Source: Tricholoma matsutake
Taxonomy: Eukaryota > Basidiomycota > Agaricomycetes > Agaricales > Tricholomataceae
NCBI GenBank assembly: GCA_026075535.2
Contig: AP026539.1
Span: 8,990,001-9,054,000, forward strand
Length of the DNA: 64,000 nt
Direction: 5' to 3'
Shown here: positions 1 through 64,000 of the stretch, one piece after another
Position numbering within the stretch: position 1 is the stretch's first letter
How the letters are laid out: each line of letters starts with the position of its first letter
Position numbers and translations under genes: made by a program
The notes under the pieces: generated by a model
The model's input: the letters and a program-made list of their open reading frames with translations, nothing else
Database searches by the model: none
Told to the model about the DNA's origin: nothing

Positions 1-185
1 CTTTCAGGGTAGTCCTAAGGTTGTGCGATGTGGGCTCTTGATTCGATCGATGTCGCTGGTGATGTTTCGATGCGGTCGATATGATATCGCGATCGATAGA
101 CTGGGTCGCGCTGCATCTGGGACGTTGTAGGAGTTAGCTGATGTGATTAGAATGATGCTAAAGTGGTGAATCGGTCCTTGAGCCA
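1..185. other. Unassigned edge sequence
   Basis: The reverse-transcriptase similarity of the neighbouring gypsy remnant fades at about position 185. What lies beyond it, to the window edge, is rich in GATCGAT/TCGAT words and has no reading frame I recognise. It is probably the sequence across the truncation point of the retroelement. Confidence 0.3.
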
Positions 186-1466
186 AGGAGACGACCTATC
201 ACCGCAATACTTCATGCATTGGACTATATGATTTAGATTCCCAAAATGTTCCCAAACAAAACATCAAATGCCTGGATTATGGGCGATCATTTTGAAAGAT
301 CCTCTGATTGTTTGATATTCTGATTTTGGACTCTTAACTGGTGTGTCATCAATGTAAGGGATGGTGATATGAGGGATTTCGGGCTGTAGGATGAATGTGA
401 CGTTGTTGTGTAAAATTGGAACCAAGTTCGTCCAACCCATTGGTAGGGTGACAATTTGAAGCGCTCCAAAAGGTGTCTGAAATGTTGTTAGATCTCGAGA
501 TGATTCTGCGACTTTCCTTTTGTTGAATGCAACATATAGGTCCAAGATTCCACCACAAGCACATCCCCCAAACTGTTCAGCTAGATGCTCAGGGATTGGG
601 ACAACACCAGAGTGCTGAATCATTACTTGGTTTAGTGGTTTGAGACTGTGGACAATTTGAAGTGATTTCACATCTTTCTTTGAAACATAAAACCATCATG
701 ACCAATATGACAAGTTCAATGACTCATATACTCCTGCTTCTATCTTCTTTTTCAGCATTTCGCAGATCTGTTCATACAGACCAGGAGGTATAGGGATATT
801 ACATTCAACCCATGGAGTGTGAGGAATGATGGGGAATTCAATAGGAGGAAAGAAGTTGGGGTGAAAACTTCCTCATTCTTGTTCGGTCCATGCAAAACCC
901 ATTTCGTGATTTCGGATAAAGTTGTGCATAAGCTTTTGTTTTTCTGGCCATAGGAAATTGCCAGGATGGTTTTTGTTGATAATAGCTTTGCGTTCAAGTG
1001 TATATTGGGGAGAGGGGACAAATGATGGGGGATGAGGATTGAGTTTCAGCATATTCTCAAGGGGGTCACCAGCAATTGTTTGAATAATCCAAAATCAATC
1101 AGGTAGTTCAGTAATTACTGGTCAAACCTTCTGTGCAACTGGTTTGTATTTCTTTTTTGGCACTGCAAAGATTGGGTATATAGAGTTGGTTGATGAGATG
1201 TGGGGAGGGGAAATGATAGCAGAATCGTGCATAAGGGTGGCCATCGAGACCGATAAAAACATTGCATACTGGTGGCTAGCCGTTAAATATAAATTTGCAA
1301 GAGTCAAGGAAAACGAAGGAGTGTCCGAAGAGTTCAAGGAGTCAATATCGGGAATATTCACAGTGTACTCGATAGTTATAGAAGAATTAGAATGGTCAAA
1401 AGAAATAATGAGAGCACACTGGTTATTCTCCAAGATTTTATCCTCTAGTTGCAAAAATCCTCGCAA
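186..1466 (-). pseudogene. Reverse transcriptase of the gypsy remnant
   Basis: At 1122-1466 the C-terminal phrase KKKYKPVAQKV matches the segment that precedes the RT in Agaricomycete gypsy elements. At 752-1021 comes ISYGQKNKSLCTTL with NKNEEVFTP, then at 264-671 the RT core with DLYVAFNKRKVAESSRDL, TTFQTPFGALQIVTLPMGW and the catalytic box YIDD. After NPGI a stop and a frame change precede CFVWEHFGNLNHIVQCMKYC, ending about 190. The thumb, RNase H and integrase are missing. Confidence 0.8.
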
Positions 1467-1663
1467 ACTACTATTCTTCGATGATTAGATTGGGGGATAG
1501 TTGGAATAGTGCAAGATCATGTTGAGTTCAGATCGAATATAGTTATCATTTGTGCTTTGTTTCAATAATTCTTCACCGTACTTTCTGTGAGAATGTTGAA
1601 TGGCCGTCCGAGCAGAATGTTGTAGGCTGGATTGTGGATAATGTGTATTTGCATGTAGAGGGT

Positions 1664-2325
1664 CACTACTGGGGCTGACCTGTGTTTCCCACAGAAACAC
1701 AGCCTTAGAAACTTGTTTTAAGACTTCTGATGTGTATATCCTTTGGATATTCTTAATATGTATGTAAAAGAAATGTCAGGGAAATATTTTACATGTATCC
1801 AAGCTGTATCTGCAAGGAACATAAAAGGTGTATTCTACAATGTTTCTTTCAGATCCCTTCCGGAAACATTTTTCATGTTCCCTTTGTGTAAGTTAAGGAA
1901 ACACTTTTTATGTAATTATGGCTGTATCTGCAGAAAACACTTGACATATATTTTATTATGTGTTTTCTATGGATACATGCAAAGAACAAAGGGGTTACCA
2001 TGGTTACACATGTATCCCTGGGAAACACATAATAAAATTACAAGTTAAATGTTTTCTGCAGATACAGGCATAATTACATAAAAAGTGTTTCCTTAACTTA
2101 CACAAAGGGAACATGAAAAATGTTTCCAGAAGGGATCTGAAAGAAACATTGTAGAATATACCTTTTATGTTCCTTGCAGATACAGCTTGGATACATGTAA
2201 AATATTTCCCTGACATTTCTTTTACATACACATTAAGAATATCCAAAGGATATACACATCAGAAGTCTTAAAACAAGTTTCTAAGGCTGTGTTTCTGTGG
2301 GAAACACAGGTCAGCCCCAGTAGTG
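1664..2325. mobile_element. Palindromic CACTA-type MITE with 3-bp TSD
   Basis: The element starts CACTACTGGGGCTGACC and ends with its reverse complement ...CCAGTAGTG, flanked by a direct GGT at 1661-1663 and 2326-2328. CACTA termini plus a 3-bp TSD are the hallmarks of the CACTA (En/Spm, CMC) superfamily. The two arms, about 1664-1978 and 2008-2325, are near-perfect inverted copies around a loop of about 28 bp, so the whole 662 bp can fold into one hairpin. It has no transposase and is non-autonomous. One arm difference is CCGG against CTGG, a CpG transition. It interrupts the gypsy protease frame. Confidence 0.85.
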
Positions 2326-2329
2326 GGTG

Positions 2330-3263
2330 ATGCTACTGACTTTGCAAGGTACATTCCATGCTAAACCTAGACTCTGGTCAATGCCACCATTAGCAGATTG
2401 TAGAGGGATGTGTATTGAAGGATCGTATGTGAGACCGAGTTCGTGACAAACTTCTTCTGACATTGCGATGATCGATGAACCCAGATCGACTACACTTTCA
2501 ACTGGGTTTCTGCCATTGACGTTCATAATGACCAATCTAATAGAGTGTGATTCCTTGGCTGTGATGAAAGGTTCAGGTATTTCTCCAGGGCAAAGACTGC
2601 TAATATATGTCTCATAAGGGTCATCAATTATGAAAATGTCATTGTTAAGGAGATTCATAGCATTATTTCCTTTGGGTTGCTGGATACAGCATGAAGTGAC
2701 CTGTTCCTTCCATTTCATACGAACTTCAGGCAATAACGAAAGTAATTCTTTGGGAGTTAGAGTGATAATCAGGGATTTCATCCATCGGGTGAAGACATCT
2801 TTGGTGATTTTGTCCTTTTGAATGGGGGCTTGGGTATGGTATGATGGGCTGTCTTTGTCTTTTGCTTTTCCTGTCGATGCGAAGTTGTGTTCATGGGGAG
2901 GTAGATACAAATTTTCTTTAGTGCCATTGTAGGGATGTATTACTGGTTGTGATGGTGGTTTGGAGGTCGAAGATGGTGCTGAATTCAAAGTAGGCAGATT
3001 GGTTGCTGTGGACAATATCAATGGTGCCAGTACTTGTGGGACAAATCATTCAACTGGTGCAGGGATTTGAGGGATTGAAGGCCATGAGGTAGGAACTGTT
3101 GGCACATTTGAATCAGTTCATGCAAAAGGTCTACCACTTTGTAAAGCATATAGCTCTTGTTTGAGCTTTGCAATATGATCTTTGGCCATTGTAGATAGGT
3201 CAGTAATTGGTAAACACCTCTGGATGGCATCAAAGAAACTGTCGAAGGTGCAATATTATACAT
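2330..3263 (-). pseudogene. Retropepsin region of the gypsy remnant
   Basis: The minus-strand frame 2311-3021 carries VESVVDLGSSIIAMSEEVCH, the position of the aspartic-protease active site. In live relatives this reads D-S/P-G-S; here it is DLGS. It is followed by SANGGIDQSLGLAWNVPCKV. The frame then runs into the CACTA-type insertion and stops 11 codons later inside that element. The host frame resumes on the far side of the insertion at 1663 with LYMQIHIIHNPAYNILLGRP, so the protease and its C-terminal tail were continuous before the insertion. Confidence 0.75.
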
Positions 3264-3296
3264 TAGCGAAGGGGTAATGTTAGATGGAGGGTTTCA

Positions 3297-4561
3297 TCAA
3301 GTCCATTTGTCAATCCTGTCCTTGATAAAATGACTGGGGATGTTTCGAGGAGTGAATTGACCATTTGGGAGAACGATTTTGCCTTCAGTGTTCTTCTTAC
3401 ACTTTCCTTCATTGATATATGACTGGCAAACCAAGCAATCACTAATGAAATCTCCTGTAAGCCCACAAAAGATGCAAACTAAAGTTTCAAGCTGGTCTGA
3501 ATGAAATCCACTGTTAGGTTGAGTAGTGTTCATGGTCTTCAAACCTGCTAAAGTGGTTACAAGAGTGGCTGCAAATTTCTTGAGAATTGCCATAAGATCT
3601 TCCAATTTAATTTGAGGCGAAGATGTTGAGTCGTTGGGATTGCCAAAGGTGCTGAAGAATGCAAACTGAGTATTGATGTCGAATCCAAACTGATAGATCC
3701 TGCTAAAACAAATTTTGCTGCTGCATGAATATCGTTGAGTGGGTAGGGGTCATCGGGATAGTGATTGGGGAATTTTAGTTTGAGTCGTCAAGTGATTCTA
3801 GCCCATAAACCTGGTTGGAAACCCTGAACAAAGGCTCTGCTTTGTTCAGTGTCGGAAATCCTGCCTTTAGTAGATAGAAACTTTGTGATGTTATAGAATG
3901 ACCAAAAATATAATCCCAAATTGCTCACATTGTAAATACCTATGCAAAGTTGTTCGCTGACAAGTTTGTCCATGTCTGAAATTGACCATTTCCAATTGTC
4001 TTTGGAACCAGGGTACAGTTTGTGAATAGAGATGCAAAAATTCTGGAATGAAATGCTGGCATTGTATTCTGGAATTGATTCTCAAAGTTCAGAAGTGTCA
4101 ATATTGAGGTAGCGACAAGCATGCTTCATTTCTTCAGTCATGACATTGCATGCTGAGAAAAGCAATTCTAACTCGTTAAAATATCTGCAAAGTTCTCGAG
4201 GCTGAGTAGAGTCAAATTTTGGAGCTGTGGAATGACCACAAGCTGGCATAGTGGCTTGTGTAGTCATGAATGCGATGACTCTAGGGGTAGGGGTTAAAAC
4301 TTGGGTGAAGGATGGTAGAGGTGTCAAAGTTGTTGGAAGGATGAATGAAGAGGTAGATGATGAGGATGAAGAAGTAGAGGATGATGTTGAAGGCAATGAG
4401 ATAGGTGAAGGGAATAGTTGACGATGAGTAGATTCTGCTTTGGAAACAGGGATTAGGATATCTCCCAATTGTTCAAGAGATTCAAAGGCATGGCGAGTGT
4501 CAATTTGAAGGTTTCTAGCTTGTGTTGGCCTAAGCCAGGAGATTTGAGATGGATTAGACAA
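3297..4561 (-). pseudogene. gag of the gypsy remnant
   Basis: The segment 4082-4561 holds a Ser/Thr-rich spacer followed by the conserved gag start region (PKFDSTQPREL, then YFNELELLF and KHACRYLNIDTSEL). Gag continues in broken frames through 3788-4122. At 3297-3605 lies a zinc-knuckle-like segment, CIFCGLTGDFISDC, in which the usual His of C-x2-C-x4-H-x4-C is Phe, followed by the family phrase KCKKNTEGKIVLPNGQ. In a working element this would form the particle and bind the RNA. Stops and frame changes at about 3610-4085 show it is not expressed as one protein. Confidence 0.75.
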
Positions 4562-5190
4562 TGAAATGATTTAGATACCCCTCATGGTGGGCTCCAAAAT
4601 GATGATGCTCGACCAGGAAACCCAAACAAAACCCACAATAAGGCCTTGAATGGTATAATGCTAGTTAGAGGAAGGTTGCAAGGTGGTACTAAATATCACC
4701 GCTGTTACCCAAGGTTAGGGAAATGACTTGAGAGAGGGTCCAATGATGTTCAATGATGTTCGAGGGTGTATGAAGCACTGCGATAGTGTTCAAGGAAAGT
4801 TCAAGGGGCTTATAGAGGATGAGGACAATCTATTCTGTCATTCCAAGTAGCTAGTACAAGGCTATATATGTTTGGAAGAGATGGTACTTAAAAGGAAATA
4901 AAACATGAGGAATACATGAGGCAAGATATAAAACAATAAAGGACTTTGCAAATCATAAAATAAATGAAAGATGATGAGAAGGGAAGCATATAGAGTCATA
5001 ATGTATGAAGGGTACCTGTCCTATCATCAAAATGTCAAAGCACCACAATCATGTCCTAAAATCCCATTGTTGTATCTCCTTGTGTCTGGTGGTGCTCAAT
5101 ATGTGACACACTAACTTGTGCAAGGCATGCTGTGTGTGTCTGAAGGGTGGTGTGATAGGCATATGGCAGCCAAAGGCATTTGAGGTGCTG
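4562..5190. other. No gene seen; AT-rich spacer
   Basis: This stretch follows the gag start of the gypsy remnant and would be its leader or flank. It holds a short doubled CAATGATGTT near 4741 and several purine-rich runs. No coding frame, LTR pair or RNA gene was recognised. Confidence 0.3.
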
Positions 5191-5340
5191 CAAAGTCATT
5201 CAAACTTGCTTGAAGTGTTGCAAAGTCTTTCAAAGTTGTTCAAAGTCATTCAAAATTGTTCAAAGTTGTTCAAAATCATTCAAAGTCATTCAAAATCATT
5301 CAAAGTCATTCAAAATCATTCAAAGTCATTTGAAATAGTT
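5191..5340. repeat. 10-bp minisatellite, unit CAAAGTCATT
   Basis: About 15 units of a 10-bp motif (CAAAGTCATT, CAAAATCATT and variants) stand in an unbroken array. The unit is not a multiple of three, so any open frame through it repeats every 30 bp. That creates a spurious KVIQNHSKSF-type peptide on the plus strand (5116-5781), which I do not accept as a gene. Confidence 0.9.
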
Positions 5341-5804
5341 TCAGAGCAGTCTCATGGGGTTTGTAGAGGTTTGCAGGGGCTGGGAGCATGTGTGGTAATG
5401 TGTCGATGCATTTGGAGATGTTCCCAGAGCTTAGATTACAAGGTGGACCTATCACCATGCTCTCTCGAGGCATTCTTTCAGTTGAAACTGTGCTTGGCCA
5501 CATTGGACATGGATACGCTCTGCCTCAATGTGCTGCAGATCACCACACACATGGGAATCCTTCTGCCGCACTTGGGTGCACCCCTTGATCTGACAAATTT
5601 GCCCCTCTGTCTTTTTGTGACTCTTGCAATAGTGGTCATGTTGATTCATAATGGTTCAAAGCAGTTGTGCACCACACAGCATGGGTGTCCAACCATTACA
5701 CCATCTACCACCACAACCCACACCTTCTCTCCTTGGAACACCCATGTACACTTATCACATCAATGGTTTAGCTCTGGCTGACCATACAAGTAAAAACATA
5801 GATT

Positions 5805-6660
5805 TCATGCTTGCATCGCCTTATTGAACCAATTTTTTTGGGGACCATTGTTGGGAATAATCAGTTGACTATCAAGCTGGGCACAGTCATTGAGGAGACA
5901 TGCAATGATGAAAGCATCCCATATGTGTTCCATAGTGAGCATAAATCCCACAGGCCAGTCTGGAGGAGGGAGACTGTGACGAGAGAATGAATGGTGATAG
6001 AGGCAGCTACAGTTGGTTGCTGATGTGTGGGAGATGACCATCACATCAATCCAGAGGTCGATGACTTTTCTATCAACAAATTGGTGTTCGCTGACTTCAA
6101 TAATTGCAGGCTGTTGGGTGCAATAGTACCAAAAGTCTTGTTTGATGTAGTAGTTATGGTGGTAGCTGGTTTTACACTCTGCCATATGCATGGTATGGTG
6201 AATAAAATAATTGCACAGACATTGAAAGAAACCATAATGCACCTTCACAGTAAAGACTAATGGCATATGCTGGTACATCACCCCAGTCCAGTGTGTAGAG
6301 TACCACCTTCTGATAGTAAGTCTTCTTGAGACAGAGTCCTTTGTTGACCCAAGGGCATGCTGGCTGAATGCATGAATGTTGTGGGGGATAAAGTGTGTCT
6401 GGCACAAATCCAAGGCCATGACCATACTTGAGAATGGTTCCTGCAAGATCACGCCTTGGAAAGTCTTCTTCATCCCAGATTAGGTGCTGTAGCTCCATCC
6501 AAAGCACATCTACATCCTCCATTTGGATATTGCAGCTGTTGGCAAGAAGTCAAGCAACACTTGGTGGTAAAATTTCAGGTGCATTATCTTCAGGTTCTTC
6601 AGCAGGTTGGGGAAGCAAGATGTTGTCCCTCAGTCACTTAGCAATATAGATAAAGGTCAA
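5805..6660 (-). pseudogene. Remnant of a KDZ-associated cysteine-cluster protein
   Basis: Two overlapping minus-strand frames make up one protein: 6172-6522 gives DVLWMELQHLIWDEEDFP and then CIQPACPW...CLKKTYYQ; 5805-6473 continues with CKTSYHHNYYIKQ, EHQFVDRKVIDLWIDVMVIS, SATNCSCLYHHSFS and finally TMEHIWDAFIIACLLNDC. These phrases match the family of Agaricomycete cysteine-cluster proteins linked to KDZ transposons (CxC5/CxC6 type). The frame changes at about 6250-6300, there is a stop at about 6563, and the C-terminal half with the transposase-like part is missing at 5805. It is a broken copy outside the large KDZ element further right. Confidence 0.65.
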
Positions 6661-6940
6661 AAGGCCCATAATTGATAGGTTGGGCACCAGAGTCAATACA
6701 TTCACAAGTGTAGCCATGCAGGTATAGTACTAGCCAGAAAGCCAGACAGACAGGACTTTCTAACACACAGGCTTCCTGCTGCAGCCGGTAGATCATATTT
6801 GCTAGGGGTCAATTGCAGCTTTTCCCACTTTTTGTAGCTATTCCTAGACAACATCACCAACCAAGCCCAAATGCTGCCAATGCAGGGCACAGAAATTCTG
6901 CTAAAATCTCTCGAAATTCTGCTCCAAAACCTCTGACAGA

Positions 6941-7296
6941 ATGCATCATCCAACAACACCATCATCCCACAATGTCCCAGGCCAGGATTCTATGATGTGG
7001 AAAAGGACTTGGAGGCTAGTATCAATTTATCTGGTGATGGAAAAGGAAAGAACAGTGCTGAGACGGAGAATAATGATGAAGATTCCGACAACAACAATGA
7101 TGAGCTTGATTCAACACCAGGTGGTGTTGGTGAGGACCAAAGTTCAGACTTCAAAATCAATAATGAAATCAATTTGGATGTGAGAGAGCTCCTTGACTTG
7201 TTGAAGCCTGTTACTAAGGAAGGGAAGACCACTGAGCCATCTGCTGCTGCACAAAGTAATCAGACAGGTGTTGTCGCTCCTGATTGGAAGTTTTAA
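6941..7296 (+). CDS. Unrecognised acidic reading frame
   Basis: The frame starting at 6997 encodes about 99 residues, dominated by Asp, Glu, Asn and Ser (NNDEDSDNNNDELDS), ending LKPVTKEGKTTEPSA...DWKF. It is low complexity, has no motif I recognise, no clear intron signals and lies between two transposon scraps. It may be the end of a decayed gene or chance. Confidence 0.2.
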
Positions 7297-7400
7297 CAGC
7301 ACTTTTAGTTTTTTAACAGTGTTCATTATATTTTTAACAGTTTTTAACAAGTTATTAACTCCATTGTTACTAACAGTTATTAAAAATACACTTGGGGCCA

Positions 7401-7427
7401 TGAGTTAGTAACTCGGTTACTAACTCA
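7401..7427. repeat. Short perfect inverted repeat
   Basis: TGAGTTAGTAAC and its reverse complement are separated by TCG. It sits in a run of AACAGT/TTAAC words (7297-7440). It may be a transposon footprint or a stem; no function can be given. Confidence 0.5.
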
Positions 7428-7491
7428 CCCTTGAATTATTCACGGAACCCTAGCTAGCTCAGCCATCTCGCTTATAAGCATCTTACCATTC

Positions 7492-7547
7492 CAGCTAACT
7501 GCAAAATTGTAGACCGTTTTCAAAAAAATGATTGGGTTGCTACATGA
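7492..7547. repeat. Left arm of a distant inverted repeat pair
   Basis: Starts CAGCTAACTGCAAAATTGTA and continues GACCGTTTTC, an A-run and GGTTGCTACATGA. The reverse complement of 12690-12750 reads the same with few changes (first 28 bases identical). The pair is 5.2 kb apart and encloses the helicase scrap, the minisatellite, the Harbinger transposase and its Myb-like partner. It could be the TIRs of a DNA transposon, but no convincing TSD stands outside the arms. Confidence 0.55.
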
Positions 7548-7799
7548 CAATAGACTTACCAAAACAGGTAAAGTGTATGTCAATCCTACCTAAGCACCAC
7601 AGCAAACATCGTGTTGCAGGCACTCCTTTTGGTAGTCTTGTTCCCATCTGTTCTGGTGAGATCTTATCTTATCTCAGTGGAGATGTGGTGGAGATTCAAA
7701 ATACAGTGCCAAGATCTCACCAGAACACCATTTCCAAACCCCTGGATGCTTGAGGCACATTTTGGAAGAAGTCAAAATTGCTCCATGTTGATTCTCATT
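7548..7799. other. No gene seen
   Basis: Short plus-strand frames run through this stretch without recognisable motifs. An imperfect inverted repeat around TCTGGTGAGATCTTATC (7649) and AGATCTCACCAGAAC (7712) is the only structure noted. Confidence 0.3.
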
Positions 7800-8240
7800 A
7801 AGGATCTGGTATAGTGTGGTCAGTCAGGAAAATATGGAATGTGTGAAATCTTATCACCATCGCAAGAGTTGATGACCATGTGTCACCATTGACTGCACAT
7901 GTGGGAATTTGCATTTTTTAAACCACCATGTCTGACATGAGAATCTTAGCTACAGTGTAGAAGATGAGACAAATGGTGCATGCCTGGTCTCTCTGGAGAG
8001 TTTTCAAGGGTGATAGGATTAGTACCATCTTCTCAGGATGACAAAGTGGCAGTAACATGAATGGGATAGTCTTTCCAGAGCCAGTCCCAGCAATGACAAC
8101 AGTATCTAACCCTAGCAGGAGAGCCTCAGCAATGTTCAATTGCCATTCATATGGTTTAAAATGCCCCTTAGATCGTTCAGCAAAGCATGTTCGCAAGATT
8201 TGACGCATGTCATCAGAGGTTTTTGGGCTCGTGCAGCCTG
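7800..8240 (-). pseudogene. RecQ-like DEAD/DEAH helicase fragment
   Basis: The minus frame 7918-8208 reads RQILRTCFAERSKGHFKPY then EWQLNIAEALLLGLDTVVIA and the Walker A motif GTGSGKT, followed by MLLPLCHPEKMVLILSPLKT. This is the start of the first helicase domain in the RecQ-like proteins that are multicopy in Agaricomycetes. After a stop at 7918 the similarity continues in another frame with AVNGDTWSSTL to about 7840 and ends. DEAH box, second helicase domain and zinc region are missing. Confidence 0.7.
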
Positions 8241-8569
8241 AAGAATTTGTTCAGAATGTGCCTTCACAGCCTCGTGTCGATCAGAAGCAGATCTGGGAGT
8301 CATCACAGGGACACAGATTATAACAGAAGAGGTAACACGAGCCTGAGCACAAGGAACTTTGTTTATGAGTTTCTCAGTATCTGATTACATTTTGTAGATC
8401 TGTGTACCATATTTTGACACTCCAACAGAGCTCCTCCTGGGAACCAGGCCACACCACAATGGATGGGGACGAGACTACCTTTTGGTTAGATCATGTTCGG
8501 AACACAAATGGATTTCTTCTCCCACCTATATTTTGCAATTTTGCTGATTAGATTAGTTGGATTTGGAAA

Positions 8570-9050
8570 AGCTGTCATGCAAGATATGTGCAGTCTTGTA
8601 TGCACGGGATACATACAAGATCGTCTTGCACACCAGACTCAGATGTCTGCTCAGATCATCATTGCAGATATGTGCTCTTGCATACATTGTAGATACGGGC
8701 TCTAGCACACAAGATATGGACTCTCACGCACAAGATACGGGCTCTCATGCACAAGATATGTGCTCTTGTCTGCAAGATATGTGATACACGCACTCGTCTA
8801 TACATACAAGATATGTCTTGCACACCAGATGTCTGCTCAGATCATCATTGCAGATACGCGCTCTCACATACATTGTAGATAGGGGCTCTCGCCTGCAAGA
8901 TATGTGCTCTCATCTGCAAGATATGTGATATGTGTACTCATCTGCAAGATACGCGATTGTGTACTCATCTGCAAGATATCTGATACGTGTACTCGTCTGC
9001 AAGATATGCGATACACGTACTCATCTGCAAGATACATGTACTCATGCAGC
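8570..9050. repeat. Degenerate minisatellite, GCAAGATATG family
   Basis: The array is built of variants of CTGCAAGATATGTGATACGT followed by GTACTCAT. Spacing is about 28 bp at 8930-9045 and about 22 bp at 8705-8790. Two longer blocks (8640-8700 and 8828-8890, around GATGTCTGCTCAGATCATCA) are also duplicated. It ends about 100 bp before the Harbinger start codon. Short frames inside it are not genes. Confidence 0.8.
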
Positions 9051-9156
9051 ACAAGGCACATCTAGTGACCTACACAAGATAACACCATTTGCTTTAATGG
9101 GATAGGTACTCCTCTGTATATATATTTCACAAGATATGTTTGTTGGTTAATCTTCT

Positions 9157-10466
9157 ATGGACCACAATCAGAGGAAACACTTCATTGCGCAAGCTGCTAG
9201 TCTTGTCATCAATGCTGCTGTAGCTGCATCTGTTACTTTCACCACACCACTCTTTGACAAAACACCTTATCATACCTCTGCTTTGTCAGGTGCTGCTTGG
9301 GTTGTTGAATTATTAAATGGTCACCCTGAGCGCATTCACTGTGAGCTTGGTGTCCATAAACATGTCTTTCAGATCCTCATCTCATACCTCCAAATCATCG
9401 GAGTATCACACTCTCGGGATGTTCTCCTTGAAGAACAGCTGGCAATATTCTTGTATAAATGTGTTACAGGACTTTCAATTCAACATGTAGGTGAAAGGTT
9501 TCAACGTTCAAATGATACAATTCACAAGTATGCTCCCTCCTTTTGGCTAGAGATTTATTTTAACTGTGACTTGCCTTTAGATATTTCATGAAGATGCTAC
9601 TCATTTTTTCATCCAAACCTTTCTATTTTGACTTTGTCCGGCTGCCAAAAATCAATGACCCCATTTCCCCATATATCCTCAACAACCCGAAGTTTCACCC
9701 ATATTTCAATGGTGCAATTGGCGCAATTGATGGAACACATTTTGACTGCTCTGGTACAGCACAGCAATCTGCTATTGCTCATGACCGCAAAGGGCGTGTA
9801 ACCCAGAACTGTCTTGCCGCATACAATTTCAATTACAGATTTGTTTATATCTTCAGTGGCTGGGAGGGATCTGTTTCAGATTCAACCATGTTCAACGATG
9901 CCTGTATCACTGATATGAGAATTCCTCCTGATAGGTACTATCTGGCAGATGCAGGCTTCCCTATCTGTCTTGCACTTCTCATACCTTTTCGGGGGGTACG
10001 TTATCATCTTGCTGAATGGGCATGCGCTGAGCTTTGGTATGCTGTAATTTTCAAGTATAGTCTTTCGCACCTAAGCTTATAGTTATATGCTTATAGCCCA
10101 GCTACTGCACTGGAATTGTTCAACCTTTGCCATGCATCAGCTCATAATATCATTGAGCGAATGTTCAGTATCCTCAAGAATCGTTTCAGGATTTTACGAT
10201 CCAGCCCTGATGTAGACATGGGCATACAGGCACTCATCCCACCAGCACTCGCAGCAATCCATAACTTCATTCACAAATATGACAATGAGGAGATCAATGA
10301 CTACATTACAGGTGATATGGAAGATCCACAACCAGGAGGACATGAAGAAGAGTTGGCAACAGGGCCTGCGAGAAGAAATGAGAAGCAAGAAGCAGATCGG
10401 AGGAAGGAAATCATTGCCCAGCAAATGTGGAATCAATATCAGCAGGAGCTTGCATGTAGGGTTTGA
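9157..10466 (+). CDS. PIF/Harbinger (HARBI1-like) DDE transposase
   Basis: Three exons, 9157-9527, 9581-10036 and 10097-10466, join to 1197 nt and give an uninterrupted 398-residue protein. The introns are 53 and 60 nt with GT...AG ends. It would cut and paste a Harbinger transposon. The N-terminal part has the helical region seen before the nuclease (LEEQLAIFLYKCVTGLS, GERFQRSNDTIHKYF). The DDE nuclease shows D in GAIDGTHFD, D in GWEGSVSDSTMF and E in IIERMFSILKNRFRIL. Intron 1 joins TIHK to YF, intron 2 joins AEL to CPATALELFN; both match HARBI1 proteins. The C-terminal tail is charged. No stop or frameshift is present, so it may be active. A Myb-like gene converges on it 64 bp away. Confidence 0.9.
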
Positions 10467-10529
10467 CACGATCCTTTGCATTATAGTCAGAATCATATTG
10501 AAATGTATAGTATCGTTTTCATACAACAA

Positions 10530-11810
10530 TCATGCTTGAGGAAAGCCAAGCTCAATGAGACACTTCTGAACCCACACCCAACGGAGTGTGTCATGCTTCA
10601 GTGATATGTATGCATCAGCCGCGCCCATATTTCCCTGGAAAAGATCAATAAGTGCAACAAGCTGTTCATCACACAAATTGCCCTCCTTCTCCTGGATGAG
10701 ATCCATGGCTTTAGACCACCGCTCTGGTGATGTATCAGCATGCATTTGATCTGGTTGCCCAAGAGTATGCTCAATAGTATTATTAAATGTAACTAAGGTC
10801 TCCTTGATTCCATTTAGTGCGACTGCACCAGAGAGAGGTGTAGCTGTGCAAGCCCTTTTGGTCTCTGAATGGAGCTGGCTAGCATCAAGCATGGACTGTT
10901 TGCACTTGGCGGATGGAGATGTAGACATAGCGGATGTAGATGTGGCATAGGTGGATGGCACAGATGGTGTCAGATGCTGGGGAGATGATGGTGGTGGAGG
11001 CTGTGGTGATGAGGGTGGTAGGTCAGGATCACCATTTACTGGGGGAGTAGCCAGGCGACCAGTATCCATTTGATCAGATCCCTGAGTTTCTGATGGTTGT
11101 TGGTCTACTGACATCGTACTAGCAGCACCCCTGGATTGTTGTGATGGACGAAAGGCATAGCTGCCTTTTCTGAGGCTGGGCATAAGTGGAGCCATGAGAT
11201 TGTAGAGCACAAAACCCTTGTGTGCATAAGACTTTGCACCTGGGTGTTTCTAGCCAGTAATCACAATCAGAATCCTTGATCAACAAAGGATAAGGCATAC
11301 TACTGTATACATATCCCAAGCACACTTCTCATTTACACCAATATTCATCCCTTGTTCAGCATCCCATGAAAATCCTGAGAGGCCCTTCAGAGTGGTAACC
11401 ATGTTGTAAGCAGATCGTAACTAGGTCATTGTGGTTAGTCCAGAAATCAAGTAACTGAGACAATCACATACCCATGCATACTTAGACTGGCATGCTTTCA
11501 CTGTCTTCACACCCCCCTTCTTGCGGTGCAGTGCCAGGTGTTTGACAGCATCATTCCAGACGATGGCTCTAAAGTTACCACCATCGGCCTGCTTATCTTT
11601 GTTACTTGTTACTTGCTTGATATCCGCCTATGCTAACTAGAGCTAAGGACATGCCTTGACGGACCAATATTATGGACACCTCTTCAGATGGCAAACATAT
11701 AAGTAGAAATAAAGGTAGGTAGTATGAAGTAAGGCAGATATGAAATGCTCAGTCATGGGTGCATCAAAAACCCAATGGGAAAAGCTACCGGCTGGCAACA
11801 ACCACATAAG
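10530..11810 (-). CDS. Myb/SANT-like partner protein of Harbinger
   Basis: Minus-strand exons can be read at 11472-11627, 11304-11420 and 10530-11249, with introns of 51 and 54 nt; a further N-terminal exon probably holds HWVFDAPMTEHFISALL near 11740-11800. The first parts form a Myb/SANT-like DNA-binding domain: ADGGNFRAIVWNDAVKHLAL, RKKGGVKTVKACQSKYAW, then LKGLSGFSWD, WDMYT and KHPGAKSYAHKGF. A Ser/Pro linker (PPSSPQPPPPSSPQ) leads to a conserved C-terminus ending DLFQGNMGAADAYISLKHD and VWVQKCLIELGF. In Harbinger elements such a protein binds the transposon ends and works with the transposase. Convergent with the transposase gene. The start exon is uncertain. Confidence 0.75.
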
Positions 11811-11829
11811 AAATGAAAAATAAAGGTTA

Positions 11830-12377
11830 AAAATTAAGGAATGTGAAGTGAAAGGTGTAGAAACATTCAACCCAACAGTGTGGACTGGACTGAACATGCG
11901 CAGTACGACGTGGCTGGGTGACGTGGCCATCTGTGAGTGTATTGAGCGATTGTCGAAAGGGTTAAAAAAAGGAAGGGTGTTCTTGAATAAAATGAAAGCA
12001 TAAACGCAACAGCCTGGATTGAACGACTGTCTGACGGTGAACTGGCAAAGTATGATGTGGCTGGGTGACATGACTGGGTGACGTGGCCACGAGTGCGCAA
12101 ATTGAATGAGTGTGTTGAAGAATCAAGGGCGAGAAATACATGGTGTGACATAGCGGTCAACATTGGGAGGATATGGGTAGTGGTTGATAAATGGTTTATG
12201 TGGGTAGGGGATGGTGATAAAATCGGGCTTCGTTTGCATCAACAACATGGGTCGCCAATTCATGCGCTGCATTTAGACAGTGAGGCCTTCTATAATTTAA
12301 CGATGCGACAGGCGGCCACTCTAGCTGGCACCGGGACAACAGAGCAACGATTTGAGGGTGGGGTGGGTGGTGATGGT
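11830..12377. other. No gene seen; direct repeats
   Basis: The phrase GTGGCTGGGTGACGTGGCCA occurs near 11909, and again with an inserted repeat of TGACATGACTGGG near 12055. These direct repeats lie upstream of the Myb-like gene and may be part of the Harbinger end. Nothing coding was recognised. Confidence 0.35.
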
Positions 12378-12379
12378 GG

Positions 12380-12416
<37 letters not shown>
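12378..12416. repeat. (GTT)n microsatellite
   Basis: Thirteen trinucleotide units GTT in a row. It generates poly-Val and poly-Asn frames on the two strands that are not genes. Confidence 0.95.
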
Positions 12417-12689
12417 ATCACAGAGAAATAGGATCAGAAGCTCCTCCTCTTTCTTGGACCAGGAGCACTGGGCACCAGGATCTCCGAGCACATCAGCAGC
12501 AGAGTCGCCAGTGGGATTGACCTCTGGGATTGACGGGCTCCTCGACGAGAGGTGGGTTTCTGGCATGATAAGCCTGAGGAATGTGATTGTAGATGGTCAC
12601 ACCTATGTCACAATCTCTGGGAAACTCGGCATTGCTCGGCTGCCTTGAGAATAATGTGAATTTCCATTGCCGAAGTCTACATCATGCAT

Positions 12690-12750
12690 CATGTGGCAAC
12701 CTACCTAACCATTTTTTTTTAGAAACGGTCTACAATTTTGCAGTTAGCTG
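12690..12750. repeat. Right arm of a distant inverted repeat pair
   Basis: The reverse complement begins CAGCTAACTGCAAAATTGTA like the arm at 7492-7547, then GACCGTTTCT, an A-run and GGTTGCCACATGA. It ends about 200 bp upstream of the P450 start codon. Confidence 0.55.
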
Positions 12751-12953
12751 TCAACTTGCCTTGCTTACATTAACTTCCTTTTTTGGGGGCCCCCATGGCC
12801 ACGATCGGTGGATCGGACACCTCTTGGTGGGACACGGGTCGCAAGTTGTTCTCAGGCTTCAGCAGTTTCACAGTCTAACACATGGAGGCGCCATATAAGT
12901 CCTTGCTCTCTTAAGCACTAATATGCCATCCTCCCAGAACTCCTTCCTGTCAG

Positions 12954-15175
12954 ATGCTTCAATACGACCTTCTGGCTAGTGGGCTGTCCTTTGCCCTCGC
13001 TCTTTACTTCTACCTCAAACGTCACAGTGATGAATCTATCGACAGACTGCCGCTCCCCCCAGGTCCGAAGAAACTGCCGTTGATAGGCAACCTCCTGGAC
13101 ATGCCAAAATCTTTGGAATGGGTAACTTACCACAAGTGGTGCAAGGAATTTGGTGCTGAATTCCCGGGCCGAGTATCTACTCTGCAAATGCGATGCTTAT
13201 TTTATCCCTCACAGATTCCGAGATCATCCATCTGAACGTCGCAGGAACTTCATTGGTCGTTCTAGACACCTCTGAAGCGACGACCGAACTCCTGGAGAGG
13301 AGGTCTTCGATATACTCTGATAGGTATCAACTTTCGTTGTCATTTCATCCGAATATACCTGAACTCGTTTTCTTAGGCCCAGGATGCCGATGGCGAAAGA
13401 GCTGATGGGATGGGACTTCCATTTCGCCTTCATGAGATACGGTAAGCATCTGTTACAACCTTTTTTAATACAGAAACCTCAATGATCTATTCCGAAGGTG
13501 ATCACTGGTAGTGTGAAAATCATCAACGAACATGATAAAAATACATACTATGGTGTTCTAGGCGTCAACATCGTACGTTGATGCACCAAACATTTCACCA
13601 AACTGCCTCCATGCGATTTAGGCCCCTTGAACTGAAAGCTGTGCATGGTCTACTTCGTCGTATGCTGGAAGACCCGGATGATCTTATAGGTCATCTTCGG
13701 CAGTGCGCATTAGGGTAATAATTATGGCCCAGAATGCTCACATTTTTTCGGCTTGTTGCAGAATGGCTGGTGAAACCATCATATCTATCGCTTACGGCCT
13801 AGATGTTTTGCCGAAAGATGACCCTTATATTTCTATTGCAGAAAAATGTATCCGCTCGCTTGTTGTGGCAGCTGTCCCTGGCACTTTCTTAGTGGACACA
13901 TTCCCCTGGCTCAAATACGTCCCGGACTGGATGCCTCTTGCGCGTTTTAAACGCAAGGCTAAGGAGTGGCGGAAATTGGCATTAACCATGGTGGAGATGC
14001 CCTTCGAGGCAGGAAAGCGGAAGCTCGTGCGTACTATGGCTTTTTCAATCAATCTTTCCTCGTTACCAGTGTAAACTGCAGGAAAGTGGCCAGGTTATGC
14101 CATCGTTCTTATCATATAGTTTGGAGAACATGGACGAAACTCGTGACATGGCCTACCAGGCAGAGGTTATTAAGGGCACTGCTGGCGCCATGTACACATG
14201 TATGTACCTTGTCTTCTTTTCATCGGCCCCACACAGGTTTATTGGTTGGCTCCTTATTCAGCTGGCTCCGATACGGTATGGTTTCCTCGTATCCATTTTC
14301 AGATTCTTGTCTACATGTTGCTCGTAGACCGTGTCTGCTATTGCTTCATGTGTTCTGGGATTAGTTACACATCCGGAAGTGTTGGAGAAAGCACAAGCGG
14401 AGATTGACGCCGTCGTGGGCTTGAAGCAGCTTCCTGATTTTGATGACTTTGATTCCTTACCGTACATCACTGCAATTGCCAAGGAGACATTGAGGTGGAG
14501 GGATATCACACCAATCGGTGTGTTTATTATCAGTCTTGGTGAAGTTCTGTTGACAGTTTCGCTAGCCGTTCCACATCTCCTCACTGCCGATGACGTGTAT
14601 AAGGGATACAGGCTTCCCGCTGGAACGATTGTTATCCCAAATGCTTGGTGGGGTATCATGATCCGCGGTATTCATGACTAACTCCCTTTCGACCAACAGG
14701 GCAATGCTCCACGATGAAAAGGTATACCCAGAGCCATTTGAATTTAAACCCGAAAGGTTTATGAAGGATGGCAAATTGGACCCGAGTATTAGAGACCCAG
14801 CGCACGCTGCATTTGGTTTTGGTCGCCGGTACATTTTACCTTTTTGTTGACTTCCAACGGATGTATGCTGAAGGCCATTTTCTTAGGATATGCCCCGCTC
14901 GTTATATGGCATTCTCGGCAATCTGGATCGCCATCGCTTCGCTCATTGCAGCCTTTGACATAAAGAAAGCAGTAGATGAGAATGGCGAAGTTATTGAGCC
15001 TTCCCAGGAATACCTCTCCGCGCTGGTGGTGTAAGCTCTGACGATGAAATTACTAGTCCAGAATTGCTGATTGTTGGTAATTCATAGCATGCCCTTGCCC
15101 TTCAAATGTTCCATCAAACCCAGATCTTGGCAGGCGGAGGCCTTGATTCGTGCTACTAACAATGTGGAGTATTAA
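12954..15175 (+). CDS. Cytochrome P450 monooxygenase, 13 exons
   Basis: Exons 12954-13152, 13215-13323, 13377-13441, 13498-13507, 13562-13702, 13762-14026, 14082-14199, 14262-14275, 14328-14517, 14566-14647, 14700-14828, 14887-15030 and 15088-15175 join to 1554 nt, exactly 517 codons plus stop, every intron 48-62 nt. A heme-thiolate oxidase anchored in the ER by an N-terminal helix (LLASGLSFALALYFYL), then the hinge PLPPGPKKLPLIGN. Landmarks in order: RMPMAKELMGWDF, GDHWRQHRTLMHQ, I-helix SGSDTT, K-helix ETLR, FKPERF and heme loop FGFGRRICPARYMA, where the usual Gly two after the Cys is Ala. It resembles fungal P450s often annotated as O-methylsterigmatocystin oxidoreductase-like; the substrate cannot be told. 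Exons of 10 and 14 nt are noteworthy. No stops, unlike its transposon neighbours. Confidence 0.93.
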
Positions 15176-15774
15176 CTTCATCCCCACCTCTAAATATCTT
15201 CCTAACCTCACCGACCCGCTTCTCTCATTCCGTTATTACTGAGTATTCCTCCTTTCCAACTTCCAGAGTCAGTAATCTTTGCTTGTTGTCATTGAGAACA
15301 AGGTCAGCACCACATTGTCCTTGCCTCCTCAATACCAGTCTTCTCATGCTATACAGTTGGCATTAATGCTCAGTCCCATTTCTGGCATTCAAATATTCTG
15401 TAGTACAGTACAAGTTAAGGTTTTTTGATGTTTCGGATACGCAGCCTATTCCAGATTGATATGAAAACTTTGGTATATGATTGCACGCGCCTGGGACATG
15501 TAGCTAACAGACTTCCGAATTCTTGCAATCCTGCTGCTCCCGCATTCGGCAGCACTGGAGTTTATACTTGAGAGCCGGGGATCAACTGCGACATAGAATT
15601 GCAGGAATGCTGCTGGTGAATACTTGGTGTGACGTTTCGAATGGAAATGATCAATGGAAAAGGCTGTATCAAAGAAGTCGGGCTCTCGGGTCATGCAGTA
15701 AGGTCCTAGTGCACACCATTCGCTTCGGTGCTGTCGGGTATCGGGTATAAATTGCCGAAAAACATCGTTCCGAC
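15176..15774. other. Downstream region of the P450 gene, no gene seen
   Basis: Pyrimidine-rich sequence follows the P450 stop and probably contains its 3' UTR. Short frames at 15446-15796 on either strand have no recognisable motif. Confidence 0.35.
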
Positions 15775-16003
15775 CCAGCCTCCTTCCCATGCCCAACTTG
15801 AAGGCTATCTCCGAATATTATCTTATCTGTGTGATTATCTGGCAAATTTCAAACCCAGCATAGCTTTATTTCCTTCAACCGCTCGGGTTGAAGGAAATAA
15901 AGTTATGCTGGGTTGGAAATTTGGGCGATGTTCACACAGATAAGATAAAATCATATATCCGATTTCCTCTCAACTGCGAAGTTGGGCATGGGAAGGAGGC
16001 TGG
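15775..16003. mobile_element. Fold-back element, about 229 bp
   Basis: The arms start CCAGCCTCCTTCCCATGCCC and close with the reverse complement, around a centre CCGCTCGG near 15889. The inner arms are matched over TTATCTTATCTGTGTG and CCCAGCATAGCTTTATTTCC. Near-identical direct repeats, TTCCGACC at 15768 and TTCTGACC at 16004, flank it with one mismatch at a CpG, suggesting an 8-bp target duplication as in hAT-like MITEs. No coding content. Confidence 0.65.
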
Positions 16004-16205
16004 TTCTGACCTACTACCCAACTACTGCCTCAGGTATGCAATGGAAGCCATAGGCCCATAGCAGATGCTGTGTGTACACCATATGGCCATTATGCCTCCA
16101 GTAAGCTGCTGCTGACCATACCTTGCATAGTACTTAGAGCATTTTGCACCTCAATTTCCATTTTTATTGCCCTGCACATCATGCTTCAGGCTTGGGTAGT
16201 GTGGG

Positions 16206-16519
16206 TGTTGTAATATTGAGCTGTCCCCGGACCGTGATGCCGCCATACCTGGTACTCTCATTTATTCATTTGTTGGTTACTACATTCCCCCTATCTTTGA
16301 CACTATGTAAATCTCGTAGTCATAGCTTCCCACCTCAGTGCTTTTACATTCATTGAGGTGTAAGTCCCCTTTTACTATACTTCGTTATACTCTTTACTTA
16401 CCTTGAAGTAGTACTCGTTATTCTATTCTAGGTACTACTACTCAATATTAGTGCTTTTACATTCACTGAGGTTACTCATTATTCTATTCTAGTCTCATAA
16501 CCGGTCCCTGCCTTTTAGA
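16206..16519 (+). repeat. 5' LTR of the copia element
   Basis: Begins TGTTGTAATATTGAG and ends CCTTTTAGA; followed at once by GGTTATGGGCCC, the likely primer-binding region. Its length equals the 3' LTR. Confidence 0.9.
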
Positions 16520-16523
16520 GGTT

Positions 16524-17939
16524 ATGGGCCCTGCCGATATCTCTGACATGTCTTCAACAACCAACAACCAATCTTTGAATCTGCCAAAGCTTCGTAGCGA
16601 GAGTTCCAACTGGTCGACCTACCAGGAGCACATCATCAATTATCTCACATCGAAGGGGTTGAAGAAGCATCTCTTGGGTACCGCGCAAAAGCCGGTTACA
16701 CTCCAGGAATGGAATGGAGACCTGTACAAGCCTCACAGCCTTGCTCCATTAACTGATGAGGAGGTTGAGAAGCATGAGGAGGATGAGGAGGCCTATGAGC
16801 AGAAGCAGGCAGCCGTTCAAGAGGTCATTTATCGAACCACTGACAAATCCACATTCCTTCAGGTGAAGAACGAGGATAGCACCGCTAATGTCTGGAAGAA
16901 GGTCATCTCCATCCATGCCGACAAGGGCTCATTGTACAAAACAAACCTCCTCACCCAGCTTAAAATGCTCCAACTCGTCGAGAGTGGAGATATGCGAGAG
17001 CATCTCACAAAAATGTCTGAAATAAAGGAACGACTTGCTGAAATGAATTGTCCAGTCACCGACGAATCCTTCGTATCCTACATTCGTACATCACTCTCAC
17101 TCATTCCAAACTACTGAACCCTCCTTATGACACTCAATGCCACTGCTCATGAGTCTGGGAGGGAGCTCACCAGCTCCAACCTTATTTGGCATCTCACCGA
17201 AGAAGCGAACTCAATCGCACTCGAGGATTCCATCAATAAGTCTAACACCGCCATGATAGCAGCCACATTGAGATCCAAAGACAGCAGGGGGAAGCCAAAG
17301 TCAAAGGGGAAGCCAAAAGCCCACTGTTCAAACCCTAACTGCGATAAAGATGGTCACACACTTGACCAATGCTTTGCGAAAGGAGGAGGAAAGGAGAAGG
17401 AAGCGCTGGAATGGTTCAAGAAATTGGCTGCAAGGAAAACAGCATCAGCAAGTGCGCACGTTGCCGAAAACATTGAGAATGATGATGCCGAAAACTTCAT
17501 GATGCTTACCTACAGTCTACCAGATGATCCTACCACCCTCATTGTCACCTCCAATTTTACAGCCAAAGCTCATGCCACCTCTGGCACAGCTGGTATTATC
17601 CTTGACAGTGGTGCTAGCAGACACTTCTCTCCTGATCGTTCGAAACTCATGAACTACAGGGAAATTAACCCCGAACCAATAAGAGCCGCCGACAGACGTA
17701 CCTTCAGTGCACTCGGAAAGGGTGACCTAAAGGTTGAGCTACCTAATGGGGATCAGAAACCAACCCCAATAACGCTCAAGAATGTATACTACTCACCTCA
17801 CATGGCATTCACCCTGATGTCTGTCTCCTGTGTTGACCAGGCTGGGTTTTCTCTTTTCATTAAGAATGGAGCATGCATCATTCGTAGCTCGGAATTGAAC
17901 ATTATCGGATATATTCCTCTTGTTTGGGGGCTTTATTGA
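16524..17939 (+). pseudogene. copia gag and protease
   Basis: Starts MGPADISDMSS 4 bp inside the 5' LTR junction. The gag part has LRSESSNWSTYQEHIINYL and, after an in-frame TGA at 17115-17117 (an Arg CGA is expected after LIPNY), SGRELTSSNLIWHL. The zinc knuckle is C-SNPN-C-DKDG-H-TLDQ-C, a C-x4-C spacing. The aspartic protease follows with LDSGASRHFSPDRS. A second TGA closes the segment at 17937-17939 after PLVWGLY, again where an Arg is expected. Before these changes gag and pol were one long frame, as is common in fungal copia elements. Confidence 0.88.
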
Positions 17940-17996
17940 GTCAGCAGAACATTCAACCCATCTTCCACACCTTCTGCAAATTCTGCATCAAAGCTG

Positions 17997-19823
17997 ATGT
18001 CGATCAGTGAGCTTCATCATAAAATGGGGCATATTAATCATGACAACTTATGCAAAATGGTGAAAGAGGGGATGGTTACAGGTATTGATGTCGACTTAGA
18101 CTCAAAGCCTGAATTTTGCGAAGCCTGTATCAAGGCTAAAGCAGACCGGAAGCCATTTCCAAAGAAAAGCGAGACGGTGTACACCAAGTATGGGGAAAAG
18201 GTCGTTGCAGATTTGTGGGGACCAGCACGAGTCGAATCGTTAGATGGGAAGAAGTATTACTACTTGTTCAAGGACCTCGCCAGCTGTGAAGAGAAGGTTT
18301 ACTTCTTGAGGGCAAAATCGGAAGCATTTGTTGACTACAAGAAATACGAGGCATGGGCAATGGTCCAATGCGGCGCACGAATCAAAATATTTGGGTGTGA
18401 TCACGCAGGCAAATTAATGAGCAAGGAACTTAATAACCATCTCGAAAATGCCGGTACCATCCACCACCTCACAGTCCACGACACCCCAGCTTCAAATGGT
18501 GCAGTCGAACGGGGAAATAGAACCCATATGAATGACGCCTGTGCGATGATGATCGCAGCTGGCCAACCTCGATCCTTGTGGGCTGAAGCAGTCCGTCACA
18601 ATGTCTGGTTGCATAACTGTGCACCAACATGTGGCCTGACTGAGTCAAAGACCCCTTACAAGGTAGCAATGGGGGAGAAACCCGACTTGTCGAAGCTTTG
18701 TGAATGGGGCGTGATCATCTGGGTAAAACAGCTTGATGCCAGGAAGTTGGATCCAAGAGCTGAAGAAGCTCGATTTGTGGGCTATGATGATGAATCAAAG
18801 GGTTTTCATATCTATTGGCCAAAGCAACACAAGGTCAGCATCAAAAGGGATGTTTATTTTGACAAAAATCATGCTTTACAGCCTGATGAAGCATCAATTG
18901 AGGGGGTGGAAGATGTATTCACCAATTCAGACACTTCCCAGCCTCGAAACAGCTCCAATAACCCAGTAGCACCTGTTGATAATGCATCCAAGGATCCTGA
19001 ACCCGAAAGTGTTGATAATGCAGCCAAAAATCTGCCAGCAACACCCAATATTAGCCCAGAAACCTCGGAAACTCCACCCAACATACCAATACCTCCACCA
19101 CATCAAAGAAGCATGAGGCAAAACTCCCTAACAGGCCTCACCCCAGTTGACGAAACCGAATATGGCCGGGGAAAACGTAAACACATTGCCAGCTCACAAG
19201 CTAGCGCCAACGTTTTAGAGGTCATCGAGGGAGCCTATATGCTTGAGGATAACAGTTCTCTTGAACCAGGGAGAGTAGAACTTGATATGAGTGAGGAGGA
19301 ATGGTTTCATGAAGCAATGCAGGTAGCGATGGCAGCCAGTGGGGATGAGCCAACATTGAGTGAGGCGTTAAATGGTGGTGAACGATCAGAATGGTCCGAT
19401 GCGATCGATGCGGAACTTACCCAAATGGAGAAAGTAAATGCCTGGGTTCCCATCATTCCACCACTCAACACCAACATCATTCCATCCCGCTATGTATTCC
19501 ACCGTAAACATGATGCAGCTGGAAATGTTTCCTGTCACAAAGCTCGCCTAGTTGTCAAAGGATTCAGGCAGCAGTTTGGCATCGATTACATTGAAACATT
19601 CGCTCCCACAGTCCGAGCCACTACTCTCTGGGTCCTCCTGTCATATGCAGCTCTGAAAAATGCCGCTGTCCATCAATGTGATGTGAAAAACGCTTACCTG
19701 AACTGTCGTTTGCAGGATGGCATAGAACTTTATTCTGAACTCCCACCAAAATATGAAGATTACCGTAAATTACCACCAGACCTCAAGGGCAAGCCAAATG
19801 TAGTCTGCAAGTGGCTTGTATAA
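17997..19823 (+). pseudogene. copia integrase and RT start
   Basis: The zinc region reads ELHHKMGHINHDN...CEACIKAK (HHCC). The integrase core has D in VADLWGP, D in FGCDHAGKLMSKEL and E in NGAVERGNRTHMND. A long Pro/Ser/Asn spacer (18,900-19,130) leads to the RT: EWSDAIDAELTQMEKVNAWV, ARLVVKGFRQQFGIDYIETF and DVKNAYLNCRLQDGIELYSE. A TAA at 19821-19823 interrupts at the spot where relatives read K-S-L-Y-G; here a few bases seem lost, so this stop is not a CpG change. Confidence 0.88.
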
Positions 19824-20558
19824 GTTTACAGATCAAAACAGGGAGCTCATGACTGGTATGCCGAGGTGAAATTTTTTTTCACAGGTCTCAGATACACGGT
19901 CTCAGTTGCAGACGAGGCTGTGTTCTATTTATATCATGGTGACAAGTTTACTATCATTGCCGCTGCCACTGATGACTTTACTATCATTGTGGATTCCACC
20001 GAGAGTGCCAACCACTTGATCCAGAAGCAACTTCCACAACGCTTCAAAATCTCAGACCTCGGACCTATTAACTGGCTTCTTGGCATTAGCATCACACGTG
20101 ACCTCAAAGCCAAAACCATCTCATTGAGTCAACAAGCTTACTTTGAGCAAATCATTGCTCGATTCGATCTCCAAGATGCCCGTTCCACTGTCACTCCCAT
20201 GGAACCTGGAATCGACCTCAGCCTTGACTCACCCGCCGTTTCACCAACGGTTCTCACACCCGCCAAGAAAACAAAGTACAGGGAGATGATTGGATGCCTT
20301 ATGTATGCGGCTGTCATGACATGTCCCAACATTGCATTTGCTGTTTCCACTCTATCCCAGTACCTTGAATCCCCGAGAACCACTCATCTCATTGCAGTAA
20401 CTTGGGTATTCCACTATCTCTCTGGTACTAAAAGCCTCAAACTTGTTCTTGGAGGCGAATATTCAAATCTCACGGGCTACTCGGATGCCGACTGGGCTTC
20501 CCACACACACCGTCACTCGATTTCTGGATTCGTTTACTTTGTAGGAATTGGTGCCATC
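19824..20558 (+). pseudogene. copia RT C-terminal half and RNase H start
   Basis: Continues the same frame: VYRSKQGAHDWYAEVKFFF, the catalytic ATDDFTIIVDST (TDD in place of the usual YVDD, normal for this family), PINWLLGISITRDLK, MIGCLMYAAVMTCPNIAFAV and the RNase H start TGYSDADWASHTHRHSISG. It ends at VGIGAI where a 425-bp sequence is inserted. Confidence 0.88.
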
Positions 20559-20983
20559 TATAAGGGCAACCTAAGCCTCTAGCAAAGGGAAATCCAAAAT
20601 TAAAATTATACTACATAGTACAGGGATTGGGGACACACCTAGCAAAGGGAAATCCGAAGAGAAAACTCTAAGGATCTCTTTGCCGATGCCCAGTATATGT
20701 GAAGATGACAAAGTCAAATAATAACCTAAAAATAGAAAAGGTGGAGATAGGCAGATCAAGGCTGCTGAATGACATCATACCAAGGGGTAGGTGTCAGAAG
20801 GGGTGCTCCGCCTCTAAATATAAAACTGTCAACATGTACAAACATGATAGAAAGGGAAAATTAGTAATAAAATCCGAAAAAATCATAGAAAATGAAGAAT
20901 AGAAGGAAATGAAGTGAGGAAAAATATAGAATGAACATAAAAAATAGGAGAAACATACAGGGCACCCCCCTAGTCCCCTTACA
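20559..20983. mobile_element. Solo-LTR-like insertion with TSD CCATC
   Basis: The 425-bp insert starts TATAAGGGC and ends CCCCTTACA, which are imperfect inverted copies, and is flanked by CCATC at 20554-20558 and 20984-20988. A 5-bp TSD with T-rich/TG...CA-like termini and no coding content is what a solo LTR leaves behind. It contains an internal duplication of CCTAGCAAAGGGAAATCC (near 20577 and 20638). Its parent element is not in this window. Confidence 0.7.
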
Positions 20984-21363
20984 CCATCACTTGGAGCAGC
21001 AAGAAACAACCCATCGTCACTTTGTCAAGTACCAAAGCAGAATATGTTGCATTAACTCATGCTTCGAAAGACATTTTATGGATTCACAAATTACTTACCA
21101 AATTTTCTTCTATTTTTAGTTTTACTTTACCTACCACTCTTTTCTGCGACAACCAAGGTGCAATTCGCCTTTTGAAGGATGCCACATTCCACGGATGCAC
21201 AAAGCACATCGACGTCCACTTTCATTTCATACGCCAAACTGTTACCACTGGCCATGTGGCTTTGCAATACTGTCCTACCGATGACATGATCGGCGACATC
21301 TTCACAAAATCACTTGCTCAAATCAAGTTCAAGAAATTCCATTCTCTCCTCGGACTCCTCTGA
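20984..21363 (+). pseudogene. copia RNase H, distal part
   Basis: After the insertion the frame resumes as TWSSKKQPIVTLSSTKAEYV, then THASKDILWIHKLLTKF, FCDNQGAIRLLKDA and KHIDVHFHFIRQ, ending with FKKFHSLLGLL. These are the conserved end blocks of copia RNase H. With one TSD copy and the insert left out, the split protein joins in frame (VGIGAI to TWSSKK). Confidence 0.88.
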
Positions 21364-21387
21364 TTCCGTGTCCATCTCGAGGGGGAG

Positions 21388-21701
21388 TTTTGTAATATTG
21401 AGCCATCCCCAGACCGTGATGCCGCCATACCCGGTACTCTCATTTATTCATTTGTTGTTTACTACGTTCCCCCTATCTTCAACACTATGTAAATCTCATA
21501 GTCGTAGCTTCCCACCTCAGTGCTTTTACATTCACTGAGGTGTAAGTCCCCTTTTACTATACTTTGTTATACTCTTTACTTACCTTGAAGTAGTACTCAT
21601 TATTCTATTCTAGGTACTACTACTCAATATTAGTGCTTTTACATTCACTGAGGTTACTCATTATTCTATTCTAGTCTCATAACTGGTCCCTGCCTTTTAG
21701 A
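21388..21701 (+). repeat. 3' LTR of the copia element
   Basis: Same length as the 5' LTR; starts TTTTGTAATATTGAG, so the first TG has become TT. It is preceded by the polypurine tract GAGGGGGAG at 21379-21387. Confidence 0.9.
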
Positions 21702-21706
21702 GTGGG

Positions 21707-22112
21707 CGATGACAGATTTCAGGCATGCTATAGGGCTCCAGTCTACTGGAATTAGATGGCCTAAGACATCACACCATCATCTATGCAGCCATCCACAGAG
21801 GTTTAGGAGGTTACTGGGATATGATTTTGGCTCGTGATGTTTGAGCGTGTCATATAGAACAGGAATGCAGACCAAGCATGAGGCATTCTTTGCAGAAGTT
21901 CCTCAACAAACTGAGCCAGCTCCTTGAGTGCTGGTCTCGGGCAGGGAAACACTTATGTCAGCTGAGTCAGCATGTCCTGCATCGTGTTGGGACATGGCAG
22001 CTGTGCAGTGGGGTGGGAACAGTGCTGGTCATCGTTTGTGATGGTGAGGGTGACTGATGGCTGGGTGGAGCTGGGAGACACATTGATGATGTAGATACAG
22101 TTAGCTGAGTAT
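21707..22112. other. No gene seen between copia and the next element
   Basis: About 400 bp without a recognisable reading frame. It is presumably the original sequence into which the copia element and the neighbouring TIR element inserted. Confidence 0.35.
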
Positions 22113-22120
22113 TGCGCAGC

Positions 22121-22972
22121 TAGTGTTTAAAGGTTCAGTCCATAGGACCAAAGACCAAACCAGACTGAACCGTGGTCCATGGTTTGGTCTATGCAATCTT
22201 TCTGAAAAAATGATTAACTGAAACTGTCGGTTTGGTTAATGGTTCACTTGTTTTGGAAACATACAAAAACCATTGTAAAACTGGTCTTTTTGCATTACAT
22301 ATGAACTAATGTACATATTATATACAAGAGACTAACTATGAGGGAGATGTCATGAGAATTGGTGGGGTTTATATATGTTACAGTAATTGTACATGGTTCA
22401 ATGTCCACACCTCATCACAGGGGGTAAACCCATGAGTCATGTCACCATGAGGCATGGGTTTTCCCCAATTAAAAAGTACCCCTGCATTTTTACTGTTATT
22501 TTTTATGATATTTGAGAGGAAATTACTGAAAAAGATGTTTGCATCTCATTGCAGGGGGTAAACCCACCAGTCATGTCACCATGACTTGTGGGTTTTTCCC
22601 ACAATGTCATCAAAAAGTACCCCTGCATTTTTTACTGTTATTTTTCATGATATTTGATAAAAATTTGCTGAAAAAGATGTCCATGCCTCATCACAGGGGG
22701 TTGTGGTGGCTCAGTACTGTAATGGCACAGGACAATGACCCCCCACCCTCACTACAAAAGCAAGATTGTGGGGCTATTTTTATTATCTCATTCTTTTTCT
22801 TTCAGTCTTTTATATACTACAATTTATTTAGAGTCAAAAACTGGTAGACTGAACCGATTAGGACCAGTCCTAATCAGTTCAGTTATGGTCCAACTGACTT
22901 GGGGTACTGGTCTAGACCAGTTAACCCTCTTAGAGGTCAAAAAACTGGACTGACCAGAACCTTAAAACACTA
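22121..22972. mobile_element. Non-autonomous TIR element, 8-bp TSD TGYGCAGC
   Basis: The 852-bp element begins TAGTGTTTAAAGGTTC and ends with the reverse complement of TAGTGTTTTAAGGTTC. TGCGCAGC at 22113-22120 and TGTGCAGC at 22973-22980 flank it; the single mismatch is a CpG transition. Eight-bp TSDs point to hAT or to KDZ/Zisupton-type elements. The ends carry CAGTCC/GGACC-type subterminal repeats. Inside, a unit of about 135 bp starting at CTCATCACAGGGGGTAAACC is repeated twice in full (22411 and 22548) and once in part (22688). No transposase. Confidence 0.8.
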
Positions 22973-22980
22973 TGTGCAGC

Positions 22981-23551
22981 CCAATCAGATCAATTGATAA
23001 GCCCCTCCACACAACCTCCACAAGGGTTACTCATCACTAGAATTTGTAAGGGTATGTTGTGATTTCCAGATAAGCCATCTGGGGACCCCCTCCCCCCTTC
23101 CTTACCATATATAGTAATCATTTCATTATGTAATCATTGTATAACATATTTCCCTAGCACCTACATTGTCTTGCTAACCAGAAACTCCATGTTTTGTGAG
23201 ATATAAATCATTACTGAGTTACCAACCAGCTTGGGACATGCCACAGCACTGGTACATGGCAAAAGGAAGTCGCTCAACCAACATGTGATCTAATGACTCA
23301 GCACCCAGATAAGGAGAAATGTTACACATACTTGGTTTTTCACTGTGTTCCGATTCTCTTTCACTTTGTTGTGCTTAGATTGTGGTGAGAAAAGGTATTT
23401 TTATGCATAATGAAGCACATAAATCATGATTACAAACCAGATAAGGTCACATGAGCCCCCCCCACATACCGTCTCAGAATCTGCTGGCAAGTACCCCTTG
23501 CCCCTCCATGTACCATGCAGGGTCTTCCAAATCAGGTAGCATGTCCCAGAA
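22981..23551. other. No gene seen
   Basis: Spacer between two TIR elements. No reading frame with recognisable motifs and no repeats beyond short C-runs. Confidence 0.35.
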
Positions 23552-23559
23552 CCCACTAA

Positions 23560-24609
23560 TAGTGTTGCTGTGAGGTGAGGTAGAGGTACCTCAAGGTGAT
23601 TTTATTTTAAACTCAGCCCACCTCAAGGTACCTGGAGTTCATCTGTAGGTGAGTGCTACCTACTGTCACTGCTGTCATGACTTCAAAGACAACAAACACC
23701 GGTCTATCATTACAACACCCAAAAAGGTTATTGACAGCATTGGGAAAGTTTCTTGACACCTAAAATTCAGGAGCACCAACACTCTCCTCCCATCAACAAG
23801 CAGTTCTAGTGAAGCAAGCTGAGGATGCAGCTGCAGTAGCTGCTGAACAAAGCCCAACTGATCTTGCTGATGACAAGGGATTTGTTGATCATGATGAAGA
23901 TGATATATTTGTGCAAAATGTACTGTAGAGGGTCTGTAAACCAATTCTGCCCCAATTTTTGCTACAAAGCCCAGGCCTGAGCCCAAGCCTAGCCTGAGCC
24001 CTCAACTAGGGCTCAGCTCATGATCTATCCAAGCCTAAGCCTGGTCAAGCCGAGCCCAAGCCTGGGCTTTTGAGCTGAGCCAAGCCCTGTACATCACTAA
24101 TGTAGGGGTTTGGCCGGGGAGTGCTGGAGCTCTGCTGTCCAATACAGCTGCAAGATTGTGGGTCTAAACATGCACAAGACTGGCCAGACATTATTCCAGG
24201 AATGTGGGGAGTATGAACAAGGCAAAAAAGACATGAACTTGGATACACTTTACTTATATTTTATCACACTAAACCATTCAACGATTGAGGAAGTCATGCT
24301 AAACACATCGAAATCTTGTTTTTTGCACCATTAAATTGTGCAGCTGATGGGCTTGATATATTGGACAGCATGTAAAGAGGATACAAACAATTGAATAGAG
24401 GGTAAGGGGAGAAAGAGAGAGCTAGCAGTACAGCAGACTCCTTCATTCATGAAGACTGAAGAGGATTGACATGAAAGGAAGGTGTGCTGATTAACCTCAA
24501 GGCACCTCAAGGCAAGGTGTACATCAATCACCTTGAGGTTCCAAATTGGGAATTGGCTTGAGCTGAGGTAAGGTTGAGTTTAAGGTACCTCAGCCTTGTG
24601 GCAACACTA
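23560..24609. mobile_element. Non-autonomous TIR element, 8-bp TSD CCCACTAA
   Basis: The 1050-bp element begins TAGTGTTGCTGTGAGG and ends with the reverse complement of TAGTGTTGCCACAAGG. The 8-bp direct repeat CCCACTAA at 23552-23559 and 24610-24617 is perfect. Subterminal AGGTACCTCAAGG repeats are present at both ends. A GC-rich block at 23,965-24,099 made of GAGCCCAAGCCT units looks like one end of a further, nested element. Short minus-strand frames (23,675-23,986) have no recognisable function. Confidence 0.8.
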
Positions 24610-24617
24610 CCCACTAA

Positions 24618-25883
24618 GCAACTTAGTTTTCATAGGATGTGATTTGGCTGGGCCAGCCACCCAAAAACTGCATGCCCCATGAAAGCCTAAGCTCCCTGTT
24701 ATTCATGGGTCAACCTCAGTAAAAAATTTATGTAAAAGTCACATGGGTGTCATGTTGAGTCATGTGGTTGTCAGGTATCTGTAAAAATAATGACATTTGG
24801 GGTCAGATCAATATTGATCAATTTAGCTATTCAGCCCATTCCCTTGTGACAGCACCCACAACCACACCCTCAATGTGCAGCTTGCAGCCTAACTTTGGAC
24901 TTACAACTTTTTTCACACTAAGTTGGAATTCCCACCCTGCCTTTTTTGCTGCCACGTCGTAGTGTCCTCACCACCTTCCACCTCCCATTCTCCTCCTCCT
25001 GTTCCACCATTGCCCTTGGTTGCTGCCATGTCAAATACCAACAGCAGTACACTGCAAATGACAGACCCTCTACCTGCTCAGGCCTACACAATGTCTTCAC
25101 AATGTGCCTTTTTTGTGCTCCCCCCTTACTCCTCAAGCTTACCCCATTGCCTTGATATCTTTGTATTTCAGTTCATCAATGTTCATCTCCAGGACAACGA
25201 GGCCATCACGGCAGCAGTAGCAGCAATGATCACAACAAGACTGAACATTGCCATGACCGCCCCTTTTTCAGCAGAGTGGTAGCATGCTTACTGCTCCTTA
25301 GTGCAAGGTTAGAAAGGAATGGGGTAGTGGTGTTGAGAGCCTGAGGCTAGTACAGTAGCTGCCTGACCAGGCCAAATTCTTGTTTTGCATATATTCTATG
25401 TCCCCACAATGTCTAGTGCTTAGCTGCTACTATAGTGTTATTATACCTTCAATAGGATATTGTTCAACATATAAATTGGACACGACTGTTGCATGACTAT
25501 TACATGACTATTACCTGACTTACATGACATTTACATGACTATGCCATTTTGATTAAGGAACTGACAACTGGTTGACTTTGTAGTCAGGCATAGTCAGGGG
25601 ATTGTAAAAAATACAGCTATTCTAGTCGGGTCCCTGTCAGGTCCCTGTGGTTCCCACATTTGATGACATCAGCTGGACTTTTACAGTACTTTTACTTGAC
25701 TTTCTTTTTTACTGAGGGTCAACAGTGATTAATAATTTTTATGTCACACTTTGTATTGATACAGGGAACCACAATATCTATATACAGAAACTAATTTTGC
25801 TTTCTCCTGAAAGTGTGCATCTCCATCAAAAAGGTCTGTCATCTCTCAGAGGTACTCTTCTCACATTGCTGCCAGCATGGCAT
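24618..25883. other. No recognised gene; left flank of the large element
   Basis: A plus frame at 24923-25282 is Pro/Ser/Cys rich and unrecognised. CATGACTATTA-type short tandem words occur near 25,485-25,540. This is the sequence in which the 36-kb element inserted. Confidence 0.3.
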
Positions 25884-25891
25884 GCTGACAG

Positions 25892-26055
25892 TAGGGTTGC
25901 CAAAGTTCAGTTCAGTCCAGTTCTTGGCACTTTTTGCCTGAACTGAACTTTCACTAATTCTCCAGAACAGAACTGAGAACAGAACAGAACAGGAAAGAAC
26001 TGGTTCTCAACAGTTCTGTTCAGTCCAGTTCTCAGTTTGAACTGGTGAACTGAGA
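25892..26055 (+). repeat. Left TIR and subterminal repeats of the giant element
   Basis: The 22-bp TIR is followed by many CAGTTC and GAACTG/GAACAG words in both orientations. Such arrays are typical binding regions for transposases at element ends; the binding itself is inference. Confidence 0.8.
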
Positions 26056-26540
26056 TAAAAAAACAAAAAATATGCTATGTACCCATTTTTGCACACCAGA
26101 TGAGCCCAATGATGTGTCAAAAGCCTACTTGCAGACCCCAGAAGTCAGCACTCTTGTTATCTCTGACTTCCAGGAATGGAAGGAGCAAGAATGGGCTTGG
26201 GGGCTTGAAACATCACCTAGATGGCATTTAGCAAGAGGAGTACCAGTGGTGGATGATGATTAACATTGTTCAATGCAGTGTAAGAGTGTCCTCTTACATC
26301 AGCAAGCCATTATCACATGCATCCAGTTCCACTGGTATATAGTCTATACTTCGAGTACAAATGAGTGGGCTCGAGATGAGCAGGTTGGGAATATGGTGGG
26401 CAAACATAAGATGATGAATTTTGACAAAAGAATTGTTGTGGGGGTAAAAGAAAATAAGGTGGAGCTCGTCATTACCTTGTTCATTGTTGCAGAGTCCCAA
26501 ACAGCTGTATACAGTCTGTCTTCAGACAGGAGATATCTCA

Positions 26541-27760
26541 TCACTGGGTGCAAGGGGTGATTGGCATTGATGCAGCATCTTCAGCCCAGTTGAAATGTGC
26601 AGGTGATGGGGCTGAACACAGGGGTACAGAGCTCACAGGGAGTGACACAGGAGACAGTGGCTGTGGGGTTGGAGACCAGTCATCAGCTGTTGAAGATGCT
26701 GGGAGCAGCAAAATGGCTTGTTTATGGTCAAGCTGAGGGGATACAGGCGGCGTAGACCCTTTAGGAAAACGAGGAAATTTAGGGGGTGGTGTAGTTAACA
26801 CCATGCCATTTTTTTTTGTAGTCATTTGTATTCATTGTCAAGGGCTGCTGTACATAGCAAATGGTGCATTGGCAGGTATGCTGGGGTTGGCTGGGGTGCA
26901 TGGGCAGTGAATGGGGCACAGGCAATGAACAGGGGGTGTTGACAGTTGTCAACAGCATCGTCAGTGACGTGGCAGGGGTGTACCACACAGATGACACCCA
27001 AATGGTGCATTTATGGGGAGTCTGGGGTGAGCTGGGTGGCTGGGATGGGGTTGGCAGTGAACGGGGGGTGTCCCCAGCTGTAGACATTGTCGTTGATGAT
27101 GAGGTGGTGACATGAGGCAAAGGTGGCATTTGTGGTGACATGACAGCAGCAGTGGGCTTGGGGTGCACAACAGGGGACTGGGGGCAAACTGGGGGTGACA
27201 GGGGCATGTGGGAAATGGTACAGGCTGTTGCTGAGGGAGGTGGAGCTTGTGGGGTTTGTCTGTTGAGCAGACAGTGTGTTTCAATGAATGCAGTCTCACA
27301 AATCTGTTTCCCAGGCTGTGGACAGTTGTTGTTGTTGTTGTCAACGATGTTGGTAGCTGTGACAGTGACAGTAACAGGTCTTGTGGGGAGGTGCAGTAGG
27401 TGGGGGTTAAGAAATGAGACAGGTGGGCTGAAGATGACAGGTGAGACCAGCAGGGTGGAAATGAGCCAGGTGGGGAGTTGTTGGGGGGAGTTGTTGTGCA
27501 TCACTTGAGTCATTGGGAAGCAAGGTGGGGTTGGTAATGGTTGTGCTGGGTCGTTTGAAGTGTTTGGAGCTGAGCAAGACAGGTGGGGTCCGAGACAAGG
27601 TATAGGCAGTGTACAAACAAGAGTAGTTGATAGTTCAAGGTCTGTGTCTGGTGTGAAAAAATTGACCATTTCAGCAATTTCAGGGTCAGTGAGGTTTCAG
27701 GAAAAGAACATGTATGAGAGTGTAGAGTGTAGATAGTAAGTTCATTATTAAAAAAAAGTG
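26541..27760 (-). CDS. Unrecognised Pro/Ser/Thr-rich protein
   Basis: A minus-strand frame of about 296 residues (26779-27669) continues in another frame to 26541. It is strongly low complexity (PPTP, PLSPPVCPQSPVVHP, TTSSSTTMSTAGDT, DNNNNN). Upstream, NLTDPEIAEMVNFFTPDTD looks like ordinary coding sequence preceded by an in-frame TGA. It lies downstream of the KDZ transposase on the same strand within the giant element, so it may be a cargo gene or the remains of one. No motif I recognise. Confidence 0.35.
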
Positions 27761-27932
27761 GAAGGAAGCCAAAGCTTCCAACACTAAAGGAAACCAAGAA
27801 CTATAAGGAACTTAGTATATTTCGGGGGAGGAAACTAAGATACAGTACAAATACTCAAAGTATAGACTATATACCAGTGGAATAACATGTGATACTGGAT
27901 GCATGTGATAATGGCTTGCTGATGTAAGAGGA

Positions 27933-30305
27933 CTACTGCTGGCATTCAATGTCTAACGAGGTGTTAATCATCTGTGCATCACTGACAGCAGATTGCCCAG
28001 CAAGCACCACAACTGTTTCAGCCTGGATAAGCTTCTGGTACACATGACCCTGGGTTGGAGGACCTATCAACTGCATTAACAAATGTAGAACATTTATTTG
28101 AAGATATGAGCATACCATTTTTAATCCAAGGGATGTATACACTGGTCCATTCTCCATTGATCTTTTTAACCATATCATCCATCTTCTCCCATTCATCCAC
28201 CAGTGTGGGACCATGGCACTCTGACAACTTGAGCAGTGTTTGATTGACTACCTTAATCTGGGATAGTGCAGCTTTGTATAGCCATGTAAGTGTAGCAGCT
28301 ATTCACATGGTTGACTTTACTGATAGTGAGATAAATATATGGAGATGTACTGGTCTGATGATATTTTGTCCAGTTCCAATACCCAAAGAAGTCATTGAGT
28401 GTATCGTGGTGGTGACCATCATTTTGCTCCTTCGTACTGCCTGCCGTTTGATTCTGCTCCACCCACCCAGTTTCAATCATCTCCCCATATGTCTCACCAG
28501 AATACTTAATATACTTGAATGCCCACAAAACTTGACAAAGATGAAGGTGCCCTTGGATATGTGCACTTGGGATTGCTCTGTGGATGCATGAAATAATCGG
28601 CAACATGGTAGGGAATCGTTCACAGAAGCGCTTGAGAAGATTTATCCAAAACTGACACCAGATATTGTAGCTTAGCATAATCCAATGGTTGTTCATGCAT
28701 TTAGCAAGAGCGAATGCAAGAGCATAGTCAGTGTTGGCAAATCTGGACATGGTATCAGTCTATAAGTTGAAAAACAAGCAGGTTCACACTTACACTTTGC
28801 CTTTCATCAAATCAACTAGTCCTTGTGGCATGTAGAAACCATGACGTGCACACTGGACAGCCACAACCCCACTAATATCTGCATTCTTGAATTTGATGAG
28901 ATTCTGCAGTCGAACTGCACGGAGATGACTACAAGTGGATTTCCACATGAGAAATGAAAAAATATAACTCGAACACAAGGATAGAACATACATCACAATC
29001 AGGTTGGACACAGGCAAGGTACTTCTTATATTGTGCATTCTCAACAAAATATGCATTGCCTTGATTCAATGCTACATTGTCCGGATCGCCATTCTTGCGC
29101 TTTTGTTGAAGCCGAAAATTGCCATCCATTTACAAGAAAAGTGTATACTTGTGTCTAACAATGTACGATCAGGGGAGAATAACACAGCCTGATTGTAGAA
29201 CTTACATCTCAGTCTCTGGTGCCTCATCAATAGTTTTCTTATCCAAGTTAAAGCCAACTTCAGGACAGGAAGGACATCTTATCATCAAAGAGCCTGGCCG
29301 CCAATGAGTAAGGATAGTGTCAATCGCGTGTGCTTGGCCCGAACGTCTTTGAGTTGCAAGGTGGTGCCAGATACACTCGACATAACAGAATTCCTTGTAA
29401 CGATTCTAGAATATCAATCAGTATCTTGAACCCCAGAGTGAATTTCCCATGCTGACCAGGGTCTGCTGGGGGAATGCTGCATTCAAATGCTTCCAAAGTG
29501 CATCTATATAATCCAGTGCAGACTTTTTTGAGGTTAAACTGTGCATATGAAAGTCGTTGAGAACTGCAAAGGTGAAGGTGGTCTCAGGCCTTTGCATTGT
29601 GGCAGGAAACAGCTGGGATTGAACAAGTTGAATGGCCTCTGGGACATTGTCACATCGACAATATTCGATACAAACATGGTGGATTCCGTTGGTATGAACA
29701 ATCATGGTGTCACATCCAGGTCCAGGGAGACAGTTCCTGCACTTCTCACCACAATGTCCCAGAAAAATTGCAGCACCAAGGGTGTATAATGACGTGTGTT
29801 TGAAGTGGGTGCCACTCCATTTGCTGATGTGATGAAATGGATGTTGGATGTGCATGGAAATGATGCAGGTATGGCAGAGCAATCAAGGTTGGAAACATTC
29901 TTCACATTTGTAGCATGCTGTTTCAGAGCCACATGAGCACTGGCCCCCAATGTCCTTGTGGTAGTGTGTTGAAAGAATTGCAGCTTGAAGAGTATCAAAG
30001 TGAGGGGTGAAGTGTTCCATCATGATTGAGATGCCCTGGTTCAATTGTCAGTGAGTGGCAAGGACAAGACTCAAAGTAAATACCTGGTTGCGCTTCTTAG
30101 GTTGTGGTTTGGTTTTTTGCTCAGATCCAACAGTAGCTGGAGGAGGCTCTGTATGGGGCTTCTTCTCGCTCCTCACATTGTGTAGACTATAAGTTAATGA
30201 GGTCGTAGTGCAGGTGGCAGTAGCTGAGATATGAACTTTGTTCTCATCATCAGAATCGGGATTGACACCGCCAATGCCCTTACATTGCTTCCTTGAATGA
30301 GCCAT
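27933..30305 (-). pseudogene. KDZ transposase with CxC2 cysteine cluster
   Basis: Starts MAHSRKQCKGIGG at 30305. A zinc cluster CSCGSETACYKCEECF...LLCHTC leads to WSGTHFKHTSLYTLG, GEKCRNCLPGPGCDTMIVHT, NGIHHVCIEYCRC and QLFPATMQRPETTFTFAVL, the CxC2 block of fungal KDZ proteins. The RNase H-fold core follows in pieces: DGNFRLQQKRKNGDPD, then ISGVVAVQCARHGFYMPQGL, then SRFANTDYALAFALAKCM, LSYNIWCQF, a GETYGEMIETGW segment and DTLNDFFGYWNW. The C-terminal coiled part ends near 27933 in shifted frames. An intron of about 40 nt at 28,751-28,790 joins MKGK to TDTMSRF. An in-frame TGA at 29885-29883 (CFQP then LLCHTC) and late frameshifts make this copy inactive. It would have mobilised the surrounding element. 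Confidence 0.85.
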
Positions 30306-31640
30306 GCATGCAAGTGAAGAGGGAAAACAGACACATTGTCACTGAGGATTGAAAAATTGTATAACCAGAGTTATGGGCAAAGCGAGTGGCAAAGTGGGTG
30401 GCAAAGTGGGTGGCAAAGCAGGTGGCAAGATCTTTGAAGACCAAGAATATGTAGAAAGCACAACACATGCCACTTAGTGACAATACCCAATTAGTGGAAT
30501 GAAGATGCTCTGCAAGAAGGCAGAGCATTGTCCTTAACCCAGGTACAGGGCTACATGTCAGGTATTGACTAGGCAGCATGGGTGCAAGCAAAACATTGAG
30601 TGACAAAAAGTCTGAACTTGGTTCATTGAGTGATGAAAAGTCTGAACTCAACAGAGGTGACGAAAAGTCTGAACCTCATGGTAGCTAATGGGTTGGATTG
30701 GTGAGAGCAGAGATCCAGGGAGTACAGCGGCTATGGTGAGTGAGGCAGAGGAGATGCGTCGACAATGTATCTGTGGATTGGGGAGGACAATGGTGTGCAG
30801 GTGAAAGTGTTGAAAGGACAAATGTTTAGCTTCCCACGGCATCCAGTCAGGTGATGCTGGAAACACATTGCATCCAAGTCACATCAGAGTACTTAGATCA
30901 ATGGATGGATTTATGAAACGTGACATCATTCACCATGCTCAACCTTATGTATTATTAGATAGAAATGGGGGAACAGGTAAGGGAAAGATTGGAAATATAA
31001 CTACTCCCTACTAGAAATACAACCATGCTTACTAGAATTCCAGGTAGTGGTATTTTATCTTTCCTAATAGAATACAGTTGGTCAGATGGGCAGGGAGTAA
31101 AGTGGAAGCAATACCGGTTATCCACGAGGTGCTTAATCCTTTGTAAATCACCACATGTGTACCTAGCAATGTGTGAGATAATTCCAGGAGTATATATTAG
31201 TGTATCAAACACACCTTTCTTGTTCTGTCACTGGCCTGATGGTGCCTCGATTGCCTATCTTTCCGTCATTCAATGGACGAATCCTTGGATGTCTTCATGA
31301 GCAGTTTGAGCAGGTGCAAATGAAAAGATATACAACATATGGATTGTCCGCACCATGCATGATGTCTGCAGTGTAGAAATATGCCACGCAAGTTTGTGGT
31401 GGTTGTACCTATTGTTGGTTTGGGTGTGGATGGCATGTTTCACCAGAGTAAGGTCTTATATATTGTACAAAACAAAAACACACCTGAACAATAAACCTGC
31501 CAAGTGACAGCCACAGTTCTGAACAATAACATTTTCTAAGTTCAAAGATACACAACCTGCATGAACATAAGGCTGATGAAAAGTCGAAGCCATGATGACA
31601 GATGAAAAGTCAAAGTTGTGATGACAGACAAAGAGTTGTA
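30306..31640. other. Spacer with short tandem repeats
   Basis: A 12-bp unit GGTGGCAAAGTG stands four times at about 30,379-30,425. AAAAGTCTGAAC recurs three times at 30,608-30,674, with a related GATGAAAAGTC pair near 31,572 and 31,600. No convincing gene on either strand; the interval lies between the divergent start regions of KDZ transposase and upstream sequence. Confidence 0.4.
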
Positions 31641-31641
31641 A

Positions 31642-32615
31642 TCATGTACTGCTCTTGGCTGCAAGTTTTGGAGCAGGGCATTGAGCTGATTCACGGTAGC
31701 GCTTGGGTTTTGGTTCTTCAGAAGGGCTAGCATCTGCCTGTCTCTTCTCGGCATGCCCCGTAACTGTGGTAGTCTTGGTGACAACGGAGGGCTGTGTTGA
31801 AGCACCATCTGCATCTGTTGATGAGATGCTTGATGTGTGTGTGATGGGAGTTACAGTGCCAGTGGTCTGATGAGCAACAAGATTTGAGGACAATCCAAGT
31901 GATGTTGAAGTGAGAGTGATGCATTGAGCTTCATCATCATCAGCTATGCCATCATCCTCAGTGTCACCATTACCATCTTCATCGTCAACAGACAATTTAC
32001 AGAGGCTATTCATGGATGCTGTTTGAAGGGCATCTCCTCCAATGCAGTCCTCTTCAAGTTTCTGTTGGATGGCTTTATGCTATGTGATATGAAGAAACAC
32101 TAACAAACTCACTGCCTTAGCCTTTGCCTTCTCAACTATATGTTCCAATTCCTCCAGAAGTGCCGAAATAATGATTCCAGCTGATGATCCACTGAGCGCT
32201 GATGTGATAGCTTTGCATAAGGAGTTGTCCAGGGCCTGTATGACTATAAGCAAGCACACATGCAATGCAGGGGATGAAACCACACCTTCTTATACTTCAG
32301 GAGCACTGCCACCTTGTTTTGAAAGGCTTGCCCAGTGACATGATACTTGAATCCCTTGCTACAAAGCCTATAATATGTGTCAGTCAGTTGAACATAGCAA
32401 CACAAAGTCCATACATGCCTTTGTGCAATCTCGTCCCATGCTGCTCCCTTGCTCCCATGAGGCTCGAGGTAAGGTGGTTTATCAACAATGAGCCAGACGA
32501 GTGTAACAAGATCATTGCCTCCAAACACTGCCTTGTCGGATGTGATCACAGGTGCATCTGTCTTCTTCGCTGCTTTCCCTTGGCCTTTTTTCCCTGCCTT
32601 GGCACTGTTGAGCTA
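31642..32615 (-). pseudogene. SANT/Myb-like gene beside the KDZ transposase
   Basis: The start region is basic (SAKAGKKGQGKAAKKTDAP). It is followed by FGGNDLVTLVWLIVDKPPYL, EPHGSKGAAWDEIAQRHV, YYRLCSKGFKYHVTGQ and NKVAVLLKYKK, the pattern of SANT/Myb-like DNA-binding proteins found with Agaricomycete transposons. An intron of about 42 nt leads to ALSGSSAGIIISALLEELEH and a helical stretch, then after a frame break near 32,080 to KKLEEDCIGGDALQTASMNS-like sequence and a Ser/Thr-rich tail with KRQADASPSEEPKPKRY. It is transcribed in the same direction as the transposase and probably supplied target or end recognition. Partly decayed; true start not seen. Confidence 0.6.
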
Positions 32616-33310
32616 TCCTATCCAGTTTGAATTGAATTGAAACTCTGAGTGGAATTGTCAGGTGCAAATACACTCTAATAAGGTTGCTGATGAAAAAAAC
32701 TTGAAGCCTATTCCATGTGAACTGAAGATACATATACCAGATTTTGCTGAAATTCCTCCCCACATCTTTTTTTTCCCATTCGATACACCTACCCTCTCAT
32801 TGTTTCTCTCCAGTTTTCCACTTCTCTCTCTCTCTCTCTGTTTTTGGTGTGTTTCGCATTTCTATTTCCCAACATAGCCCCACTGACCCTGGGCCATATA
32901 GAGTCAGCACGGCTTTTGGCTTTTGACATGCTTGCTTCACTCTTCACTCTTGCTTCTGGAACTCGGTGTTGACTCTACTTTTATCTGCCATTGGATTTTT
33001 GTTACCCATTGTCTGCGGGTCTGACTATACGTCTCCTGCCCTGAGTCCAACTTTTCGTTGCTCAGTCCTGAGTCCAACTGTTCATTGCTCAGCCTCCATG
33101 GAAACTTCAAGTAACCAACCTGAAACCCTTGCTTGGGGCTTAGGGCAATATCTGTTCTCACCAGATATCTTTGTCCTGCTAACTGGGTTACTTCGGGGTC
33201 TTTTGTGCCTATCTTGTTGGTCAAGACCATCTACGTTTGCTGAAGCTCTCAGTGAGTAAATCTCTTTCACACATTTATTATTCTCATAATTTGCAGAGTT
33301 TTTTTTTTAC
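32616..33310. other. Upstream region of gene A, no gene recognised
   Basis: Pyrimidine-rich sequence (32,790-32,850) with plus frames such as 32966-33259 that have no recognisable motif. The C/T-rich tract and nearness to the gene A start suggest a promoter region; this is inference. Confidence 0.3.
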
Positions 33311-33362
33311 ATGGCCACCCCACTTACCAAAAAGGATCTATTGAAGTTCAGGATCCCCGGCA
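33311..33362 (+). pseudogene. Gene A, exon 1 (split by gypsy-1)
   Basis: ATG at 33311 begins MATPLTKKDLLKFRIPG. The exon ends at 33362 and a GT donor follows (GTATGTTAT, 33363-33371); then the gypsy-1 LTR begins. The matching acceptor CCATAG is at 44486-44491 on the other side, and the next exon continues TPLCITDGKVGALLFDGNYF in frame. The intron without the retroelement is 56 nt, normal for this genome. Confidence 0.7.
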
Positions 33363-33371
33363 GTATGTTAT

Positions 33372-33545
33372 TGTAATGAAACTTGTTTATACTTACTTGT
33401 ACCCCTGGCACATTCCTTATTCGGTACTGGTTTAGTATTAGGTAACAACCTTTCTTACACTACTACCATACCTACAGCAATACCATTTGGTCAAGCTCTG
33501 GGTGTCTGTAGTGAGTAAGACTGCATAAAGGACTGAACCTTTACA
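33372..33545 (+). repeat. 5' LTR of gypsy-1
   Basis: TGTAATGAAACTTG...ACTGAACCTTTACA, 174 bp. It is followed directly by TTTTTTTTGAGCTAT, a motif also found directly after the 5' LTR of gypsy-2. Confidence 0.92.
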
Positions 33546-33654
33546 TTTTTTTGAGCTATACCAGCTATACTTGCTTTACCAGCTTTATCATCTATCCCCA
33601 CACTCCCTCCACATCAACTTCCTTTACCCCATCTCGAAGAGCAACAATGGCAGA

Positions 33655-36429
33655 AGCATGACAGACCCCTTCGGCAATGGGATATACCCCATTAACGAGA
33701 TTAGGGACACTGGGAGGATTGGGTTTGGTAATGAACCCTACCACTGCCCCAAAGTTGGCGACACGAACTGCCACATCACCACCAACAGAAGACTCTGGCC
33801 ACTCGAGTGATACCCACTCAATTGAAACCACGAATTGTATACCCAAACGCAATATGACCCCTTCGTCGGCATCACAGATACCCATTCCAGTGACACTGAA
33901 GGGGAAGAACCCCACATTTGCAAACATCGATACTGGAAGGGAGAGATGAGCACTAGGAGCCTCGACCCCTGATTTTATACCCCATCCCTCCAGGGCTTCG
34001 GCATCGTCTAACAATACCATAACCCTTACTTATGGAAAGTACACCCCAGATCCACGAGACAATTGTAGCAGTCAGATGGCCGTGCTGGACATCTTGACAA
34101 ATTCATCTCCTAGCCGAGAGTGGGAGACAGTAGATAGTATGAACAAGACCCCTGCATCAACTGACAACGAAGGAGACGAGTTCAAAGATACCTTGCGGAC
34201 CTTACAAGAAGGTATCGAGGCTGGTATATGGGTGACACATGGCATGACTAGCACACAATGTAGACTAGCCTTATCTCAGACAGCAGCTAGAAATATTCAG
34301 GCAATCATTAATGTATCGGGCCAGGAACTGGATAAGGATGAGTACACCACAGTGTACATGGCCATACTCAAATCCTTAGCCAGAGCATACCACGATTGGA
34401 AAACAACATTGTGAGCCAGTATGCCAGTATTGAGAGTGGAGGGGCATCCAACTAGGGATGCCATCCCCATCCCACAACCTGAGTCTGAGAATGTATGAGA
34501 GTGAGACTTGCCATCTCATATGGCCAGACCCCTCAATGATCCAGTATTAACTCAGGCCATCAATCAAGTCAACACGCCTCGCCAATATGATGAGCCGACG
34601 GAAGATTTTGGTAGACAAAGAGCGGCTGCCCAAAGGGTAACACCATGAGCATCATTGCACCACAGCCTGAGGGGTCATCATCTTATGAAACAAACCCTCT
34701 ACCTACAATAATGGTCCCAGTATCTACAGGCTGGCAGGGCACAGTTCCCGACAATAGTGTATTGATTGCTAACCTATACCTGCCTCCCAACCATATCCCC
34801 TTACTAGATTGATGGGAAGACCATGTCAGCTTTCAACGGTTATGCAATGCTGCCATCACCAAAACTGGTCAATCTCGCATCGATGACCAAGGTGTCCAAT
34901 TCATAGGACACCGGCCTGTTGGTCATATTTATTATTTCACTGGCCAAGCAGGTGGAGGACATGATCCCAACAGAAGTGATGGTAGTAGCAATGGTGGTAA
35001 CAACAGCCATCACGATAACCCTCAGCCGCCTAACTGGCCATGGCATAACTTGCACACCCCCCCACATAATGGGCATAACAACCCACCATCAGACCCTCCA
35101 GGAGGACCAGGTGGAAACGGTGGTGGCAGAGGCAGAGGCGATGGTGGTGGGGGACCTCCAAGTAATGGAGGTAATGGTTCCCCCCCACCCAATAATAATT
35201 GAGTGAGCCATGGGTTTACAATGCCACCCCCAGCTCCACCTCAAGGAAGCACCCACGGAGTACATGAGGCTGCTGAGAATCACAGAAACTCGATGCATGA
35301 GAGACTGTACAAACTCATATGGCAGCATCTCACTGTGAGACTGGTGATCCCACCAGGCACAAAGACCAGGAAGACAGACATGAGCTCTGTTGGCAAGTAC
35401 ATCGGAGGAGCCAAGTTTAGTGACTTGGAGAACTGGCTCGCCAACCTGGTAGTATTGTTTGAAGCTGAATAATACAGAGGTGCAGATCAAGATAGGGAAT
35501 GTGTCTTACACATTCCCCAATTCCTCAACAATGAAGCAAAGAAGTGGTTTAACCACCACATATTGCATGTTCAAAGGACCCAACTAATGTGGTCATTCAA
35601 GGAAGTTGTGATTGGGCTGTATGATCGCTTCATACATCCCTCTACAATGCAAGACATGCATGCTGCATTCTTTGTGGCCTGCTACACTGAGGATAAAGGC
35701 ATACAAGGTTTCTATGACACCCTTGTTGACTATGCCCAAAACATGGCAATGTATCCAGATGCATACCAACTTGTTGAGACATTCCTTTGCGGTATACCTG
35801 CCTACATATGCAAGTGTATGATTAAGGATGGCTTATCACCCGAAGTCAACACTATTGATGACTTTGTGGCTAAAGCCAAGAGACATGAGGCAGCAAAGAA
35901 GATGCTGGATTACTATAACAAGATGACCCCGCACTCAAATCCTGCTCAGAAGGCATCAACTCCACACAAACCATTGAAGCCAACCTTGAAAAAGGTGGGC
36001 ACAACCTTCATACAGAAACCATGGCCAAGGGAAAACACTAAAGACGTCAGTGAGAATCGACAGTTGTTCATCAAACTGAAGGAACATCACAACAAGGGGG
36101 TGCCCATGGTGCACCAACACAGGTTTTGTAACAATGCAAAACCACCCAATACAGGGCACCCAGGTCCAGGCCCACAGGCCAAATCCTCGAGATGCTTCAG
36201 ATGTGGAGGTCTCAGGCACTGGGCTGACAAGTGCGAGGAAAACAAGAAAGACCAAGTACAGGCAGCTCACACAGAGAAACCCGAGGACTTCCAGAATGGT
36301 ATCGAGGAGCTAGCAGATGACGGCAACTTGTCAGCTCACAACTCCCATGCCAGCCACAACACTAACCTCACCGATGATGAGGAGTATGTAGAAATGGATG
36401 TCTATGAGCAAAACAGCTTCTATGAATGA
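33655..36429 (+). pseudogene. gypsy-1 gag
   Basis: A long N-terminal region, with the clearest segment at 34076-34414 (DEYTTVYMAILKSLARAYHD), is followed by a Gly/Pro/Asn-rich stretch near 35,080-35,200. The gag core begins about 35,300: SVGKYIGGAKFSDLENWLAN, NNEAKKWFNHHILHV, VIGLYDRFIHPSTMQDMHAA and QGFYDTLVDYAQNMAMYPDA. The zinc knuckle is CFRCGGLRHWADKC. TGA stops at 34412-34414, near 35,470 and at 36427-36429 split the frame. Gag would form the intracellular particle. Confidence 0.8.
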
Positions 36430-36990
36430 GAGACTGAAACTGAGTTCATCGCTCCCATGTTCGACGTAGGAGACCATCGCAGCAACACAATGGCCACACT
36501 AATGAACGAAGGAACCATGACTCGAGAGATTAGGTTGAGGAAAGCCCATGTGAAGATGTCCAAGACAGCCCATCCACGTCCAATAATTACCCAGGAGGAC
36601 AAAGAATGTTTAGCAACATTTGTGTCTGTAGGGGGATTTAAGGCCTGGACCTTGTGGGATTCAGGGAGCACTACCACCAGGATCACACCCACCTTCACAC
36701 AGGTGGCTGAGATCACAGCCTTTCCACTCTTGAGCCCACACACATTACAATTGGGAATGGTGGGTAGCTGCTCCACCATAAACTTTGGGATGGAAACCCT
36801 GGTCATGGCACCAGGGGTAAACAGCACCATCTACATGGACATCATGAATTTCAACTGCTATGACATGATAATTGGTACACCGTTTATGCAAGCTAATTGA
36901 GTACATCTCGATTTCGAGCATAACCAGGTAGTAGTCAACGGGGTAGTGATCCCTGCCATGAAAGTTGAGTTAGCCGATACAGACGGGCAT
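36430..36990 (+). pseudogene. gypsy-1 aspartic protease
   Basis: LATFVSVGGFKAWTLWDSGS contains the active-site D-S-G-S, followed by TPTFTQVAEI and, toward the end, NFNCYDMIIGTPFMQAN. A TGA at 36898-36900 stands where gypsy-2 reads K (NKNKVVLDF against N-stop-VHLDF). The retropepsin would cut the polyprotein. Confidence 0.82.
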
Positions 36991-37985
36991 CTATGTCAGT
37001 ATCGTGCAACAGACAAAAAGAAAAATTGACTACATGGACACCCACAATGACCCACCATCAAGGAGGTCCCAGACAAAGAGGGAGGGCAAGGATTACCATC
37101 CTTGCCCAAAGGATTGCAGGCGATCCTCCTAACCGAGGAAGAGTATAAAAATACCCTTGAAGGAGGGGGGAATAGTATCCCACTGCTGGAAACAGAAAAA
37201 AAAAACTGATGAAAAGTGGCCAACAACGACAAAAGCCACCATTCAAAACCCACCATCAACAAAAAGCAGTTCGAGAAATGGCAAGAAAGTAGAGTACAAT
37301 GACCATAACGTACAACACTGCCAGCCAACAGGGCACGCTAACCCTGACATGCAGCACTGTCAACCCACATCATCGAAGACCAAGGTTGAGGACCTGGTAA
37401 CAAATGATGAAGAGGAAGAACCGCTACAAAAAGAGCAGGCATCATATGCCGGCTCCAGACCGTTCAGAGATAGACCAATACCCAAGCCCCAATTCAAGTG
37501 GGCACATAATCCATGTATGCCATCGGAATGGAATGAGGTTGTAGCTGCAATGAGGGAGTATGAGGGAACCCGGAGCCACCAAACTCAGGGCTCATACCGC
37601 AATGCAGCTGAAGATGAGATTTTGGAACCAGAGGACTTCCATCACCCAGGATACATGAGTAGCATACATGTGGATCAGGTGAAAGCTCAGATGGTTATGA
37701 GACTACCACTTGGGAAAGAGGACTGGGACCTCAAAAAACTATGAGCTAGATTCGAGAAGCCCCAATCCATAACCTCCAAACTGAATGCACCTGAAGGTCC
37801 ACCTGAACCTGCAGTCGACAAAGGCAAGCAGAAGGACACTCGGGAGCCACCTCCCAACCAATACTCCCATCTACGTGATCATTGGTGTGATGATTACGCT
37901 GATTTCATGGATGGAGTTCAAGAGGTACTACCACCCTGGCAAGAGGTGAACCATGAGATTCACCTAATCAATGAGAGCAAACAGT
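36991..37985 (+). pseudogene. gypsy-1 protease-RT linker
   Basis: Low-similarity linker shared in outline with gypsy-2: FKWAHNPCMPSEWNEVVAAM here against YDWPHNPRMPDEWNAMVASM there. TGA at 37742-37744 and a further frame break precede the RT at about 37,900 (VLPPWQEVNHEIHLI). Confidence 0.7.
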
Positions 37986-39240
37986 ACCACTATCACCTAC
38001 CATGATGCCCAAATTTGCTTAGAGATGAATTCTATGCGAAAGTGAATAGATACACTAATGCTGGGTGGTGGGAACCCAAGTCAGTGCCCCAAGCGGCACC
38101 AATGTTGTGCATAAGAAAGAAAGACAACCACTTACAAATGGTTATCGATGCACGCCAACATAACAAAAACACAGTGAAGGACATAACACCCTTACCAGAC
38201 CAGGAAGTGATACAAGAGGACATAGCACAAGGAAAGCTACAATCATAAATTGACCTTTCAGATGCATATGACCAAGTCCACATACATGCAGAGGATGTGG
38301 ATAAAACCACATTCACAACAATTACGGGCATGTATGTTAGCCACATCATGCAACAAGGGGACTGTAATGCACCAGCCACCTTCCAACAACTCATGACATC
38401 GATATTTTGTGACATCCTTGGGTGTTATGTGCATGTCTACCTCGACAATATATTTGTGTTCTTGAGTTTGACCGAAGACCACAAGCATCATTTGAAGGAG
38501 GTGTTTGACCATCTAAGGTCCAATGCCCTATACCACAAGTGGTCCAAGTGTGATCTTTACTCCAAGAGTGTAGATTGCCTGGGTCACATCATTGATGACA
38601 AGGGGATCCACCCCAATATGGGCAAACTAGCCCGCATCATTGATTGGAGAACCCCCCATGATTACAATGACATTCAACAGTTTGTAGGCCTGGTTAACTA
38701 TGTGGCAAACTTCTTGCCTGATATCACCACCTACACTGGACCACTCATGGCCATGATGCAGAATGGTGCGCCGTTCCACTGGCATCCACTCCATCACCAG
38801 TGCTTCAACATGATTAAGCATATCTGCCAGAAAACACCAATTATATGTCCCATAGACCCCAAATCAGCTGAACCGATATGGCTCATATGTGATGCATCGA
38901 AAACTGGTGTTGGGGCAATGTATGGACAAGGACCAACATGGCAACAATGTCAGCCTGCAGGATCCATGTCAAAGAAATTCACAACAGCACAGCAGAATTA
39001 TGCTGTCCATGAATTAGAAACCCTGGCAATCCTTGAATCACTCCAACATTGGGAGGATAAGCTTGTCGGGTATAAGATCCATGTAATTATGGATCACAAA
39101 GCCCTTGAGTTCTTCAAGATGCAGTCAGACATGTCCCATTGTCAATGACAATGGATAGACTACATGTCTTGATTCAACTTCAACATCACTTATGTCAAAG
39201 GTGATCTCAACAAAGTAGCGGATTGCCTATCCTGATAATA
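37986..39240 (+). pseudogene. gypsy-1 reverse transcriptase and RNase H
   Basis: RT landmarks: NRYTNAGWWEPKSVPQAAPM, MVIDARQHNKNTVKDITPLP, IDLSDAYDQVHI, MQQGDCNAPATFQQLMTSIF and the catalytic box, which reads YLDN (38438-38449) where an active enzyme has YLDD. RNase H follows with IWLICDASKTGVGAMYGQGP, HELETLAILESLQHWEDKLV and NITYVKGDLNKVADCLS. Stops: TAA at 38246-38248 and TGA at 39146-39148, about 39,170 and about 39,235. The Asp-to-Asn change (GAC GAT to GAC AAT) is a CpG to CpA change. Dead enzyme. Confidence 0.85.
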
Positions 39241-40824
39241 TGAGAATGACACCACAACCGATGTATATGAGCCCCACGAGTATGTACATGCTGATGATGT
39301 ATAGACCCTGAAGGGGACGATCTACTGGGACCTAGGTTCCAAGAAATAATTGGCCAAACAATCAAGCTATGAGCAATATGGGACAGTGAGTGCAGGCAAA
39401 GCCAGCATATACAGGACTATATCCATGAGCGCAACCTCAAGGCACAACTCATCGAGGAATCCGATGTTGGGGACCATATGATCCCAGACCAAGAATCTGT
39501 CAATGAGCCCAATGAGAGTATTACATTGGGGGACTTGCTATTCCAGCGCTACCCAAATAACAAGCCAGAGTACCTGGAGGATAACCACTTCCTCCAGGCA
39601 GTCAAGGCAGGTTACACCCATGACGAGTCCTTCAAACTGATCAAGGAGAAGCCACGAGACTATGACGGCTTCTCCCTACGTGAAGGACTCATCTGGACAA
39701 CAAACCCATGCAGTGATCTAGTGGTGTGTATGCCACAGGACCATGGCATCCTAACCCAACTGATTGACCAAGCACATAACACGCTGGGTCACTATGGTGC
39801 CCAATGTACCACTGAGTACCTTTGATGATGGTACTGGTGGCCATGGATGGGAAAGGACCTCCACGAATTTTGTGCATCATGTGAGGCTTGCACCCATGTG
39901 AAGGGTTCGACAAAGAAACCAATGGATAAATTGCACCCATTAACCATCCCCACAAAACCTTGGGATTTGATAGGAATGGACTTTATAGGCCCTTTCCCCA
40001 AATCCAAGGGATTTAATTACCTGTGGGTAATCATATGCAGGATGATGAGTATGGTACACCTCATCCCAGTACATACAAAAATGACGGCGATGGACCTCTC
40101 TTGGATATACTGCAGAGAGATTGTTTGCCTGCATGGGCTTCCCAGCTCAATTGTAAGTAATCGAGACTCGAAGTTCATGTCGAAGTGGTGGAGGGAACTT
40201 CATAGGATATTAGGTGCTAAGCTCCTAATGTCTACGTTGTTCCATCCCCAAACTGATGGCCAAATGGAACGCACAAATCGTAATGTCAGTCAGATCTTTC
40301 GAACCATAGTACAGCACAATCAGAAAGACTGGGTAGACTGGGTCAACATGACGGAATTTGCCATCAACACCAGCATGTTGGAAACAACCAAGTATGCACC
40401 CTTTGAACTCAATGGAGGGTATATGCCCTCCATGATCAAAGAACTACACTCTGACGAGGTCATACCCAAAGGCATAAAAGCCTTCATGGGCCAAGCCTTG
40501 CAGAATTTAGCCAAAGCCCATGACTCAATCATCGAGGCAAGGGTCTTCCAGACTCGAAACACCAATACACATCGAAGAAAGGAACCCATGATATCGCCAG
40601 GTGATCTCATGTACCTCTCCACAAAGAATCTGAACCTACCCAAGGGCAGGGCAAGGAAACTCTGCCCTAAGTACATAGGCCCCTACAAAGTTGCAAAAGT
40701 GAGCAACTCGACGTACATGCTAGAGCTGCCAGTGGCACTACAGGAACGAAGAATTGTTCCTAAATTTCACATAATTCTGTTAAGGCCATACATAGCATCA
40801 TCAGATGCTCTGTTCCCTAACTGA
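39241..40824 (+). pseudogene. gypsy-1 integrase
   Basis: The zinc region spans LIDQAHNTLGHYGAQCTTEY and EFCASCEACTHVKGS, with two adjacent TGA codons at 39823-39828 where relatives have Arg-Arg or similar before WYWWPWM. The core has D in IGMDFIGPFPKSKGFNYLWV, D in [19 protein letters not shown] and E of the third block near QTDGQMERTNRNVSQIF. REIVCLHGLP has Cys (TGC at 40126-40128) where the family has Arg. The C-terminal domain ends in ERRIVPKFHIILLRPYIASS and TGA at 40822-40824. Confidence 0.85.
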
Positions 40825-41064
40825 GCCCACCCAGAGCCATATGATTTCAGTGTGGCTGATGACCATGAGTGGTTTGTTGACAAGATCCTAGGGCATCGTT
40901 GGGAAAAAGGAACCAAGCTCAAGAACCTCAAATTTGAGGTCTGTTGGAGCTTGGGAGACACAACGTGGGAGTCCTACAAGACCTGTAAGGACTTGGAGGC
41001 ACTCAACCGTTACCTGGAGGTGCATGGCATCCAATGCCCTGCACAACTAGCCAGGAGAAGGTAA
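40825..41064 (+). pseudogene. gypsy-1 chromodomain
   Basis: DDHEWFVDKILGHRWEKGTK then LKFEVCWSLGDTTWESYKTC and LEALNRYLEVHG have the chromodomain pattern (W-F-V-x-K-I-L, then W-x-x-x-x-x-T-W-E). Chromodomains at the integrase C-terminus steer insertion to methylated-histone heterochromatin in chromoviruses. The domain is separated from the integrase by one TGA codon, so it was fused to it. Confidence 0.8.
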
Positions 41065-41280
41065 TCCGTGGTGGGCATGAGCTTGGAGTCATGACTGCTA
41101 ATGGACTAATGGTGGCAGTGCCATGATACAACTATACACAACAAAACTTAAACTCAAAATTAGTGTTAACAATCATGTGCAAAACAATCACGTGCAAGTT
41201 GAAACCCAAAAAACTTCAGACTTCAAATCCCACACCTACACTTCACACACTTTCTGCTGCCTTACCAAAAACACCACAAC

Positions 41281-44090
41281 TCAACACCACCAACATGTCT
41301 CATGAATACTATGGCAATGTCTCCCAGGCTTCTACCTGCAGGAACCCTCAAAACTCGACCCCTGGAACAAGCTCTGGAAGGGGGGGAAGGGCATATCAGG
41401 TGCCACAACCACCCACCCAGCAGCAGCAGCAACAACAGCAGCCACCAACCCTCCCCAATTACAGACAGGGATTTGTAACTTATGCGAATCCCCCGATGAT
41501 GGGAGGGTTTGGAAATGCCTCGCTGCCTCCCTACTACACTGGAGGATATGCACAGGGACCCATGTACATGCCGCTTGGCAGGCCCCAGAATCAACCAATC
41601 CCATCTACAGGGTGGGGCAAACCCAGCCTGATCACACCGCCCCTACGACTTACATGTTCCAAGCCTAGTTGACGACACAACAAGGTAATGGATGTGGATG
41701 ACCATGCCCCGCCTCAGCAAAGCCGGGCATGTCAAGGATGTGCTAGGCATTTGAGGAGAGACGAAGCTCGCCGACCTCCCCAACCTACTCGCCAGGGAGG
41801 GTCTATTTGACCCACCCAGACAAAAGGAAAAGGCAAGACATGGGCAACGGAGGAGGAGTTAGTCAAGCAGGAATGGGAAGAACATGTTGAGCAGCTGGAC
41901 GAGCTACTCCGTCAGCTTGACAGAGCTGATGTAGACAGTCTCGCTGACTTCCTAGAGGGAGACAGTCTCATGCAAGTAGTCATTGGGCGACTACTTGACA
42001 AGATTGACAGCCTCCAGGACGAACTCGAGAAGGCAAAGTGGGCACAATGAGATGCAGAAACATGCCTCATATGAGCCACACACAAATGCTCCGCATCCCC
42101 CCATCATGATGACATAGACGACACCATTTGTCAACAAAAACGTAAATGCGGCATCAATGATGGCAGGGTATCGACCACCCAACTGTCTGAAGTGCTCGAA
42201 CCAGCACAAGAGGCACATCCTCACCCACAACAAGCACAAGAGCCTCTGGAATCTGCTTCTGAAGCTGCACCGCACAAGCCCTACATCGAGGAGGCACCTA
42301 AGGAGGATGAGGCTACCAAACCTCCTCTCCCAAAAGCCTCAACTAGGAAACTTAGATGAGGGGAGGGACAAGCTCCAGTACCCACCACATATGTCATGCC
42401 TACCACTCCTCCCTGTGCGCCCGCTCCTCCCATTGATACATCACCAGAGCAACCCCTCCTGTCAGAGACAATCGATGACTCAGTCAATGGCAACAAGGGG
42501 AGGCAGGACTTGTGGGACCCAATAGAGGGTGAAACTAAGCAGCAGGTGGAACAATGGCTCGCTCATAACCACAAGATTAAGAAAGAGCACGATAAGAAAC
42601 TGAAGAATAAGGGAAAGAACGTCGAGGAGGAGATATGCTGACATCATCGTCGTGACCAGGGTGGGTGCCAGATGGCCTAGGGGTGGTGACAGTTGGCCAG
42701 TTTCTGGAACGTAACAATGCATTCCATGGAATGCTGGCCCAGCACTTTTACCACTCCCCCTCCTTGAATTGTGTCCTCGCAGGGAACATGGCAGCGAGGG
42801 CAGCTCAGGCAGAAATGGATGGTGTGATGTTGTACACCCCTGAGGACAACTGTCAGCTGTACTACATGGTGAGGTGTGGCCTCCCCATCAATCCCCAGGA
42901 AGTGCACAACCTCGCAGCCCTCATCGCCAACCCCCGCAAACTTGCCATTGATTGTGCAGAGGGCTTCCTACTGTTAGGCAAACTACAATGGCTGGCATCC
43001 CTCTGCTCGCATCATTGATGGGACTGAGTGATGCTAACGGCACTGGAGGATGACTACTGCCCCTCCCACTTAACTCCTCCCTTTGTGAAGGGTCACCCCA
43101 TCTGGGCTCATGAATGCATCCCCCATGACATGTCATCATGGACTCTCACTGGCCCTCGCCACGACAATCCAGGTCTGGCTGCCCCCAACGCTGACCAACC
43201 ATTCATGCTGGCTGACTGGGCATGATACATATTGTATCATGGACACCCCGGGACCCCCAACCAATTCATCGGTGTGGCCTTTAACTATGCCCTCCAGGTA
43301 CACTATCTCAGCATCTTCGGGGTCCAACTGGTGCAGGCACTGTGCCCCACATCCACCTCTGGTTGGGCATCATTCATCCGCCACTTTGCTGGCATCATCG
43401 CAGTACCTGGTTGCTATGCTGAGTATCTTGCAGACTCATCGACACAGGCCCCCTCCATCGAACCCTTCATTTCCCCTCCTGGGTCAGTCACCCTGACACG
43501 GATGGACTTTGGAGAGCGTCGGGGCCCTGAACTCACCGCCGATGAAGTCCTGGCTCCCCTGGCCACCAACCACATTCCTCTCACCTGGGTGGACCATGCC
43601 TATACCTATGGCCTCCACTACCTCAACCATCACTACAACCACTCCCCTGAAGCCAAGGCAAACTACCAGGATGTGGACAATGAACGCATCCACTGGTTGG
43701 GTGTGCATAGCCTGCCCCCAGCCATTCCTGAGTGGGATGGGTGGTATACCCTGACAGTGGAGGACGTGGGTCGAATCCACATGCTGTGAACCACCGAGGA
43801 GGACCGCGACCACTACTGCCTCAATGACAGCCATGACCGGTTACTAGTGGGGGAAGACCCCCACATCAGCCAACTCTTTGCCCGATGGACCGCTGATGAC
43901 CCTATTGTGGAGTGGGAGCCCTCAGCATGACCCACAACCAAGGATGAGGAAATGGGAGAACTGACTGCAGGCCCAACCACCTCCACCAAGGTACTGCCAT
44001 CCGCGGAGGAGATGGACCTAGATGAAGAGAATGGCCACCCACCCCTGTCGCAACCACACTCACCGTCATCCCTTTTCGCGTCACACCCAA
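41281..44090 (+). pseudogene. gypsy-1 extra 3' gene, unknown function
   Basis: A coding region of about 2.8 kb follows the chromodomain and precedes the 3' LTR. It starts near MSHEYYGNVSQAS with a poly-Gln stretch (41,419-41,442), then a helical segment (FLEGDSLMQVVIGRLLDKID), a Pro/Glu-rich spacer, and conserved blocks VPDGLGVVTVGQFLERNN, LNCVLAGNMAARAAQAEMDG, FAGIIAVPGCYAEYLADS and LTWVDHAYTYGLHYLNHHY. Broken by several TGA codons. The same blocks in the same order occur after the chromodomain in gypsy-2 (about 51,200 to 48,700, minus). I know no function. No membrane segment or signal peptide is obvious, so a classical envelope gene is not supported. Confidence 0.7.
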
Positions 44091-44270
44091 CTATTTAACT
44101 CGCTGCCTTCACCACTGCCAACATACAGAGGACTGATATGGTTGGGTCCTAATGGCCCACCCATGGTTCTTATCTCTTATTATATGGACAATTACCTACA
44201 ATCGTTCCTTTACTTTTCTCACTCTCCTTTACTTTACTTAGATTGCACCAAGCAATCTCAAAAGGGAGCA

Positions 44271-44444
44271 TGTAACAAAACTTGTTTATACTTACTTGTA
44301 CCCCCAGCACATTCCTTATTCAGTACTGGTTTAGTATTAGGTAACAACCTTTCTTACACTACTACCATACCTACAGCAATACCATTTGGTCAAGCTCTGG
44401 GTGTCTGTAGTGAGTAAGACTGCATAAAGGACTGAACCTTTACA
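44271..44444 (+). repeat. 3' LTR of gypsy-1
   Basis: TGTAACAAAACTTG...TTTACA, 174 bp, preceded by the polypurine tract AAAAGGGAGCA (44260-44270). The words AATCTCAAA upstream of the tract are shared with gypsy-2. Confidence 0.92.
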
Positions 44445-44491
44445 GTCCTATATTTACGTTGTCTCAACTCAGTGCTAAGAAATTTCCATAG

Positions 44492-47215
44492 CACCCCTTT
44501 GCATTACTGATGGCAAAGTTGGGGCCCTCCTCTTTGATGGCAATTACTTCATCACATTGCCCAATCAAAGTTATATCCCACATCCTCCTCTTGGCACTAC
44601 TCATTGAATATTCATGTGGGCAGATGGTCTGTATGGAGATGATGATCCAATGCGCTGGCCACAACCATATACTTCTACTCATTGCCACCATGCCTGCATC
44701 CCTCGCCCTAATTTGCTTGCTTCCCATGCCATTATATGGTGGGAACCATCACACGAAGATTTCACACCATTCCAACATCTGATGTCACCTATTCTCGGTT
44801 TGGGGAAACTATCAGCATCGAAGTTGACAGAGCTGAAGTCCTCTCTATCTGTTTTACTAGCCCACATCAATAAGTACACCTCAACTGCTTCCTCCCGAGC
44901 TCCACCAACCTTAGGTCCAATTGTTAAAATGATCGAACATGGCATAGCACGCCTTGAATTCATATGCACCAATTTTCATCAGATGCAATTTGGGGTGAGG
45001 GATGTGCAACAGTGTTGGCTGGATGCAACGGCTACCCTCAATTATATGGAGGTATACAAGCCTCAGATGGACTCCTGGAGGTTACCGGTTAGTGAGTCTG
45101 TGCTGTCTGCTGTTGAAGATAACATGGGTGTGTTCACTACAGAACTTTGAGTCGCGCAAGATTTTGTGCATGCGGGGTTACCATGTTGGTTGATATGACT
45201 GGCATCGAGCTTTGCGGATGTCAATATCCTTTTGGTTGTGCCTTTACTATCTTCTCAGGACACTCTCATCCTTGCCCCTCACTGGTATAAGTATCCTGTC
45301 ATATTTGAGGGGCCTTTGACCTCCCATCACAAATTTTATGCTATGGGAGGAACTTTTTGCACTATCCGGATCTTTTCAATCTGCCCATCAGTGATTCTTC
45401 GGTGGCCCCACATGCTAATGACTCAGTTATGACATCAATCAATCAAACCGCCCTATGCGTTGCTGGTCCAAGCCATCATCAAAACTCGAACAATAGAGGT
45501 GCAAGCTCTGTCCCTGGTCCAAGCCGGCAACAAAAAGCTGGTGTGAGTCGCGAAGCTAGGATTCAAGGAAAGGCTCCATATGCTGCTAGATGAGGTCATA
45601 AGTTATGTTCCCTGTTCTCTCTCACTGATTATCTCATTTGGCTATGATAGGTAAGGGTCATGACAACAATAACGCAAGTCCGTCAGGGACTTCTGGTAGG
45701 GACAAGTTTCTCCTGATTGACCATCCCATCATGCCGCTCTCAATTCCTGCATGGCATGATGCTTTGGCAACAGTCAACAAGAGCCAAAGCATCCAGATCA
45801 CCTCTCACCATGACAGGCACTATATTTTCCCTGAGCCCAGCATCTTTGCCAATACATTGGATACTTGTCGCACCAGGTTTTTTGCCACCTGGAACATAGT
45901 TTGACCAGCCTGTTTATTGTGAGCTTTCTTGTCTTCAAGTTCAGCTACTCCCCTTTCTAATCAGGAATGGCGGGACTTTTTACTCGATGGCATCCTCTCG
46001 GCTAGCCAAGAGCCGAAATTAGTTCAGCAACAGGATCATATCAAAGCAGTATTTGCAGAGGCACTTGAAGAATTGGAAATTAATCTTACCCCAACTGTGT
46101 CCAGTAACCCACTTCCTGACATTTCAGTCATTGCTGCACAGCAATTATTATGGGAATTGAGTGAACTCAATTTTTGTTTTGAGCTCCTTGCCCTGGACAA
46201 GCGTGCTTTGACATCCACGTGGGATGAAGATACATGGCAAGCCATGATTCTTTTGTGCTTCAATGTTCCATCACTTGTCTTTGCCGATTCCAAGCTTGCC
46301 AGCACTGGCTTGCATTCTTTGGACTGGCTTCAAAAGCTGCCATCTCTTCTTGTGCTCAAGGCATTGTTGTGTGATTGGGAGGGGATTAAACTGACACCAT
46401 TACTGTTGCCTGACCTGTCTACAGCTGAAATATATACTGAACATGATGTTGAACAGTTAGAAACTGCCTTAGCCAATTTTTACACTCAATCATTTTATCG
46501 GTTCTTTGGCCGTGCCACAGTTATTCCCACACATCTTCCATGAATATTTTTTACCAGCCCAAAATGTACTATACCTCAACTTATGCACTGCTCATAAATG
46601 TATACTATCAACCAATCCAAGTGTTATTGTCATGTGTTCCACCAAAGCAGGAAATTGTTGTTGAGCCTTTTCTTATTATGTCTGAATGTCAAAGCGCAAC
46701 AGCCTGGTTTAGTGGTCACTGTGGTCATATTATCAAAAAGGAAGGTCAAAGCAAACTGAGAGCTTTGGCGATGGGGTTGAAGAAAGGTGAGTTTTTCCTT
46801 ATTTCTGTGCTATCGTCCTCTCATACTACAATGCCCCGTGCTGCAAAGTCCTTAGGTCCTCTTGCTGACAGTGATCCTGAGCTCAAGGATCTTAACAAGG
46901 TACTTGCACGTGAGCTCAACAATAACCGTCTCACAAAGGCACTCACCTCCTCGGTGCTGAAACCCACCTTCACTCATACCTCTGAGCATGTAGACCATTC
47001 TCTCAGTCAACCCAAGATGTGCATTGGGACAGGCTCTGATGCCAACACAGGTAGATGGTTCCAGGTGGTATGTTTTTCTTACTTTCAAAGGAAACATGAA
47101 TCTGACGGTTTCTATGAAGTGCTTAACTGCAGAAAGAAAGTATTGTGGCACTGTCTTCATAACCAACCCAATCATTAATGCCAACATTTACTTTTCTGGT
47201 ACTGACATTCCATGA
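44492..47215 (+). pseudogene. Gene A, downstream exons; multicopy fungal family
   Basis: From 44492 the frame reads TPLCITDGKVGALLFDGNYF, then IFMWADGLYGDDDPMRWPQP, HAIIWWEPSHEDFTPFQHL, FHQMQFGVRDVQQCWLDATA, LNYMEVYKPQMDSW and VAQDFVHAGLPCWLI. Later exons give FLLIDHPIMPLSIPAWHDAL (45,690-45,900), QEWRDFLLDGILSAS (45,960) and LLWELSELNFCFELLALDKR to NFYTQSFYRFFGRATVIP (46,540). This order of blocks is that of a large family of hypothetical proteins repeated many times in Agaricomycete genomes; its function is unknown. TGA codons at 44605-44607, 45148-45150 and 45196-45198 stand where Arg fits. It is not retroelement coding; it seems to be cargo of the giant element. The part after 46,540 is less certain. 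Confidence 0.65.
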
Positions 47216-47799
47216 CTGCTTGCAATTCAGAAGGAACTGCAACTAGTCCGTAAGAAGACAAGGGTTTCACCTTACCCATTACCCTCGACTTCGAGCCAGT
47301 CAATTTCATCATCCCCTGCTCATCGCACACGCTCCGCTACAAGATATAATTCTGGCCCATCCCCTTTCTCAACACCTTCATTGTCCCCAACTCCTGGACC
47401 TTTACCAGCTCTGCATCTTAAAGAGTGCAGCATGTTACCAAATACACCTGCAACATTGATCAGTTGGACGAAGGTAGATATCTTAACCTTCTTTCTGTTG
47501 TTCAGTCCTCATACAATCTTGTTCAGGATGGTGAAGCACAAGTGGACATTGTAGTCATTTCAGGTGCCAACGGACATGTGAGGTTGAAAGACTACAAAGT
47601 AGAACTTGGGCAGTATGGTTTTGAGCAAATGAATGCTCTACAGCTTTATGATGCAGATACTTATGAGTGGGTGGACATACAATGGAGTTTTCCCCTCCCA
47701 GTTTATGTCATCAGGCAACTTGTTGCTGTCAAGTATAAGGCTGTTACCCAGGTGATGGGCCTCAATGATCTTGTGATGGCTTGCCGGGTGCTGAATTAG
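47216..47799 (+). pseudogene. Possible continuation of gene A, unrecognised
   Basis: A plus frame at 47425-47799 reads NIDQLDEGRYLNLLSVVQSS, VDIVVISGANGHVRLKDYKV and VYVIRQLVAVKYKAVTQVM. It looks like genuine protein sequence but has no motif I recognise. It could be the last part of gene A or a separate small gene; stops at 47,215-47,420 separate it from the part before. Confidence 0.3.
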
Positions 47800-48211
47800 A
47801 ATCTGGCATTCCTTGTTGCAATTATTTCCTTTTGTGGCTATTGTGTGCTGGGACATTTCGCTCTGAAATTTATGATCTTTAATGACTTATTTTATTAGAG
47901 ATGTTATAACCTACACATTTTTCTGAGTTTCCAGTGTACTACAACTTTACATATGTTTCCTGCACCCTGAACTTTTGAATATACAATCATCTCAAACACA
48001 CTGCTAACTTACTAATGGAGTCTACAGGCCATACAAACCTTGATCCTCAATGTTTCTATTGTCTCAAAAGGTGCCCTCTCAACAATAGAGGGACTGGTGG
48101 CCATTGCATTTGCATGCTCTACTGTTTGCTTTGACCTTGTCATGATGCAATTGTAGTCTGATTTATCTGTGAGTGGCCTTCTTGTGTTCCTCCCTTTTCA
48201 ATCCTCTCACC
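47800..48211. other. Spacer between genes A and B
   Basis: AT-rich, no reading frame recognised. It would contain the end of gene A and the promoter of gene B. Confidence 0.4.
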
Positions 48212-48420
48212 ATGTCCAGCAATCTCTCTGCTGCTACTGACCATTCCACCTCTTCTAGCACCAGTATCACCCCATCTACCAAACGGGCTTTTGAAAAATT
48301 CAGTAAAGAAGAGCTCAATTACCTGAAGGAACATCTCCCTGAATACATCGCTGCAAACAATAAGGGACCAACCAAGAAAGGAGAAAAGGGCGAGTGGGTT
48401 ACTCAGAAGATCTTCCCTGA
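48212..48420 (+). pseudogene. Gene B, first exon, cut by gypsy-2
   Basis: ATG at 48212 starts MSSNLSAATDHSTSSSTS, followed by FEKFSKEELNYLKEHLPEYI and KGEWVTQKIFPD, where the gypsy-2 LTR begins. The TSD CCTGA is the end of this exon (48416-48420). The other side (59006 on) continues in frame with FKSCFGYSSNTDG. The pattern of a short helical N-terminus with a Y-L-x-x-x-L-x-x-Y core is seen in multicopy hypothetical proteins of Agaricomycetes. Confidence 0.7.
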
Positions 48421-48602
48421 TGTAACGGTTAGTTACTAGCTGGGAACTCTTAGGACTTACTTTGCACTGAACAGAGCAGATTCCAGTATAATTGGTAGCT
48501 ATGTTGAGTACATCATAAGTAAAAGTAATTGTTCCAAACAAGCATCAACAATGTAAGTAAAAGGTCCTGCATAAACCAACAATAAAAGCTGCATCCATTA
48601 CA
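48421..48602 (-). repeat. 3' LTR of gypsy-2
   Basis: In element sense it starts TGTAATGGATGCAGC and ends CTAACCGTTACA. It is preceded on the minus strand by the polypurine tract AAATGGGGGGTG. Confidence 0.93.
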
Positions 48603-48649
48603 CACCCCCCATTTGAGATTACCTCCTGGGAATCTACCTCCTAGCCATA

Positions 48650-51250
48650 CAAAATTGCTGAGTATGAATACTCAGCATGTTACATGCTGGTAGGGATGAC
48701 AGGAGGGGCGGAGGGGCCACTCCACAGTACAAACGGGGGTCATGGCCAGGTTCAGGCAGTGGGGGTCCACAATGTGGGTCCAGTAAGTTCTCAAAATATG
48801 GCGGGGGCACCCACAGGGAGCCATTCAAAGTCCTGGAAACATGACTTGCCATGTACCTCATTATCTAGGTGCAGTAGATGTTGAATCTGGGTAATATCAT
48901 GATAGGAGGGGCACCACCAGCTGTCCGACTGGGGAATGGCCAGTGGAACCCCGAGGTGGTCCAATCATTCAAGGTGCTCGCGATCAGTGCAACAATACAG
49001 CTCCTGAAAGGGCCCGGCTTGGAGCTGGGAATGATGATTAAGGTGGTGAAGACCAAAGGTATATGCATGGTCCAGCCATGAAGGGGGAATGCCATGTGAG
49101 ATAAGGTGGTCAATGAGTACATCCATGGTTAGATTGGATACCTTTTTGTCATCGAAGGGTTGGATGGTGAGGGCATCACCTGAGCATTCAACAAAAGGCT
49201 TATTGGGGCAAGATAGGTTCCAAATGTTGATAGACTCGCAATAATAACCAGGAAGTGCTGCCACACATCCATACACTCTCATGAAGTCCGAGCAAGCTGA
49301 AAGGGGGCAAGGACCCAAGGCACGGCCAAGTGAATATCCAAATACGCTGTGACAGTCAGCTTGCAATGCCAAATTCATAGCAATGCCGTGGATGGCATTG
49401 CTGCTTCCAAGCCTCCCATGGTGCATGATGTATTGGGCAACAGTGTCAATGTTGAGCATTTGTTTGCCAATTACGGGTGGTAATCCCACACCTTGGGTTC
49501 GATTTTGGGAGTTCCCAATGAATGCATCCTCATCGTGGCGAATGGGGAAGTCCTCCCAGAGCTGGTGGTTGTTGGCATGGGGCCATCTTACTTTGTGTGT
49601 GTAGACATCGTCCTTCAGGATTTCATGCATAGCCAAATCTCGCAGTTCAGGCATGAAGCCACCCACAACATGGTGGAATTCGGCCAGCAGTCGGTAGGCC
49701 TCCACACGGTTGATGGCCAGCTCCTTTGAGTCATTGATGAATCATACTCCTCGCGCAACCTCACGAGGGTTCATGGGAAATCCCTGAGGCAGGTAGGGAA
49801 TACAGGCGATGCTCATCCTCTGTCACATAGGGGTTGTCCAGGCAGCTCTCATAGTCATTAGCCAGGGCTGCAGTCTTGCCAGCATACATGCAATTAGACT
49901 TGACTGAATAAAATATGTAGCGGCTGAGCATCATCCAGAGCTCATTGTCCCCCTCATATTTGTCATTGATGATGACCACACCCAGTCCCTCTGGGATGCG
50001 GCCAGGTTGGCTGGCAGTGTATCGTTCCCACGACACAGCGAACTCCGCTTTTCTGGCTTCCTTGCATTTCTTGTTGTTGTCATCGCTGGAGCTTCCCGGG
50101 TCGTCTGACTGGTAGTCCTCATTTTCACCAAGTGGTGGCATGTCATGAATGGGCTCACCAGGTTGCACCAATGTCAGTTTCAGCATGGAAGGGATAGTGA
50201 CCACGATGGTAATAGGAGCAGGTGCAGATGTAGGTGCAGATGCAGGTGCAGGAGCAGACGTGGGGCCAGATGATGAGGGTGGTTGGGTTGACTGTTTGGC
50301 TGCAGGGGTGTTTGAACCCTTTGAGGGGTGGTCAGGTCGATATATATCATGACGGGGCTGGCGCTCGGGGACAGGGACACTAAGGACACGTAGCGTATTA
50401 GGGGGTGGTCTCAATAGTGTATGTTCTTGCCGAGGGGGCAGGGACAGGGTTCTCCCTCTAGGTGGTGAATGTTGACATGGTGGAGGCGAGTTCCTACATC
50501 TGGGTGGTGACTCATGGCGGCGGAGTGGCAGGGAGCCATGATGACATGATGGTGGTGTTATTGGTTGTGAATGATAATGGTCTCCTTGGTACAGCGGGGG
50601 TGGGGGTGGTCATTGTAGACAACTCTTGGCCACTGCCTGCCTTGGCAGCGAGGGGGGTTGTACCTCAGCAGGTGGTTCCTGACTGTGGACCTTACAGGGT
50701 CGGCGGTCTTCATTTTCAGGGCTTTGATTAGCAGGTGAAACAGGGTGCTTGTGTGATTCAGCTGTCATTTAGGATGGCAGGGTCATGGGAGTCCGTTTGG
50801 CTTGGTCAACTTCATTCTGAAGGCCGTCAATCTTGTCAAGTAGCTGTCCTACGACCACCTGAGCCATTATGTCTTGTTGTAAGAACTCTGTAAAGGCTTT
50901 ATCAATGCCAATCTCTCCCAGTCATTTGGCGAGTTTGTCGACGATACCATCAGTCTCAGGGGGGGCCTGATCACGACGATCACCGGGTCGATTGTGTGGG
51001 ATGTTGTTGACTTCCATGGCATTGGGCAACTGTTGTGTTTGCTGGTATATGGGCAACCTCAATCGTCCACATTGGCCTTGTCCTGGTGAGTACCGATTCC
51101 TTCCCCCTGCAGAGTTCACTCTGGAACTCTGCTGACTCCTTCCTATCCCTCTACCCTGACTGTCATTACTAGATGCATATGAGTACAAACATTGCATTTT
51201 GATGGGTTTGATATAATCTGTTTTTGTTGAAAGTGAACGGGTGTTGTGCT
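48650..51250 (-). pseudogene. gypsy-2 extra 3' gene, unknown function
   Basis: Homologue of the 41,281-44,090 gene. Blocks in order: a start region MQCLYSYASSNDSQGRG, a helical segment IMAQVVVGQLLDKIDGLQNE, a Pro/Ser/Ala-rich spacer with PTSAPAPASAPTSAPAP, PEGLGVVIINDKYEGDNELW, SVKSNCMYAGKTAALANDYE, VAQYIMHHGRLGSSNAIHG, YGCVAALPGYYCESINIW, IPPSWLDHAYTFGLHHLNHH and, near 48,940, VPLAIPQSDSWW. Frame breaks occur near 49,740 and 50,450 and TGA codons near 48,960. The two copies are clearly related but far from identical, so the gene is an old part of this lineage. No known domain recognised. Confidence 0.7.
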
Positions 51251-51282
51251 GTCAACGTGGGCAGAAGAAGCTTGGTTTGAAA

Positions 51283-51304
51283 TTTTTTTTTTTTTTTTTT
51301 TTTT
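51283..51304. repeat. T22 homopolymer
   Basis: Twenty-two T in a row between the chromodomain and the extra gene of gypsy-2. On the element's sense strand it is an A-run; it could mark an old polyadenylated junction, but this is only a guess. Confidence 0.9.
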
Positions 51305-51319
51305 CAGGATGTTCCCACA

Positions 51320-51545
51320 ATCCAGCTATCTCTTCAGCTATCTAAGTTCCGTGTTTGGCCAGCTGAGATGGTCATTGTACACCTGGGATTTCAAGGTATC
51401 GGTCCAAGGCAGTGAGCTCTTTGCATGAGCTCATTGGCTCCCAGGTGGTGTCGCCCAATGACCATCGGACTTTGAATTCGAGGTTATTTCCTTCAGTCCA
51501 TCAGTGTCCTATCAGGTCTTCAACAAACCATTCCTGATCATCTGG
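51320..51545 (-). pseudogene. gypsy-2 chromodomain
   Basis: [13 protein letters not shown] is followed by VRWSLGDTTWEPMSSCKELT and LDRYLEIPGVQ, matching the chromodomain of gypsy-1 residue for residue at the W, T-W-E and R-Y-L-E positions. A stop at about 51,500 splits it from the integrase frame. Confidence 0.78.
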
Positions 51546-52887
51546 CATTCCAAAGTCGTACAGTTCTGGTTGTACTCTATTGGGGAACATAGTGTTGTTG
51601 TTTGCATGGTAGGGCTGTAACAGCGACACATGGAAGGATGGAACAATCTGTCTTGCCTGTAATGCCATAGGTAGTTCCAATGTGTATGTGGATGTCTTGG
51701 GATTTGCCTCGAGTATCTTGTACGGCCTTATGAATTTTGGGCAGAGTTTGTAGGCGCGTCCCATCGGTAAGTTGAGGTTCTTTGTAGATAAGAACACCAA
51801 GTCCCCTTTGGTTATCTTCAGCTCAGTAGTACGACGGTTATTAGCATGGTGGGTTTGAAATACCTGTGCCTCAATAATTGTGTTGTGTGCATCGGCGAGG
51901 TTTTGTAGCGCTTGTCTGGCAAACTCTTTTATTCCTTTGGGTATGATGTCGTCCAAACAGATCTCACAAATCATAGAAGGTATATACCCACTATTTAGTT
52001 TGAATGGCGCATATTTGGTGGTTCCAGATACACTGGCATTGATTGCAAACTCCATAAGGTCAATCCTGTCAACCCAATCCTTCTGATCATTATGGACAAT
52101 CATGTGGAAAATTTGTCCAACATTGCAGTTGGCGCATTCAGTTTGTCCATCGGTCTGAGGATGGTAGGATGTAGACATCAATAACTTGGTTCCTAGAATT
52201 TCATGGAGCTCACGCCACCACTTTGAGGTGAATTTTGAGTCCCTATTGCTCACAATTGAACTTGGGAGCCCATGCAATCATATGATCTCCCGTCGGTAAA
52301 CCCATGACAATTTGGATGCCTTCATCTTGGTGTGAACGGGCACTAAGTGGACCATGCTAGTCATCCAGCATATAATCACCCAGAGGTAGTTAAAGCCTTT
52401 TGATTCTGGAAATGGTCCTATGAAATCCATTCTGATAGAGTCCCATGGCTTGATTGGTACTGGTAAGGGGTGAAGCTTCCCAAAGGGCTTGGTGTTGGAC
52501 CCTTTCGCGCATTGACAAGGCTCACAGGTTCGGCAGAATTCACGGGTGTCCTTGGCCATGAGGGGCCACCAGTAATATATTCTGCCATTTGTTGGCCTCC
52601 AAAATGTCCAAGTATAGCATGGGCTTGATCCAAGATCTGGGTAATGATGGCTCAGTCACATGGGATACATACAACTTCATCGTGATGTTGATTATTCTGC
52701 CAGATGAGGCCGTCCTTGACAATGAAGTCCCGGTATTCTTTTGGTTTATCCTGGATAAGTGTAAATAACTTATCATCTTTATACCCAGCTTGAATTTGCT
52801 TTGTAAATTCTTCACTTCCCCAGGTTGTTGGCGTGGCATTTGAAGTTCATTCAAATAGGGCCTCAGCCAGGGTGAGGTCGTCACCAT
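51501..52887 (-). pseudogene. gypsy-2 integrase
   Basis: The zinc part (DQAHAILGHFGGQQMAEYI and CRTCEPCQCAKGS) and the core D in IRMDFIGPFPESKGFNYLWV, D in [19 protein letters not shown] and E near [15 protein letters not shown] are present; in the last block relatives read T-E-R. An in-frame TGA at 52280-52278 replaces the conserved Arg of REI(V/I)-R-LHGLP. The C-terminal part ends [20 protein letters not shown]. Otherwise the 51501-52277 segment is a long open frame. Confidence 0.85.
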
Positions 52888-54598
52888 ACAACGATGGGTT
52901 CAATCCCGCCAATAGTTTTTCCAATACAGATGGGGGGCTTGCCCCCTTAGACAAGTTGTTGTTAATGTGTTGGTTAGCCTCTTCCATGAGTCTGGCTTCT
53001 AGATCACATGACTCCTGTTGCTCCTGAAGGTGTTTGCTGCACCAGAGCTCAGTATCACGTATGGCTCGTAATTCAATCACTTTGGATGTAGCCTCTCGGT
53101 AGCGTTGGGCAGGTAAGTCTTCTCCTGAGGGGTTGATCCAAATGTCAGCCTGGACATAGTTGTGAGGCTGATGAATGTTGGTCATGGTATCACTTTCATA
53201 ATACTGAGAGAGACAGTCGGCCACTTTGTTAAGGTCACCCTTGATGTAGGTGATGTCAAAATCAAACTGAGAGAGATAATCTGTCCATCTCCATTGTCAG
53301 CTGGTGAGGTTAGCCTGGGTCTTGAAGAACTCGAGCACCTTGTGATCTGTAATGATGTGTATATGGTATCCGATGAGCTTGTCTTCCCATTTTAGTAAAG
53401 CTTCAAGGATGGCAAGAGTTTCCAATTTATGCACAGCGTAGTTATGTTGGGCAATGGTGAACTTTTTTGACATAAATCCTGCTGGGCGGCATTCTTGCCA
53501 GGTAGGCCCTTGGCCATACATGGCTCCTACACCCAATTTCAAGGCATCACATATCAGCCATATGGGCTCATCTCGGTGTTTGGGGTCAATGGGTGCAATG
53601 ACTGGTGTCTTGCAGCAAATCCATTTGATCATGTCAAAACACCATTGGTGAATTGGTCACTGGAAGGGGGTTCCATTCTGGGTCATAGCCAGTAGAGGTC
53701 CGGTATAGTGCATGATATCCGGTAGGAAGTTGGCCAGGTAGTTTACCAAGCCAGCAAAACATTGAATGTTGTTATAGTTCTGGGGAATGCGCCACTCACA
53801 AATACAAGCAAGCTTGTCCATGTCCACATGTATACCATCCTTGTCAATTATATGGCCAAGACAGTCGACCTGTTCTCTGTACAAGTCACATTTTGACAAC
53901 TTGAGATATAGTTGACTGTTCCTAAGGCATTCGAAGATGATACAAAGGTGCGTTTCATGTTCCTCAGGTGTGTTGGAATAGATGAATATGTCATCCAAGT
54001 AAACATGTAGGAATTTGCCTATAACATCCCTGAATATGGATGTCATAAGCAGTTGGAATGTCGCCGGTGCATTGCAGTCTCCTTGTTGCATGATGAGGCT
54101 GACGTAGGTCCCTGCAATTGTGGCAAAAGCAGTCTTCCATATGTCCTCAGTTCGTACTCGAACCTGTTCATATGCATTGGATAAGTCGACTTTTGAATGA
54201 ATCTTGCCTCGAGCTACGTCTTTGCGAATCACATCTTGGTCAGGTAAGGGAGTTACATCTTTTATCGTGTTCTCATTTTGTTGCCATGCATCTATGACCG
54301 TTTGTAGCTTCCCATCCTTCTTGTTTACGCAAAGCATTGGGGCTGCTTGGCTTACAGATCGGGGCTCCCACCATCCTGCATTTATATAACGGTTGATCTT
54401 CTCATGAAATTGTTCGCGCAGGGCATGTGGTACCCTCAGCAGGTGGTAAGTGTACCATTTATCGTCATCAATAAGATGGATCTCATGGTTCACTTCTCTC
54501 CAGGGTGGTAGTCTATCCTGGGTTACCCCTAGGATATCAGTGAATTCCTCATGCCATTGTTGGCATAGTCGTGGGTAGTCTTCTTCGGTAAGTCCCAA
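52888..54598 (-). pseudogene. gypsy-2 reverse transcriptase and RNase H
   Basis: RT from about 54,598: NRYINAGWWEPRSVSQAAPM, VIDAWQQNENTIKDVTPLPD, VDLSNAYEQVRV, MQQGDCNAPATFQLLMTSIF and an intact catalytic box YLDDIF. RNase H: IWLICDALKLGVGAMYGQGP, HKLETLAILEALLKWEDKLI and DITYIKGDLNKVADCLSQYY. Stops at about 53,655 and 53,296 interrupt an otherwise well kept protein. In contrast to gypsy-1 the active-site Asp pair is kept. Confidence 0.88.
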
Positions 54599-56047
54599 CT
54601 CTCTGGACTTACCTTTCCATCTACACGATTCCTCACATTGCTTCTCTTTTGGGTCTGGTGGCTTCTTAGGCTTGTCGAATCTGACATGAAGTGCTTTGAA
54701 GTCATGTTCTGAGTCGGCCTCCCATGGTTTTATTCATACAGATGTCTGCCTCCTAACATGGTCCATTTGGTGGGGCTCGATAGATTGTCGATCCATAAAT
54801 TCTGAGGGTTCAGATATCTCATCCTCAAGGGGTTGTTGGTACTGTTCTCCTCTTGGAATTGTACGGTTTCCGTTGTATTCTCTCATGGATGCAACCATGG
54901 CATTCCATTCATCTGGCATTCTAGGATTGTGTGGCCAATCATATTGTGGTCGAGGGATCAGCCTGTCCCAGAAGGAATGAGTACTCTGACTTGTCATCAC
55001 ATTATCCTGTTCTTCGAGGATCTTTTCCTCTTTGTCCATGATCATATCTTCCACTTTCACCTTGGATGACATGGGTTGGCATGACATACTGTCGGATTTT
55101 TCATTATTTGTATTGAGTTTTGTTGGTTTACAGTCCTGTTTTTCCCTCTGTTGAAGAGCCTTAAACTCTTCATCATTCATAAGGAGTGCTGGGGCTCCTT
55201 CTGGTAGTGTATTTTCATTTTTCTTGTTGTCATCCAGTATTTCTTCTATGATTGGTTTGCATCCATGTAGTCAGTTTTTTCATTTGTTGACACTTTGATA
55301 TTGATGTAGTCGCACGTTGTTATCACCCAATAATACCTTCACGGCTGGTGTCAGCTTGCCATTGATGATGACTTGCTTATTTCCAAAATCCAGTACGACC
55401 TTGTTCTTATTCATGAATGGAGTCCCGATAATCATATCATAGCAATCAAAGTTTGCAATATCTACATAAGTATCATCACTTATGCCTGGGGCTTCCATCC
55501 TAACATCTGCGCCATAATTTACTGTTGCTTGACTTCCTACGGTTCCCAATTGTAACATGTGAGGGTTGGTTGATGGAAACACTCAGATGTTGGCCACTTG
55601 AGCAAACGTGGGGGTAAGACCCATTGTAGTACTTCCTGAATCCCATAATGCCCATGCCTCATATCCGCCAATAGATACAAACATGGCTAGGCATTCCTTC
55701 TCCTCAGGTTGATATTCCAGTCGGGGTTGGGCTGTTCTGTCAGTGCGTAAGTGTACCTTATGAAAACTGGTTTTATCTATGTCCTGTGCCAATCCATCTT
55801 TGTGAGGCCTTGTCATAGGGACTTGGTCTGCCTCTCGCATCGCGAACATGGGGTCAGAATCAGATTCACGTTCATACCAGTCGTTGTTGTCATATACATC
55901 GATCTCGACTAGTTCATCATCATTGCTCTGATGGCCTTGGGATCTGTTGGCCTGTTGAGTACTGTGTTCTGACACTTGATGGTCTTGTCCAGTGTTGTCA
56001 GCCTCCTCCTTGTCAACTATAGCAGTGTGGGCTGTTCCTTGTTCCAT
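54599..56047 (-). pseudogene. gypsy-2 protease and linker
   Basis: Protease: MFVSIGGYEAWALWDSGSTT with active-site DSGS, TPTFAQVANI, a TGA, then ANFDCYDMIIGTPFMNKNKV. The linker has two TGA codons near 55,280, then YDWPHNPRMPDEWNAMVASM and a TGA near 54,732 before the RT. Confidence 0.82.
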
Positions 56048-58580
56048 TTGGGCTTCTTGCAGTCTCTAGCATAGTGTCCCTGTTCATCACAATTGAAGCA
56101 GATAACATCTGGGCCAGTGCCCATGGTGTTCTTGTCCTTTTCGTGATATGCTTCCCGGGCCCTGTCCACTGAGGGCTCTTGTTTCCCACTTGTGTGGTGG
56201 TGACCATGTGGTTTAGACTTGAAGCTTGGCTTGGTATATGCATTTGTGCGGTTATTTACAAAGATCTTGGGCTTTGATCTGCTGCTGTAGTTATTCAGGT
56301 CTGACTTCTTCATGAAAGTTACACCAACTTTCTTCCTTTTTTCCTCATGTTGGCTCTGTGTTTTAGGTGTGTCTGAACTTTGCGTTGTGCTCGACGGGTG
56401 TCAGACATAATGGGTGACCATCTTCATGGCTGATTCCAGTGCTTTACCTTCCGATACGAAATCCTCAATGGTATTTGCCTCTGGCGTCAGTCCATTCTCA
56501 AGCATTTTGGTATGCATGTCCTTGGGTAGTCCACGTAGGAAAGTATCCATGATATTATAAGCATCTGGGTACACAGACATGTTCTGAGCGTGGTCTATGA
56601 GGGTATCATAAAAGCCCTGAATACTGAGCTGGTGCAAGTATTTGGTGTCATATGCCTCATGAGCCTCTTGCATTGTAGTTGGGTGCATGAACTGGTCATA
56701 CAGCCCTATGACCACATCCTCAAATGACCAGTGGAGCTGGGAACGATTGATGTGAACCACATGGCAGGCATACCATTTCTTGGCCTCGCCTGACAAGAAC
56801 TCAGGGATGCAGATCATGCGTTCCATATCCTGGTTGTCCCCACCATACTGGATTGCTTGGAGCATCGTGACTAGATTGATGAGCCAGTTCTCTAAGTCTG
56901 AGAACTTAGGCGATCCACTGTATTCTCCTATGGATCTGGCTTCGGCTCGGCGAACCTTTGCTCCTTCAGGTGGTCTGATTTGGTAGGATAAGCACTCTCA
57001 GCACAGTTGCAGCAGTCGGTTGTGCATTTGAGTGCAGTGATGATCGTTCACCACTCGTATGCCAGGTGTGTGTAACCTGGCTTGGTCGGCTGGCAGCATT
57101 GAGTAACCCATGCATAAGGGCCATTGATTGCTAGCACTCGGATCATCCCCTCCAGGATTGTATCCTCCTCCATCATCTGGGGGTCCACCGTCACCACCTC
57201 CACCACCTCCAGGTGCACTGTGGGGGGCACAGCCTTGGCTGGGGCAGCGGGGTACATTCGGCCGATCTGGGGGTTGTCTGCGGTTTCCGTTGCTTTGGTC
57301 ATTGGCTCCATCAGCACCATTATCTGGGTCATCAGGTGCTGGGGGTTGTCTTGCCGTACATGCGTAACATGGATCCAGCATATCAATTGGCTGGTGCCCA
57401 TCGAATATTATCCCCTGGTCATCATAGAGCGATCTCCCAGAGGCACTGATGTCCTCATTTCTAAGCTGTTGATAGATGATCCGATCCTTGAGGTCGGTGG
57501 CCCTAGGGATTTGTGCATTACGTGGTACCTGAATCACTGGTCCTGAGGCCTCAGAAGCTCCAGTTGCTAACGGCCGAGTGGATTCCATTTCTTCCATGGG
57601 CTCAGGCTGATGGAATGTCATGGGTGAAGGTGTCTTGTCGAAAGTAACATGGTGGAGCTGGGTGGCTGCATCATGATGTCAATGATAATCCCCGTTGGAT
57701 TCATCTGGCTGTTGGGGGGCGTTGATGTGGGCTATGGCTCCCTCTACTGCTGGATCCAGCTGCAGGAAACTTGGATGGATGTCCCATTGCTGGGGTATCT
57801 GATATTCTTCGTGTTCCTGTTTAGGCTGACATGACAGCGTCTCCATGTCCTGCATCACATAGCCATCTATATCTATCGACGATGGTGTTGCTGTCAGCAT
57901 ATCTGTTTTCTTCGAAGCAATTTGCTTTGTGATGAGTGCCTTGAAGATATCCAGGTACGTAGTCTTGTAGAATGTTGAGGCCAGGGCCACTTTCTTTTTC
58001 AGGAGGGTTAGGACCTCTGTGGTTTGGTTGTGCGCTACCTTTCTGAACTTCAAGAGAAGACGAAAGTTCATGTAAGGGCCCTCATTCCAGATTGCCACAT
58101 CGCATTGGTTCAATACATCCATGGGGTCCTCAGGTTCAATTTCCTCATTATCCATAAGTTCATGTCCATCCATGTCAAGGTTGATGGTCTCGATGATTGG
58201 TCGTATGCGCACAGGGGTGTGGGGTACGTGGGGTCCTGAAGCGGGATGTTGCCTTCCAGCCTGAGTTCCGGAGTTTTAGGTGTTTGATGCAGAAATGTGA
58301 ATGCTGGAGCCAGTGGGAAGTAGGGCAACTGTTCCTTTCGGGTTTTGGGCAGGAAAGGGTTTTGGGCAGGAAAGGGTTTTGGGCAGGAAAGGGTTTTGGG
58401 CAGGAAAGGGTTCGGCATGCTTGAGGTATGCCTGTCGCTCATTTGTTGACCGGTTCCCTGTGGCTTGGTTAGTTGCATAGCAGATCTGGTCAGCACTGGT
58501 ATTGATGACTGAGCTTGCATCCTTTGTCCTGGTCCCGTTGCCTGTGCCTTTAGAGAGTCTGCTCTGGGACTCTCACCCAC
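56017..58580 (-). pseudogene. gypsy-2 gag
   Basis: A long N-terminal region (58,560-57,000) contains a 17-bp tandem repeat and a helical segment TTYLDIFKALITKQIASKK comparable to the gypsy-1 N-terminal region. The gag core has SGSPKFSDLENWLINLVTML, SGEAKKWYACHVVHINRSQL, VIGLYDQFMHPTTMQEAHEA and QGFYDTLIDHAQNMSVYPDA. The zinc knuckle is CFNCDEQGHYARDC (C-x2-C-x4-H-x4-C). Frame changes occur at 56,315-56,400 and 57,000. Confidence 0.8.
58340..58407. repeat. 17-bp tandem repeat, four units
   Basis: GGGTTTTGGGCAGGAAA stands four times without a mismatch inside the gag N-terminus of gypsy-2. The unit is not a multiple of three, so the encoded peptide (PNPFLPKT...) cycles through frames. Confidence 0.93.
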
Positions 58581-58823
58581 TCTCGATGCTCCTCCTGCGG
58601 TTCATTCGGGCTGTCAAGGTGGTTTTTGTGGGGTAGGAAGTTCTTGGGCACCTCCTTCTGTGGTGTGTTGCTGTGTAGCAGTAGCAGTAGTCATTCTTCT
58701 TGTCGTTGTTGACATTGTGTCACTATGTGGTGTTATTGGTTCAAAGTCTAAAAAAAAGGAAATAACTTTATAACTTTCTAGGTAAGCTGATAGCTTCCCA
58801 AATATTTGAATAGCTCAAAAAAA

Positions 58824-59005
58824 TGTAATGGTTAGTTACTAGCTGGGAACTCTTAGGACTTACTTTGCACTGAACAGAGCAGATTCCAGTATAATTGGTA
58901 GCTATGTCGAGTACGTCGTAAGTAAAAGTAATTGTTCCAAACAAGCATCAACAATGTAAGTAAAAGGTCCTGCATAAACCAACAATAAAAGCTGCATCCG
59001 TTACA
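58824..59005 (-). repeat. 5' LTR of gypsy-2
   Basis: 182 bp, in element sense TGTAACGGATGCAGC...CTAACCATTACA. It is followed on the minus strand by TTTTTTTTGAGCTAT, as in gypsy-1. Confidence 0.93.
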
Positions 59006-61100
59006 CCTGACTTCAAATCATGTTTTGGATATTCATCGAACACAGATGGGTTGAGTATGGAGTCTATAAATATGGTGTGTTCATACATTTGCTTGTGCCA
59101 CTGTTGAGTCTCACTATAAATTTAGAAGCTAAAGCGGTGGTTTACAAATAATGGCAAGCCGGGTACTACTGCAAAGCAAACAACAGCCTGATCAGTCAAA
59201 AAGCCACACGCCAAGAATGCATTGGATGTCTTTGTCAAAGAAAATAAAGAGGCAATTGTGGAGAAAGCCAGAGACTTGGCCCAGAATGAAGGTCCAAGGG
59301 CTCCAGGTGAAACTTTGAATTCATGGAAGCAGGCTCAGCAAGTAATGTTTGATGAACTTGACTTGGACGCCAAGGCAAGATACAAATCACAAGCTGCTGC
59401 TCAGAACAAGAAGTTAGACTGTCCTCCCGATGTAAAGGAGATCTACGCATACATCATGTTATGTATGTAACACATAATTATCATGTTAATAAATTACGAC
59501 ATCTACAGCAACCAGGCTGGCTTTGTACCCAAGATTAATGATGCTCTGCTGTTGTTGTCTGGGTGGGACTGGGGCCAGTGTGGACCATTGGTCCATTTTG
59601 TACAAGCTGCGTATTGTAATGAGAAAGACTGACTCAAAACCTTGAGGTATGAATGTTCCATCTAACAGTATGCTATAGTCACTCATGACAATCTAGCATT
59701 TCCCTTAGCGATGATCTGAAAATGAAGGACTTTGCTTCACAGTTACCTGACTTTGACAATTTTCATGATCATTTTAAGGAGTGGGCTACTGCGCTTCTAC
59801 CAGGTATAGTGATGACCGGTGATTCAAGGCTAGATTACTGATTTCCTGTGCAGAGAAACCCATGCCAATGGACATTGTTGATGATCAAGCCAATGCACAG
59901 CCTCTCATTAATGTCGTGCTCGATAATGACCAGTTTCCTCACCTCATATTACCTGGGGACCTTGATGCCATCACAGTAAAGATGATCAAGCATGGATTAA
60001 CGGACTACATGTTAGCAGCATGGGGTATGTACCTCCCTTTTTTGGATTCATGGTTTCTTAATAACTTGACTAGAACACACACTGTCTTGTGGATTTTCTA
60101 CTCCCATTCCATGGACATCTCTCAAGTTGACATCTTCAAAGTTTTTTGCATACCCTGACCCACTGGTAACATTCCAGCATCTTGAGCCTGCGCAGTTGTT
60201 GGCAGATGACACGTTCCACATGCTGGAATTGATTAGCAATGCTCAGATGAAGAATGAGGCATCTCCACTCAAGTTTGCAGTCACCATTGAAATGCTCAAT
60301 AGCCTTACTCGAGGGGATGAAATAGAAGAGATCGTCAACCCACTCCCATCATCCACCAATGCCAAGATGTTGCATGGCAAGGGAAAGGCAAAAGCGACTA
60401 ACACTGCTGCAGTTGACTTTTCCCCTGCTTTCTTCAAGCCCAATACTGAGGGAGTGGACACTGCCACTGGCAACACTGATCTTGGTGGTAGTTCTGGTGT
60501 GTCAATGGACATGGGCGATGGTAGGGATACTGCAATGAGGACTGAGCAGGATGGTGGGGATGATGATGGAGTGAACAATGAGCACCCAGCTGTTCCAGGT
60601 GAGGTTTGTTATTGTTGCAGTCAATGAGTGTATCTGACAGTGAAGTAACAGCGACTACAGCTAGGAAACACAAATCGGGTATTAACAAGGCATGCAAGAC
60701 TTCTGCTGCAGCCCCTCAAAAGAGAATGAAGAAAAAAGCTCCTGCATCCTCCCCAATCATTGATGATACAGAATCTAGTGCCCTGCCACCACCTGTCCAG
60801 GAAGATCCACCACTGCTTTACAAGTTGAAAATGCCAATGGTTGCCACTTGCAAACGTGCAGAAGACATATCTGGAGTGGTTGATGGCACTGCTTCAGGAA
60901 AGCACAATGCCAGGGGGGGGAAGCATGCACGGGGTGAAGAAACTGTTGCTGCGGATGAAGGTCCACAAAAGAAGGCCAAGACTTCAAAATGCACTGACTT
61001 GCCAGTTTGTAGCAGTCGTCGGTATGTACATGTAATTGTGTCAACATTATTTCAACTCACTCAAGATTGCATCTCAGGATTCAACAGGATGGATATATTA
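59006..61100 (+). pseudogene. Gene B, downstream exons
   Basis: Resumes as DFKSCFGYSSNTDGLSM, then after an intron of about 50 nt LKRWFTNNGKPGTT, a TGA at 59189-59191, and ALDVFVKENKEAIVEKARDL...WKQAQQVMFDEL. Later exons: ALLLLSGWDWGQCGPLVHFV (59,540-59,610), a TGA at 59630-59632, KDFASQLPDFDNFHDHFKEW (59,730) and PMDIVDDQANAQPLINVVLD (59,862). The C-terminal part (60,127-61,080) is Lys/Ala/Asp-rich with KKAPASSP and HARGEETVAADEGPQKKAK, perhaps a nuclear tail. The layout, a W-F-x-N motif, helical middle and a G-W-x-W-G-Q-C-G-P block, is that of multicopy hypothetical proteins of Agaricomycetes; the function is unknown. Confidence 0.6.
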
Positions 61101-61184
61101 ACATGAATGTGATGGTTAGAAAGCAGTAGGAGTAGGTGTTAGGATGTAGTAAGATTAGACTCAGACTCTGTGTTAGACAACTAG

Positions 61185-61330
61185 GATTGGATGTGCCAGG
61201 ATGGGATGCATTGGGATCGGGATTGAATGTGTCGGGATTGGATGTGTCAGGATGGGATGGGATGCATTGGGATGGGATACATTGGGATTGGATGTGTTGG
61301 GATTGGATGCATTGGGATTGTATATAGGTA
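61185..61330. repeat. Minisatellite, unit GGGATTGGATGYRTT
   Basis: About ten loosely conserved units of 10-15 bp built from GGGATTGGATG, GGGATGGGATG and TGTCGGGATT. It lies just after gene B within the giant element. Frames through it (for example 61136-61327) are not genes. Confidence 0.85.
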
Positions 61331-61659
61331 CCCCGCAATTGACATAGGATTAATCTTAGGATAGTTCATGTAGTGTATTGCCAACAGTAGTCAGGATTAA
61401 TCCTATCTCTCTTTGATTATGAACATCGGATCATCCCATTAACTTTGGTCCCTGGGCTAGTCACCAACTGTGACACGTCATCAACATGACATGACATGTG
61501 ACATAGAAGATCGCATTTCTTGAAATTGGTGTGGGTGATATAGCAGCTCTCATCACTTGGAGGACTGATCCCCTCAAGCTCCATTGCACCCTTGAGTTCT
61601 AGCATATGCACAAGATGTAATTATTGCTCATTTCAGTGCCCCCCTAACCCCTCAAAAAG

Positions 61660-61833
61660 CTCAGTTCAAACTGGTCTGAATCTCGGTTCTCTTGCCATGC
61701 CCATGTCCCAAACCGAGACCCAGAACCATTATGTCCAGTGGCTGGACTGAACCTGAACTGAACAGAACTGTTGGTTCAGTTCTACCAGTTCTGGTTCTTT
61801 GTGTCAGTTCAGAACTGAACTTCAGCAACCCTA
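61660..61833 (-). repeat. Right TIR and subterminal repeats of the giant element
   Basis: Contains the CAGTTC/GAACTG array matching the left end and closes with CTGAACTTCAGCAACCCTA, the inverted TIR, followed at once by the TSD copy GCTGACAG. Confidence 0.8.
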
Positions 61834-61841
61834 GCTGACAG

Positions 61842-64000
61842 ATACTCCACTCTGCAGTCTTGATGCAACCACTTTGCACCCTTCAATAACCCTTTTCTGC
61901 AATTGGATATGATGTATGTACTCCACCTTTTGCTATCTGACTCCACACCATCAGGCTCATCTTGTCTGGTCAGCATGTCTTATACTACTAGTGGCAAAGA
62001 GTGGAGGTAGACAAAGGAGGCATGAGTGTAGTGTACCGGTGTTTTGCACAGTAGAATCATGAACACATTGTGATCATGTGCCTCCCCATTCTTTATCTCT
62101 CTCTCTCATCAATGCATGCAGTATCTCACTCCCTCTTCTGCTCATTCTCTCCACATCAAGTTATCTGTTTGCTCCTAGTCATTCTTTTCATTCTTTTTAT
62201 TTTGCACTCTTTACACATATGCCAGACAATATGAGAGATACCAGAGGACAGAGAGCAAAGGGTAGACATCCAACACATCCAAGGGCACCAGCTGAAGGAA
62301 CTGATAGTGGACATGGCTCCAGATTGCTTACAGACACTTTCATAGTGGAGGAAGAGAGAAACCTGAGAGTGGGAACAAACCAGTGGGTTGAGGCTCCACA
62401 GGCGACAGAACAAATGGAGGTATGATGGTCAACACACATTGCTTCCTTGGCAAGACCTATGCAGGCAGCCACACTGAACATGACCTTTGTCAAAGCACCC
62501 CCTGGTGGGAGATGCACAGCTATGTATATCAAGTACTTCTGTCAGTAGTTGAGGAAACCACAGGATTGTTGGTGGGCCAATGGATTTGTCTGGGAACACT
62601 GATGGGTTTTGGGACATCACTACACCCCAGGTGAATTCAGAGGCTCGCAATGCTATTCCAGTAGGCTGAAAGTATTTGGCAATGAGTGCTGCCCCAGGCG
62701 GCACCCCACACAGAGGACATGACCCCACTCACTGTGCATTGACAGTGGATTTCTCCCCCACACATTTTGACAAACCTCAGAGCATTGTACCCATCCCACA
62801 GGAAAATGCATTGGGCACCCACTACAACCTGACTTCACCAATGAGAGCTGTGCTAGCACATTCAAGGATACCTATGTCAAGCCCAATCTCACTCCCCTAC
62901 TCCAGAGGAACAATAGTACCAGCACTCATACACCCTCACCAACAAGTCAGCAGTCAGGCAAATATCATACATGCAATGTGAATGTGGCATGGGTAGTTGT
63001 GAAAGGCCTGATCCCAATTCCCAAGGGATTCACGGAACAAGGCTATGCACCAGCATTAGTGGGAGGCATATCCTATGAGGTCTGTTCACCAAGATTGCAG
63101 AGAGGGAGCACACGAGTATCAAGTGCTGGGAGGAGGCTTTTTACAGAATATTCTGGGACAAAGCAATCAGTTTCACATGGCCCACAGAGACACCCCCCTG
63201 AACCAAAGTATGAATTACCCAGGCTGCATGCTGCCACAGCAACATGCATACAGTTTGGCCAGCAGACAGCCTCACAAGCATGTGTTCATTTGAATGCCAC
63301 TGGCCAGCAGATAGCCTCTCAAGCACACATTCATGTTCATCATTGCAAATACATATTTTTCTTACATATTGACATGCATATAGTCAGGAATATGCAACCC
63401 CCACACTGTGCAGGATTAGACTGGGGCATACACACTTTGGCAGGCAGATACCCACTTCCATAGTGTTTGTAGCATGCAGGAACTTGTTTCTCCATTGTAT
63501 TGATGTGCACATAGGCAGAACTGCAGGCTACTCCGCCAGCTGTATGACCTCACAGTCAGTGCAAACCCAGTCCCACCAATACTGCAACTACCTTACAGTA
63601 CATGGAGCACTGACCAAGGGCCCAACAGCAGGGTGGGCACAGTTGTGACCTCATCACCACAATACATCTCAGGCTGAATGCTGATACTCCAGCAGAAATT
63701 GCAGCAGTGCTGGGCCCTGCAGTGGCAATCAATGATCAGACATTATGCCCAGCCAGAAGATATTTCTTCAAGGTCATAATGAATACCACAAGCGAGCTGT
63801 CAGTCACAGTGATCAAGGAGCTGAACAATGGCTTCAAGAATTACATCGCATGGTTTCTCTGTACACATAAAGCATGCTCAAAATGTGACATGATCTACTG
63901 ATGCCTTTGACACAGAAATTGGGATGAATAACAGGGGCAAAATCAGGCTGAAGCAGAAGACCATGACAGCAGCAAAGGATCATTACTTGTAAATAGATGA
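61842..64000 (+). other. Right flank; no recognised gene
   Basis: Plus-strand frames at 62078-62425, 62676-62981, 62978-63463 and 63707-63901 look partly like decayed protein sequence (for example MRDTRGQRAKGRHPTHPRAP, SSPISLPYSRGTIVPALIHP, ELSVTVIKELNNGFKNYIAW) but match nothing I know. A repeat of TGGCCAGCAGAYAGCCTC occurs near 63,257 and 63,301. They may be remains of one broken gene or element. Confidence 0.25.

Follow-up and report, generated by a model that had tools for sequence, protein, structure and literature searches.

The 36-kb region studied here, part of a window of 64,000 nucleotides from Tricholoma matsutake, is a nested transposon cluster in which a hAT-type MITE was split by a Kyakuja-type element that was itself hit by two gypsy retrotransposons (probability about 0.95). 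The outer 22-bp terminal inverted repeats (TIRs) and 8-bp target site duplication (TSD) are those of a non-autonomous hAT-type element (MITE) of ~0.77 kb. With ends of its own, the Kyakuja-type KDZ element sits inside this MITE at MITE position ~387, and both gypsies sit within the Kyakuja element. An earlier note had read the region as a unit of ~14.3 kb before the gypsies arrived. Leaving the gypsies out, we found instead the ~0.77-kb MITE, a 1.65-kb TIR element and ~11.9 kb of left-truncated Kyakuja (Table 1).

Table 1. Features of the nested cluster, in window positions.
Feature	Position	Strand	Basis or remark
8-bp TSD GCTGACAG of the hAT MITE, left copy	25884..25891		
Left half of split hAT-type MITE, TIR TAGGGTTGCCAAAGTTCAGTTC	25892..26278	+	Homology (1-387) to MITEs in which the left half runs on into the right half
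9 unassigned bp that separate the left MITE half from the TIR element	26279..26287		
~1.65-kb element, inverted ends GTCCTCTTACATCAGCAAGCC...	26288..27933		Inverted-repeat match from 26288 and 27933; parts multicopy elsewhere
Kyakuja-type KDZ element, left end truncated, two gypsies inside	27934..61454		Right end with unrelated flanks on other contigs; other copies run past 27934
KDZ transposase gene (CxC2 + KDZ), C-terminal end missing, outer limits approximate	27934..30338	-	Pfam; truncation relative to C6, C5, C3 and C7 copies; frames
Open frames, probably the "SANT-like" gene of the earlier note	31645..32612	-	Frames
Gypsy LTR retrotransposon 1	33372..44444	+	Flanks GTTAT/GTCCT; absent from C6 Kyakuja copy
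Cargo gene A, open frames	44608..47796	+	One exon multicopy in genome
Gene B, exon 1, broken by gypsy 2	48173..48420	+	Uninterrupted in C6 copy
Gypsy LTR retrotransposon 2	48421..59005	-	TSD CCTGA
Gene B, remaining open frames	59006..61103	+	
Kyakuja right terminus CAGGGACCAAAGTTAATGGG, ...CCCATTAACTTTGGTCCCTG in + orientation	61435..61454	-	
Right half of split hAT-type MITE, TIR TAGGGTTGCTGAAGTTCAGTTC	61455..61833	-	Start GGCTAGTCACC, same as intact MITEs
8-bp TSD GCTGACAG, right copy	61834..61841		

The two outer ends are a true pair that arose in a single insertion, which made an 8-bp TSD. No match between the inverted ends of 22 bp (25892-25913 on the + strand, 61812-61833 on the - strand) occurred in any of 100 shuffles. 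As the earlier note had described, the direct repeat just outside them is perfect and the subterminal stretches at both ends are rich in CAGTTC/GAACTG. The halves of the MITE in the window (left 387 bp, right 379 bp) adjoin, with gaps of 0-55 bp, in 12 of the 30 related loci compared, and the junction was read directly at seven of the loci. Only the outer MITE parts were common to 16 others, with different interiors, and two held the left half alone. That an end may belong to a short element with its own second end, as at those 12 loci, was what the earlier note had named as evidence against its 36-kb KDZ transposon, and that claim has to be given up. A readable end pair was available at six of the 12 loci, with flanks matching at 8/8 (n = 3), 7/8 (n = 2) or 6/8 (n = 1) positions. 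Among all 23 related loci with a readable end pair, a count that leaves out the window itself, the flanks matched at 8/8 positions in 16, 7/8 in four and 6/8 or fewer in three, while of 506 mismatched flank pairings used as control one reached 7/8 and none 8/8.

If a single large KDZ transposon had the TAGGGTTGC ends as its termini, and the short elements were its internal-deletion derivatives, paired ends and a perfect 8-bp TSD would likewise be seen on either side of a KDZ gene. MITEs often arise via internal deletion. Zisupton elements, moreover, make 8-bp TSDs according to Kojima (2025; PMC12730594). Against this reading, the sequence of intact MITEs is contiguous across the insertion point, and relatives with such ends encode a hAT domain. 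The hAT dimerisation domain PF05699 is encoded by three cousin elements of 2.7-4.2 kb (E-values of 3.6e-11 in L010, 1.3e-11 in L013 and 5.9e-10 in L015), all of which have ends of this kind and a perfect 8-bp TSD, and it was present in 3/3 C-terminal pieces; the same search gave no match in four pieces of L012, nor in two other L010 frames. Their ends are 79-81% identical to the MITE shell over ~190 bp, which makes them cousins of this subfamily and not its exact autonomous partner. The MITE in the window holds no transposase of its own. Like non-autonomous members of the hAT superfamily, the outer element has an 8-bp TSD (the GCTGACAG copies agree at 8/8 positions), a TAGGG-type TIR, short subterminal repeats, short copies and cousins with a hAT dimerisation domain, but, unlike usual hAT MITEs, it has a ~35-kb insertion between its halves in the window.

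The element that carries the KDZ gene has a different set of ends. In the window, its right end is at 61454. On the left it breaks off at 27934, next to the 1.65-kb TIR element, which occupies the place where the missing end would be expected. The right end recurs with different flanks at C5:2778867, C6:1873855, C2:10937692, C13:1724151 and C5:223371 (C2 being the contig of the window), left ends were read at eight places with seven distinct flanks, and 4/4 copies fetched (C6, C5, C3, C7) extend beyond the point equivalent to 27934. The C6 and C5 copies have the ends CACCATACAAAGTT... and ...AACTTTGGTCCCTG (CACCATA.../...CCCTG) and the 7-bp TSDs GAAGATC and CATGCTT, respectively, with both sides matching in 2/2 elements for which both ends were read. 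Rejoining the C6 flanks with a single TSD copy gave a 130-aa open frame spanning the entire joined stretch; the rejoined C5 flanks held no long frame (longest 58 aa). The interior stops at the equivalent of 61454 in the C5 and C6 copies also, next to unrelated flanks and 7-bp TSDs, and among the matches listed the outer left end is linked to the interior elsewhere only in a permuted duplicate of the locus. A single KDZ transposon is therefore very improbable. Ownership of the TAGGGTTGC ends by the KDZ transposase, which the earlier note had inferred, was ruled out because the gene belongs to an element with independent Kyakuja ends, and a Zisupton identity for the outer ends was rejected since the KDZ transposase of the locus does not belong to them.

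From its ends, TSDs and KDZ/CxC2 domains, we classify the inner element as Kyakuja-type. Kyakuja elements of Agaricomycetes, as described by Kojima (2025; PMC12730594), have 7-bp TSDs, CA..TG termini and no TIRs; the 7-bp TSDs and CA..TG termini of the inner element, read in the C6 and C5 copies, fit that description, and the features of the outer ends do not. The likeness includes the KDZ + CxC2 transposase. Unlike the elements described there, the window copy is without its left end, and a core motif is common to both ends: their outermost 7 bases mostly differ, but a ~15-bp core CAAAGTTAATRGGAT is inverted between them, so the absence of TIRs holds only loosely. Also unlike them, the window copy carries frames without a Pfam match, and both it and the C6 copy are without a TET/JBP match. 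The earlier note had seen no TET/JBP gene either, and 0 of the 61 PF12851 matches of the genome fall in the window or in C6:1873855-1896976.

The KDZ transposase noticed earlier is present, with the KDZ domain PF18758 at 28256-28759 (- strand, E 4.3e-28) and the CxC2 cysteine cluster PF18803 at 29421-29882 (- strand, E 2.1e-29). No Pfam match was obtained for the "SANT-like" frames (two pieces scanned), gene A (three pieces) or the remaining frames of gene B (two pieces). Homologue searches used single-exon pieces, queries from which full-length relatives are not findable. One exon of gene A retrieved five proteins, none informatively named, among them a fragment from T. matsutake that covered 26% of the query at 91% identity. 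A single protein was retrieved with one exon of gene B, and neither search explains the cargo.

Both gypsy elements are also present. The LTR pairs align at 97.1% in gypsy 1 (33372-33545/44271-44444) and 97.3% in gypsy 2 (48420-48603/58823-59006). Reverse transcriptase (RT), RNase H and Tf2-1 SH3 domains scored above the cut-off in the gypsy 1 pieces scanned, with integrase domains below it, and RT and SH3 domains scored above it in those of gypsy 2. The 5-bp TSD of gypsy 2 is perfect, while 2/5 bases differ between the flanks of gypsy 1. With their LTRs, RT domains and 5-bp TSD (perfect in gypsy 2) they resemble Ty3/gypsy elements, but unlike these both carry an extra frame 3' of integrase, 39% identical between the two over 136 aa and without a Pfam match. 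Copies without the inserts were looked for, as the earlier note had advised, and since the C6 Kyakuja copy lacks both gypsies, they are later insertions, as it had held.

We propose that the MITE would have been placed by a hAT transposase acting in trans, and an intact ~0.77-kb MITE, before the split, would read GCAGCTGGCTAGTCACC at the site. Kyakuja would next have inserted and duplicated the 7 bp GGCTAGT, with the right copy alone remaining today; because the left Kyakuja end and the left GGCTAGT copy are both absent, this insertion is without TSD support in the window. The left Kyakuja end may then have been deleted at the 1.65-kb TIR element together with the C terminus of the transposase, and with these lost the window Kyakuja is probably no longer self-mobile. 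The split MITE, with both hAT ends intact, a perfect TSD and hAT-like genes elsewhere in the genome, might still be movable in trans as a 36-kb unit with Kyakuja and the gypsies as passengers. We consider this highly unlikely: the TSD is accounted for by the original MITE insertion, and among the best 40 of 65 candidates no second composite copy was seen, the 61454/61455 joint being spanned by the match in the window alone. The other copy of the left end (C2:9159322, 100% over 609 bases) was rejected as a second transposon copy because the match takes in window sequence outside the TSD (24392-25891) and belongs to a segmental duplicate that reaches into the outer flank.

This duplicate is a 33.9-kb segment including the left part of the nest (C2:8987790 to ~C2:9021698, or from 2.2 kb ahead of the window's start to position ~31698 in it), which is found again on this contig in an inverted, circularly permuted form. 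It was quite likely closed end to end via a 5-bp microhomology into a circle, reopened at window position 23981/23983 and reinserted in inverted orientation ~106 kb away. If true, this would be a mushroom case of segmental duplication by way of circular DNA.

At this locus, the outer ends and the inner transposase come from different superfamilies, a warning that a matching TIR/TSD pair around a transposase may not mean one element. The genome now offers two Kyakuja copies in which both ends and the 7-bp TSDs can be read, as well as the pre-insertion state for both gypsies. Modest leads are a Kyakuja that has uncharacterised cargo frames but no TET/JBP match, and the circularly permuted duplication.

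The window contains the 22-bp ends, 8-bp direct repeat, KDZ domains and two gypsy elements as described in an earlier note, which had read them as a single 36-kb KDZ transposon. As suggested there, we searched for the end sequence in the Tricholoma matsutake genome (161,040,721 bases on 13 contigs, C1 to C13; window at C2:8990001-9054000). With up to three mismatches, the 22-bp end pattern occurred 325 times (166 forward and 159 reverse), as against no occurrence of its reversed control in the same search. Window positions 25892-26500 and 60600-61833 were used as queries (40 of 445 and 40 of 65 candidates scored, respectively). Many of the matches listed were short loci, and in some of these the first ~387 bases of the window's outer unit, or shell, continued directly into its last ~379 bases. 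Both shell halves were compared with 30 fetched loci, L011 and the overlapping short views L001-L008 and L029-L044 being left out. The halves adjoined in 12 loci (L023, L024, L026, L049-L057) with gaps of 0-55 bp, 16 matched in their outer parts around a different interior, and only the left half was found in two (L058, L059). An interruption within its right half extends locus L026 to 1.95 kb. Across the break point, the sequence of intact MITEs is CAATGCAGCTGGCTAGTCACC or nearly so, whereas the window reads CAATGCAG... and ...GGCTAGTCACC.

Once duplicates and the window were set aside, 23 loci had a readable end pair, and their flanking octamers matched at 8/8 positions in 16, 7/8 in four and 6/8 or less in three. 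A control of 506 mismatched pairings gave none at 8/8 and one at 7/8. Readable pairs were present in six of the 12 loci with adjoining halves (8/8 in L049, L050 and L053, 7/8 in two, 6/8 in one). The short elements carrying a complete end pair and a TSD that the earlier note had named as evidence against its reading therefore exist, and they refute its main claim; different transposons had been merged into one. Perfect 8-bp TSDs flank three elements (L010, L013, L015; 2.7-4.2 kb) that encode PF05699, the hAT C-terminal dimerisation region (E 1.3e-11 to 5.9e-10); no hAT match was found in four L012 frames and two other L010 frames. The left ends of these hAT-encoding cousins are 79-81% alike to that of the window over ~190 bp. 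We assign the outer ends to a hAT-type family.

Coordinates of the nested elements, related copies and duplicated blocks
Feature	Window position	Genome position	Remark
MITE (shell), left half	25892-26278
MITE (shell), right half	61455-61833
TIR element, ~1.65 kb	26288-27933		inverted ends begin at 26288 and 27933
TIR element, right ~530 bp	about 27403-27933		many further genomic places
Kyakuja element	27934-61454		left end missing
Gypsy 1 (+)	33372-44444
Extra frame of gypsy 1 (+)	43226-43789		3' of integrase
Gypsy 2 (-)	48421-59005
Extra frame of gypsy 2 (-)	48965-49741		3' of integrase
Kyakuja C6 copy		C6:1873855-1896976	own gypsy included
Kyakuja C5 copy, two halves		C5:2739655-2750034, C5:2778867-2781813	opposite orientation
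Kyakuja left ends, same flank		C1:12981100-12981300, C1:18873800-18874000
Duplicated block	8000-15000	C2:9143361-9136325	inverted, 99-100%
Duplicated block	18000-23981	C2:9133325-9127344	inverted, 99-100%
Duplicated block	23983-31698	C2:9161231-9153517	inverted, 99-100%

The KDZ element, of Kyakuja type, is a transposon other than that of the outer ends, to which its transposase had been assigned; it has its own ends and 7-bp TSDs on C6 and C5. At C5:2778867 and at C6:1873854, the interior match stops at window 61454/61455 and gives way to unrelated sequence. Its right end, CAGGGACCAAAGTTAATGGG, occurs nine times in the genome (up to two mismatches); inward bases, read for eight (the ninth is on C8), are shared further by six, the window counted, and not by C3:12809624 and C2:12211854. 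At the left side, KDZ homology in the window breaks off at 27934, and all four fetched copies (C6, C5, C3, C7) run on to left ends 1.3-1.8 kb further out, not counting the gypsy in the C6 copy. Kyakuja left ends start with CACCATACAAAGTTAATAGGATTCATC or a variant; eight were read from 13 genome matches (three others are right ends). Two of them, on C1, have the same outside flank (38 bases or more), which may reflect a further duplication.

Both ends were readable in two copies, flanked on both sides by GAAGATC (C6) and CATGCTT (C5). When the C6 flanks were joined with one GAAGATC, an open frame of 130 aa spanned the entire joined stretch; the shorter C5 flanks yielded none of such length, the longest being 58 aa. 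The C5 halves lie ~29 kb apart, yet their 7-bp TSDs match; this copy carries an inversion or large rearrangement within the element. Kojima (2025, PMC12730594) describes Kyakuja with 7-bp TSDs, 5'-CA..TG-3' termini and no TIRs, and Zisupton with 8-bp TSDs. The inner element resembles Kyakuja in TSD length and terminal dinucleotides and agrees only loosely with the lack of TIRs, since its ends share a ~15-bp inverted core just inside. With 7 bp inside and 8 bp outside, the two elements are separable on TSD lengths by themselves.

The TIR element sits in place of the Kyakuja left end and the remainder of the left MITE half. A deletion there would have removed this end. The KDZ transposase is thus C-terminally truncated. 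The window's Kyakuja copy is probably dead. The TIR element also holds a low-complexity frame of 305 aa.

The earlier note had called for a copy without the gypsy inserts, and the C6 copy is contiguous at both sites, with CCTGA present once at that of gypsy 2. Because it reads GTTATATATTTAC at the gypsy 1 site, GTTAT is likely the original target there, the right copy, GTCCT, having changed. The LTR pairs differ at 5/174 and 5/184 aligned bases. An apparent different gypsy lies near the left end of the C6 copy. The extra frames of gypsy 1 and gypsy 2 are related (39% identity over 136 aa, E 6e-30) and had no Pfam match.

Window 1-31698 also has an inverted, circularly permuted duplicate of ~33.9 kb on the same contig (C2:9127344-9161231). 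The 99-100% identity applies to the compared parts; counterparts of window 1038-8000 and 15000-18000 were judged by length, which fits. The second block is followed by sequence that starts at C2:8987790, shortly ahead of the window, and reaches window ~1038 (3.2 kb, 96.7% with gaps; 99.3% for window 1-1038 alone). Where window ~31698 meets C2:8987790, the two share ATTCA, a 5-bp microhomology, and the joined flanks of the duplicate gave a continuous frame of 142 aa across the target. This layout is expected of a circle cut open and then inserted. Wine yeast is reported to have amplified a segment via circular DNA (PMC3053389).

Without the gypsies, the Kyakuja element of the window measures about 11.9 kb. 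The scanned pieces of its cargo frames had no Pfam match. An exon of gene A, one of these frames, has at least 28 further genome places at 65-77% (40 of 74 candidates scored), and one T. matsutake database protein matches it at 91% identity across 26% of the query. The earlier note had seen no TET/JBP oxygenase here, and indeed none of the 61 genome matches to PF12851 fell within the window or the C6 copy. The cargo of this Kyakuja element may be unusual.
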